Of a DNA stretch of 64,000 nucleotides, positions 1-64,000 are shown in pieces. Both the position numbers and the translations under genes were made by a program. Source of the DNA: Absidia repens (taxonomy: Eukaryota; Mucoromycota; Mucoromycetes; Mucorales; Cunninghamellaceae); contig MCGE01000002.1 of assembly GCA_002105175.1 (NCBI GenBank), forward strand, positions 1,798,001 to 1,862,000, written 5' to 3'. The notes beneath the pieces are model-generated. The model did not search any database and had not been told where the DNA came from. It saw only the letters and a program-made list of their open reading frames with translations. Position 1 is the stretch's first letter; every line of letters begins with the position of its first letter.

Positions 1-49
1 CGATCCTTTTATGTTATTCTCTTCATCATTGCCCTCTATACCAAGAAAG

Positions 50-83
<34 letters not shown>

Positions 84-468
84 ATACACTTCGTTTATAT
101 CTTTCCCCCATCCACAACACAGACTCTGACCTTTATACATATTTTTATTATTATTATCTGCCTTTATACATATACAAAAACACGAACGTTGTCTCATTCC
201 ATATTACTATTATTATTATCACTATATTTTATCATCCATATTCATACATCCCCAAACAAATAAAAAAGGAAACCCACATTTTTTTTCTCTCCTCAAGTGA
301 TCTGATTCAAAAAACATGGGAATTGACCGATCTGGGTTTGAATATGCCCAAACAGAAAAAATAGCATGCTGCGTCTTTTTATTTTTTGTACTAACTATTT
401 TTTTTTACTGCTCTTTTCCTTTATTCCTTCCTTTTTCTTTTTTTTAAACATTTATATTTCGACGAACC
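1..468. other. AT-rich 5' flank, no gene recognised
   Basis: This stretch holds a poly(T) run at about 53-80 and A/T-rich, pyrimidine-rich sequence leading to the first gene at 469. An ATG at 316 opens a short frame (MGIDRSGFEYAQ...) that stops at 445 and has no donor that joins it in frame to the downstream exons, so I treat it as leader. Nothing else is recognisable. Confidence 0.5.
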
Positions 469-1504
469 ATGAAAAATTGTTGCTTTTGTATCAATTTACG
501 GTAAGTCAGAATTCGTTCTCAATGAACGGGCAAAACGAAACTACAAACATTAATACTCATTTGTTTCTTTTTTTATCGTTATCTTTTTCCGATAATGTGC
601 GTATGTGAATTTATGATGATAATCTAGAACCGCCACTTTGTTTTTAGCACTTCTTGGCACTTTGACACACTTTTACAGTGGGTTGACCTTGACTGCTATG
701 GCAGATGATTTCCAGGACTTTGATAGTGGTACTGTCTTTGGTTTGACCATGTACTCTTACTTGTCTGGCTTGGCATGCTTGGCAGGTGCTATTGGTGTGC
801 TCAAGGTAATAATAATAAATGAAAAATATATTAGATGAGGGACAATAAGGGATAATCGAGAGAGAGGGGTGGGGGGAGGAGGAGAATAGTGTAGGAGTTG
901 GCTGGGTTAGTTATTATTAGCATGATATCGAATCCTTCACTCATGACTTTCTTATTAGAACAATGTTAAGAAACTTCGATTCTTTAATATTTATTACTGG
1001 GCCGATCTTGGACTTCACACCGGCTTTGCCGTTGCTAGTGCAGCCATGCTTTTCACATTGCACACGGAAATATGTAAAGAAATTATTCAAGATGAACATG
1101 TGGACTTTGATATGGAAACATGTGAAGCCGCTTATATTCAAAGTGGATGGATCATCACTCTTGCCATGGCCATCAACATGTTGCTCAAGGTAAGCCAACG
1201 AAATAACAACAACAGAAAAAAGAAAAAAAAAACCTGGTTGGGACATCTCTCTAACTCACTCCATCGTTTTTCTTCTTCTTTTCCGTAGCTTCATTTTGCC
1301 TTTGCTATCCACTCTTACACCAAGCGTATGCAACAAGAACAAGAAGAATCTTCCTTCTATCAACAAAATGACACCATTGTGATTGACTATACTCCCATGC
1401 CCGTCCCTACCGTCATCAATGAAAAGCAACACAGCAAGGACGACGTTATTTATGTAGCTGGCAAAGAATTCATCCCAGATGACAAGAAACAACAACAACA
1501 ATAG
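469..1504 (+). CDS. Four-helix (tetraspan-type) membrane protein, fungal, function unknown
   Basis: Exons 469-500, 628-805, 959-1189 and 1289-1504 join in frame to a 218-residue protein. It starts MKNCCFCINLRTATLF, a Cys-rich juxtamembrane start followed at once by the first hydrophobic helix. Further hydrophobic stretches lie at about residues 45-70 (MYSYLSGLACLAGAIGVL), 80-105 (YYWADLGLHTGFAVASAAML) and 130-160 (SGWIITLAMAINMLLKLHFAF). The loop before the last helix carries two Cys residues (HTEICKEI, DMETCEAA), and the cytosolic tail ends in a poly-Gln run. I chose the start at 469 because its 32-nt exon ends in a strong donor (ACG|GTAAGT) of the right phase for the acceptor at 627. The topology resembles small tetraspan proteins of Mucoromycota, but no function can be assigned. 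Poly(A)-signal-like AATAAATAAATAAA follows at about 1613. It converges on the phosphatase gene downstream. Confidence 0.75.
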
Positions 1505-2276
1505 TTTAGTTTTTTTTCCTTCTCTTTTTTTAGTTTACTATAGTCTTGTTAGTTAGTATCACTATTTTATTAAGCGTTCCCCTGTTCCCCTTTATTTTTA
1601 TTTTTATCACTTGAATAAATAAATAAAAAACCCGCTTTGTATACTAATTTATGCTGACAATGATGATGATGTGTGTAGTACCTGGGTATGGATTGTTTTT
1701 TTTTTGATGATGGACTTTTTGTTAATTGGTTTGTGGCTCCAATTGGCTTCAATGCATTTTAATAAAGAGGCGCCGCCCAACCGTAATTCTATATTCAATG
1801 TGTTACCCAAAAAAAAAAAAAAAAAAAAGGCGGGATGTACGATGATGAAGATACAAACAAACATAAAACTGTATAGAATAGACAAAATAGAATCTTTATT
1901 TTGATGATGATAAATGAAAAAAAGAGGATATATATACAACGATGGCTAAACTATATGGATTTAAACATCACTTTTTGATATACATATAAATATAATAATA
2001 AAAAAAGAATATAAATAGAAAAAGGGTAATAATGGAGGGGCAAGAAGGGAAAGAAAAAGAGGCGGAGGAAGAGGGGAGAAGGGTATGGTTGTACACACTG
2101 GCACCATTTAAAAGGAGTAATTATAGTAATAATAAGAATAATAATAACAACAACTAAAACTAAAATAAAAAGGATGTGTATGTGTGTGTGCATGTGTGTG
2201 TGCAATATAAAAAAGGGCTACAGACTACGGAGAAGAGGGAAGAGAGGGGGAGGTGCAAAGGGGGAGTCATCAAAGA
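1505..2276. other. Convergent 3' regions of the tetraspan and phosphatase genes
   Basis: This is the 3' UTR space of two convergent genes. It holds AATAAATAAATAAA at about 1613, a poly(A) run at about 1809-1826, and on the other strand TTTATT/ATAATA-rich sequence near 1985-2010 that can serve the minus-strand gene. No additional coding sequence is recognised. Confidence 0.5.
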
Positions 2277-3515
2277 TCATTTTTTTCTTGGTGAGGATGG
2301 AAAGGCACTAGCAAGAGGAGTTGCCACGGCAGTTTGCAAGGAAGAAGAGGAAGTAGAGGATCGCCACCAATGACCTGGGCGCAAAGAAGAAGTTGTATAC
2401 GAGGATTTTGTTTTGAATGATTTCCATTTGGCAGCCAAGGAAGATGAAGAAGGCTGCTTTTTCAACGAAGAAGAAGGGGTGGGAGGAAGAGCTTTGGAAG
2501 AAGTTGGTGAAACTGTTGTTGTATCGATCATCATTGTATCTACATTGCTGGTTTTCTTGACACCATTGCCGCCACCGCCGCCGCCATCAACGGGTCGCCG
2601 AGGAGAAGAGGCCAGACCAAGTTCATATTCACGCAATTGGTACATCAAGGACAAATTGGGATTGATGTGGGGTGCATATTTCTTGACATGTAGCATAGCA
2701 GCGGACATGGACAGATGAAGTGTATACATCACATAGGCCACCACCACCGTCGCCGATCGAGCTAGTCCACACTGGCAATGTACTAATACGTTCCGCCCTG
2801 ATTGGCGCATTCGTACCACATCCATCACTGCAGCATCGAGTTCCTTTTGAATGGATTGATCGTCGTCCAAAATATGATGGTGCCATGCCCGTTTCTTGTA
2901 TCCCATGGTGCTAAAGAAGGCTTGGCTTTCGGTGGATGTTGGTGTAGTTAGTGGTGACGGTAATGTAAATGTTGAGTTGGTGGAATTGGTGGACGAAGAA
3001 GAAGTGGATAAAGTTGGACAAGGTGCAGTTGTCGTGGTAGTAGTAGTAGATGCTATGTTGTTGTTGTTATTGTTGTCAAGTAGTTGATCCCAAGATTGAA
3101 AGACTTGAGCATGAGGGTGAGTGACTTCGGCGGCGACATTGATCATGCCATGAATCGATAAATCTTTGAGTTGCTGAGCATTGTTAGCGTTCTGTTCATC
3201 GCCAAGATATAAGCCAGGTAAGACAGCAATAGGGCCTTGCTGATAGTAATGGCGCTGTAAAGGTTGTAATTTGGGGTGTGACGAAGAGGCAAAAGAAGAC
3301 GAAGAAGAAAAAGAGGTGGTGGATAAAAAAGGAGTAGAGGGTGGAACGGGAGAGCGATTGTCCGATGGCAAAAGACATAATGACAAGTTTTTGTTGTTGC
3401 GCCGTCTCTGAGCTAACGATGTAGGGGGTGGAGAAGAAAAGTTGGCTGATAAAGGTCTTTTGGGGAATTCATGAGTAGGTAAAGAAGGTGTACTATAAGT
3501 AGTGGAAGGTATCAT
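2277..3515 (-). CDS. Dual-specificity protein phosphatase (MAPK-phosphatase type)
   Basis: This is a single exon of 412 residues. The active-site loop HCQCGLARSAT (about 246-256) matches the HCx5R[S/T] signature of Cys-dependent phosphatases, giving Cys and Arg catalytic residues. The fold begins at GPIAVLPGLYLGDEQNA (about 94-110), and the general-acid loop is probably WHHHILDDD (211-219). A low-complexity insert of about 60 residues (Asn6, Thr7, Ser/Thr-rich) sits inside the catalytic domain between these elements. The first 90 residues are Ser/Pro-rich, and the tail has a Gly6 run and Ser-rich basic stretches. Fungal Msg5/Pmp1-type enzymes, which inactivate MAP kinases, have a similar plan; the substrate here is inferred only. 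The open frame extends upstream to 3851 but passes through poly(A)-encoded Phe runs. The ATG at 3515 (context TTCACAATG) lies just downstream of that tract and is the better start. Confidence 0.88.
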   Translation of the reverse strand: MIPSTTYSTPSLPTHEFPKRPLSANFSSPPPTSLAQRRRNNKNLSLCLLPSDNRSPVPPSTPFLSTTSFSSSSSFASSSHPKLQPLQRHYYQQGPIAVLPGLYLGDEQNANNAQQLKDLSIHGMINVAAEVTHPHAQVFQSWDQLLDNNNNNNIASTTTTTTTAPCPTLSTSSSSTNSTNSTFTLPSPLTTPTSTESQAFFSTMGYKKRAWHHHILDDDQSIQKELDAAVMDVVRMRQSGRNVLVHCQCGLARSATVVVAYVMYTLHLSMSAAMLHVKKYAPHINPNLSLMYQLREYELGLASSPRRPVDGGGGGGNGVKKTSNVDTMMIDTTTVSPTSSKALPPTPSSSLKKQPSSSSLAAKWKSFKTKSSYTTSSLRPGHWWRSSTSSSSLQTAVATPLASAFPSSPRKK

Positions 3516-3539
3516 TGTGAAAAATAATAATATATGAAA

Positions 3540-3571
<32 letters not shown>

Positions 3572-4795
3572 TGGAGGGAAAAGCTAGAGCGGGAAAGAGA
3601 GAAAGAGAAGAAATAAGAAGAAAAAAAAAATAGCGATATTTACATAAAAATACAAAAATCAAGTAAAAGCAAATAAATGAGTAAAAAAAGCAGGAGGAGT
3701 CCCTTATTCTATGCAAAACCAAGAAACACCGTTTTAGATGAAGCAATTTACAAAAAGGCTTATACTCACCAATCAGCAAACATCGCGAATAATCAACTTT
3801 GTGCAACATTGGGTTAATTAGTTTTGAGTTTCCCTTTTTAACCCATTTCAATATCCAGTCTTTCTGGAATTACTTGTCGCACATTTTGATATCGGTGTCG
3901 CACCTGAAAAAAACTCAAATAGCCCCCCAACTTGTGAACTGAATCTTAGATTCATGGCTTATAGGAATGTACCAACTACATAGCCCGCCTTTGAATTTTC
4001 ATTAAGAAGAGAATTACAAATCAAGACCAAGTCGTTTTTTTGGCAGGGGGGTCCATTAACTTCGGACGTACTAGTGGCTTACATTCCTATTTGCGAAGGA
4101 ATACGCCGCTCTAGTTACATTAGATCCACAATCTCACAACCTATCCTGCGGCGACGTTACACCTTGGTTTCATCTTGTCCAGCCATTTCCGGCTGTAATC
4201 CGTTAAGAAGCATTTGACGCCTTAGTGGTCGCCATCTTTATGCATGAGAAGCTTATCATTCCTCCACAAATACCCTAGCTATTTTACGCTATCGGCCTTT
4301 GATCGACGGTAATGAAGAAATACTCAAATTTCCCATCTGCTTTACTTTCAACAAGGCCTTGAAGCACGAAAACACTCCATCACCACTGAGAATTCAACCC
4401 AGAGTTTCCAGAAGAGTCTGACATTACCAATAACGCATCAGACATTCTCATATTTAAACTCTCTCCTATAAACGCAACAACAATATTCTTTATTCAATCA
4501 AATCCATATATATACGAAGGGAAAATTATATCAAAGCGGATGGCGATGATATCTATATCTATAATATATATTGTAATCTGGCGACCTATGTATGATACAG
4601 TATAGTATGTCCCCCCCAAAAAAAAATGGATAATTAACATCAATAAAAATACCTTGTAATGAGTTCACTTACCGATGACTTGGAAAGAAAGAACACTTTT
4701 GAAGTTATTGGGTATTAATGCCACCTTACTTCACTGTTGCCAAGTATGGATGATTAAAATATTTACTCTCCGATGGACAGCTTTATATTTTCCCT
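3516..4795. other. Gene-free region upstream of the phosphatase, unusual less AT-rich block
   Basis: A poly(A) run at about 3549-3570 marks the phosphatase leader. From about 3850 to 4450 the sequence is less AT-rich and lacks the homopolymers seen elsewhere, but all six frames carry stops. I see no tRNA or rRNA signature. From about 4500 it becomes TA-rich (tatata runs at 4508 and 4560), with a C/A homopolymer junction at about 4611-4626. No gene is recognised. Confidence 0.45.
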
Positions 4796-5215
4796 TTTTT
4801 CTCCTTTTTTTTTTTTTTTTTTAAGAACATTATTGAATCTTCAATGATGGCGTTCAACTTGGATTAGTAGTTACAACTTGAATCAGGGGCATTTTGAAAA
4901 ATGCAATGCAAACAACATTGGGAAACCCTTTCATTTTGGATTTGAGATTTGGGGCTGCCATTAGAGTAGCCTGATCTTACGGCTAGTGTTATAGAACCTT
5001 TATTAGCTTAGCTTAGTGGTCGTTGTCATTGTTCATGTTAGTACCTGAATAAAATATGTCTTGTATTGTTATCATCAATTATTCTCGTACGTTTTATATA
5101 TATACATTTTACAATGGCCTTTTCCCTTTAAACTGGTGGTGACTAGCTGATGGTTATCTTTTGTATGTTTCAATAAAATATATCTCTTTTTTATCCCTCT
5201 ATCATTAGCATCTAC
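4796..5215 (+). repeat. Dispersed repeat family, copy A (diverged)
   Basis: This copy reads in the orientation with the T tract first (about 4796-4822). The core GGGAAACCCTTTCATTTTGG lies at about 4919-4939, then TTAGCTTAGCTTAGTGG (about 5003-5019), GAATAAAATATGTCTTG (5048-5064) and finally TTCAATAAAATATATC at about 5168. These blocks occur in the same order in the copies near 10.9, 21.8, 24.1, 40.8 and 56.2-56.4 kb. It is the most diverged member. Ends are approximate. Confidence 0.75.
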
Positions 5216-5824
5216 CATTCATCCTTGTATCATGAGAATAATGTTGAATAATAGGTGATTTGATATCAGATTATTGGGGCCAGTACCAAAAAGGACATAA
5301 TAGGAAAGATCATCACTGTCAAGTACTGCTTGTCTATATGAATTAATCTTGGTCTACTTGAACTCAAATAAAAATTGTTGTTGCAAAGCATCAGTATCCT
5401 CTCGCCACAATCTCCAGATATCTTTGTTATGCCTGTGGATATTTCAGCTAAATATTTATGAGTCAGTTGTAAAATAAAGTAGCCGGTCATTATTTTGAAG
5501 TGTGCTACCAGTAACCATGGAAATACAGTAAAGAAAGAGAGGAACAAGATCTATATTAGGTCTATGTTTACATGTCACCATCAACACCATCACAGCCGCA
5601 ACAATATTATCAACTTTTTTTTTTATAAAAAAAAAAATATGGGTCATTTTTTTTATTGTACCATAAAAGCTAACTAATTATATTCAAACTATGCTACGTA
5701 GAAAAAACAAAACAAAACAAAATAGGATAGCTATGTATGTATATACAAAATAAGAATAAAAATAAGAATAAAAAGAAGACTAAATAAAAATTAGCCTTTT
5801 TTTTTAACTAACTACACTAAGAGC
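5216..5824. other. 3' flank of the mRNA-binding protein gene
   Basis: This is AT-rich sequence with A/T runs at about 5610-5660 and 5798. It includes ATAAAAATAAGAATAAAAAG-type stretches just 3' of the minus-strand gene ending at 5825. Short open frames here are not convincing. Confidence 0.4.
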
Positions 5825-7055
5825 TTAACCCAAGGTAGGAAAGGCGTGGGCATCAGCGAGATTGACATTTTCATTTCTTCCACCACGACCGCCTCGGCTA
5901 TTACCGCGACCTCGGCCACCGCGACCACCACCACGACCACCGCGCCCACGGGCTTCGCCACCCCCACCACGTCCACCACGATATGATTGGAATTGATGTC
6001 TTGGGGGATCAATATCGATAAACACCTTTTCCTTCTTGGTTCTTGTACGGCCCTTGTTTGCAGATTCCTGTCATCCCACACCCACAACAAAAATGAACGG
6101 GAAAATGGTGAGTCTATGTATGTGTGTTGCCCTCTTCCTTTTTTGTTTTTGTTTTTGTTTTATCAACTTACCTTTCCGGAATAGTAATCATCATCGTCAG
6201 CACGGTGTACAACTACTCCATCCTTCCATTTGGGATCTTCTTTTCCATCATTCGCTTCACGAGGAGGAGGTAAAGATTTCTTGGGCGCTGATCGATTCTT
6301 CATGTATTCATCCAACGTCATGACATTATCGTCTTCTTCTTGTTGACGTGCTCGAAGATCACCAGTTCCTTCGGCAGCAGGGTCGTTGGGTGAAAGTCCA
6401 TCCGTAGCGCTACCATAATAATGAATTGAAAAAAAACAGTCAAAAAATACATTCCTCGTTCAAATGGTATCCATCGTACTTACGCTTCTAATTGCGATTC
6501 TTCTAAATGACCCCAGCTTTGTTCATTTTTCTTCTTTGTTCCACTATAAATCGACGGAAGAGAAGTGGAGGGGAGAGGGGGAAAGTCGTTGGTCAGTTCA
6601 AATTACGCCATCACCAAATTTCATCATCGTCATCTTAAATAGTACTTACAAGGAGTTCGCTTCACCACTACGACGATCATATTGACGTCCACGGAAAGCT
6701 GGTTCAGCACCATGACGATGAGAGTCTCGACCTTTTCGCTCAGTATCATCCGGTTTGTGTTGTTCTTTGTGTAAAGCATCAAAGCCTTCAGGACCTGCAC
6801 GAGCGCGCCGAGAAGGTGGTGACACTATTGCCCCCCCCCAAAAAAAATCGAGACAGGTAGTGAGCATGAGCAGTATGACTTTCGTGACTAAAAAAAAATG
6901 TTTCTATACTTACTAGCTGGTTGATGTGTTCGGCGTGGACGAGCAGCAGGTCTTTCGTCGTCATTGTCAGCGGGTTTGAAATTGCCCAACTTGTCGACTT
7001 CTGCACTATCATCTCCAGAAAGGAGAGCTCCGAATCGGTTTTGTGAAAACGACAT
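5825..7055 (-). CDS. Stm1/SERBP1 (HABP4_PAI-RBP1)-type mRNA and ribosome binding protein
   Basis: Exons on the minus strand are 7055-6914, 6824-6650, 6543-6484, 6409-6172 and 6067-5825, encoding 285 residues. The N-terminus MSFSQNRFGALLSGDD resembles Stm1. The middle has the family-typical Arg/Gly/Glu-rich block FRGRQYDRRSGEANS followed by EQSWGHLEE, then an acidic segment (TLDEYMKN). The C-terminus is an RGG domain of about 45 residues (RGGRGGG, GRGGRGG) ending NLADAHAFPTLG. Family members bind ribosomes and mRNA, and yeast Stm1 clamps idle 80S ribosomes; that role is inferred here. The introns are short and all GT..AG; intron 1 contains a C10A9 homopolymer junction near 6831. The start is the first ATG of the conserved FGALL frame. 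The neighbouring kinase gene points the same way. Confidence 0.9.
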
Positions 7056-7498
7056 GAGTGACTTGACTGTGTATCTTTTTTTTTTACAAGTATGTATAAA
7101 AACTAAAAAAATAAAAAAAAGGTAAAGGAAAGAAGAGCGAGAAAAAAAAAAAAAAGGTTTGTTGTCTTTATTTTTTTCTCGCTTTGCATGGGGTGTTGTT
7201 TCTCACACAACTACCCACTATGCAAACTAAGAGCCAATCAAATCACCGCTTACACTAATAGGTTTTAGATACCCAGTCTACTGTGTACGCACCCAAAAAA
7301 AAAAAAAGAAAAAAGAACGTTTCAACACAAAAACAAATAAAACAAATCAAACCCGTCACCGTATATTCCATCCTTCAAAATGTAAAAACAAAATACAAGA
7401 TCATGCTATTACAATAGATAAAGAACCAATATTTTATTTTATTTTCTATAACATCAATAGGGGGAGGGGGGGGGTGGAATATATAATATATAAAATAA
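7056..7498. promoter_or_regulatory. Region between kinase 3' end and mRNA-binding protein start
   Basis: This holds the probable promoter and leader of the minus-strand Stm1-like gene (T/A runs at 7077 and 7142-7154) and the kinase 3' UTR. A G-rich stretch lies at 7461-7475. No defined element is recognised and no other gene is seen. Confidence 0.4.
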
Positions 7499-9383
<1,885 letters not shown>

Positions 9384-10439
9384 GGCGAGTCAAGGAGAAG
9401 GGGAAGGAAAAGGAGGTGAATAAAGTCAAATAAATAGATGATTGCTAATGCTTTCCTTTATAAAAAAGAAAACAATGAATATAAAAGAGAAGGGATAATA
9501 TTTAGATATTGAAAAGATCAAAGAGAGTGGGAGTGGTAATAATAGCAGTGGTAGTTGTTGGAACAATAAAAAGCATCGAATAGGTATAAGTAAAAAAAAC
9601 AAGTGAATGAAATATATAAAAAAAAAGGAGAAAGAAAACAAAAAAAAATCCAAAGGCGGCGGTTAAATTATATCCGAGATCAAGGATCAGTGGCATTTTT
9701 CTGTTCCACACAGACCATCCCTCGCTCCCTTTCAATATTATCGTAATATTTAGGACTGGGTCAACTAAATCAACTGGGTTAATTGGGTCAACCGAGGCAA
9801 TGTGGCAATCAAAAGTTGAATTCGGGAATTTTAGATATAAAAAAATAGTGGACCGATAACTCAACCCGATGTCAGGTTTATCAGGGCAGAAAGATCTACT
9901 GGAGAAATATAGCCAGGAATAGCAATGCTCCACTTAATGGAAGATCACGCTGATGAATTCTGGACAAAGACCTAGCATAAGCCCTAAAAATGGGCTGGGT
10001 GCCATTTCGCCGAATTCACATCTCTAAATCTGACGTGTCAACTAAACTCCCTCCAGCTTGGCTGTCTCGCCTTTTTGTACGTAGAGACCGTTCTTTGGAT
10101 TATTAATATAAAGATAGAGTAGCCCTCGCACCAGAAGCGTATTTCATTTTTGAGTCCTGAAAGCAGGATTGATATGTGGGGTGGTAAAAGAGAGCTATAC
10201 TTAAAACAAGGAAACTTGAAAAATGCAAACATCTTTTAAATATACACCTAGCCTGCTCAAAAATAATCCTTTTTAATATAATAGCGAGCAAACCATGGTC
10301 ATCGCCAAAAATATAAAAGTATATGAGTAAAAATTCCCATCTTCTTTAATACCGCCGTCGAGAAGGGGAGGGAGGTTGAATAACGAAATGCCCCTCAGGA
10401 ACGCGAGCAACATGCATTAAAAACACACTACAAACAATA
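9384..10439. other. Kinase promoter and intergenic sequence
   Basis: The first 300 bases upstream of the kinase are A/T- and purine-rich leader. At 9756-9792 there is a small cluster of GGGTCAAC/CAACTGGGTT-type half-sites, with a reverse partner (CTCAACCCG) near 9860. Open frames on the minus strand (9502-9933, 10038-10291) look like noise. No gene is assigned. Confidence 0.4.
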
Positions 10440-11220
10440 TTTTGGGGGCCTGAGGACTACTCAGCACTCGTCTAAAGGAACGATTGTAAAAAGGGATCTA
10501 GTATAGTGTCGAAGGCAGACAGGGCATGAGGATGGCTACAAAGGATATCTTTTATTGAAGCATAACCGCAGTCAACACTAATCTAAATGGGGTTGAAGGT
10601 AAAAAGGGATCTATTGTACAAGACAAGAGAGACATTACAGGGACTTTTTTTCTGTGAAGCAAGTAAAAAGAAATACATTGTATTGGAATATAGATACAAA
10701 CAATGCATATTACTACAAAGCTAAGCTAAGCTAAACTAATGAAGACACCAACACGCTAGCTGGGTTTATTGTACAAGTCATTATAAAGACTAATGGGACG
10801 TTTTTTCATCGAAGCAAGTAAAAAGAAACATATTTTATTCAATTGAGATACAAACTACAGACAGACTAATACTATACTAAGCTAATGGTGGCTCCAAAAG
10901 CCAACTAATGGTGGCCCAAAATCCTGAATCCAAAATGAAAGGGTTTCCCCATGCATGTTGTAATCCCTGTTCTGAAAACGCTTCTAAACTAGTCCTGACA
11001 CTAATCTACGTCCACCATTATCCCATGGGAGCCACAATTGTGAAGAATTAAGGAAAGGAAAAAAAAAGGAGTAGGAAAAAAAAAAATAGGCGAAAATAAA
11101 AATCCAGGTGGGCGGGATATGAAATCCTTTCTGGGGCCTCTCGTTGAATGACAGTTCTGATTATATTTCCAAAAGACCGCGTGCGTTGATAGATATAACA
11201 TGGCTACGCATATCAGAATG
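10440..11220 (-). repeat. Dispersed repeat family, copy B, with tandem 3' modules
   Basis: Read on the minus strand. A GGGCGGG box (as CCCGCCCACC, about 11107-11116) is followed by a purine/pyrimidine tract at 11050-11086. The core (AATCCTGAATCCAAAATGAA on the plus strand, about 10920-10939) runs on through TTTCCCCATGCATGTTGTAA. Then come at least two copies of a module with TTTTATTCAATTGAGATACA, AAAAGGGATCTATTGTACAA and CAGTCAACACTAATCTAAA (plus strand). Similarity to the 24 kb copy continues upstream of the box to CATATCAGAATGAATA near 11220. There is no coding capacity beyond short frames. Confidence 0.8.
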
Positions 11221-11558
11221 AATACAATATCACCAACCCCTCATCATCATTGCATATTTACAAATAAACGAAGTTCATTCGTCGAAAAGCCAACTGACAA
11301 CAACATCATCCATAATAGTCAACAAAATTTTTATTGGTTAGATGATCAGACACAATGCATCTATATATATAAAAAAAAAATGGCATACTAAATCAAATTA
11401 ATCACACTATCTAAACTTAACCCCAAAGATCCCAATGTATAAAATAAAAACCATCTCCATGCAGCCTATAAATAAATAGCAATATCAAATGACCTAGTAA
11501 TAAGAGAGGGAAGGGGAGGGGTATGTATGTGTGTGTGTATGTCTATCTACTAGTTGAT
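11221..11558. other. 3' flank of the small membrane protein gene
   Basis: AT-rich sequence lies downstream of the minus-strand gene ending at 11559, including A-rich runs (about 11374-11383) and GTATGTGTGTGTGTATG (about 11523). I see no gene. Confidence 0.4.
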
Positions 11559-12279
11559 CTATTCTTTGTCCTGATTCTTGGTCATGATGTCCGCTAATGA
11601 CTTGTTCAATTCGTCTTGCTTTAATTGTTCATTTTCCATGATGATCGCCAATAAGGGTGATTCCCGTGGTAAACCTTGTCGTACTTTTTGCATCCCTTGG
11701 CTCATTCCCAATAGCCCACCAAATGCCAATCCTGTAAACGTACCCACTATTATCAAAGGTAAAAAAAAAAAAAAAAAAGGCAAGCAAGCAAATGAGCGTG
11801 ATGTTCATCATATTGCTCTACTGTGTCCACTAAAAGATAACTATCCAAGGACCGAAATCCACAAGTGCACAAACACACAGGTAATTCTTTTGTCTTACAT
11901 ATGGCAGGAATGGCTGTTCGTTTTTTCCCAACGGCTTGTCTAGATTTGGCTACGCGTATATTGCATAAGCAAAAAAAAAAAAAGAAGAGACATGGTTAGA
12001 TCCAGTAAGCTCACATAGTTTTCTTTTTTTTACATACTTACACCACATGCGTCCAGATACACCAAGGGCAGCCGCACCTACCGAGGCTGATAAGCAAAGA
12101 CAAATAGAGGGGGGGGGAAGAAAAGTCAGTCATCAATTAAAGTAGAATCATACTTCTTCCTCAATATTCTTACCATAAGTAATCAGATTGAATAACGCTG
12201 ATCGAATGACAGTACGTTCTTCTTCGTTTGGTTTATACTGAATGAGTCGTTGTTTGATGATGTCTTCTCGTGTGGGCAT
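11559..12279 (-). CDS. Small two-helix glycine-rich membrane protein (OCIA-like?), function unknown
   Basis: Exons 12279-12174, 12086-12042, 11949-11899 and 11746-11559 encode 129 residues. The N-terminus MPTREDIIKQRLIQYKP is charged. Two Gly/Ala-rich hydrophobic segments follow, ITYGASVGAAALGVSGRMW (about 33-51) and ILGTFTGLAFGGLLGMSQGM (about 68-87), separated by a basic loop. The C-terminus is a charged helix (ENEQLKQDELNKSLADI). The plan of a polar start, two small-residue helices and LP..SPL after the second helix recalls OCIA-domain proteins of mitochondria and endosomes. I cannot confirm this, so the family is only a suggestion. The gene diverges from the TMEM198-like gene across about 280 bp. 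Confidence 0.72.
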
Positions 12280-12559
12280 ACTGTGTAGTTTGAACAAAAA
12301 AAAAAAAAAAAAAAAAAAAAAAGAGTGTGAAAAAAAATAACCCAGAACAATCAATATTTTTTTTTGACGGCGGAGATTTTTTCTGCCATAGCCTACCCCC
12401 CCAGCTACAAAGAAATCAGGCAATCTGAAAGAATAATGAAAACCAAAAGTCGATCTCTTATTCCCCTTGAACAAGATATAAAAGCAAAGAGCAATTGCCT
12501 AGAGATTTTTTTTTTTTTCCAATCATTACACACACAGACATACACACAACCATACAAGG
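12280..12559. promoter_or_regulatory. Divergent promoter between two membrane-protein genes
   Basis: The 280-bp gap separates start codons on opposite strands. It contains an A24-type run at 12299-12322 and a T tract at 12510-12519 directly upstream of the plus-strand gene. No TATA box is obvious. Confidence 0.5.
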
Positions 12560-13732
12560 ATGAAGCGGAATTTTCTAGCGATCTGGATAATGATGTTCTG
12601 GTTGGACTTATTTTTATGTGAAGCTCACCCAGACCCTCCCCCTTTATGTACTATATCACCAGTATCACCCACATCAACAATGTCGGCTCATTTAAAGTCT
12701 TATTGGTACAATACTACGATTACCACAACCGCCACTGCAACGGCCACGGCCAGTGCTACTACCGCCATCATAGCGTTTACTACTTGTGTTCTTGTGGATG
12801 GTTCACCAAAAGATCCTCAACTACCACCACCTACAGGTAATGAATTCAATTCTCAACCTCAAGGATGGCTATTTAAATTTCATTACCTTGTAACAAAATA
12901 AAAATAGGCAATCAGGAACCGTACGGAATCGGAATTCAACCTCATTGGATTATTTTGTCGGCTCTATGTATCCTTCTTGCTATCTTCTTTATTGTATTCT
13001 CTTTCCAATATTTTATTTTTACCATGGCTGCTGTTGGATTTGTCTTTGCAAGTAAGTTTTTTTTTTGTTCCATAAATATTTTTTAAATCCCCGCATCATG
13101 TTCATATCAGTGCCTTTTTTTTATTTTTTTATTTTTTTTGATGATGATGACGACAAGGTTCCGCTACATGGGTCATTCTTACACTGGCAGAATCCAAAGA
13201 AGGATATCCATCAGCATCCATTGTATACATGTGTGGTAGCCTAGGTGCGGGTGCAGTGGTGGCAGGGGCATCCATGTATTTTTGGCGTACCACTTTACCA
13301 TTTTTGGGTGGATTTGCTGGTTTCACACTTGGGATGTATTTGTGGATGTGGCGGGAAGACCATGTTATCATTAATGTATATGCTCGTATTTTCACGGCCA
13401 TTGGAATCGGTGTTGCTTTGGCTGTGTTGACGTATGTGGTGGAATCCATGGTGGTGGTGTTGGCTACCTCGTTCTTGGGTGGGTTTTTATTGATCCTGGG
13501 TCTGGATATCATTTTACGTACGGGTTTATTGCAAGCTATCCGGGACCTTTTTAATACCAATCCCTTTCGCGATATTGTATATCATGTGGACAACAAAATT
13601 TATGGCATGCTCAGTGCAATTCTTGCTGTATTCTTGATTAGTGTCATTTTACAGTCTTATATTCATCGTGGTAGACGCTTTGGTGTAAATATAGTCAAGG
13701 TTTTGGAACCTCCCTTGGAAAGCGGAGGTTGA
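12560..13732 (+). CDS. TMEM198/DUF4203-like multi-pass membrane protein
   Basis: Exons 12560-12836, 12908-13051 and 13158-13732 encode 331 residues. The N-terminus MKRNFLAIWIMMFWLDLFLCEA looks like a signal peptide. A Thr/Ala-rich segment follows (TTTATATATASATTA, about 54-70), so an extracellular or lumenal N-terminus is likely. From about residue 95 there are seven closely spaced hydrophobic helices, including ILSALCILLAIFFIVFSFQY, GSLGAGAVVAGASMYFW, LPFLGGFAGFTLGMYLW and a final ISVILQSYI. The Gly-rich helices and the WRTTLPFLGGFAG region are typical of the DUF4203 fold shared with human TMEM198. Molecular function in fungi is not established. The ATG is the first in frame and lies right after a T tract. 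A polyadenylation signal AATAAAATC lies about 50 nt past the stop, so transcription of the receptor gene starts almost immediately after. Confidence 0.85.
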
Positions 13733-13857
13733 AATGATCACACTCACCGATCTTCGGGAATTTTTTTAAGCCATATACAATAAAATCTCATTTTATGCAT
13801 ATTATCTTCTATTTGTGTCTCTCTTTTTTTTTTTTAATCCTTGTGCATTGCTTATGT

Positions 13858-15259
13858 ATGACACGATTGAAAGAAAATAGTGGTGGGGATGATAGTATTC
13901 TGACAAGCACAATAACAATGACATGGGCCGTATCCGCCACCAATCCTCAATTCACATTCTCGAACCATCAATATCGAAAGTTGGAAGAAGTCACCATCAT
14001 ATGTGCATGTTTTAGTATATGCGCTGCATTCTTAGTGCTGAGCATGTACTGCTATCTTTTAAAATACCATCCCACTGATGCGAATCGGGTTTCTCTTCAT
14101 TGTGTGATTTTCTCCATCATTTTATCAACCCTCAGTCAAGCACTCAATCTGGCTGCATTACGATCAGATATTGAAATTGGATTTTGTCATGCATTTCGAG
14201 TGATGGACAATCTATTCACGTTGACATCTAGTTGTCTTCTGGCCATGGTCGGCGTTTATCTGCTGCTACTTTTTCATTTTGATATTCATTCCTGGCCTTG
14301 TCGACCTGAATTTATCCTGATGCCTATTGCTATTGTGTATGCTTTTTTTGGAAACATACGTAGCTATCTTTTCGATGACACTCCAGATGAATTTCGAGCG
14401 ATCTATTTAGAAATCCCTCATTTATGCTGGTATAACCAATAAAAGAAAGTAAGGGAATTAAAAGGCCGCACTCAAACTTTTTTTTTTGGTTTTAGGTATT
14501 ATGTCAATTTGATTGATCGAATCTACAATATTAATACGTGGTATTACTATTATTCATTTATATTTTTTATTATTGTGGTCTCTTTTTTTTCTTCCATAAT
14601 TGCAATGCGAACCGTCTATGTGAATAAAGTGAGTGTAGAAAAACGGCTGGCCAAAGTAGCTACAAGCGGGACTACTCAATTAGATCCTTCTTCGGTGACA
14701 TCCACTTCCATTGAAGACAAGGTCACAACTAAAGACCATGACAGAGCTATAAAAAAGATGATTTCTCGAAGTATTAAGAGAAACTCAAATCCGTTCTCAA
14801 AAATCGTTATTCGGAGTTTGCTCTATCCTCTCAGTAAGTCATGCAGAAAAAAAGGGGGTGGGCATAAAAAATAATGCTAATGAATTTTGTTTATTACCCA
14901 TCAAAATATGAAAAAAAGCACCTTGCATAGGTAAATGTCACCATCGTTTTGGAAGTTGAGTTGCGACAGTCTTTATTCACTTTTTTATTTTTAAAATGAT
15001 AGTATATATTTGGGGATTTGGATTACAAATGTACCTTATCGACAAAACACATCGAGCCAGTTTTGTAGTGGCAATGATCAGCAATGTAATGATTCGACTG
15101 GAAGGGTGTTTCATTGCGGGCATCTTCTTTATGGACCCCACCGTCCTCAAAGTTCTGTCTGGCTTTTGGAAAAAACTCAAAACTTGTTTTCCCTCTTTTT
15201 CACATCGTTCACCTTTGTTAGAAACATCAACATCATCAGATACCACACTGCCGCCATGA
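13858..15259 (+). CDS. Seven-transmembrane GPCR-like receptor
   Basis: Exons 13858-14429, 14496-14833, 14919-14930 (12 nt) and 14970-15259 encode 403 residues. Hydrophobic helices are visible at VTIICACFSICAAFLVLSMY, VIFSIILSTLSQALNLAAL, LTSSCLLAMVGVYLLLLF, FILMPIAIVYAFFGNI, YYYYSFIFFIIVVSFFSSII, then the helix spanning the micro-exon (YPLTPCI-VFIHFFIFKM) and the last (VVAMISNVMIRLEGCFIAGI). The Cys before helix 3 (IGFCHAF) and the Cys in the second outer loop (HLCWYY) could form the usual GPCR disulfide. Loop 3 is long and basic. Fungal relatives include cAMP-receptor-like and Git3-like receptors; the ligand is unknown. The start could instead be 13795, adding a hydrophobic leader, or 13918. 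If the 12-nt exon is skipped (intron 14834-14969) the frame also closes. Confidence 0.75.
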
Positions 15260-16100
15260 TACTCTATGATATTAATCGCGGCATTTGAAAATATTTTTTT
15301 CTTTTTCTTTTTCTTTTTCTTTTTTTCGTTTTTTGTTACATTGTTTATTTATTTATTATCGTGATGACGACTCTATATTAAACATTACCACTACTCACAA
15401 GCATACGACCAAGTTGATAGGAATCGTCATCGTGCCTGATCAACTCAAAGTTACTTATGAACTTATTAATGGCCCCCCATGAATATATACATCAATCAAC
15501 AGACTACGCCACTTGTTACCCATCAATTGAATCTTATATATGATCTACAGCGGATCAGTCCTACAGTTGAACGTCAAATTGATGAAATATATATTGCGAA
15601 CTATTTCCATGTCGAAAAAACAACAACAACACGGCACTATGATCTTTCCTTTCCGGTGAGCTGCAGCACTTCATTTTTTGGATGGGACGGTGGATGGGTG
15701 TGTATTTGACAAGGACCATGGGTGGTTTGACGTACTATTTTTACAGGCACCCGATCGTAAGTTGGATACAAAAGGGAAATGATCTGAAAATGACCGAACT
15801 GCTTGTTGACTCCTACTTGACTAAGCTAGAATCAACCTGGGATCTCGGAAGCAGGGATGCATCGTGGTATTCGGACAAAGGGGAACAAAGTCACCTGATA
15901 ATGGTTTGGGAATGAGTATGCATCATGGACTGGAACCGCGCGTATGATTGTAGCAGCCGCTCGTTTTGGAAGGCCATGTCAAGATCATGGATGAAATTGT
16001 ACTATAGTACATGTAGAATAGATATCAACTTGGCTTTGTAATTTAGATTTTTGTATATTTATTTCTTTTTAATGAAATAAAGTATACATCTTTTGACTAG
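15260..16100 (+). other. Unresolved transcribed-looking tail after the receptor gene
   Basis: After the receptor stop there is a (TTTTTC)n tract (about 15296-15328). A frame at 15479-15654 then reads MNIYINQQTTPLVTHQLNLI and onward to RHYDLSFP, followed by a strong donor CCG|GTGAGC. It can splice in phase to the acceptor at about 15747 (TTTTTACAG), giving a short ending APDRKLDTKGK and a stop. The first polyadenylation signal (GAAATAAAGTATAC) is only at about 16075. This could be an extra receptor tail exon, a small separate gene, or a long 3' UTR. I cannot connect it in frame to the receptor. Confidence 0.3.
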
Positions 16101-17713
16101 AATCAAAAAATTTGGATGTGGTTAATATGAATTTATGAAAATATGTTTATGCAAGACGATGTAGTGAACGAAATATTCATACCCGACTAGGTTTTTTTTT
16201 TTTTTTTTTTTTTTGCCTTGCATCATTTTTTGTATATATATTCTTTCACTCCATTATTTTTTTTCTCTTCTATTGCATTGCATATAAAGAGCTCACACCC
16301 ATGATAGTGACTTTGTGAAAAAAAAAGAAAAGCATCAATGCATAAGATGGTGTCTTCTTCATTCTTAATATGAGAAACCCTACATGTCCCCTTCTTTTTA
16401 ATGAGATGCTCCTTATATGATACTCCCCTTTTATCGTTTGTAACATTTTGATTGTTCAATTTCTTTGTTATTTCAAATGCACATACCACTTTCAAATGGT
16501 TGAGTGGGGCGTCAAAAAGGAAAGAAGGAAGGAAAGAAAGATAAGGGGAGATGCATTGTAACCATCTAATTTACTTATGACAATCAACACAATATTTAGT
16601 TACATCTCACACGATAATGCCATTGTTCTCACCTTTTGGGTCACTCGGTCGTCTTTTTAGTCATGTGGAAAAAATTGAATTTAGCCTAAAAAAAATAAAC
16701 ATAAAAAAGAGAGCAGATCTCATCTTTTTATACTTTATGCAGCGAATTACGATCAGATCAATCATAAATACATAGAATATGCTTATGATAAATTGATGAT
16801 GATGATGATGATGATGATGGAAGAAAGAATAAATCAGGGATATAAAGAATGAATATTCAAAAAAGGAAATAGCTCTTAAAAGATGTGATTCTCTCAAGAT
16901 AGAGATGGATCGCACAATTATAGTTTATTTATTGTGATTAATTTAAGGTCGCCGAGAATATCAGATTCAGATTCCAAGATTACCTTGGTGACCCCACAAC
17001 TATGACGCGGAACTTGAAAATGAAACTAGATGGCTATATCTATATTGTAAAAGAGCGCTGCTCCTCTTATCATATTTGTTAGAGCAAAATATATGGTTAT
17101 AACGGGGTTAGATGGTGGTCCAGAAACATGTATATATATATAGTAACCTAGGCATTCCTAATATTGCACAATGGTGAAAGAATGATTTCATCGTATCCCC
17201 ATCCTTTTATGTAGATTCCCTGACTTTACCGCTCCACGTGGCACACCAGTCATTTTCTTTCTATGATAAGAAATAATGGGTGAGAATAAAAGGCATGTGA
17301 ACTATCGCATTAACTTTTGTGTGCGAAAGGGTATGATCAAAAGAAAATTGGATGGTCGTTTATGTCACACGCCTGTCTTCATCCATCAAAAAAAGGTTCG
17401 CTTTTTTTAGCCAATAGAAATTGAGTAAATTTATCTGACTGGTGGATATAAAATGGGGGAGCAAAAAATAAAAAATCAATTTCTGCTTTCTTCTTTTTCT
17501 TTTCCTTTCTTTTCTTTCGTGTAGCATTTTTATTTTATTTTTTATCTTTGTTTTTATTTTCTTCTCCCTTTTTTTTCATTCTCTTTGTTTCATCTCACTT
17601 CTCACACAAAATTATTTAGACTTTAAAAGTCCCCGACCTTCGTTTGACTTTTCTCTCTCCACCCCTTTTTTTTTTTACCTGGATTCATTCACAATCTATA
17701 CGACATTACTAAC
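16101..17713. other. Long intergenic region upstream of the GATA factor
   Basis: This contains a T run at about 16193-16214, a (GAT)n microsatellite at 16795-16819, an E-box-like CCACGTGG at about 17235, and the promoter elements listed separately. Minus-strand frames at 16223-16495 and 16661-16915 look like noise. No gene is recognised. Confidence 0.5.
17411..17455 (+). promoter_or_regulatory. CCAAT and TATA elements of the GATA-factor gene
   Basis: CCAAT (17411-17415) is followed by a GATA-type site TTATCT (about 17430) and TATAAAA (17448-17454). A 200-nt pyrimidine-rich initiator/leader then runs to the ATG at 17714. The order and spacing fit a fungal core promoter, and the TTATCT site allows self-regulation by a GATA factor. 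That last point is inference. Confidence 0.45.
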
Positions 17714-19020
17714 ATGCTTCACACCATGACTGGACAATCGTAAGTAAAAGAAAGAATTTATAAAGTGGGACATGTTATGTTAACTCGACGTTTGTGGCTC
17801 TTCCATACAGTAGACATGACCCTGAACGATTTGTTTTACCTCCTATCAGTACGCTTGACGAATATATACCAAACAAAAACAAAAAACAAAACACCAGCTA
17901 TAATTTGTTGTCACCGCCAAACAGTTTTACACCATCAACAACATCTCCATCGTCTTTTTCATCGGGTCACAGCCCCGTTATGACGCAACATCCACCATCT
18001 CCTCCTCGTATTGGCTTTGAAAAAATGGATTCACCTATTTATCCCGTTGGAGCAAATCAAGAAACGCCAATCAGTATCAACAACAACAACAACAACAACA
18101 ACAACAGTGCCCTTCATACAATTTCCTCTGACGTGGATCAAGTAGTACAGCATGCACATAGTCTTTGTGATAATATGATTCATTACAAACCCTATCTTTT
18201 ATCAGCATCATCACCCACCACTTCAACAACGCCACAACAGCACCATCATGACGAATTACGACCCTGGATGGATGACATGATTGGAAAGGCAAATCAAGTC
18301 CTCAACTCCCTCTTACGTTTAAGAAAGCATCAAATGGCCTCGGACACGCCCTCTCACACCAGTCCATCAGCAAGAAGATCCAGTGAACAGCATCCATCTT
18401 TCACTTTTACTCACCCTTATCAACGATCTTCATCTATTCCATCATCCTCATCATCTAATGCATCATCCTCATCAAGAATCACGATCACTAAACGCGATTG
18501 GCCAAATACGCCCACCACTCAGCATCATGAACATCAACATCACTATCATCATCATAACAGCAGCATGGGTCTCCCAAATACTAGTATACCATCAAGACAA
18601 AGAAAACGAGGCGTAAGTCTAACAACAACAAAAAAAGGAGGGGTGCATGTGTTTAAAATTAGGAATGAGGGGATGTCAAAAAAAAAAAAACACGATCAAC
18701 TCAATTTCTGTTCTTTTCTTCAATGTCGTTGATAGAAACGTGCCACCTTTCAAGGAAGATGCCATTCATGTAATATTTCAGAAACACCCGAGTGGCGTCG
18801 TGGACCAGATGGGGCTCGAACACTTTGTAATGCTTGTGGTTTACGTAAGTTGAACCTTCTTTATTGTCTTTTGATCTCGTAATCTCATTGTCATCTTATT
18901 CTTTTTTTAGATTATGCAAAATTGGCAAGGAAAAAGGTTGCTGCTGCTGCTGCTGCTGCTGCCGACGCTACTGGATCATCCACGTCAACAAGTCTAGACA
19001 ATCATGTGCCTTCAATGTGA
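17714..19020 (+). CDS. GATA-type zinc finger transcription factor
   Basis: Exons 17714-17739, 17811-18612, 18736-18844 and 18911-19020 encode 348 residues. The single zinc finger lies at the C-terminus (about 285-310): CHSC, 18 residues including [15 protein letters not shown], then CNAC, a CX2CX18CX2C finger. This spacing is that of the White-collar/plant-type GATA fingers, not the CX17 type of AreA or GATA-1. No PAS/LOV domain is present. The N-terminal 275 residues are low complexity with Asn9, Ser-rich and His-rich runs, preceded by [20 protein letters not shown], a short conserved-looking motif. A basic tail (KLARKK) and an Ala8 run encoded by a GCT/GCC microsatellite follow the finger. 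It probably binds GATA sites in the nucleus; target pathway unknown. Confidence 0.9.
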
Positions 19021-20226
19021 AAAATACCCATCACAGTTTATCTTATCTTACAAATAGTTTATTACCTTCCCCCCCCCACCACACCCCTTCCCAAATTATG
19101 ATTTTATGTCGATTACATAGTCTTTTTTTTTTATATACTTCCACCTTCATTTGATTCCCCTATTCCCTATTCTTCTCATATGATTTTTTTCAATCCTTCG
19201 TTTTGTTTTATGTTTATATCTATTGGTGATTTCCTATTTTGTATTTATAGCCGCATCTTTTTTTTTTCTTTTATCATCATCGTCATCATCTTTATTACTT
19301 ATTATTTACTAGTTAGTCTACATTTACCCTTCTCTTCGTTTTGTTTAATCAATAAAATTTTTTTATATACATATAATATTTATTATCATGTCTTCCATCA
19401 TATTTGTCAAGTTTTGGCAGTTTATTCCGTTTTAAGGGCTCGACCTGCTTTTTTTGATAATCGGGATGACCAACTCCGCGCCCCTGAGAGTAGGTAACAT
19501 GCTTGGAAAAAAAAGGGGGGGAGGGATGTGTGGGTTTGAAAGGAAAACCGGAAACTTTAAAAAAAAAGAATCGTGTTTCCCTGCTTCTCAGGATGGTTGG
19601 AAGGTGTTTGTTGTACACAGAGTTAAGGTTTTCTTTCTTTCTTTTTTTCTTTACTAAACAAAAAGAGGGAGTGGAAGGTTGGGGACATGGTGATAGAAAA
19701 AATGGGACCAATGATCTACTATCGTCTCTTTATCGTCATCTTGTCATAAGATCTGAGAATTGGACTTGGATAGTTACGAGCAAAAAAATGAAAACCTTGT
19801 TAGTGATTACGAGATCTGCTTCTTGTTTTGATTGGTCGTGTTGGTTACGAAAGACTTGCACGGAGGTAGATCCATCTCGCTTATATAGATTGAATATCCG
19901 ATTTCACGATTTTCCGTTTTTTTTTTTTTGTAGCTTATTCTTATCTTCATCCTCTTTTTCCGTATTTTAGGTTTAAACTTTCCCAGTAATAAATTAGTTA
20001 TTGGTTTTAAGGTTATTGAAAATGACGAGTGGGTGGAGGTGAAAAAGGGTATGGGTAGAGAGCAAAAAAAAAAAAAGAGATCATGCATGTTTTTTGATTG
20101 GGTGATGATAACTTTCAAAAGAGATGGATGAATCTCAGACATGACAAACCCACACCCCCATCACATTGTCATGGCACAGCCCATTCACAGCATTTAGATC
20201 CCAAGTGACACAAAAACGATCAAGAA
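19021..20226. other. Intergenic, 3' of the GATA factor
   Basis: This holds C- and T-rich 3' UTR sequence, an AATAAAATTT signal at about 19350 and several poly(T) and poly(A) runs. Open frames on both strands in 19349-20142 are rich in Phe/Lys encoded by homopolymers and are not convincing genes. Confidence 0.45.
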
Positions 20227-20253
20227 TTGCCTTTTTCGTGCGCAAATTTCCAT

Positions 20254-20619
20254 ATGGAGCATGATATCTTAAATTTTCATCGTCCGTTTTTCATTATACC
20301 TTTCGGTAACGAAATAATAGTCATCAAAGATGTAGAAATCACAGATCGCATAAATCGTTTGCCCGATGGAGAAACTATGGAAAAAGAATTAATAGAAAAG
20401 GTATCCTATTATCTCACGCAAGTGAATATGGAACGGGGAAATATCGTCCCGGTGTCCACTTTTTTTTTTCAGTGGATGGGTGAGTTTTCCCGCCTATCTC
20501 GCTCCCGAATTATTGAATGTCCCGCCCAAAAAAAAACATTTGCGTCCCCAAAAAATCCCACGGTCAACCTTTTTTATTTTATTATTGATTTCGCTGGTTC
20601 AAAACTAATTCATGTATGA
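20254..20619 (+). CDS. Orphan ORF, possibly a HORMA (Atg101-like) fragment
   Basis: The frame from ATG 20254 reads MEHDILNFHRPFFIIPFGNE, then KDVEITDRINRLPDGETMEK and onward to TQVNMERGNIVPV. Codon composition looks coding up to about 20450, then becomes homopolymer-rich. The pattern (hydrophobic-FHR, an acidic xEMEK segment, an amphipathic helix, then RGxIV) recalls the start of the HORMA fold in Atg101, an autophagy-initiation factor. The rest of the domain is missing and I found no in-frame exons on either side. It may be a gene fragment, a short unknown gene, or chance. The family suggestion comes from pattern memory only. Confidence 0.25.
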   Translation: MEHDILNFHRPFFIIPFGNEIIVIKDVEITDRINRLPDGETMEKELIEKVSYYLTQVNMERGNIVPVSTFFFQWMGEFSRLSRSRIIECPAQKKTFASPKNPTVNLFYFIIDFAGSKLIHV

Positions 20620-21599
20620 CTTCATTGTAGTCCCAAGCACTTTTTTTTATGATTTCTAAAATTAGCCTCATGCTGTTTATCATATGCCATAGCTTTCAAT
20701 AGTGTTTCACTTGAAAAATGAGCTACAATGGAATAGAAGTTTCGGTATGCTGCCTTTTTTTTTTATCTTGTGACAATCATCAGTTGCTTTAGCCTCTCGA
20801 GTGTATTCCTGGTTTTCTTGAACTATATTATGGCCTGTGTTTATTAGGCTGATAACATACCTTTTCTTTCTATTCAATCAAGTGGCTACAGTCTAATGTT
20901 ACTCAATATCATATATTTATATTTCATATTAAAGTCTGTGGTTGCCCTGCTAACACAGAAGGCGTTAGTTCGCATTTCGTGCCTTTATACTTACCAGATA
21001 GAGTGAAACTCAAAATAAGCCAATTTACAACTATGCAGATTGTTTGATTTGCATTTACGGTGGTATGATATGAATATTAGTAGTCCTTGTAAATATATTG
21101 TCTTGTTAAACTAGTGTGGCTTAATGGAGAAATATCACCAGCTATGCTATGTAAATCCTCGATTCCATAAAGGCCGGGGTATTGTCCTTTTTTTATTTTT
21201 TTATTTGCTAAAGAGTTAATAGTGGTGTTATCAATACGATGTCTTGTTGTTGCGGCATATCATCATAACGACTATACATTAGAATAAACATTCTCTTCAT
21301 TTTTCAGAACAAATCATCGTCTTTTCCGTCATGTTCATACATTTAGCTGCGGATCAGGATTTTCTTCTTATCTTTGTTGACGTGTGAGGGTGCCGTCATT
21401 TCGCTTTGTGTACCCCTATTGGAGCTTGATCCGTTGTATTTACGTGTGCGTGGGAAAAAACAGCAACAACAATAGAACGGGTATTAGATACCACCGGCAT
21501 TTCATACTTTGGTGGGTGGATTTTTCAGATCTAACCGCCATGCTTAACGTTTCGTGTGGATTGATAATGCCTGTTCAAAAAAATTGAACAGTTAGAGTA
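20620..21599. other. Intergenic, no gene recognised
   Basis: AT-rich sequence with scattered T runs and no convincing frames. The block 21380-21600 is somewhat less AT-rich and leads into repeat copy C. Confidence 0.4.
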
Positions 21600-22255
21600 T
21601 TTAAACGCCGTCCACATGATTATTTAATTTCTCCCAATTTTTTTTTGTGCGCTCTTTCTCTTTCTTTTCTTTTTTTTTTTTTTTTTTTTTTTTTCTCACC
21701 ATTCAACTTCTATGGGGTTATTTTCGGCTTAGAATAATGTCAGTACTAGTTTGGAAGCGTTTTCAGTTCAGGGATTACAACATGCATGGGAAACCCTTTC
21801 ATTTTGGATCTAGGATTTTGAACCACCATTAAGTGGTTTTTGGGACCCTTCTTACCTTAATCTAGTGTTAATTTGTCCATAGTTTTAATCTATATTTGAA
21901 TAAAACATGTCTCTTTTTACCTACTTTAATGAAAAATGTCCCATTAATTTCTCTCTTATGTCTTGTGAAATAGATTTCTTTTTTTTTACTATCATCGTCC
22001 ACTTTTGACCGATGTTGATCATTGCCATTCTTCGATAACAGATGTCTGTGTATTCCTTCTTATACCTTGTACAATATATTAGCTCCCACTCTACAATTAT
22101 TCCTTCGGATTAGTGTTGTCCATTCTTCATTTGTCACATTCTTCTCCCTCATCCTTCCTTCGGTAGATCTTTCCATTAATTCCCTCGTTACATTGAAGCC
22201 CTCTACTTTAGCTTTATTGTCTATTAATATACTTCAATAAAATATATCTTTTTGA
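21600..22255 (+). repeat. Dispersed repeat family, copy C
   Basis: Read on the plus strand. The box TATTTAAACGCCGTCCACAT lies at about 21598-21617, followed by a T tract at about 21667-21692, CACCATTCAACTT (about 21697-21709), and the core with GTTTTCAGTTCAGGGATTAC (about 21759-21778) and GGGAAACCCTTTCATTTTGG (about 21788-21807). GAATAAAACATGTCTC follows at 21898, with module blocks to TTCAATAAAATATATC (22234-22249). One G is missing in the core relative to other copies, and TCAGGATT is changed to CTAGGATT. Confidence 0.78.
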
Positions 22256-23157
22256 TAACCATCATCTTACTCAACGCATATGAAACAATGTTGCATCTGT
22301 AGTAGTTTTGTGGGTGTCCTACTCTACACCTGCTTTATAGTTTATTTCACCACTTTCTCACTAGCACACTGCCATCATAATAATAAAAGCTCACTTCTTC
22401 TTTCAACGGCACTTCCACCATACATATTACGCCAAACAATTTTTTTCCCTTTTGCAGCTGTAAGCCATTACAACTTCCTGACTGACTGGTTGACAGCTCT
22501 ACATCACTTGATTCGTGAAAGGTGGTTCTACAGTATTCATGTTTTACACCATCCACGACCAAGGTCTTGCTGCCAGCATCGCCTCCACGAGACTGAGCAT
22601 AATGTAAACGTCCCCACCTTGCGGAATTTCACCATATCATAGATGAATACCGTTAATATGGGAGTCGGCAACTTGGAGGTATCTGCAAGTCCATATACAG
22701 CAAAAAGTGCATTTTTTAGAGCTTTTATTTTGACAATGATAATAATTTTAAATTACTACTACTACTACTACTACTACTCTATAAAGGTGTTCTGTAGTGG
22801 ATCATAATGATCGTCAAAATGGGTTGCTATATCTATACGCAATTGTCCCACGAGTGGTGCAATTTCCTTCCCCCCCAAAATAAGAATGAATGAATGATAA
22901 AGGAAGGCTTAGCAAATGACATGGTTTTTATTGATGATAGTAAGAATAAAAGAATAACAATATTGAAAATACAAAGAATAGCCAATCTTTGCGCAATTGA
23001 CAATAAAAAGCACCGTTACTAGTGAGAGCGCCAGAAGTGTACGACATTACTTGTTCCTTGCTTGTATGATAGTGCTGATTTTGATAATACCGACACCGGG
23101 ATTCAAATAAAGTACACCGTGAGCATTTGACGATAGCAACACAACAACATTAATTTG
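22256..23157. other. Intergenic with an (ACT)n microsatellite
   Basis: Frames exist on both strands over 22280-22642 but neither shows a recognisable domain. An (ACT)n microsatellite lies at about 22754-22778. ATGGTTTTTATTGATG at about 22921-22936 gives an AATAAA signal on the minus strand, compatible with the fragment at 23158-23410. Confidence 0.4.
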
Positions 23158-23410
23158 ATGCCAGCGTCTTGACGATCTTTTCGATTTGATCTTGTATTGG
23201 GGCCTGGATCTATGATAAAAAAAAAAAAAAAAAACAGAAGCGAATTACCGACCTATCTTTGCTATTGTTTTCAAATGGGGGCATATAGATATAATTACCT
23301 GTTCAAAACAACAATACCAATATATAAAGCCCTCACTTCTATGGTTTGGAAATTGACTTGAACCGAAGCCCCAAGAAACTGAGAGAAACAATTTTGCCGC
23401 ACCTGAGAAA
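23158..23410 (-). pseudogene. Possible terminal exons of an unidentified or decayed gene
   Basis: On the minus strand a plausible acceptor (TTTTTCTCAG, near 23402) opens a frame VRQNCFSQFLGASVQVNFQT ending in a donor GTGAGG. An acceptor TATCATAG near 23215 joins it in phase to IQAPIQDQIEKIVKTLASN and a stop. An AATAAA signal follows about 230 nt downstream. The two exons look coding, but nothing upstream continues them: a (TA)n tract and repeat copy D lie there. It may be the 3' end of a gene truncated by the repeat. No family is recognised. Confidence 0.22.
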
Positions 23411-23614
23411 AAGATCACCAATGAGAGCTATTAAGGGTGGTTCGTTACTGTTACCCAGTCGCTAAGGCTCAGGGGAGGGGAGGGGAAGAGGCTGGTGAAA
23501 TAGTCATAGTAGGTGTTTCGGAAAACAGGCGTTTGATAATACGCTTACAAAATAGCGACAATAATGACTTTGGTTGCAATCAAATAGGTCAGCGGACGGA
23601 TAATAAAAAGACAC

Positions 23615-23639
23615 ACATATATATATATATATATATATA
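23615..23639. repeat. (TA)n microsatellite
   Basis: An uninterrupted TA dinucleotide run of about 12 units abuts the start of repeat copy D. Confidence 0.9.
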
Positions 23640-23649
23640 AATATTATAT

Positions 23650-24350
23650 TTACTTTTGGAAGGAATATAGTAGATTCTAAAGTTCGAGTGTGTGGTCCAA
23701 TGCAATAAGGGATCTATTGGAAATCGCATGAGGGAAACTAAACGGAGATCCGGACATTAGTAAAATGGGAACCGATATACTGTATAAAGCATGAGAATGA
23801 TTAATGAGCATCTTTTTTTTTTTTTTTTTTTGAAGATAAAAGTCGTTAACGCTAGTCTAAGGGGATAGCGGTAGTTGACAAGGGATCTATTACACAAGAC
23901 ATAAAAGAGACTAATGGGATATATTTCCGTAAAGCAAGAAAAAAGAGACATATTTTATTCATATTTAGATACTAATTGTGGACAAACTCATACTACTAAG
24001 CTAAGCTAATGGTGACTTGAGAATGCCAACTACTGGTGGTTCTAAATCCTGAATCCAAAATAAAAGGGTTTCCCCATGCATTTTGTAATCCCTGAGCTGA
24101 AAACGCTTCTAAACTAGTTTTAAATCCAATCGAAGTCCAACATAACCTCAAAGAAGTTGAATGATGAAGAAAAAAAATTGAAAGATAAGAAAATGAAAAG
24201 AGAGAGAGAAAAAAAAAAAAAGAGAGCGCAAGCGAAAAAATTTCAAAAAAAATTCACGTGTGCGGGGTTGGAAATATTTTCTGCGGTCTCTTTGCTGATC
24301 TGCGATTCCGGTATAGCAAGGCTATACCCATCAGAATAGCAAAAATATTA
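23650..24350 (-). repeat. Dispersed repeat family, copy D
   Basis: Read on the minus strand. The upstream homology block (CATCAGAATAG on the plus strand, about 24330-24340) precedes the box (TTCACGTGTGCGGGGTTGGA, about 24253-24272) and a purine tract. The core with AAATCCTGAATCCAAAATAA follows at about 24044-24063, then GCTAAGCTAATGGTGAC, CATATTTTATTCATATTTAG and AAGGGATCTATTACACAAGA. A T18 run (about 23814-23831 on the plus strand) interrupts the outer module. The order of blocks is identical to copies B, E and F. Confidence 0.8.
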
Positions 24351-24968
24351 CTTATAATAAAAATGTGGTCGCTTTCCCCTTGATATATTTAGTGTGGATC
24401 CCTACTCTAATTTATATCTGCATCTGAATAAAATTTGTTTTGTCTTTTTATTTTTACATAACCTTTCATACTTTTAGTTTTCAAGCGTGTGCAAGGTAGC
24501 AAAAAAAAAAAAAACGCTGGTGAATATATGTGCAAAAAAGAAAAATAAAACAAAGGTCACTAAATCATACCCATAATATACCACAGGAATGAATACTAAA
24601 GTAATGTTTTTTTTTTCTGTTTCCTTGAACCTTTCCTTGACCATATATAGTAATAGAAATGTCTTAGACACTATCTGTGAGCTAAAACAATATATGCTTA
24701 TCAATCACCCTTCATCATTGTTTTCGAGCAGAGCTGAAACGTTTCCCAGTCTTCAACTCTAGTGTCGACCAGAAAAATGCTCCGCCAACACAGAGGTTTA
24801 ACGACATCTTCCCTTCTACAGAGAATTCCTCCATCCATCGTCACATACAACTCTATAACTTGCATTTGATAGTCCGTGTCTTAGAAAAATCAATTCCATT
24901 GTATAAATTTTAGGTGGGGAAATAGATTGTGAGCACATCCCACGTGAGAAATGTCTTTTTTTATTTTT
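24351..24968. other. Intergenic, no gene recognised
   Basis: AT-rich sequence; A14 run at about 24501-24514; a CCCACGTGAG E-box at about 24940 close to the 3' end of the GPI-protein gene. No convincing coding frame. Confidence 0.4.
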
Positions 24969-25770
24969 TTATGATAAAAGATAAAGTCCGGTGCATAAAA
25001 ATGCTAAGAAAAGAGGTGTTTGAGCCACAATGTGGCTGACACCATTAGAAGAAGAAGAAGAGACTTGGGATGGATCGGAGACAGGATCTGAACGATCATT
25101 GTTGTTGTTACTATCGGTAGACTCAATGTTTTCATTATTGATGTTGTTGGATTCTTCATTTGTTGATTGAGCTCGGTATTCTTGTGCTGAAGTATCCACT
25201 TGTACAGCTGCAACTCCATCACCGCCATCGTCACCAATTGGGACCGACTGGAGTTTTGGCTTGACGATAAATGGTTCATTCACATGAACAGGGACTCCCA
25301 CTGTGTTTTTAGCGTTATTCTTTTTTCGCATTTTCGTTTCTGCTTCTGCTCCCGGTTGAGCACAAGCTGTCATCATAGTCTGTCTTTGCTCCTGTTGTAA
25401 TCCTACATGGAACATTATTAGTAAAAAAAAAAAAAAAATTAACAGTATTGTTGATCTTCTTTTCCAAATATCTAGTCTACCTAAAACTGCAGGATCGCCG
25501 GCGCATTCAGAATAACAAGCAAGTAATTGCTTTTGCGCTGAACAATTGCATTTGGCGGGAACTTTGTCTGATTCACATTGCGATGAAGCGATAGTAGCTG
25601 TTTGCTTGCATAAATCAAATCTTCAATAGTCAAGCGATAAAAAACAAAAATTTAGATCAACCATATGCGATGACATTTTTTTTTTTTGATACTTGCGATG
25701 GGTTGTTAGCGCATGCCAGTGTTAAACTGACAAAAAAAAGGAGACAGGCTGAAATAAGTACTGCTTTCAT
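24969..25770 (-). CDS. Secreted Cys-rich GPI-anchored-type protein
   Basis: Exons 25770-25693, 25604-25481 and 25402-24969 encode 211 residues. The N-terminus MKAVLISACLLFFVSLTLAC is a clear signal peptide. It is followed by a short Cys-rich module (SSQCESDKVPAKCNCSAQ, LLACYSECAG, MTACAQ) similar in style to the small extracellular Cys modules of fungal wall proteins. A long Asn/Ser/Asp-rich segment then leads to SSSSNGVSHIVAQTPLFLAF and a hydrophobic end without basic tail, the shape of a GPI attachment signal. The second intron boundary is uncertain: the acceptor at 25605 keeps the frame, while an acceptor 14 nt earlier would add another Cys but shifts phase. Surface location and wall role are inferred. 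Confidence 0.78.
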
Positions 25771-26195
25771 TAGTTAATCCGAATAAAAAAGAGAGATAAG
25801 AAAGAAAATGAATACTAGGAGTTTTTGTGGTAGATTTGCCTCTCAAGACGTTATCGAGATTCATTTGTTGTCGTGTTATTTCAAAGTTGACCTTTCTTCA
25901 AAGAATATTTCCTATTCTATTTTGTACAAAAATTCCAGACCACAGACCACTTTTACCCCACTATATACATATGCATAAACACAAATACAATATATATATA
26001 AATCACTTAGTATATATTCCTTGGTCACATAAACAAATATCAATTTTTTTTTTATCAAAAAAGACGAATATAAGATCTATTTTATTTTGTTCTAATACAT
26101 CATAACTATAAATAATAATGGGTGGGGGAGATGTTGGGTGAGGGGTGGATGTAACTAAACAGATATGTTTGTTTGCAAAGCAACAATGAGAATAT
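25771..26195. other. GPI-protein promoter and Rieske 3' flank
   Basis: The half nearest 25771 is the probable promoter of the minus-strand GPI-protein gene. The half near 26100 carries TTTATT/ATAATAAT sequences for the 3' end of the Rieske gene, also on the minus strand. No other gene is seen. Confidence 0.45.
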
Positions 26196-27088
26196 CTAAC
26201 CGATAATGAGCTTGTCACCAGCGAAGTCGTATTCTTTGTAAAAAAAAAAAAAAAATAAAGAGGAAAATTATTAGTAACAATATACATATATACATAATAG
26301 AAATAAGCATCTGAATACTTACCAGGGATTTCAAGGTTAAGAGGAGCAGGACCCTTACGGATACGGCCAGAGATATCGTAATGAGAACCGTGACAAGGGC
26401 AGTACCAACCTCCATAATCACCAGCTTCACCAATAGGCACACAACCCCTGAATAAAAAAAAAAATTGAAGAGATATCAGTGATCACAGTCTACCTACATT
26501 GCACCCCTTTCCCTATTCTATCCCCCCCCCTCATGGGTATTCAATTTTTACTTACAAGTGAGTACAGACACCAAGCATGACCAACCATTCAGGTTGCTTG
26601 ACCCGTTCAGCATCTTGTTGAGGATCACGCAATTCTTGGACATTGACAGTGTTGGCTTCAGCAATTTCATCTTGAGTACGGTGACGGATGAAGACGGGCT
26701 TACCACGCCATTTGATGGTGACATTCTTGCCTTCAGGGATGGATGCCATATCAACTTCAGCCTTGGCCAAAGCCAACACATCAGCAGAAGCAGACATATT
26801 GGCCAAGAAATCACTAACAGTAGCTTGAGCACCAGCAGCAGACACCAAAGCAGTAGTACCCACCATCATGTAAGCAAATGATCGGCTGGCTTCACCGCTA
26901 GTAGTGGATGACTTTTTGTACTTTTGGAAATCAGGCACTTGGGTGGTATGTTGGTAACGACGTTGTTGTTCGTCCTTGTTGTGCATCAAAGGCATGTGGT
27001 GAGTCAAAGAAGCCAAGCTAGATGACTTGTTGTTGACCATGCGAGTGGACCGAGCCATGGTGGCCACAGTGCGAGACATTAATGACAT
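26196..27088 (-). CDS. RIP1: Rieske iron-sulfur subunit of mitochondrial cytochrome bc1 complex
   Basis: Exons 27088-26556, 26447-26323 and 26233-26196 encode 231 residues. The first 45 residues are Arg/Ser-rich and lack acids ([18 protein letters not shown]), a mitochondrial targeting peptide. A single membrane helix ([20 protein letters not shown], about 68-87) anchors the head domain. The 2Fe-2S ligands are intact: CTHLGC and CPCHGSH, with the supporting [19 protein letters not shown] segment. The protein ends [11 protein letters not shown], as in the family. It transfers electrons from ubiquinol to cytochrome c1 in complex III. Intron 1 interrupts the first cluster-binding loop (THL|GCVP). 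A second in-frame ATG three codons later is also possible as start. The gene diverges from the PITH-domain gene. Confidence 0.97.
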
Positions 27089-27593
27089 GATAAAAAAAAA
27101 AAGAGTGGGGAGGAAGTGAGAGAAAAGGAAAGAAAAAAAAAAAGCACCACCACTTTTTTTGATGTTCATATCATTCAGGCCCCCCCCTTCCATATTTTTT
27201 TTTGTTTTGACTTTTTTTTTGCGCTCAGCAATTTTTCAAGTCACAATGAATTTTTTTGGTGCTGCTTTTTTTTTTTCTCGATTACCTGGAAGAAGCCTAT
27301 TTTCAACCCGATATTGCATAAAACAGACCCATTGTTATATATTCCTTTACTTCTCCAATTCGGCATCATATTCCCTTGATATGAATTAATATATTTTTAT
27401 TTTTTTTATTTTTTTCGAGTCTTGATATATGCTCACCTTCTGACGATATTTGGCCCGAAACTATATTCTTTCTCACAGCTGGGTTTCAAACATCCCATCT
27501 AGTCAGCCAATGCATGTGGATTTGATTTTTCTTTGTCTTCCTCCTGTTTTATATTATTTATATACCCAGAAAAAAAAAAAAAAAAGAAACAGA
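27089..27593. promoter_or_regulatory. Divergent promoter, RIP1 and PITH-domain gene
   Basis: The 505-bp gap between opposite start codons holds several T and A runs, including A10 and A16 tracts immediately upstream of each start. No TATA box is obvious on either strand. Short plus-strand frames at 27116-27389 are poly(T)-encoded noise. Confidence 0.5.
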
Positions 27594-28662
27594 ATGACTC
27601 ATTGCCACGACGAACACTGCGATCATGACCACGATGATCTTCCTGGAGCTGGGGATCAATTCTCACTCTATCCTCGAATTGATTTGGACAACGTACGTTG
27701 TTTGAATGAACTTAGGCCTGACAGTGCAACTGCAATCATTCGACCTTGGCACGATCGTATGGCAAACACCGAGGTAAAGAAGATAAAAAATGTAGCTTAG
27801 AGTCTTGGTATATCTGACCGTCCATCCTCCTCTTTCTGTTTTATATAGTATTTGGAAAGTGACGCTGATGAACAACTATTAATTTTTGTACCGTAAGTCT
27901 CACACACCCAATGACAGGAACACACCTCGAACTTCTCTTTTTATATATATATGTATGCGATCATTAGGTTTACTGGTAGCGTCAAACTGCGCAGTATATG
28001 TCTGAGAACCGATGTAAGTGATCAAGCTCCGGCCACCATGAAAGTGTAAGTCGATGAATCACCTGATTGTCGAGGGAATGGAATATCGTATTGATATGAT
28101 TGTTGCTGCGTATTAGGTTTATCAATCGTGATGACATGGATTTCGATGCTGCCGAATCATATACACCTACACAAGACTGGGAATTGGTACATCAGCAGGA
28201 TGATGTGGTTGAATACGGGACAAGGTAAGAGTGATTATGTATGGCCATATGGCGTACCTTCATACTAGCATCAAAATATAAGTTTATTATTGAATTAACT
28301 TTTTGTTTTCAGGGTGACCAAATTTACCAATGTGCGAAATCTGACCCTCTTCTTCCCGGACAACTTTGGAGCAGATACAAGTGTGATACGATATGTCGGA
28401 TTTAAGGGTGAATGGACTGAAGTAAGTGAACATGAACAAAATATAATCAACTAAATGGCAAATCATCAACAGATTATATCAATTTAAATAGATGAAGCGT
28501 GATCCCATCATTACAGGTAAGTGTAGGAAAAGTTTAAAATAGAACGAAATCAATTTGATATTCACATAGTATGCTTATTATATAGTCTATGAAGCCAATG
28601 CCAATCCTGCTGATCACAAAATTCCTGGAGCCGAAAACAAGATGGATCACTCAATTCAATAG
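27594..28662 (+). CDS. PITH-domain protein (PITHD1-like)
   Basis: Seven exons (27594-27773, 27849-27892, 27968-28045, 28117-28224, 28313-28421, 28492-28516, 28586-28662) encode 206 residues. The His/Asp-rich start MTHCHDEHCDHDHDD is typical of this family and may bind metal. The PITH fold follows: FSLYPRIDLDNVRCLNE, SDADEQLLIFVPFTGSVKLR, VFINRDDMDFDAAE, VTKFTNVRNLTLFFPDNFGA and VIRYVGFKGEW. The domain is that of the C-terminal half of TXNL1, a proteasome-associated thioredoxin-like protein, but there is no thioredoxin domain here. A proteasome link is inferred from family knowledge. Exon 6 is only 25 nt. An AATAAA signal lies at about 28739. Confidence 0.93.
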
Positions 28663-28931
28663 TATTTATCTAGTTAGTCTTTGTTATTCCACGTATTATT
28701 TAGTTAATTGATCTTTAGTAATATGTTTTTATTTTGAAATAAACTGATATGTTTGTTTATGTGTTCTTCTGACTGTCCAAAAAAAAAAAATAAAAAAAAA
28801 TAAAAAAAAAAGCAAATGGTGGTGATGATGTAATTTTGGGACTGACGATATTGGATCAGGGAATAGTGGTAATTTTGATGATGGTTTTAAGCGCATTGAC
28901 AAAGTAGATGTGACAAATTCATAGAAAGACC

Positions 28932-28962
<31 letters not shown>

Positions 28963-29068
28963 CGCGATAGATGACAAATATAAAAAAATGGTTTTTATTG
29001 TTATATCAAATAGGATCAAAAGACAGATAACAGACCAAAAAACAAAGTAACTACACTACTAACTAAAA
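28663..29068. other. Convergent 3' region of PITH and Mcp1-like genes
   Basis: This carries AATAAACTG (about 28738) for the plus gene and TTTTTATTG (about 28992) for the minus gene, plus an A30 run at about 28931-28960 and A runs at 28780-28810. No gene. Confidence 0.55.
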
Positions 29069-29944
29069 CTAAATAATCCAACCAGGGAGTAAATGGCTAT
29101 AGATTTCTTGATATTCACGGCGCATGGGTATCTTCCCTACGCGACTCGTAGCAACAAGTCCCATCAATAAAACAGTGCTGATACCAACCACAAGCCCATG
29201 TGTTATCGTCACGCTTTTCAATAGACCGCCTTCATCACCAGCACCGGTAGTAGTGGATTGTTGTTCTTTTTGTTTTTGTTCAGCAGCAGCGCCCTTACGA
29301 CGACCACGACGAAAAGTACGACTGAATGCCAGTTGAGCCCCACCCACCATATGATAGACGCCCACACCAATTAAAGCCGCATGCCATCCCCAGGTAATCA
29401 CTCGTCTGTTTTGTAGTCCCCAAGCAATAATCCCAAAATCCACAAATGCCGAATCCCCCATCGTTTTCAGAGGCATTCCCCGCGCCAGATAATAATGGCC
29501 AGCAGCCAAAGGCACCAAAAGTTGACCAGTGAGATCATGATATGGAAGTACACCTAGTTGCTTCTTATCATTGCTGCTGTTATTTTTGCTGTTGTTGTTG
29601 TTGTTGTTATTGTCGTCGTTCATGTTGAGACAGTATTGAATAGTCGACTTGGCCATGCCTGCTACCACGTGCCATACCAAACTACCAGTGACAATGACAC
29701 CTTCCAAATGAGCATCTTGATAGATGGGACGAGTTAATAGCAGTGTTTGGTCTGCATCTTCCACACCAAAAAATGCCCCTGTTGCTATTTGGAGTCCGTG
29801 CATAACTGCAAATGTTGTGAAACTGACGGCTGTGATTGCCTGTACCTTGTTAGCTACACCATAAACCTTGTATATGATACGCCGCGTTGATGTTGTTGTG
29901 TTTGGAGATGGAGGGGTGGATGGCGAATCTGAAGAGGAGGACAT
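29069..29944 (-). CDS. Mcp1-like (DUF1691) mitochondrial outer-membrane protein
   Basis: This is a single exon of 291 residues with a Ser/Pro/Thr-rich start. It has paired hydrophobic units, VQAITAVSFTTFAVMHGLQI and LEGVIVTGSLVWHVVAGMAK, then VPLAAGHYYLARGMPL, WGWHAALIGVGVYHMVGGAQ and a final HGLVVGISTVLLMGLVAT. The repeated (S/M)H-Gly helix pattern and the ending EIYSHLLPGWI match the DUF1691 fold of yeast Mcp1. That protein sits in the outer mitochondrial membrane and acts with Vps13 in lipid supply, able to bypass ERMES loss. A low-complexity Asn/Ser/Lys insert ([10 protein letters not shown]) lies at about 122-140 in a loop. The function is inferred from family membership, recognised from pattern. 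The gene converges on the PITH gene. Confidence 0.75.
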   Translation of the reverse strand: MSSSSDSPSTPPSPNTTTSTRRIIYKVYGVANKVQAITAVSFTTFAVMHGLQIATGAFFGVEDADQTLLLTRPIYQDAHLEGVIVTGSLVWHVVAGMAKSTIQYCLNMNDDNNNNNNNSKNNSSNDKKQLGVLPYHDLTGQLLVPLAAGHYYLARGMPLKTMGDSAFVDFGIIAWGLQNRRVITWGWHAALIGVGVYHMVGGAQLAFSRTFRRGRRKGAAAEQKQKEQQSTTTGAGDEGGLLKSVTITHGLVVGISTVLLMGLVATSRVGKIPMRREYQEIYSHLLPGWII

Positions 29945-30165
29945 ATCAATAAACTAAAAATAGAGAGAGAGGGGGGGGGAGAGGGAGGGTAAAAAAAAAA
30001 GAGGTAGAAGATAATGTAACAAGAGTAAAGAAAAGGAGATAAATGACAAAAACAACACAAAAAACAAAAAAACAATTGCTTTAAGCTGTCGATGAAGAAT
30101 TCAAAGCCCGTATGTACTTTTTTTATTTTCTAATACATGATATATATCTAATAATCCCTACAAAT

Positions 30166-32383
30166 CTAAATTCTATAAACAGGGTCTATACCAAGAGCAG
30201 TCAATCCATTCGCCAAGGTTTGCTTTGCAGCCCAGAACAGAGTCCATCGAGCCAGCGCCAACTCCTTTTGGGTATCCTTGATCCGTAAGCGGTAAAGCGA
30301 TTGATTCGCCGTTCTTGCCAATTTGAAAAGATAAGTGACCAAAGTGGAAGGATCCTTTGTCAGTTGAGATTGCTGCATCATACGCGGAAATTCAGTTACC
30401 ACGTCCACCACATCAAAGGCTTCTTGCTGATACAATAATTTACCCATCCCTAGAGCGGAGTTCGTGGGAAGAACATAGTTGTTGTTGTTGTCGTCGTCGT
30501 TGTTTGTCGATAATAATAATAATCCACGCTTGAAAAGCTGTCGCTCAATACCGCATAATCGTGAGTGCACATACTGTAAAAAGACACCTGAATTGCCAAA
30601 TACGTCTGGTGGTGAAGAAGACGAAAAAACCATCGGCTTGCTGCGTCGTTGAGCCAATTGATGCGCAATCATTGTACATACACCAAGCTTGTCTGCATGC
30701 TGTTTTGCCAAGTCGTCGATAGACATGCCGGGACAGTGGTCACGTTCATAGCCTTTTTCTTCTGTGGTGGTGGGTAGATCACTCATCATTTTGTTTTTGG
30801 TTGTCGCTGAAAGTTGTCCAAGTTGAGCCATCATTGCATCGTATTTTTCGGTTCCTTCGTTTTCCTCCATAATTTCTAGCATGGTTTGTTGTAATGAATT
30901 CAAGCAATCCAGAAGCTCGAAACCAAGAGTTGCTTCCGATTGCACTTTACCAAAGTCTAAATGGGTGCGTTGTAAACATCGTCGCTGTCCAAATGAATTC
31001 GATTTTGGTGAGAGGTTAATTTCAGTGATGATATGGTGAAGTTGTTGAAGGTGTGAGGTGAGATGGTGTCCAGCAATATGGTATTCAATAAAATCTTGGT
31101 TTTCCATATTTCGTTCCTGTTTGATGAGTTGTGCTATGTCCCTTGTCAGTAATGTGCTGATACCATTACTGTTCCGAAGAAGAGGTCTACCCAATCCAGC
31201 TGACTCCAAATCCATTCTCCATTCCCCGTTTTCTGCTTTGACCAATCCATTACATTGTTCCAAAAGATCATACGTGTTAGCCAAGTCATCTCCTGGTGTT
31301 CCACATATATGGAGATCAAAGTCGATGAACAGTCTTTGGTCAAAAAGTTGTTGATATTCCTTGATCATCGTGCCTTGTAACTGTTGCCATAAGCTGGTCA
31401 TCTCACTATCACCTAATATGATAAAACGTCAGTCGTAGTCTTTATATCGTGTCCTATATATTACCTTTTTCGAGACCCAATAAATAGTTTTGTGCAGTCG
31501 TTTCAACTTCATCATCCTTTAATGCATCCCTCCTGACTTGAGTATAGATTTGATTCATATACATAAGGAGATCTTGGCCAGATGACGGGCACAGACCATA
31601 TTTCAATACAGCTAATGCAAGGTAACCTGCGACAAAACAAAAGATAGATTAGATACATCAGTTTTCCCGGTAACAGTCATTCATCTTTTTGGTCACTTAC
31701 CAAAATCAGCATTCCAAGTGGTCAATGTGTTGATTAACCGGACTTTCTGACCTTGATTTCGGTAGGACCGTTGTAAAAAGGTAGCCAAAACCAAACCACG
31801 GTAGTGACCAGGATTAAGAAAGAGAGGTAGCATAGGCAAATCACATGAAATAACTACCATCGAGGAGTCCGAAGCGCTGTTGTCAGAATAAAAGCCATAC
31901 TGCTTTCCTTCATTAACGATCTGCTGTAAGATGGATTCAGTAAAGGTAGCTTTTGGAATGGCAAAGTTGACAAAGGTTCCTATGGCCGAGGCTTTTTCAA
32001 CATAGTCGCTGGGTGAGAGCTAGAACGGATCAAAAAATATACAAGCATTTTAGTCGTTTGGGCTGAAAAGATATGGGGAAGCCACAGTATATTATTACCT
32101 TGGTAACAATCCATTCAGCTAATTCAACAGGATTCATGGAGCACCATGGTTCAGATTTGAACAAACGTTGAATACGATGAAGAGGGAGAGCAAACTGACC
32201 ATGCTTAGGATTCTTGGATGTTGTCAAGTTGTCACAGAGTTGATCAGGATCGATGTCATTGTTCAATAGATCAGAAAGTTGGTTTGCAATACCATGCTGC
32301 CATTTGAGCTTGTCGGAATGACCACAATGAGAGTGTGGATCTTTGGCTTTCAAGTTTTCAATTGTAGACTGTCCCGACGCCAT
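30166..32383 (-). CDS. Arginyl-tRNA synthetase-like protein with degenerate class I motifs and DALR domain
   Basis: Exons 32383-32099, 32019-31701, 31626-31465 and 31412-30166 encode 670 residues. Fold landmarks of ArgRS are present: GTFVNFAI near 109-116, KVRLINTLTTWNADFG after the ATP site, STLLTRDIAQLIKQER, THLDFGKV, FLQYVHSRLCGIERQ opening the DALR anticodon-binding domain, and ARWTLFWAAKQTLANGLTAL at the end. The catalytic motifs are broken: the HIGH segment (canonical HxGH) reads NPGHYRG (about 164-170), and the MSTRKG loop after HLDFGKV reads QSEATLGF (about 408-418). Aminoacylation is therefore unlikely. Human DALRD3 is an ArgRS-like non-catalytic protein that supports tRNA-Arg m3C modification, an attractive analogy but only inference. 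An Asn/Asp insert (NNDDDNNNN) lies in the C-terminal part. It is divergent from CDC48. Confidence 0.85.
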
Positions 32384-32645
32384 AGATACAAAATGATTTT
32401 TGGGTTCAACAAGAGGACAAACAGGGACGACTCTTCCCCGCCAAAAAAAAAAGGAAATTCCTGGACTCTACTGACTGTCTGGCGGTCGGACCACCAAAAT
32501 CATTTTAATGGCTGTTGGTTGATGCTTACGTGTCAATTTTTTTCGCTCCATTCCTCACATTATATATTTTTGCTTTTTTCCTTTATTTTGTCTTCCTTTT
32601 TCTCTTTTTTTTTTTTACACACTCTCTTTATTTCACATAAAAACA
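32384..32645. promoter_or_regulatory. Divergent promoter, ArgRS-like gene and CDC48
   Basis: The 262-bp gap between start codons contains A10 (about 32442) and T-rich (about 32590-32618) tracts flanking each start. No TATA box is evident. The short shared space suggests coordinated expression, which is inference. Confidence 0.5.
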
Positions 32646-35941
<3,296 letters not shown>

Positions 35942-37038
35942 AACTCATGCTAGAATAGTTTATGCCCATACCCTATTCCTTACCATTTTTACAACCATTG
36001 TTTAGTATCACTTTCCTTCTAGCTTACGTATTTGTCTTGATTTTATATTTTATTCCTCCTCTTATTTGTCTGCACATTTTTTTATATATACAGTATATAA
36101 ATATATCTTTTTTTTTTTTTTCAAACTATGGTTACATTTTGCAAATAAACATATATAATTTTTGTCAGCTCGCCACCATGTGCTTCTGGTGTGTTTGATG
36201 TTATCCCAGGCACGACAATTTAGTGTGGGTGTGAAAAAGGGTTTGGTCTAATTTTTCAGATGTACCTTTTTTGTATTAGAGATGGTCGTCAGATGATGGA
36301 TCGGGGAGAGGGCAGTATCAAAATCAGTAATCAAATATCCTTTAACAGTGCCAATCGTCGTTGATGGATTTGATACTTACAAAACGCGGAGGGGTATTAT
36401 GGGTGGTGTGCCACAGAATCTGATGATTAAAAAACTTAGCTTCTTGTTGGTCGGTGCGTTGAACAAGTGGCACGCTTTAACCATAAATCACCTGGGCATA
36501 GTGAATTAAATATTGGACTAGGTAATGAAAAAATAAAGGGTTTATGAAATTAGATATTAAATTAATATCACTATTTTTTAGTTATGATATGGCTGGGAGA
36601 GGAGAGGAGAGGAGAGGAGAGGAGGGGGGATATAAATGACTGTAGTACGTATGATGCTTGAACTCTCAGGTAAAAGGATGGTCACATGAGAAAAGGGATG
36701 CCATTTATGTGTTTATTTGAATGAAACTATTTGTTTTATTTCTACTTTATGGTAAGGATTTTACACCGACATCGACATCGACTGAATTGAAAAATGACTT
36801 TATACGGCCAACACCTATATTCTACCGTGGTCACATCCACTCCTTATTCCCAATTTCCATTTGTTTCATTTTTTACCTCTCTCCTTACTTCCTTTAAAAA
36901 ACGTCAATTTTTTTTTATTTGTTATTTTTACTCCCTTCCCAATCGCCATCTCACAGCTCTTCCTTTTTCTTCAATCCAGTTATACAACGATAATCCGAAT
37001 CCAGCACCAGCGAATAACTTCAACCCTCTACGTACTGT
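35942..37038. other. CDC48 3' flank and Spa2-type gene promoter
   Basis: AATAAACATATA (about 36144) is a probable CDC48 polyadenylation signal. A (GGAGA)n minisatellite lies at about 36594-36625. CACCGACATCGACATCGAC occurs near 36763. A T/C-rich leader precedes the ATG at 37039. No additional gene is recognised; frames at 36794-37126 overlap the leader. Confidence 0.5.
36594..36625. repeat. (GGAGA)n minisatellite
   Basis: About six GAGAG/GGAGA units occur in the promoter region of the Spa2-type gene, purine-only on the plus strand. Confidence 0.85.
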
Positions 37039-39538
37039 ATGCCGACACTTCAATCACCATCGTCTTCACATTCATGTCAGGAGGACCGGCAATCATCTGG
37101 ATCCTCAAAATCTGCATCGTCTATGACTTCCCCAGTTTCTAGTCAGCACGAACGATTCATGACACTTTTCGAACTATCAACAACTAAAATGTACCGCATG
37201 GAACTAAAAACATACTTGGTCTCTTTTCTGAAAAAAGGTACAGTATCGAAAGTCGGTATTCATTTGTATTACATGCTCACGTGTTTTATATATGGCTACT
37301 GACTACTGATTTTTTGTATACTGCCTTGGGTGAATAGAAGCAAGTCATGGTGCCCCTCCGAAACGAATCACCTCGAGAAAAAAGCTGTCCAAGCTCAACA
37401 ACGGTCAATTCTTGGAACTCGCTCGTGATGTCTATGATGAAATGATTCGACGAACAAGGCATGGAAATAAAGGTAAGCGCGCCTTGACGATTGGTAGATT
37501 GCATAAAGTAAGTATGTGTAGTGACATTTTGTATATTGATTCCTATATAGATCCGTTTTTGCCGGTCCATGATGAATTTCATCCCAGACGCAACCAAGCC
37601 CGACAAAAACTGGCCACGTTACCCGAACATCGATTTATGGATCTTAGTAGTGATGTGTATCATGAACTCAGTCGACGCTACCCTCATACCAAAATGGAGA
37701 AGGTAAAAATGATGTCTTGTGATTTGTGTGCACAAAGGGGATGGAAGGGAGGGATATAAACGTTGACGCATAATTTTTCTTCAGATTAAAACTCCCTCCT
37801 TTTTTTTTTCACATAGAATGATGCTTTACCACCGTTGCCTTGTCCTGATGATATGATGACCAACAACAACACCGTTAGTAATTCAAAAAATGAATGGTTT
37901 CCTCAAACAGTGATTCCTGACAAAGGATTAGCGCAAATCGACCATTATGATACCTCATCGCTTGTGCCACCAGCATCACCGTCCCCGTCGCACCAGCAAC
38001 AGCAACAAGAACAACAACTCCGACATGATGACCAGGAATACCATGCCTATTCTGTGCACCCTTTGGAAATGGATCGCCACGAATATGATAGACAACCAAA
38101 TCTCGACTCATCTCACACCTCGTCAAACTGGACAGACTCTTTGGATAGCCTGATCGCAGATATTGATTCTATGGTCAAACCAGGAGGTCTATCAAATAGT
38201 ATTCAGGTACGTATATAGTCCTTTGCCGACTTCGTTGAAAACAGGACGCTGACTCAAATATTATATATACTTAATAGGGAAACAATGCAACAGAAGGAAG
38301 TACTATCAAAAGCCCATCATCAAGAGCAAATTCGAACCACAGCATTAGCGAGCACCAAATACTTCAGCAGTATGAACAACAAATAACGGAATTGAAACAA
38401 CGGATTAACGAACTGGAGCAATTGACGTTAGATGATAAAGCAGACACCGACGTGATAGAAAAATGCAATCGCTTGGAACAAGAAAATCAGAAGCTTATAC
38501 ATCAACAGCGTCAACAAGAAGAGGTAATGTTCCCAGAAAATATATATATGGAAGCATAACAAATGGAACTAACCAATCAAATTGAAAATAAAAAATAAAA
38601 AACAGGTAGTAAAGAAGGTGAAAAAAGAAACGTTCGAACTCTTGAATCAGTTGGACACACTGTCATCCAAAAACGGAGAAATTATGGCCGATCGGGACAA
38701 TGCTTATCAAATGGTGGAAAAATTACAGGATGAAGTGAAAGTATGGCAGTCGAAACATGGCTTGGTACAGCGGCAATTGGATGGGCTTGAATGTAAGATT
38801 CAAAAGGAAAGCAGTAATATCAATTTATCTTTACTCAAGTTTATTTTTATTTTTGCAGCCTCTTCATTACCGTCACCATCAACAGAAACAGAGGATGCCA
38901 AGCAATCCGAACTTATATTGGGTATACAAAATCTACTACAACCTACTAGTCATGGTATCATATCACACAAATTTGTTGTTGCATTCCAAACCTCCATTGA
39001 AGACCTGGTGAAATATGCAAGGTAAGTAAACAAAAAAAAAAAAAAAAAAAGAACAAAAAGAGATGCAGTCAATGCTAATGCTTGTTTTTTATTTCTTTCT
39101 TGGACTGGGATTATTAGAACAAATCAACGAACGGATATATTGCCATGCATCAAATCCATTGTGGAGGTGTGTAAATCAATTTCGGATCAAGTCGACCAAA
39201 ATGAAGCCAATCTGTTTTCGGAAACACGATTACGAAAAACCAATAAAATTAATGGATACAATGAAAGCGGCAGTGGAAGCAGAAATAATAGTGATGGAAG
39301 TGTCAAAATACACGACAACAAGAATCAAGGCAGCAGCAGCAGCAGCAAAAAGAAAAATCATGCCAAACTCAAAAACATTCGACGACAATATTCTCTTGCT
39401 CTTCATCATTTATTATCAGCATCAAAAGGATATGTACATGGCTCTGATCTTTATCCCCTTAGTCTTTTGGATGCCTCAGTGAGTCTTTTGACAAATATAA
39501 TGATAGAACTCATTGAACTCTTAGGTGTTAGTGATTAG
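37039..39538 (+). CDS. SPA2: Spa2-type polarisome scaffold with GIT/Spa2 homology repeats
   Basis: Eight exons (37039-37237, 37338-37472, 37551-37702, 37817-38206, 38278-38523, 38606-38792, 38859-39021, 39118-39538) encode 630 residues. Two Spa2-homology repeats are visible: NGQFLELARDVYDEMIRRT (about 81-99) and HRFMDLSSDVYHELSRRYP (about 136-154). A poly-Gln region follows, then a coiled coil (LQQYEQQITELKQRINELEQ, and FELLNQLDTLSSKNGEIMAD with VEKLQDEVKVWQSKHGLVQR). The C-terminal helical domain (QNLLQPTSHGIISHKFVVAF, LPCIKSIVEVCKSISDQVDQ, NIRRQYSLALHHLLSASKGY) is like the talin/vinculin-type end of Spa2 and GIT proteins. Such proteins organise formins and MAPK modules at the hyphal tip. 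The start at 37039 gives the shortest Ser-rich leader and keeps frame; an upstream exon is possible. It converges on the kinesin gene. Confidence 0.87.
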
Positions 39539-40269
39539 TTTAGATACACATACTCAGTTCCCCTCCCCGTCTTTTGATTATATATTATTGTTTATTTCTT
39601 CCCACCATACATAATTACACTTTACTCTTTTTATATTATTTATTTGCTTTCATCACTTTTTTGAATGCTATTATTCACCGTATTATCTAATAAACTTTAG
39701 CTTTTATTTACCGAAGCACTTATTGTATTATTTTATGGGAAATATATACAGTACAGAATAAAAAAAGGGGTGGGCTAAAAAGGAAGGTAGGGACGGATTT
39801 GGTTTTACTATGTGAGTTCTGAGTAAGGGTTAGGGCAAGGCCATCAACATCATATTATGAAAAATGCTAGGCCGGGTTGACTGGGTGTGTGAAATTCAAA
39901 GTTGAAAAATATAAAATGGGTAATAAAACTGTTTCCATGTAAATGGGGGGAGGGGGAGGGGAAGATTTAGAAATTAATTGTCATCAAAAACAAGATGTTG
40001 AAATTTGCAGCATGAATGTTTGTGGGATGGCTTTATTCAAAGTTGTGATCATTATCACATAGAGGTGCAATAAAGATGTTGTGAAAAAAAAAAAAAAAAA
40101 AAAAAAAAAAAGGAACTCGACTTGAATCACGCCCAGTTTGCACTACCAAATAGGTAAAACTAGGGGCATTTCATATTAAGTATTCGCATCCTCACGACTA
40201 GTTGTTGAGGCTTTACGGGGAATATAGTCAGAGGGGGGTGAGCAGCAAAGCAGGTGTATGATAAGTTTC
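39539..40269. other. Spa2-type gene 3' flank
   Basis: AATAAACTTTAG at about 39690 is a probable polyadenylation signal. GGGTTGACTGGGTGTG at about 39873 and a G-rich stretch at 39944-39962 are present. An A29 run lies at about 40084-40112. No gene. Confidence 0.5.
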
Positions 40270-40889
40270 TCACAGACTAATCACAATCATTGTTCTTTAT
40301 ATAATGATTCAGAAGATGAATAATAAGAGGGTACACTTTATTTAAAAGATAATGGTAAATACTAATCAAAAGGAGAGTGGTTCAATGCAACAAGGGATTG
40401 TATGGAAGGATCCAGTGAAGGAAGCATGTGGGACACTATTGTGAGATCTGAAGAATGGACTTCGTTAATCTAAATGAAATATTGTAAAATGTAAGATAAT
40501 ATACTGTACAATACATGAGAGGACTAAAGGGACTTTTGTTATTGAAGTACGACAACAGTCAACACTAATCAAAAAGCACGATGGTAATAAAAAAGGGATC
40601 TACTGTGCAAGACATTGAAAAGACTAAGGTAAAGACTAATGGAACATTTGTTGTTGAAGGAAGTAAAAAGAAACGTATTTTATTCAGATATTGGTGCAAA
40701 GTATGAATAAACTAATACTAAGCTAAACTACTGAAGGCTCCAAAAAGCCGAACTGATGGTAGTCCAAATCCTGAATCCAAAATGAAAGGGTTTCCCCATG
40801 CATCTTGTAATCCCTGAGCTGAAACCCCCTTCTATACTAGTCCTGACACTAATCTAAGTCCAACATAACCTCATAAAAGTTGAATGGTG

Positions 40890-40924
<35 letters not shown>

Positions 40925-41020
40925 AAGAGAAAGAGAGAAAGAAAGAGAGCGAAAAATAAATTTAAAGAAAAAATAAAAAATCATGTGGGCGGCATTTAAA
41001 ATATTATGTGAAGGTAGGTT
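40270..41020 (-). repeat. Dispersed repeat family, copy E
   Basis: Read on the minus strand. The box (CATGTGGGCGGCATTTAAAA on the plus strand, about 40982-41001) is followed by a long purine tract containing an A32-type run (about 40890-40922). The best-preserved core lies at about 40764-40888 (AATCCTGAATCCAAAATGAA, TTTCCCCATGCATCTTGTAA, CCTGACACTAATCTAAGTCC, CAACATAACCTCATAAAAGT). Then ACTAAGCTAAACTACTGAAG, CGTATTTTATTCAGATATTG and AAAGGGATCTACTGTGCAAG occur, with a second, partial module to about 40380 (GGTTCAATGCAACAAGGGAT). Confidence 0.82.
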
Positions 41021-41186
41021 TTTTTTTTATTTGATACAAAGATAAACAACGAAGTAGAAACAAAATTCATAATATTCATAAATGTTCTAAACTATAAAGA
41101 ATAATATGGATAGGTGGGGGAGTAATATGTATAAGGAGATATAAATATGTGTTTAAAAAAAATAGAGCAAATTGTATGCATAACTA

Positions 41187-44100
41187 TCATTGGGCACTTT
41201 GTTCATATTCCCAGCGTCTTTGAAGTTCTTCAAAACTACCAGATGAGTGTCGATATCCCATTGACGAAGGTGATCGTTTTGCTTGAGAAGCTTGAGTATG
41301 AGCTGTTGCCAATCGGTCAAAAATACTTCCACCCGTCGTCGGTGTCTGAGAACGAGCTTTTGGTGAATCCATCATCGATTGATACTTGTTCCTTGGTGCC
41401 ATAGCAAAAGCAGAAGCAGGTCGATCTTGCTGTTGAAGCTGCTGTTGGTGATAATGCTGAATGGAGTATTGTACTTGTGGCATCGGAATATATGATTGCT
41501 GCTGTTGCTGTTGGTGCTGTTGTTGTTCTTCGTGTGGTGACGAAGAGCATCGGAATTGTTGCTGTAATGGTGATGGTTGATGACATCCGGCCGCAGAAAA
41601 TTCTCCAGCTACACCATAGTTGTTGGCATCACGAATATTGACTCCCATCGTAAGTTCCCGTAAGAGAGAGCGTCGTCGACCCGTTTTGGTTGGATGTTGA
41701 TTCAACTGCAAAGACTGCGCGCGCCTTCGATTGGCAATGGACGAGGACATGGCTGGACTTTGAAGTTGGTGAGGCTGCTGAGATTGAGGAGAGTTGGGAT
41801 AATACTGGGGATGGTGTTGTTGGGGCATATCCTTAAGGGGTAAAGGTGGAGGTAAAGACTGTTGCTGATGGAGTTTTTGCGATGACCCATGTGATGACCA
41901 AGATAGAGTATCTGATTGGAGTGATTGAAGTGATGATCGACGTAGATGACGGCTACTGATAGATGAGGTTGATGATTCCCTATCTGCATGGTAGCGACCA
42001 AATTCCGCTGATGATTGTGATACGTTATCCTTTGCATATCCACTGTTGACCATGTTGCTCTGTAGCATTTGCTGTAGAAATTGTTCAGGTGATGACATAG
42101 AATCCCGTCGTTTGGCAAGAGGTGAAACTGATGGACGCATTGGGCCTACGTTATTAGCTGTGTTGGCTGCATTCGATGCTGTTGTGGTGGTGGTTGCTGT
42201 CAAGGTTGGGGTGAGTAAGGGACTATCGGTAATTGAAGTGGTATTACTGCTACGACGTTGATGCTGTAAGTCTGATGTGACTGATCCATCACCATTGCTG
42301 CTATATGTGATGTCCTTCTTTTCCTTTCCATCGTGACTGTGGTATTCATTCCATGTTGGTGACATAATGGCTCCACGGATACCATCGTTGTATATCTTGT
42401 CAAATATTGTTGTGGAATGGTTTTGGTGTTCGTCCGCACGAAGGTCAATGGCAGAGTCGTCATCATCATTGGCAAAATTGTCGCTTATGCTGATACGTCG
42501 AGGAGGTAAAATTGCTGAAGAAGTGGAAGAAGTTGAAGCATCACCAATACTTGATATAGATGACCGACGCACATTTTCCAATATACGAATTTTCTTTTCA
42601 TTTTCGGCAGTACTTGAATTGGCAGCCTTACGCATAATGAAGAGCGTACATCGCAAGTCTTGCACAGTTTTTTCTAGTTGGCGGACGGTAGTTTGACGAC
42701 CATATTCACCCAAGCGAAGAGCAACAACATCGTCAATCAAAGATTCCATAATTTTGTTGGATTCATCACCATTCAAAGATTGTAGAAGCTGCATAGCCAT
42801 GTCATGTGCTGTATCTGGATCGGAGCCACGAGGCAGACTGTATTTTTCTTCCAGGTAATCGATATCGTGCCAGCCGCTGCTGCTATCCAATGCGTTTTTG
42901 GTACCATTTTGTTGTATAGTTGCTGCTGTAACTGGTACATGTCCCATGACTTCATCGGCAAAAGTCACACGTTTTTCAATTCGGTTGGCCAAGCTGCTTG
43001 TCATCGACTGTTCTTCCAGATCCATCATCAATTCATCTTCGACATCACCGGCAATTTCATTGTTGTGTAAATCCGGTTCATCGTAACTGAGGACACCGTG
43101 TGCAGCATCATTTTGTAAATCAGTAATACGGCCATTGATGTAGTTAATTTCGGCACCAATAGTTTCCAATCGTTCATCCATACATTGTTGCACAGCTATA
43201 TCCAGAGTATCAGTGGCTTCACTGTTGCCTTGTAGGAGATCAGCACGTTCCATCATAATTTCGGATTTTTCACCAGAGAGACCATCCCTTTTCACCATCA
43301 GTTGCTTCATTTCCAAAATTGCTTGTTTGCCTTGAATAAACTGCAGGAGAGCTTGATCCAAAAGATTTTTCTTCTTTGTCACCCGAATATCCAATGGAAT
43401 TTTGTTGTAGCTACTCTTCATTTTTGTAGTGCTTGATGCTGACCGTCGTTGCTGTCGAGCCAAGGAAGATGCTTTCAAATGTCCCAAATTCAAAAAGGTT
43501 GCGCACTTTGAGATCAATTTGTCATCCAAGATGCCACCGTCACAAACGGCTTTTTTGAGGATATTGACCAGTTGCTTCAGTCTTTCATTCGTAACAGTTG
43601 ATTCATCGTTGCGTTTTTGAAGCGTACGCTGTAGCTGCTTTGTTTCACGTTCCATTCGATGCTTGGATTCCATATGGCGAGTTTGTTTACGGCGGAGCTG
43701 TTGTATTTCTCGCTCATGTGCCATCATTTGTTCCTTGACGCGTTCGGCTTCATCTTTCATGCGCTTGACCATTCGACGTTTTTCCAGCTTGAGACTTTCC
43801 ACATTGACACGAAGAGCCCGGAGCATGCTTTCATTTTGATTGCGAGAGGACTGGATAGCACTTGAGGTTTGTGAGTACTTGCGGCGAAGGTCGGACAATT
43901 GAGATAAAAGGTTTTTCATCTTGGTTTCATAGGCATGGCGGACATCATGGAGTTGTTGGTGATCGCGAGTGTTGCCATTGTTGCTGTTGATACCACTTAG
44001 GCTTGATCGTCGGTTCTGTTGCTTTTGAAGCTGCTGTTGATGTTGTTGCATTTGTTGTTGTAATGTAATTTGAGCTTGTTCGCGTTCACGCTTGAGGTTG

Positions 44101-47100
44101 AGAATTTCTTCACGCAAAGAGTACAGCTTCTTTTCAAATTGCTTCCGGAGTTGGCCATATTCGGTTTCACTTTTTTCCAGTTGAGTCACTAGTTCCTCTT
44201 TGAGAAGAATGTCTGCTTGGATCTGATCCATCATACGAGCAAGCTGGGGATTCGAGGAAGACAAAGCTGACATTTCGTTTTCATTCAAGCTATCATCGGA
44301 GGTCATCAAAGTTTCCACAGAAGACAACCGACTGTGTCGATTTGCCGAGCTAAGGTCATCATCGTTTGAAGAGGTTGTTGCTTGTGAACTAGATGCATGA
44401 TCGTTCCACTATATAAATATAAATATAAATATATAAAAAGATGAGAAGGAGCTTTTTTTTTTTTTTGTAATAAATTTTTCAGCACATACCAATCCTTCTG
44501 GAAGTTCACCTTCAAGGTCACCAAGGTAAATGTTGTTTTCATCTGATCGAAGTTTATCAAAGAGTTCATCGTCATTCAGAATATCACAGTCAAATTGAGA
44601 AGCATCACGGGGCTGTGATAGAGAGAAACACATAGTAATTTTAAAATAACAAGACAGGATGAAAAATGAAAGAATGAGTACAGATGAAAAGATATGTCTT
44701 TTTTTTTTTTTTTTTGAGGGAGGGAGAGAGAAACATACCTTTGCGTCTTCAAGGACTTTCATGCCTTTTTCAATTTCAGATCTTGCTTTTTGAATGGAGT
44801 CGCGAACTTCAGTACGAATATCAGTTGTAGGATCATCGTTGAAAGGGCCAATTGTTTCCTTGAGCCACTGTTCAATATCATCGTTGTCGTCATTGGTTTT
44901 CAAAGTAGCAGGTTGCATTGGCGGTTGATAACGTGTGGGGGAGTTTGCCGCTTTTCTTTGTTGCTGCTGTAGGACACTTCGGAAGCTATCAGGATTGGGA
45001 GAAGCACGTCGGTGTAAAGATGATGGTACCTTGGAGCGACGACACCTGGTGGAGGCGCTACCATTGTGACGAACAGTTCGACGCCTAGCTGTGCCACGTT
45101 TGTTTCGATAGGATGATTGTTTTTGAGGAGCCACATGTGGGGATGAGCGACCGCTTTTCTTTTGGTTGGTTGAGAACAAGGACTGAGAGGGTGCCAAATT
45201 GGAAGCCATGGCCATAGCTTGCATCATGGGAGCTTGAGTAGATTCAAAAAATGCCAGACGGTCTTGAGTGTCACCTAGTTCATCACGAAGTTGTTGGATG
45301 GTCCGTTGGTATTGTGTGATCATTTTAACCGCACCTGTTGGGCCGTCGCTGATGCCTCCATTGTCACAGAGTAAGGAAGGTTGGATTGGTTCTAAAGGAG
45401 ATTGTGTTGAAGATGGCATTGAATTGTCACCAGTTCCACCTTTATCTTGATTGAGTTGCCCCAGTTCTTCCAAAAGTCTAGGCCAATCATTGGATGACCA
45501 CTGGCTCAAGTCACGCTCAACCAACAAAGTGTCCCTTTCAGTAGAAGCATCACGTAGTTCATCAGATATATGTTGGTTGCGGTCCCGTAGTCGATTGATT
45601 TTTTCACGTAAAGCCCGAATAGCAGCAATATCAGTAGTACCAGTTGAAGAGCTAATGCCACCAATTGTTGTACCACGGAGATTGGCCAGTTCCATTCGAA
45701 GATGTGTCACCTGAGATCGGAGTCGGCTAATTTCTGCAGATGATCCGTTCGATTCTTCATTGATAGAGACCTTGTTCTTGATGTTGCGAGCACGATTAGC
45801 ATATTTGAGGGTGCTAAGGGTTTCAGGGAAGTTGGAATCGGAGGGCGATACACAGGCCATCATAAGAGTTTGAGAATTACCGCCCAAGGAGTCTTGTAAA
45901 AGTCGAGTCAGTTTGGAGTCACGATATGGTACATGAGCTGATTTTCTTGATTCGTCGCCTAAAGCGCTAATAACATTTCCAAGAGCAAGCAGACCAGAAT
46001 TGATAGCAATACCTTCACGTGCGCGATCACCTTGAGCATTTGTCCGTTTCAACTATTGTAATTTTAGAATTTCAGGAGTCAATATCAATATTTACAAATG
46101 TTGTTTCAGTCTATTGTTGTTGGTTTTTTTTTTTTTTTTTTACCCTTTCTGATCCAGCCAAATCAACAAAGTGGAATTTGCTGATAATAGTTCTTTTAGA
46201 AGGTTGTTTACCACCGGCAGGTACTTGTTGGTCCATATCATAACATTCATCTGCCACTTGCTGTTTGAGGATGACAGAAAAAATAGCATGTGAGCGGGAG
46301 GAGACAGCATTCATATCAGTAGATCCAGTAGTACGGCAAAGGGAGCCACGAGCCAAAAGAGATAATAGTTGATCAGGATTTGAGCATGGTTCTTCACGAA
46401 CACCAGTCCAGTAAATGTTGCCTTGTATATCTTCACGAATAGAGATATCACAGCCACCAGTAGTCGCACAAGAAGAAAAACCACCAGAATTCGTTCGCCG
46501 TCGATTATTGCCAAAAGATGATGTATCTTGAATGTTCAAAAGGTCCACAAAATCTTCATTGTATAGCTCCAAAAATGATACATAAACTTGATAATCGTCT
46601 GTTGATTGTTGATGCTTTTGTTCCATTCGTTTGAATATGTCTGTTATAAACCTGGGGACGATACCTAAGCAATGTAATTGTAAGCATGACCAAATTATAT
46701 CTGTCTATTTCTTGAATTTTTTGAATTACCTTGTTGTTCAGAATGTAGGTTATCATCAAGAGCTGTACCCATACTAAATGTTTTTCCTAAAAAAGAAACA
46801 AGATGCGTTTGAGTACGATATGTAACATACGGATATCACCCTTTTTTGTTTACCTGATCCTGTTTGACTAAAACAAAAGTGAAAACAAAAAAATGTACAT
46901 GGTGTGAGTGCCAGCGCATTTTGTTTTATAAGAAAAAGAATAATAAATTGATTTTTAAATTACCCATAGGCAAGAATAGTAGCATTGAATCTGGTTCAGG
47001 CACATATATAAAAAAAGACAAAAAAAAAGAGTATTAGCTTATTGTTGTCTGTGATGTATATATACTGTAATCATACCCATCAGCAAACTTTTCAACGAGG

Positions 47101-47386
47101 GGAGAGACAGAAGATTCGTAGATCGATTGTTGTGATGAACGTGGATCGAAGACATAGTCGTATGTAAAGGAGTGATCTCGTCCAATCATAATCTGACTTT
47201 CGTTGTCTATAAACGTGATGCATTCCGTACAGCTTGAGTATATTTCTTTTTGAGTGAGTGGTCGTACGCGTAACGCAACACTATAAAAAAGCAGACGATA
47301 AAAGAACTGTAAATGACGGGGTACTATATTGTTTATTGTTTTTATTTCTATAATGGAAATACATACCGAACGGCTGTAGCTGACAT
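41187..47386 (-). CDS. Kinesin motor protein, kinesin-4 (KIF4/KIF21)-like, very long tail
   Basis: Nine exons (47386-47367, 47280-47077, 46990-46964, 46867-46854, 46786-46730, 46664-46144, 46052-44739, 44612-44490, 44408-41187) encode 1833 residues. The N-terminal motor (about 1-360) has the P-loop GQTGSGKT (about 84-91), SSRSH (228-232), DLAGSER (274-280) and the neck region [14 protein letters not shown]. The next 500 residues contain coiled coils ([20 protein letters not shown]). From about 760 a second long coiled coil begins ([38 protein letters not shown]). The final third is Ser/Gln-rich with poly-Gln and no recognised cargo fold. Motor type and N-terminal position fit kinesin-4, which moves toward plus ends and often binds chromosomes or limits microtubule length. 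The subfamily is inferred. The P-loop is assembled from three tiny exons of 27, 14 and 57 nt. Confidence 0.9.
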
Positions 47387-49200
47387 TATATTTTCGTTGG
47401 GGGGGGTTTGAGATCGATTCGAATATGTTGAAGGAATATAATACAGTTGATTTTTATACAAGCAAAAAATAAAATAAATTAAAAATAATGATACAGGAAA
47501 TGGATAAAATATAAATAATAAAAAAAGTAATGGAAGAGCGGAAGAAGAAAGAAGAAAAAAGAAAAGGGGGCTAAAGAAAATTATATAGTTCAAGCAGCGG
47601 GATTTAAAAAACATTTCTTCAAACTTTAAAGAGAAAACAGTGCCCGTGATCAACTTGCTATGTCCACAATTATTTCAACCCATTCTTCGGAAGTACCATA
47701 CAAAGGCAACTGTTTCAAAACCACCACATGATAATCACTAGCAAAAAAGAAGAAAGAAAATAAAAACTTACTGGTGTCCTAATTTTTTGTGTATGTATAC
47801 AAACAACCCATATTAAACAACACACAGACAGCTTTCAATTCAACTACACCAAATATAGAAACTGTACGACCCAACTCACAGAAGTCGGATGCACCTCCGT
47901 TAATCTAGTTTATTTTTACATCTAAAAAAATAATGCTATCCATTATGTTTTGCTCAATAATGTAAATCTCTATGCATACATTAGACATTTTCATTTGCTT
48001 TCATGTCATAATAAATAGGGGAATTATTTTTATTTGTCTGTGACCAGGATTTTTTAAGTCCACGTCTTTTACATAAAGATGATCGTCCTCGCACTTGAAT
48101 TTGACAAGATTTCTCACACATATGATGTATTTACTTTTTTTTTTTTTAATTTTCTTCGTGTCTTTATCATTCGTCAGTAACCAAGAGTAATTTAATGCAA
48201 CAGGTGATCTTTTATGGTACCACCGAAGAGGACCTTGTCATCAGCCAGTGCCACCATCCCCAGGTCAAATCTTAAAAAAAAAAAATGGAGCTGTACCTAT
48301 TTCCGGTTAAGCATCTACCATTATGCTAAATTATATGTATTTTCCGTAGCCCACTTTTTGTAAAGTTGACGTCGCTATTGATCACAACCTGAAAGGTTTT
48401 AAATCGGGGGAGTCAAAACATTGGCCAATCATATTTTATTCCTGACCAAAGCATTTTAAAGAGCGAATGAGTAACCCCAATAAGCGCTTGGGCCAAGGTT
48501 CATCGCTTGTAACAAAGAAAATACAAATAGAAGAAATAGCTATTCCCTAACTTAATCAGTTCAGGGTGACACTAAAAACAACGTACATATGTATAGTGTA
48601 CACACCCATACACACCCATACACACATACCACCTACGTACCAGTGACACCATCTATCAAAGCCCCAGGTTTTCCTCGTTCCTGTATCATGCAAATTCTAT
48701 CATTGAATGTCCGTTATCAATGTCTTGCGCAATTCTTTAAAATCAAACCGCGTCACACACATCCAATGTTAAATTAGTTGTATAAAGAAAAGATATATGG
48801 TTGACCTTTAATATGAGCTCACTAGTAGTAAAGTGGTGATGTAAATATTATTATATCAAACATAAAAGGGTATCCAGTGACTGAGAATGAGTACTGATTT
48901 TGAAGCTAGCAAAACATTATACTATCATGACCATTTTTACAATATATAATCGACTTCATACGATCATCGACGTCTGTATGATAAAAAATAAAAATAAAAA
49001 GAGACAGTGATATTGTAATATACCCATCTACAGACCATCAAAGGGATTCTATTTTTATTGTATTGTTTTCAAAACAAATCTATCTACAAATTGATAACTA
49101 AAACTAAATAACATAATAAAAACTAAATGTGAAGGTAGGGTATGAGAATAAGTGAGGAATAAAAGAAAAGGGTGGCGGGAGTGAGGTTTCTATACTATAT
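47387..49200. other. Kinesin promoter and intergenic region to the sorting nexin
   Basis: A/T-rich leader of the kinesin (T/A runs to 47600) is followed by 1.5 kb without convincing frames. CACCCATACACACCCATACA at about 48602 is a short CA-type tandem. AATAAA-type signals near 49120 (ACATAATAAAAAC) and TTTTATTG at about 49053 belong to the flank of the minus-strand sorting nexin gene. No gene is recognised. Confidence 0.45.
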
Positions 49201-52093
49201 TTATCCAAAAAGAGGTTTGACGACCCGTTCCAATACCTGCAATATCAAGACACGATTGAGTTCTTCGTCCTGTAGTCGATTCCATATCCTTTCCATGGCA
49301 AGTGTACAATTTTGATCACCAATCAGTTGCCGCACGCCACCAGGGACTGCACGCTGTACCAAAAGCTGCTTCGCCAGTTGTTTTGTTTGCCTTTTTTCTT
49401 CTATAGTACGTTCAATGGTGTTCATATTGTATACTCCATTTGGCCAAAATGTGTCCCTGACCAGTTCCATCCAACCTACCAATGCGTTCGGTGATAAGTA
49501 TGCCTGCATATAATCGTTGTATTGCTTCGCTACCAATTCAGTGTATGATCGCCGGACAATTTCACGTAGCAGGTTCAATAGTGACCGTCGCATCCATGCC
49601 TTGTTGTTTGCTGTTGTCAAATCAAAAATTTCTACAATGAGTGCAAATGTTGTTTCAATCAAAAGTTCGGTGTCCATGGCCGAAAGTGGTTTTTGAGGGC
49701 TAGAAGAATTGTAATTGTTTCCATTTTTTGAAGATGCTGGTACTGGTGCTGATGAGTCATCATATTTTTGCTGCCATTGATTATCCTCCTTGGTGTTGCT
49801 TCCAACAGTTTGTTCGTGGTCGTCTTCCAAATTCTTAGAACTTGTTGTGCTATCGCTGTTGCTTTTCATACTTGAGATTGATCCCTGTCGCGCTGATTTG
49901 AACATTCCGCCAGTCAAATCACTTTGAGATGAGCTGCTGCTATTCGATGACCAAAGAGAGGGAGACCAAGAGGTAGGTGTGTTTCCATTTGAGATGCTAG
50001 CCCGCCCAAATAAAGACATTGCACGAGTGCCCATGGAAGTCGGTAATACTGAGGTCGTATCCACTGCCAAGGGCGCCACTGTGTATGCGGCCAATTCATC
50101 CTTGTATTCTTCTGCAAAGTTGTGTTTGTTTTGCGTCGCCCCTTGTTGTGTTGCCTGTTCCTTTTGCAGAAACGCCAATATCAGAGGGTCACGTCCAAGT
50201 TCGTCATCACCTACCACTGTGTTGAGATAGTTTTCCAGTCCATGAGATATAATTTTACCATCGCTTCCAATACTGCTTGATGCTGAAGACGTTCCAATGC
50301 CATTCCCAATTGCTGATTTCTTCTTCCCGAGCCAAGATCGTGTCACATCCAGAGGTAGTCGTAAGTTCAATCGAGTCACTCGTTTTCCATGTTTTGCCCG
50401 CATCAATCCGTGAAAGGTGTCAAAGTCGCTATACGTCCTAGTTATCACATATCCGCCACCCTCCGATCCTGATGATTGCTCCAACGCTGGCCGTTCGATC
50501 TGGATAATATACGCCAGGCTTGATTTGTCTAAAGTTGCCATGTTCTGACGGGGAGATATATCCATGATGCTGAAGCTGACAGTCCCAGGTACGTATATCA
50601 GAGGCGATTTATCCATGGTTAATTCGGTTTTCGTTCGAGCCATTGGCTGACTGTTGTCATGTACTGTTGTCGGTATCGACGCATCATATGTTGGTGATTT
50701 ATGATCTACTTGAGGTCGAGGATTATTGGGTGGTTCAGATGCTGATGGTATATTGTGTTGAGAAATTGGTAAGCATTGTGGTGGTGTCGTACAGCCCTGA
50801 TCATTCGTAATATCCACGGTGTCACCAATCTCTATGCTGTTGTGGCTGTTTTCGAGGGTATCGTCCAGTTTATTTGGAGAGTCGTTTTGTCGGTTTGTTG
50901 AAGATGGATTGTGTGATAATTCGTCATGTTGATGTCGTTGCTGTTGCTCCGCTGCCATTGCATCTTCGGTCGCCTTCTCCACGACACTTCTCAGTCCATC
51001 AGAATCCGTCAAAATAGAGTCAGGGTGCGTGTCGTCTAATCCATTCAAAGTGTCAGACAAGTATTGGATAATCCAACCATTAACAAAATCGGGGTCACTG
51101 CAAGTAGCCAAAATATTTTCGAGAAGATGTGTGGACAGTAGCTCCTTGAATATACTGCTGACCAGAACCGAGTCCATATCGTCTATAGGTAGTATCCGTC
51201 TAAGAATAGTAGTGCTGAGGCTACGAAGTTGGTGATGTTGTTCCTTTTTGGATAAAAGCTGGGCAAAGGGAGATTGAGGGTTTTCAACAACATAGGCATC
51301 CATTGGAATTTCTGAGGTTTCAAAAGTCCTGCATTCCCTCTAAGAAAATGAAAATAAGACGTTAATAGCTTGTAAAAATATTCGTTGCATGATGCTTACC
51401 ATATGAATAATAAGAGTATTGGCTAGACCATACATAATAGCCATGACAATATCGTTTCGTTCTTGTTTCAATAAGGTTTTCTCTACATTAGTCACGGCAG
51501 TATTGAGTCGTGACTTGATGATTTTTTCAAATTCATTGTCGTATTCAGAGTTTAACGGGTTCCACCAATAATGCACAAAATCGTCATAGAAGTACTGAAG
51601 AAGCTGGTCCACAATTTTAGTCAGTGGGTGATAAAACAAGTTGAGTTTTGTCAAATAGTCTTCATCTTGATCTAGCTACATAAACGTTGAGTGAAGAAGA
51701 AGAAGAAGAAGAAGAAGAAGAAGAAGAAGAAGAAGAAGAAGAAAAGCGTAGTGTTAGAATTGCACTGGTATGAGCACGTTTTCGATCGTCCCCATATACT
51801 GTACTAACCCTTTTATCAACAGCATCAGCTCCATTCCGATCCGAAGATATGGAATACCTCTGTTGTGTAAAGACTTGTTGTGGAGGATGTGCGTTACTGA
51901 AATAGAGAACGCCAAAGATTGAGGCGGAGGCAATCATATATGAGAAGAGGAGTTCATTGGCTATCCGAGACAAGGCATAAATGACAATGGTGAAGCCCAA
52001 GATGGTAGGTGACCATAAAACGCCGCGTATGCTGGAGTCACCTAATACTCGGAAGTGTTGTCGAAGTGGGCTGCCTTCATCAGAGTCAGACAT
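49201..52093 (-). CDS. PXA-PX-nexin-C sorting nexin (Mdm1/SNX19-like)
   Basis: Exons 52093-51809, 51675-51400 and 51339-49201 encode 899 residues. The N-terminus has a membrane hairpin (SPTILGFTIVIYALSRIANE, LLFSYMIASASIFGVLYFS, about 28-66). It is followed by a PXA domain (LTKIVDQLLQYFYDDFVHYW, FEKIIKSRLNTAVTNVEKTL, LLSTHLLENILATCSDPDFV). A PX domain starts near SPLIYVPGTVSFSIMDISP and keeps the phosphoinositide-binding Arg in VITRTYSDFDTFHGLM. It carries a Gly/Ser-rich insert after LPLDVTRSWLGKKK. The C-terminus has the nexin-C domain (ELLIETTFALIVEIFDLTTA, RRSLLNLLREIVRRSYTELV, ERIWNRLQDEELNRVLILQV). No RGS domain is visible between PXA and PX, unlike SNX13/14. Family members are ER proteins tethering to vacuole, endosome or lipid droplets. 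The poly-Ser frame seen after exon 1 is intronic (GAA)n. Confidence 0.9.
51693..51744. repeat. (GAA)n microsatellite inside the sorting nexin intron 1
   Basis: About 17 GAA units on the plus strand (TTC on the transcript) lie 18 nt upstream of the exon 2 acceptor, where they can serve as a polypyrimidine tract. Confidence 0.9.
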
Positions 52094-52910
52094 AAGTGGG
52101 ATGGAAGTAGGGAAAAAAAAAAAAAAGGAAAAAAAGGGAAATCTTCAAAACCCCTTGATTTTATTCACGAAAGTTTAAATCCCGTATTCATATGCCACAG
52201 GTTTTAAATTGCTAAATACCGATTAATGTATTATTATTTTTTAAGGCTCAACCTATGCTTGACCTCATATAGGTGTACTAGATAAATTGTAGATCTTTTT
52301 TTTTGAGACTAGACTGTCCAAAAAAAATTCTGGGAGTTTCATGGTTTTCTTTAAATCACGAACTATCCATCCAGGGGAAGTGGCCGCTTTATAATATATA
52401 TGCTTCCTGCCAATCTCTCTCTTTTGACATATTCGCTTCTACGATATAACATCCCCGCGGTAATATGGCTATTCAATTTTTGACGGGGACCTCCCCCCTC
52501 CTCCACAGGCATTTTAGATGGTCACCCGAAACTGTACTGTACACTACCCCAGCTTGACACCTTACCCTGCATCAGTCATACCACGTCTCTACCATGCCCA
52601 AAACCCCTATTTCCTCAGTTCCCACAACAAGCCCATCTAGTATATTTCAGTGAATATATTCAGCTTTATTAACAACAGTAAAAATAAAACTAGAAAGCAA
52701 ATACTATCAAGGAATGTATGAAGTGACAATAAAATGATAACTGATTAGGATGCTAATGATTGAGGAGAGCACGGGATTGAAATAATCAAAAATCAGATGC
52801 CAAACATGGATGATATGGGTAATGGAGGATTCGCACAACCTTGATCTGTGCAGATAGCTACCACCAAAATAATAGTTCACTGTCAGTGCCTTTTCTGTTT
52901 CGATTTCCTT

Positions 52911-52947
52911 CACACCCACACACCCACACACCCACACACCCACACAC
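52911..52947. repeat. CACACCC minisatellite
   Basis: Five consecutive units of CCACACA/CACACCC type, ending in ACGCATACACC. Confidence 0.85.
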
Positions 52948-52977
52948 GCATACACCTACTGAGATAATTCACGCACC

Positions 52978-53020
<43 letters not shown>

Positions 53021-53375
53021 ATTTCATATCATATCAATGATCATCATTAAAAAATAACTAATAAAACTACCCAACAAATAAATAAAATAAATCCACCTTT
53101 TTCTTTATTATAAAAATGTATATAAGAGTTGAACAAAAGAGTAGAATGTTTCGGAAAGACGAGGGTGAATCAACCTAAGAAGGGAAGGAATAAAAGGGAG
53201 AGTCAGTAAAGAAAATAATACAACCTCGCGCCCAGAATATGATAATCGGCCTGGTCAATCATTCTATCCGTTTGTCAGAATATATTTTTACATCAAAGAT
53301 CAAATCAGGTAATGTAGATAAGATTGTTTTGGTCATCATATATACGGAAAGAAAGAGAGACAAAAGGCACATATG

Positions 53376-53381
<6 letters not shown>

Positions 53382-53414
<33 letters not shown>
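53382..53414. repeat. (AC)n microsatellite
   Basis: About 16 AC units immediately downstream of the RPS18 3' end (minus-strand gene). Confidence 0.9.
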
Positions 53415-53416
<2 letters not shown>

Positions 53417-53464
53417 TCCCAGCCAGCACAAATAATCATTAGCATCATCATCCAAAAGACTTAC

Positions 53465-54196
53465 TTATTTCTTCTTGGAGACACCGACAGTTCTACCACG
53501 ACGACCAGTAGTCTTGGTGTGTTGACCACGGACACGGAGACCCCAGTAGTGACGGAGACCACGATGGACACGGATCTTCTTCATACGTTCCAAATCTTCA
53601 CGCATCTTGGTGTCCAAAACGTTGGAGATAACTTGAGAGTACTTGCCATCGATGATATCCTTTTGTCTGTTAAGGAACCAGTTGGGGATCTTGTATTGAG
53701 CAGGGTTTTGCAAAATAGTGACAATACGTTCCAATTCTTCGTTGGTCAATTCACCAGCACGCTTGTTCAAGTCAACATCGGCCTTCTTGCAAGCAACGTT
53801 AGCGAAACGGCGACCCACACCCTTGACGGAAGTCAAGGCAATGACGATCTTGTCCTTACCGTCAACGTTAGTGTTGAGAAGACGGATAATGTGTTGGAAC
53901 TAGAATAATAATAAAATACGTCAGTCATACTATTTTACACTATACGTATACAAGTTTTGTGTTGCTTTATAATGTCGACTTACTTGGTTCCTTTCAGGGA
54001 CGACGAGAGACTAAAGAGAGAAGCGTAAAAAAAAACAAGAAAAATCATTAGTTAAAATTCGAATATATTCATCTATCTATTCAATCCATCCATTCATCCA
54101 TTCCATCCATCTATCCCATTTCATCCATCTTCATATTGTCGCTTTGTTGTCGATGTATCCATTTCGATGATATTATTATTTTTTATACTTTACCAT
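53465..54196 (-). CDS. RPS18: Cytosolic ribosomal protein S18 (uS13)
   Basis: Exons 54196-54194, 54010-53984 and 53899-53465 encode 154 residues, the normal length. The first coding exon is only the ATG triplet, followed at once by the donor GTAAAG. Exon 2 gives SLVVPERNQ and exon 3 the rest. Family landmarks are complete: [71 protein letters not shown] and the basic end [19 protein letters not shown]. It sits in the head of the 40S subunit and contacts the A/P-site tRNA and bridge B1. Antisense frames in this span are shadows. The gene is divergent from mS38 across 254 bp. Confidence 0.97.
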
Positions 54197-54450
54197 GGCG
54201 TTGAATCGGAACGATAAAAGAGAAAGAGAAAAAATTAGAATTGTCACCTGTCTGCTCTTTTTCTCATCCTTTCACTGTCTTCGCTTTGGAAACAAAAATA
54301 TGTTTTAGATCCCGCCCTCGCGTGCAAAGAATCAGCCACGCCAGTCACCCACCGCATTGTATTTTTTTTTTTTTTTGGAAAGCTCCCTGTCAATTCTGGT
54401 TTACTCCTCCCTTTTTTTTTTTTTTCTTTCTCTTTTTAATAAAAAAAAAT
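54197..54450. promoter_or_regulatory. Divergent promoter, RPS18 and mS38
   Basis: The 254-bp gap holds a GC-richer centre (CCCGCCCTCGCGTGCAAAG, about 54312-54330) flanked by T14-16 runs upstream of the plus-strand gene. The Thr/Gly of the two ribosomal genes are not overlapped. One promoter for a cytosolic and a mitochondrial small-subunit protein is suggestive of co-regulation, which is inference. Confidence 0.55.
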
Positions 54451-54924
54451 ATGCTGTTTAGACGAAGTCTTCAACACTTAGCTTCAAAGCCATCAGCGTT
54501 GGTTTCATCATGTCGATCATGCATTACACCCATGACCGTGCGATGGGCTTCAGTAAACTCTACCATGCATGCTCAACCTACGACAGCTCCTGTACTCCCT
54601 TGGAATGCAACAGGTAACAAGACTTCCTTTCTTTTTTGGTCTCATTTCTATCGTTAAACGTCCAGGTCACTAATCATTTTTCTGCTATTGTTAATAGTCA
54701 AACCAACAGTCGTCAATGATAGTTTAACAGCATATTTTGCCACCCTTCGCCCATTCTCTGCACCACCTTCACCTACTTTACAACAACCTATTCCGTCACC
54801 TTTGGTGGAAGAAGGGATGCAGCTCACCAGTACACTTCGCAAACGTCGGTTAAAGATGAACAAACACAAGCACAAGAAATTAAGAAAGCGAACTCGGGCT
54901 CTTAGAAAACGTCTCGGCAAGTAG
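54451..54924 (+). CDS. Mitochondrial small-subunit ribosomal protein mS38 (Cox24/AURKAIP1 family)
   Basis: Exons 54451-54613 and 54698-54924 encode 129 residues. The first 30 residues (MLFRRSLQHLASKPSALVSS) form a basic mitochondrial targeting peptide. The body is Pro/Ser/Thr-rich and non-conserved. The C-terminal 30 residues (STLRKRRLKMNKHKHKKLRK, then RTRALRKRLGK) form the highly basic mS38 signature domain that binds 12S/15S rRNA in the mitoribosome. In yeast the homologue was first named Cox24. Length is typical for the family. A TTAATAAAAAAAAATATG leader immediately precedes the start. Confidence 0.9.
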
Positions 54925-55839
54925 ATGGGTATGGACACTGATATGAAGACTTTTCCAATCTACCCCTATTCCCTTTACTTTGAATATTTATTTTGTAGTT
55001 GTAAAAATAGTGTGTGTTTTTTTTATTAGCATTTTATCCTTCCTTCCCAATGTATATCAAATAAAATAAAATAAAAGACTTTTGAATTGTATACAAAATG
55101 ATATCATATATGTGTTTGTACATGTTGGTGTGTTTATGTTTGTGTGCGATGATATAGGTATAGTACAGTACAGTACAGTACTATACAATGCAAAGTGACA
55201 AGTCAATTATTTACTGTGAAGGGTACTATGTGTATTGAATTAGCGGAACATCAATGGATATACAAAAAAGGCAAGATGGGGTATATATTCTTTATTCAAT
55301 TTGGGGATAAACTAAACTATCTGCAATCTATATTTAAGCGTTTAAATCTAGTGGCATTACTGTAGGCGGAATGGTACAAGTGATCGTACATTTTTAGTAT
55401 CGCATTAGCAGATAGCTATATTACATTAAATTGACTGAGCATGCTCAATAAAAAGAAAAGGTAAACAGGGGATGAAGTTTCCATATATGCATGAAGGTTT
55501 TTTCTTTTACATGCGTATTCGATTTTCCCACATGATTTGAACAGGATACGATCTCATTGGCCAATACATTCAAAATTGACTCAAATCGAAGTAACATCTA
55601 TCATACGTGCAAAATATAGTGGGAATAAAATGGTAAAAGTTATAATTATAGTGAAGTTCAACAAGCATGTCATTGAGGCATTAGGAAAAGTAGTCATAGA
55701 GGGTGAGTTAGAAATTAGGTACTTGAGAGTACACTTACAAAACAGCCACATTAACAACAGTGTTTACGATATGATGGGTCAGAGAATGGTTATTAAAAAG
55801 TCATATTTTATTGAAGTATATTGGTAGATACTAAACTGA
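54925..55839. other. mS38 3' flank and intergenic
   Basis: AAATAAAATAAAATAAAAG at about 55058 is a probable polyadenylation region. A GTACAGTACAGTACAGTAC tandem occurs at about 55162-55184. The plus-strand frame 55537-55827 has no recognised domain and overlaps the start of repeat-like sequence. No gene is assigned. Confidence 0.45.
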
Positions 55840-56640
55840 AGGTGCTGGTTCATTTTAACATGTTATTTTATTGAAGGGTCTGCTGAATGAAACATGAGGG
55901 AGACTTATGTAAGATTTGAACAATCGTCAACACTAGTCAAACAAAGATGATGGGAGGGAAAAACAAGGATCTATTATTCGAGACATAAGAGGTTATTGGG
56001 ACACTTTTCATTGAAGCAAGTTGAAAGATACACATTTTATTGAAATAAAGATTCAAACTATGGACAAATTAAGACTAAACTAAGCTAAGAAGTCTTCAAA
56101 AGGCCCACTAATGTTGATCCAAAATCCTGAATCTAAAATGAAAGAGTTTCCTATGCATCTTGTAATCCCATCAGACATCAGAGAGACTAAAGGAAAATTT
56201 GTCATTGAAGGAAGTAAAAATAGAAATATTTTATTCAGATGTAGATAAAAACTTTTGGACAAACTAACACTAAACTAAGCTAATGAAGGCTTTAAAAAGT
56301 CAAGCAGATGGTAGTCCCAAATCCTGAACCCAAAATGACAGGGTTTCCCCATGCACCTTGTAATCCCTGAACTGAAACACCCCCCTAAACTGGCCCTGAT
56401 ACTATTCGAAGCCCAACATAACCCTGTAGAAGTTGAAGGGTAAAGAAAAAATGAAAGAAAAAAAATTTAAAAGAAAGAGTGACCCAAAAAATAAAATAGG
56501 TGGGAGAGAGAAAATAAATACTTCACGTGGGCGGGACTTGAAATGTACTTCTTGCTCTGTTGTGGGGATTTTCTGTAGAAGCAACAACCAATACCACACA
56601 ACAGAATCATTTAGCATGATGGCTCATGTCATAACAGTAC
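55840..56640 (-). repeat. Dispersed repeat family, copy F, with two cores
   Basis: Read on the minus strand. The box (CACGTGGGCGGGACTTGAAA on the plus strand, about 56523-56542) leads into a purine tract and the first core at about 56319-56440 (AAATCCTGAACCCAAAATGA, TTTCCCCATGCACCTTGTAA). After a TTTTATTCAGATGTAGATAA module comes a second core at about 56118-56170 (AAATCCTGAATCTAAAATGA, TTTCCTATGCATCTTGTAAT). A further module follows with TTTTATTGAAATAAAGATTC and AAGGATCTATTATTCGAGAC. The duplicated core and module show internal tandem expansion. Confidence 0.8.
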
Positions 56641-56828
56641 ATCACAATAAATTACTAAACATGTAATTAAATTCTATACATAGGAGTGGGCGTTTTTTTG
56701 TTTTTGTTTTTTTTTGATGAAAACATATTGCGATTTGATTTTTTATTTGTTTGATAACATATAGAAACTAATACACCATTAAATAATCTATAACGAAGGG
56801 GAGGGGAGAGAAAAGGAAAATACTATAA

Positions 56829-59632
56829 CTACGGATAATGTTTTGACACAGGTACACGTTGCCTCCATTTGGGTTGAGCAGTAGCAGCAGGTGCTATTGG
56901 AGCGGCCTTGATCATACGCTTGGTAAGACTAGATGACCCTCTATAGCCAGTAGGGTTCTTCGAGCCGATCTTGGCTGCCTAAAAGAAAACGCACAATTTA
57001 TTATTCATAATAGAAAACATACATTTTTTGAGTCACTCATTATTGTAATTACTTACATAATTCACAAAAGGAGATGTGGATGAGGATGTTGGTGTTTTTC
57101 CCAGTGATACAGTTGTATGATAGACTGGTTCCGGTTTCTTGTTGCTGCTTTCTTTCCACCAAGAGGATGATGACAATGATTCTTTCTTTTCCCGATCATA
57201 ATTTCGAGGTCTGTTTGATGATTTTCGCCGACGGAATAAGGTACGAGTTGGCGTACTGGTCGCTGATATATGTAATGTGCTGTTGGTGCTGCTAATGTTG
57301 TTGTATTGTTGCTGAGATAAGGATGTAGGCAAGAACTTTACACTTTGCGGAGCATTCGTGGAACTCAGTTGCTTTGATTCAGTGGTGCCAAGTCGTTGTT
57401 GCTGACCTATCTCTGCACTGAAGGCATTCCAAAATCTACGTGTACTGGCAACGGGGTTCTTGATGGCGAGAGAAGTTGGCTGAAGTGATGATGATCCAGC
57501 TGGTGGTGTGGTTTCTATGGAGGAGGAAGATACCTTTTCATGCAGTTCGAATGGTTTCTGAGTACATTTTGCTGTAATCATGTCATTGTTAGTGGTGGCG
57601 GTGGTATTTATGTGATAATCGTAACAATGATCAAAATAGACCCCATCACTATATCGCTTCCGTTGAGGTGTAAAAGGCTGGTTCAAGTTATTCCCGCTAT
57701 TATTGTTTTCATCCATATCGTCAGTATCCGCATCATCAAACAGGTGTATGTCGCTGCTATCATCCGATGAGTCAGTGTGGATATCGTTGTATCGCTGCGG
57801 ATTTGCTTGTGGTTGGTCCATGTTGCTTGCGTTCTTCAAGTGATCAATTTCCAAATGCGTTAGGATATCAGATTTGGTGTTTTCATTGTCGATATCGAAC
57901 ACGTAAAATTGTTGACTGCTGTTGTTGTTGTCAGAAACTGTAGTGATAATACTATTGTCCGGAGTATCTGTTAATGCGTCAGGCTGGTCAGCGCTATTAT
58001 CTTTCTGTGGTGTGTGATACGTGGGTGATCGACTGTACTGGAGAGGTGGTGTGGGTGGCGATGAATGATGCTGAGGTCCAGTGTTGAGTAACTGTGGTGA
58101 TATCGACGTTTCAGGTATAGGTGATCTATATTGAGCCAGTGGCGCAGATAAAGGGGATATGCTCGATAGGTCATTCAGGTATTCACTGTCCAATTGAGAT
58201 AGCTGTGGTGTGTATATTGATAAAGGACGCCGGACACTGTTTCGAGAAATTTGAGGCTGATAGTGTTGTTCAACGTCGTTTGAGTAAACCGATTCTTGTA
58301 TGCTGTTTAGTGGTGTCGTTGTAATTGCCGGTAAGCGAGTATGATGAGAGATTTCCATATCCCCATAATTCTTAGACTTTAGTGGTTGCGGCTCCGAGCG
58401 TAGCTGATTTCCGTTCAAGATGGACAAGGATCGAGGGGCTGTACCAGTATTAGTGTATGAAGATATGTCATAGTTTTGTGGACGCAAAATATATTTGGAT
58501 AAAGGTTTGCGATGACTGAGGGTATTGGTGGTGTATTCGGAAGCTGTGGATGTATCATTTTCAAAGGCATTGATCGCTGTAGACTTTTGTAAAAAAAAAA
58601 AAAAACAACAACAAAAGATGTCATAAGTAATACAATAGGATAAATTGAAAAGAATAAGCATATTTACTTTCAAGCTTACCACTTTTCCTTTGGTCGTTCG
58701 TAATTTTGAGAGGGAGGATTGTTTCCTACAATTGGATCTTTTTCCAGGAGAAACAGCTGGCATCACAATTTTTGACGGCAGTCGATCGGTGTTTAAACAT
58801 TTTGATTTTCTGACAGGAACGGAATGATTGTCCAAGTTCTGAAAGGCTGTCCGTAATAGCTCTGCAGTAAGATCATCCTTCTTTTTTTTTTTTTTTTTGG
58901 AAGAAAAAAACATGCATGGTGGTAAGTAAAAAAAAGTTATTCAGAAGTGCAATACCTACCTCATCGGACAATATCCTTTCTGATTTTGCGCTTGACTAAT
59001 GGTTCATAAAGAAAGGTTAGCGGTGCTTTTTTTTTTTTTTTTTGTATTTCAAGAAGTTTACCTTTAGTCGATTTAATTTTCGACGGCCTGCTTTAGTGGG
59101 TAAGTTTAGATTTTGAAGCAAAAGAGAATGCTCATGGGCATATATATGATGGTCTGTAGGTGATGAGGTCCTTCTACCGGTATATATGCCGGCCCCTTTT
59201 GACAAGTCTGTGATGATTTTCGCTGGCAAATGCTTCTGTTCAGTCCGTGTACCAGTAATATTTTGTTGATTATTATGTTTTATTGAAGAACGCAATATCG
59301 GGGAAGAGCCGGGTTTCTTTTTTAAAACAGCCAAAGACAAATTCTTATCGGTTGCTCGACCAAGTGTCGGCGTTTGGTTTTGGTGACTAATTTGGGATAC
59401 GTTTCCTTCTTCCACGTTCAGTCCTTTATCATTTCCTATAGGTGATGGTAAGAATAAGTGCTGGACTTTTCGTCTAGACGTTCTCTTTTGTCTCAAATTT
59501 TCCAGTTCCTGAAATTTTATATAATATTTGATATGTTATTAACTGGGTTAACACCCGAATCATGACAAATTTTGGTACCTTTTCTAATTGCTTCAGATCA
59601 GCTGCTTTTGTATATTTTGTGAAGCCTTTCAT
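56829..59632 (-). CDS. Large disordered protein of unknown function
   Basis: Six exons (59632-59579, 59508-59062, 58995-58960, 58880-58680, 58583-57057, 56978-56829) encode 804 residues. The start MKGFTKYTKAADLKQLEKEL leads into a short coiled coil (ENLRQKRTSRRK). The middle is Ser/Thr/Pro/Asn-rich with acidic patches (DDADTDDMDENNNSG), several SP/TP sites and basic islands (RTLFRRRKSSNRPRNYDREK). The last 50 residues (AAKIGSKNPTGYRGSSSLTK, then RMIKAAPIAPAATAQPKWRQ) are basic and look conserved. No enzymatic or membrane domain is visible. SP/TP density suggests kinase regulation, perhaps a cytoskeletal or nuclear scaffold, but this is speculation. Exon 4 begins at a poly(A)-embedded acceptor, so its first codon is uncertain by 3 nt. 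Confidence 0.72.
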
Positions 59633-60276
59633 GCTGCCTTTTCCATATGTCATATTGATTGTGAGAGTAAAGTAAGGAAAAGAGGGAGAGATGAAAAAAA
59701 AAAAGCCAAATCAAGTTTCTATGTTTGCTTGATTCTTTCCATATATTGAAGCAAAAACATATACCTTTTTTGGAAGGGAGTAACACGACATGTAAATATT
59801 TTTTTCGATGATATGCTGGTCCTTCAATGTTAATAGATTTGAAGATTGCGCTACTTTGTTATGGTGATTCATATGTGGATATCATAGAGGTACAGGTGCA
59901 AAATGAAGTGAGATTTTTTTGGATAGGTTGTGAGGAACTTGAGTCATGTACATATAGTAGGTCACCAGGATTAGCCCAAAAGTTTATTCAGGTAAATGTT
60001 AGGCTTCAGAGTTAATGTAAAAGGGATTTTTTGATGCAAATATCGACATCAAAGATAAAAGTTGTGGACGGCATGTTCGTAGGAATATGTTTTGATCTTC
60101 AATTCGGCATCGGACGGAATATAAATAACTTCTGATTATTTTTGGTTGGGCACACTCAAAGCCTCCCACACGTCACATCAAGCTGGGAATTAAGGGCACG
60201 ATATTTTTTCGGTCGTTGTATTTTTTTTTTTCCTTTCTGTTTCCGTTTTACATAAAAAAAAATATTAACGAATATC
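59633..60276. promoter_or_regulatory. Divergent region, disordered-protein gene and eIF4E
   Basis: The gap of 644 bp lies between opposite start codons. A run of CACACTCAAAGCCTCCCACA-type sequence (about 60151-60170) and a T-rich leader precede the eIF4E ATG. The plus-strand frame at 59827-60015 shows no domain and I do not call it a gene. Confidence 0.45.
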
Positions 60277-61215
60277 ATGGCTGACCAAACCGTCGTTGAA
60301 CAACCTCCCGTAACCGAAAAAGTAGATACCACTACTATCTCCAGCTCGGAAGATGCCTCCGCCACAACAACTAACGATAGCTCAGCCGATCAAATCACCA
60401 CCGTATTCCATGATCGAACGAATTATACCGTCAAGCATCCTCTCCAAAACACCTGGACTTTATGGTTCGATAATCCAGGCAAGAAAGCAAACTCTCAATC
60501 CTGGTCTCAGAACCTGAAGGAAATTGTTTCCATGGATGCTGTGGAAGATTTTTGGGGGTAAGTAAACGGGAGAGGGGGTGGGTTACGAGATGTAGTCATG
60601 ACAATGACTGAACTGACCTTTTTTCTGGATTGCTACTATCTTACAGAGTCTACAACAACATTGTCAAAGTGGATCGTCTTGATACCAGCTCCAATTACCA
60701 TCTCTTCAAAAAAGGTGTCCGACCTGAATGGGAAGATCCAGCTAACGCCAACGGTGGCAAATTCAGTATTCAATTCCCCAGAAATCGAACTGCCGATGCT
60801 ATCAACAACTTCTGGCTTCACACGGTAATAAAACAAACATTATGAATTAGAATCATGTTTCAATAGAGGAAATGCTGATCAGAATATGCCACTTATTATT
60901 AGATTTTGGCTATGATTGGCGAACAATTTGCTTTCGAAGACGAAGTGTGTGGTGCTGTGGTATCAGTTCGAAAGGTATTTTTCAGAATTGCTTTATGGAT
61001 CAAGACGTCCAACAATGAAGAAATTGTCAAACGCATTGGGTAAGAAAGGAATAGATTGATCATGGGCCGGAATGAAAGGGGGTATCTAACAGTGAATCAT
61101 TGTTTATAGGCAACAGCTGAAAGAATTCTTAGAAGTACCTCCTAACCTACAAGTGGAATTTGCTCCTCATGGTGATGCTGCTCCTGGCGCAAAGCAAGAA
61201 CGAATAGTTATTTAG
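60277..61215 (+). CDS. EIF4E: Translation initiation factor eIF4E (mRNA cap-binding protein)
   Basis: Exons 60277-60557, 60647-60824, 60903-61039 and 61110-61215 encode 233 residues. A Thr/Ser/Asp-rich N-terminal tail of about 50 residues precedes the fold (HPLQNTWTLWFDNPGKKANS). Cap-sandwich tryptophans are present in NSQSWSQNL and PEWEDP, with the acidic partner Glu after the second. DAVEDFWGVYNNI supplies the eIF4G/4E-BP-binding Trp. The third cap-region Trp is in RIALWIKTS. Two departures from the usual sequence are seen: GGKFSIQ where GGRW is normal, and VRKVFFRIALW where a small GD or GN loop usually separates the cap-phosphate-binding basic residues. It binds the 5' cap and recruits eIF4G. 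It could be the main eIF4E or a variant paralogue. Confidence 0.94.
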
Positions 61216-61607
61216 TTTACCATAGTTGAAATGTAGTATAGGATAGTTTAGTATGGCGTATCATCTTTATTGTGTAAAAAATCGAAAAAAACAAACGAAA
61301 AACTTCATTGCAAATAAAAGAATATTTTTACAAACCATGCTTTGTTATCCAATACGACTTTCTATGGGGATTTATAATTTAATATACTGTGCAATTTTTA
61401 TCTGATTTTTTTGTCGTCCGAAGGTGCACCTACAGGTCAAGTCGGAGCACCCGGAGTTGAAGCGGCTCCCTCTTGGCATGACCCAGCTCTGAATTTTTTC
61501 CCTTTTTTTACATATATATATATTTCTCTTTCTCTCTATTTTTATTTTTATTTTTATTTTATTTTTATTTCTGCTTTATACACCATTCCTATCTTTGACA
61601 TTTTTGA
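61216..61607. other. eIF4E 3' flank and transcription factor leader
   Basis: AATAAAAGAATA (about 61313) is a probable eIF4E polyadenylation signal. A short GC-rich island at about 61410-61490 stands out and reads SSEGAPTGQVGAPGVEAAPS in one frame. It is followed by (TATTTT)n leader sequence before the ATG at 61608. Its status is unresolved. Confidence 0.45.
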
Positions 61608-64000
61608 ATGCACGTCTTCCCTTCATTTGGACTCTTAGGATCAACTTCTCAGGAAGCAGTGAATTCCCAATTGATCGAAAAACGACAACATGAAAACAGT
61701 AATGTTATCACCTTCCAGCATTACACTCTTGACAGTACCCGAGAAAGCAACAGTAAAGGCAGCAGTAGAAATAAAAGACCACGGATCGGCAACGCGTGCG
61801 ACCAATGCAAAAAGAAGAAGAAGGCATGTACTGGTGAACGACCTTGTGTATCTTGCATGAAGAAGAATTTAGCTTGCCATTATGTGGACGATACACTTGT
61901 CCGGACGCCTCCTAATGACGTAAAACAACCAAAACAACCAGGACTCAATATCACCCCTTCTGACGACACCTGTCATACTGTCATGACAACAACACCTTCA
62001 ACTACTCTTCGCCCTGCAGTTCAGTTTGTATACAACTACCCAGCATCAGCACAACAGCAAATATCGCCACCACCACCACCATTACCTCCTGCCCCTCCTT
62101 CTCAGTCACCCAACGATAAATCAGATGCCAGCTTCTCCAACTTATTTATTCAAGATCCTTACCTCAACTCTTTTGGCTATTTTGGAGGCTCGTCTGTGTT
62201 TTCTGCGGAACCCCGTTCACCAAATCCCACCTCTACGAAGATCATCTGCCACACTTCCCCTTCTCAAATTCTGAGTCACATGAATATCACCACACGGGAT
62301 CAACATTACCTACTTGGTGTTTATTGTCAAAATGTTGATACGTTTTATCCGGTCTTCAGTTTGGATTACCTCAAGGACCAGTTGAACTCTCCGCCATCAC
62401 CATCGACTCGTGCAACTTCACTCAACGCTCTCTTCTTTTGTGCCTTATTTGCTCGGGCTGCCTATCTGGTGCGAAACAACAGAGCTTCAAATAATTTGAT
62501 GTATGGACAAATCAGCACACACTTTCTTTCTCACGCTCAATACATTCGGGATAGCTATCTGGATGATCCATCTCCCACTTGTAGTACCGTGTTGGCTTTA
62601 CTAATCATGGCAAATCATTTGGAATGCAATAGACTGCGCCATCAACTCCCTGTCGCTTGGAAATTGGTTGGGGAAGCTTGTACTGCAGCGGTGACTATGG
62701 GATTGCATGCTCAGGAACCTTTGAAAATGGACTCAACTTTGTATCAGCTTCGCCTTCGTACCTTCTGGTTGACTTTTATCACCGATTACACTATCAAGTC
62801 AATTCATGGTAGGCCCTTTCTATTTGATGAAATGGACATGTAAGCGTAATATTAAAATAAAGGGTGTACAAAAAAAAGTCACATGCACTTTTACTTATTT
62901 ATTTATGTTTATTTACCTATAGATCTATGGACGATAAAGACATTCGCGGAAAACATCCAGACCAGCTACAATGCACTGACAAAGATGACGGCGATACTCA
63001 ACTTTGGATTGATGTACTCAAATCTACTATCTCATTTTGCAAAGGCGCTAAAAAAATCATCAAATTCAATTACTCACCGCAACAAAAAATGGATCAAAAT
63101 CATTCTGTAAGTAAAACTGATAGCAGAAGGTTGTAAAAAAAAAAAGAAAAAAAAAATAGGACTAACTTAGCACTTAATATCATATGTAGTACTACCGAGG
63201 TTATTTAATGACAATGGACCACTGGATTTATGGCGCCGCCAAAAACGACACCTCGATACAGCGACACAACATTAACGCTGACGATAGCTCGGAAAATGAA
63301 AAACGACAACACTTTCAAGAAATGACTCCTCCAGCGGATGTAGATTTGACGATCTTCCGAAAACGACGACTGAGACAACTGAACGATCTATTCTTTTATA
63401 CTGATGCGATGCTTTTGCACAAACGATATATGGATGATGATACCTACAAGCATGAATCAAGATCAGTGTCTCTGGAAATATGCCACCGAGCAGCTGGACG
63501 TGCGATACATATGGCAAGTGAACTATCAGTTGAAGATTTGGAATCATTATCAACATGCCCTGTGGCACTCTATGCACTGGTCATGGCTTTACAATTACTG
63601 GGGTGTATATTCTCACGAAGGAATGGTCAGCAAGGATCCATGGTGGCGGAGGCTGAACTGCTATTTGAAAAAGGCTACCATGTTTTGCATCAACTGCCCG
63701 TCTTCCAGAATCCTCAGTCGATGATGTATGACACTTTGTATTGTCTTTGGGACTTCTACGATGAATATTGTGCTACTAAGGGCCAACAACAGCTCAGTGG
63801 GGAAATACTACTTCGAAAGCCGATTATCAACAACTCCTGGTCCTGTGATTTCGATCATCCTTTCAATGCCTTTCTTGACACTGGCGGGGTTCCTTCTTTT
63901 ATGAACCAATTATTGTCCACATCAACAACAAACCCAACACCAACGACATCTTCTATGATAACAGAATCGAAGCACTCTCAAGAAACTGTTGAATCTGATT
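61608..64000 (+). CDS. Zn2Cys6 fungal transcription factor (3' end beyond window)
   Basis: Exons 61608-62839, 62923-63106 and 63190 to the window end give at least 742 residues with no stop. The binuclear cluster lies at residues 64-90: CDQCKKKKKACTGERPCVSC then MKKNLAC, i.e. CX2CX6CX5CX2CX6C. It is preceded by a basic RNKRPRIGNA and followed by a linker with a proline-rich run (PPPPPLPPAPP). The fungal_trans middle homology region begins near HMNITTRDQHYLLGVYCQNV. It continues through FYPVFSLDYLKDQLNS, RAAYLVRNNR, VLALLIMANHLECNRLRHQL and VGEACTAAVTMGLHAQEPLK, ending with LRTFWLTFITDYTIKSIHGR. Xylanase-regulator and Gal4-type proteins share this plan. Nuclear DNA binding to CGG motifs is expected; targets unknown. 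The sequence is truncated by the window edge, not broken. Confidence 0.93.

Follow-up and report, generated by a model that had tools for sequence, protein, structure and literature searches.

A high-copy repeat family of Absidia repens with a promoter-to-poly(A)-like cassette that diverges less in its blocks than in its flanks

Stowaway-like MITEs and other non-autonomous Tc1-mariner elements are non-coding, occur in high copy number and carry terminal inverted repeats with TA at their ends. Transposon cis-sequences come under selection during activity, and exapted transposon-derived regulatory elements present constrained motifs within decayed transposon copies, with a small subset of copies being exapted. 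The Absidia repens repeats assessed here resemble Stowaway-like MITEs in that one form of them, type A, lacks coding capacity, is present in many copies and is bounded by terminal inverted repeats with a TA at each end. However, type A is longer, no matching transposase was present among the 10 DDE_3 loci examined, and its internal blocks are better kept than its ends (5,146 versus 112 genome matches). As in exapted elements, transposon-derived sequence with apparently constrained motifs is found in decayed copies, but the pattern in Absidia appears in every row tested rather than in a small subset. The available text of PMC4067079 describes DINE-1, which long resisted classification and whose core is conserved in 12 Drosophila genomes, as well as HINEs, with subterminal repeats and a 3' palindrome. 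Set against that account, the Absidia family is similar in being non-coding, of very high copy number, endowed with some internal repeats and accompanied by a rolling-circle element that shares sequence with it, but it differs in that the inverted repeats of type A are terminal and TA-bounded, not subterminal. Helitrons have also been reported from Mucor genomes (PMC7928374, PMC7011435); the A. repens Helitron array contains a type B cassette, and the available text of the two papers describes neither a dispersed cassette family nor Absidia repeats. Literature searches found no published description of the family, no mention of the letters of its core among the papers searched and no title dealing with it among the Absidia repens papers listed.

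A dead transposon family is expected to decay evenly; here, decay is uneven, and the unevenness recurs at identical places in all 82 rows tested. Should this reflect constraint after insertion, it would amount to exaptation on a genome-wide scale, testable in one small fungal genome. Should the constraint not be confirmed, the family would make a good test case for source-lineage constraint mimicking selection.

Repeat loci in the window and across the genome

The window, i.e. the whole 64-kb stretch of A. repens DNA analysed, had been described in an initial annotation as containing a dispersed repeat family, and that family is real. The core GGAAACCCTTTCATTTTGGAT, at ≤3 mismatches, has 7 matches at six places in the 64 kb, against 0 expected (100 shuffles), and a profile HMM, built on 45 copies including the window's own six, recovers all six loci (Table 1). 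Their strands (two plus, four minus) were as claimed, and no transposase or reverse transcriptase was detected among the 10 window ORFs scanned against Pfam. Just one ORF of ≥110 aa overlies the loci, a 120-aa frame (22280-22642) covering the 3' end of one copy. The annotation was right about dispersed, non-coding repeats but not about a single family, as the six loci belong to two subfamilies, type A (five of the six) and type B (one). Similarly, box, pyrimidine tract, core and AATAAA do follow the fixed order first proposed, but the exact box CCCGCCCACGTGA is not shared by all copies: it is exact at 56.5 kb only, differs by 1-3 changes in each of the four remaining type A copies, and no such box was found in the copy at 4.8 kb. 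TTAGCTTAGCTTAGT is exact in two window copies and AATAAAATATGT in three; the 4.8 kb copy, though degenerate, has core, TTAGCTTAGCTTAGT and AATAAAATATGT all intact. The places of the loci also stood, but their limits did not, given that candidate 3' inverted repeats extend the elements past the ends originally drawn. Within the type B copy, an E-box was not found and there are no inverted repeats; its relatives are 71-79% identical over ~200-440 bp, and type B flanks are unshared in a 13-copy alignment.

Table 1. Repeat copies and associated features in the 64-kb window
Position	Strand	Feature	Evidence	Remarks
4760..5208	+	Type B copy; the cassette, of ~310 bp, has a polyT tract	HMM 140.8 bits	
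10445..11139	-	Type A copy, middle part partially duplicated in tandem	HMM pieces 11139-10762, 10761-10445	Exact core at 10928-10948
21590..22636	+	Longest type A copy of the window	HMM 717 bits (match 21590-22614)	Exact core at 21789-21809; genome's best relatives 72-77% identical
22609..22636	-	Candidate 3' terminal inverted repeat, 21.6 kb copy	9/28 substitutions	Score at chance level; supported by its place, not its score
23435..24289	-	Type A copy	HMM 548 bits	Core at 24053-24073, 1 mismatch
40121..41010	-	Type A copy	HMM 698 bits	Best relatives in genome 72-78%, one 81% over 425 bp
55530..56556	-	Type A copy, two cores (tandem duplication)	HMM pieces 56556-56173, 56169-55920, 55942-55530	Cores at 56131-56151 and 56328-56348
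55647..55674	+	Candidate 3' terminal inverted repeat, 55.5 kb copy	8/28 substitutions	End uncertain: HMM match extends 117 bp beyond
56523..56535	-	Exact GC/E-box CCCGCCCACGTGA, 55.5 kb copy	Sequence match	

A search of the whole genome with the 21-nt core gave 5,146 matches at ≤3 mismatches (control 1), 1,290 of them exact. At about 1 per 9.2 kb of the 47.37 Mb, this bears out the density of roughly one copy per 10 kb first seen in the window, and by an estimate that multiplies 5,146 by about 1 kb, the family would make up roughly a tenth of the A. repens genome. Other parts of the repeats are less numerous: a 21-mer spanning the box and its AT-rich spacer matches 1,550 times (control 1), a flank 21-mer 508 times and the 28-nt terminal repeat 112 times (controls 0 for both), and a type B 21-mer 655 times. 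The spacing of 100 exact cores on contig C1 looks random (KS p 0.64); apparent strand runs of cores on that contig stemmed from the way matches had been listed, and in the exact search the two strands come mixed. The exact core has 0 matches in viral and 0 in prokaryotic contigs.

Ends of type A, the cassette and a Helitron array that shares it

Type A ends in 28-bp terminal inverted repeats, TATGGTGCAGTTCAGCAAGAACGTAAAG, which were detected at the 3' end in 12 of 40 copies and at the 5' end in 4 of 40, with none in 20 shuffled motifs and none in the wrong orientation. These TATGGTGCAGTTCAGCAAGAACG ends read TATGG...CCATA and not TG..CA, and among 19 regex-picked ends the TA is conserved at both sides with the bases outside it not conserved. 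Copies with both ends seen are 1.4-1.6 kb long. Type A is best explained as an old, high-copy, non-autonomous and probably DNA-mediated element whose 28-bp terminal inverted repeats end in TA.

The type A cassette, of ~330 bp, consists of the GC/E-box, the pyrimidine tract, a start-like TTCACCATTCAAC, sequence-specific blocks that include GATTAGTGTCAGGACTAG and GGAAACCCTTTCATTTTGGAT, and AATAAAATATG. Alignment across positions 21-330 is unbroken in all 20 copies chosen by exact core, and AATAAA is intact in 18 of them. Fewer copies retain an intact CACGTG in the box (12/20 exact-core copies and 31/38 others), and the box is therefore less kept than the blocks. Linked variants exist at positions 116-125. 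The phrase 'small pol II unit', offered by the initial annotation, is a fair description of the cassette, with transcription putative. The part running from polyT tract to poly(A) signal recurs as type B copies and, in antisense, 3' of a Helitron.

This Helitron gives a name to the coding element with the same cassette, where the initial annotation had suggested looking for gag-pol. It forms a tandem array with the Pfam domains PF14214 and PIF1 (PF05970), and the Rep motif, in the frame read, is RGLPH, which is Helitron-like by the criterion given in the available text of PMC4067079. A type B unit lies antisense beside the helicase, and the two units of the array that were seen each contain the cassette (E 7e-58 and 1e-57 with the type B model). 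On contig C1, four of four Helitron_like_N loci have an antisense type B match 3.4-3.9 kb downstream. The 32-nt 3' end of the array was found, with 0-1 substitutions, in the array itself (L120, L121) and in the arms of one palindrome (L118/L119); among the 121 loci compared, no type A or B locus has it at ≤7 substitutions, and one further locus has it at 8. Towards the 3' side of type A, a short GCCCCAAGG..GTGCRAAATG block is similar to the 118-bp repeats of the Helitron, with short matches in 2 of 40 copies.

Divergence of blocks and flanks and its possible causes

Short blocks diverge by 7-9%, whereas the flanks belonging to those copies diverge by 18-23%, a difference of 2-3 times. Divergence was lower in the block than in the flank in 82 of 82 rows (19/19 box-ascertained, 19/19 exact-core, 40/40 other and 4/4 window rows), and lower than in the neighbouring spacer in 18/19, 19/19, 34/40 and 4/4 rows of those sets. 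With blocks below flank in all 82 rows, neutral decay alone therefore does not account for the pattern. The sets comprise 19 of 20 box-ascertained copies, 19 of 20 exact-core copies, 40 other copies and 4 of 9 window rows; one box-ascertained locus had been cut 400 bp off target, and one exact-core locus and five window rows were left out for lack of flank or block. One window row duplicates another locus, so that the 82 rows represent 81 distinct copies; type A accounts for 80 of these, and one window row is type B (block divergence 0.31 and flank divergence 0.40 relative to the type A consensus). Block limits were fixed from the exact-core and box sets without the 40 other copies. Those 40 had been chosen as best-matching a single window copy; they also built the HMM consensus, and conservation strings that include them had been viewed beforehand. 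Conserved blocks are 12-43 nt long, spacers between them stand at near-flank divergence, and in the 19 box-ascertained copies the core 21-mer has 1.37 mismatches (about 6.5%).

Judged by their sequence, the copies are old: for three of those in the window, the 40 best candidates in the genome were scored in each case, and none of these relatives exceeds 81%. Pairwise flank identity has a mean of 0.687 and a maximum of 0.773 (1,596 of 1,711 pairs with enough overlap), and core and flank identities correlate at 0.03. Divergence is near star-like, but not perfectly so, as local identities vary more than in shuffled columns; for the flank, the local maximum is 0.887 versus 0.825-0.863 after shuffling, and the sd is 0.090 versus 0.059. 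Windows along the core reach identities of up to 0.950, within the shuffled range of 0.912-0.950. A private-mutation test gave 0.0265 for core and 0.0306 for flank, with core lower in 32 of 57 copies; its threshold probably saturates in the flank, but the test gives constraint no support.

The low change in the central motifs suggests that they may still do something. The reading preferred here, to which we give a probability of about 0.5, is that type A would be a TIR/TA non-autonomous element, its promoter-to-poly(A)-like cassette having spread by transposition as cargo and been constrained afterwards, with selection acting on each inserted copy to preserve the blocks. The cassette may give rise to a non-coding, polyadenylated transcript of ~220 nt, or be bound by host factors. 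A wider proposal, more tentative, is that some five thousand transposon-borne cassette copies, each under purifying selection since insertion, might constitute functional promoter-to-poly(A) units that together form a very large family, whether a non-coding RNA family or chromatin/termination elements, placed one per ~9 kb and seeded by mobile elements.

Part of the evidence would also suit an ordinary dead transposon family, its blocks constrained only in active sources, with many diverged source lineages followed by short neutral decay. Transposon cis-sequences are selected while elements are active, the two subfamilies and the linked variants at positions 116-125 are compatible with multiple sources, local flank identity slightly exceeds that of shuffled columns, and the private-mutation test showed no separation between core and flank. 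However, nearly every copy would need a private source, with flank identity at most 0.773 in 1,596 pairs and the three copies searched genome-wide lacking a scored relative above 81%, and the core divergence implies that neutral decay since insertion covers only part of the ~20% flank divergence; this explanation is rather unlikely, without being negligible. Doubtful, though credible, is the idea that type A is itself a rolling-circle element (Helitron, Helitron2 or Helentron-associated, DINE-1-like), with inverted ends of the asymmetrical Helitron2 kind, and not a TIR/TA cut-and-paste derivative. It draws on the cassette common to type A and the Helitron array, the block resembling the 118-bp repeats and the antisense type B matches downstream of all four C1 Helitron_like_N loci. 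Type A repeats, however, lie at the very ends and are TA-bounded, at variance with the HINE architecture in the available text of PMC4067079, and the rolling-circle reading is rated lower because the Helitron 3' end was not found in the copies.

Gene conversion between copies, or a mutation rate that is locally low, e.g. from transcription-coupled repair, might instead make the blocks merely look conserved, and the coincidence of the conserved region with a possible transcription unit is in keeping with this. Such processes are improbable as the cause, given that short blocks alternate with spacers at near-flank divergence, that similarity in the core does not reflect relatedness in the flanks, that the maximum along the core falls inside the shuffled range, and that there is no RIP-like CA bias, RIP itself having been rejected on this ground. 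Solo LTRs of an LTR retrotransposon, suggested by the initial annotation from the LTR-like order of a promoter-like box and then AATAAA, are very improbable, for the ends of type A are inverted and the coding element found with the cassette is a Helitron.

Other origins and candidate partners

A small peptide was ruled out, as there is no conserved frame; across six frames of the core region, 60 copies average 4.5-7.1 stops per 240 nt. A tRNA-derived origin was rejected with 0 ARAGORN predictions in the window, and an Rfam-derived one with 0 matches in the window at gathering score and 0 at E 0.5 in 8 loci. RNAalifold, run on 39 sequences, gave -6.1 versus a mean of -0.2 over 30 column shuffles; a structured RNA was nonetheless rejected, since 85 core copies yield a 2-bp stem only and pairing covariation is absent from the 15 strongest column pairs. 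Among mariner (DDE_3) genes, 10 loci were examined, of 41 matches, and TATGGTGCAGTTCAGCAAGAACG-type ends were near none of them at ≤5 edits of 23; the DDE_1 search gave 0 matches, its control likewise matching nowhere. One mariner locus (L108) was dismissed as a partner because its ends do not match. Its surroundings form a palindrome with arms of >2.2 kb that are 99.9% identical.

Two kinds of dispersed repeat

The initial annotation had proposed a dispersed repeat family with at least six members in 64 kb, and these six loci were recovered both by a search for the 21-nt core, which placed seven cores at six places in the window (none in 100 shuffles), and by an HMM built from 45 copies. A search for the core in the whole genome (the mucoralean fungus A. 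repens, 47,368,516 bp in 79 contigs, the window being positions 1798001-1862000 of contig C12) returned 1,290 exact cores (control 0), and 5,146 when up to 3 mismatches were allowed (reversed-pattern control 1). On contig C1, 100 exact cores are spaced as a random scatter would predict (KS p 0.64), a result that speaks against a role as regularly spaced architectural elements. There was no match in Rfam, no exact core in the viral and prokaryotic contigs searched, and no mention of the core sequence in the literature searched.

Most cores belong to type A, given that 20/20 exact-core loci on C1 score higher as that type. In a 45-copy alignment, type A runs from TTTCAAATCCCGCCCACGTGA through an AT-rich spacer and a pyrimidine tract to TTCACCATTCAAC, conserved blocks and CTGAATAAAATATGTC, beyond which lie diverged repeats with extra AATAAA copies and then a 3' region. 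Similarity extends about 240 bp past the HMM end (24 copies) and, in some copies only, up to about 970 bp upstream. Inverted-repeat ends were seen on the 3' side in 12 of 40 copies (+1053 to +1353) and on the 5' side in 4 of 40 (-134 to -999), with none for 20 shuffled motifs and none in the wrong orientation. When 19 ends selected by the motif itself (five 5' ends and 14 3' ends) were aligned, they had TATGGTGCAGTTCAGCAAGAACGTAAAG in common and nothing outside it. Copies with both ends seen measure 1.4-1.6 kb, while those with the long 5' part would reach about 2.3 kb. The core region tested holds no conserved reading frame, and RNA folding analysis gave no pairing covariation. At consensus positions 116-125, the presumed start region, two linked variants (CACCATTCAAC and CACAATTTGGC) hint at subfamilies. 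At C1:3459689-3460728, two type A copies lie a short distance from each other in inverted orientation.

By its alignment, the 4.8 kb window locus is of a second kind, type B; it and 12 relatives have about 310 bp in common, from a polyT tract to just beyond AATAAAATATGTC, with flanks at background level. With up to 3 mismatches allowed, a type B 21-mer matches the genome 655 times (control 1). Three elements recur in both types: the core, the AATAAA block and the TTAGCTTAG motif.

Uneven decay of old copies

No close relatives of three window copies were found among the best 40 candidates scored for each: identities were 72-77 % for the 21.6 kb copy (3,199 first-look candidates), 71-79 % for the 4.8 kb copy, and 72-78 % for the third, with one at 81 % over 425 bp. 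Across 59 copies, pairwise flank identity averages 0.687 (maximum 0.773; based on the 1,596 of 1,711 pairs that overlapped sufficiently) and core identity 0.831, the two being uncorrelated (0.03). Copies picked by the GC/E-box alone (n=19) carry 1.37 mismatches in the core 21-mer vs 4.33 in a flank 21-mer (n=18). In 12-nt steps, divergence is 0.04-0.12 at 148-171, 184-226, 268-279 and 316-327, and the stretches separating these blocks lie mostly at 0.14-0.25; the 21-mer at 206-226 is ascertained in half of the copies used. With that 21-mer left out of the block means, divergence in blocks, spacers and flanks is 0.086, 0.185 and 0.231 in 19 exact-core copies; 0.071, 0.174 and 0.216 in 19 box copies; 0.084, 0.149 and 0.184 in 40 others; and 0.154, 0.196 and 0.274 in four window rows (one type B), so that blocks diverge less than flanks in every row compared.

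Because a near star-like family dead this long is expected to decay evenly, but does not, the leading reading, drawn from one genome, is that individual copies may have been under selection after insertion. Constraint acting solely in the active phase of source elements would demand a separate diverged source for almost every copy, and gene conversion or a cold, low-mutation region would not be expected to give 12-nt alternation with spacers. Three results count against selection on individual copies. Flank windows are more variable than shuffled columns, so the family tree is not a perfect star. The CACGTG of the box is intact in just 12 of 20 copies with an exact core. Private mutations, when counted, gave no support either (0.0265 in the core and 0.0306 in the flank, with the core the lower of the two in 32 of 57 copies), a probable cause being that alternative states arise repeatedly in columns that have diverged. 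High-copy non-autonomous elements are a familiar class of repeat; to our knowledge, the uneven way in which thousands of decayed copies have each retained the cassette (box to AATAAA) is a novel variation on it. In fungal promoter terms, the GC/E-box, pyrimidine tract, start-like TTCACCATTCAAC and, about 200 nt further, AATAAAATATG would follow the order of a short polymerase II unit, within which the blocks would be RNA or DNA motifs.

Candidate mobilising elements

Three type B matches 6.77 kb apart on C1 pointed to a Helitron array (L120). Neighbouring units are 98.8 % identical over the 1,643 bp compared (part of the next unit), and Helitron_like_N (E 5.5e-27; positions 790259, 797031 and 803795, suggesting three units in a row), PIF1 (8.2e-68) and Pif1_2B (3.2e-16) domains are present. 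The cassette, in its type B form, lies antisense, adjoining the helicase, followed by 118-bp repeats, one block of which resembles the type A 3' region; each of the four Helitron_like_N loci on C1 is accompanied, 3.4-3.9 kb downstream, by an antisense type B match. In the reading frame analysed, Rep motif 2 is RGLPH, which PMC4067079 assigns to Helitron and not Helentron.

Coordinates of genes and elements (G000, A. repens genome; C, contigs; L, extracted loci)
Feature	Location	Description
700-aa ORF	window 49201-51303	100 % match to Absidia repens PXA-domain protein
L120	G000:C1:793600-802000	tandem array of ~6.77-kb Helitron
L108 with L118, L119	G000:C79:1461400-1469300	mariner-like DDE_3 gene at palindrome centre
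L116, L117	G000:C14, G000:C63	two mariner-like elements, inverted repeats >200 bp, 96-99 % identical within each

That the array carries the cassette points to rolling-circle mobilisation, but the array's apparent 3' end is absent from the type A and B loci examined. The TA-bounded inverted ends of type A suggest a Tc1/mariner-like enzyme, but the same ends were found at none of the 10 DDE_3 loci examined, of 41 matches. The palindrome around L108 has arms of >2.2 kb that are 99.9 % identical, each with two cassette units and the 3' end seen in the Helitron array; it may be either a genuine inverted duplication or a product of the assembly. L116 and L117 are perhaps recent copies, given their closely matching inverted repeats and equal DDE_3 scores. 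In the window, a kinesin gene region occupies 41187-46052 on the minus strand, with a motor domain and a KIF21A-like domain in adjoining ORFs.
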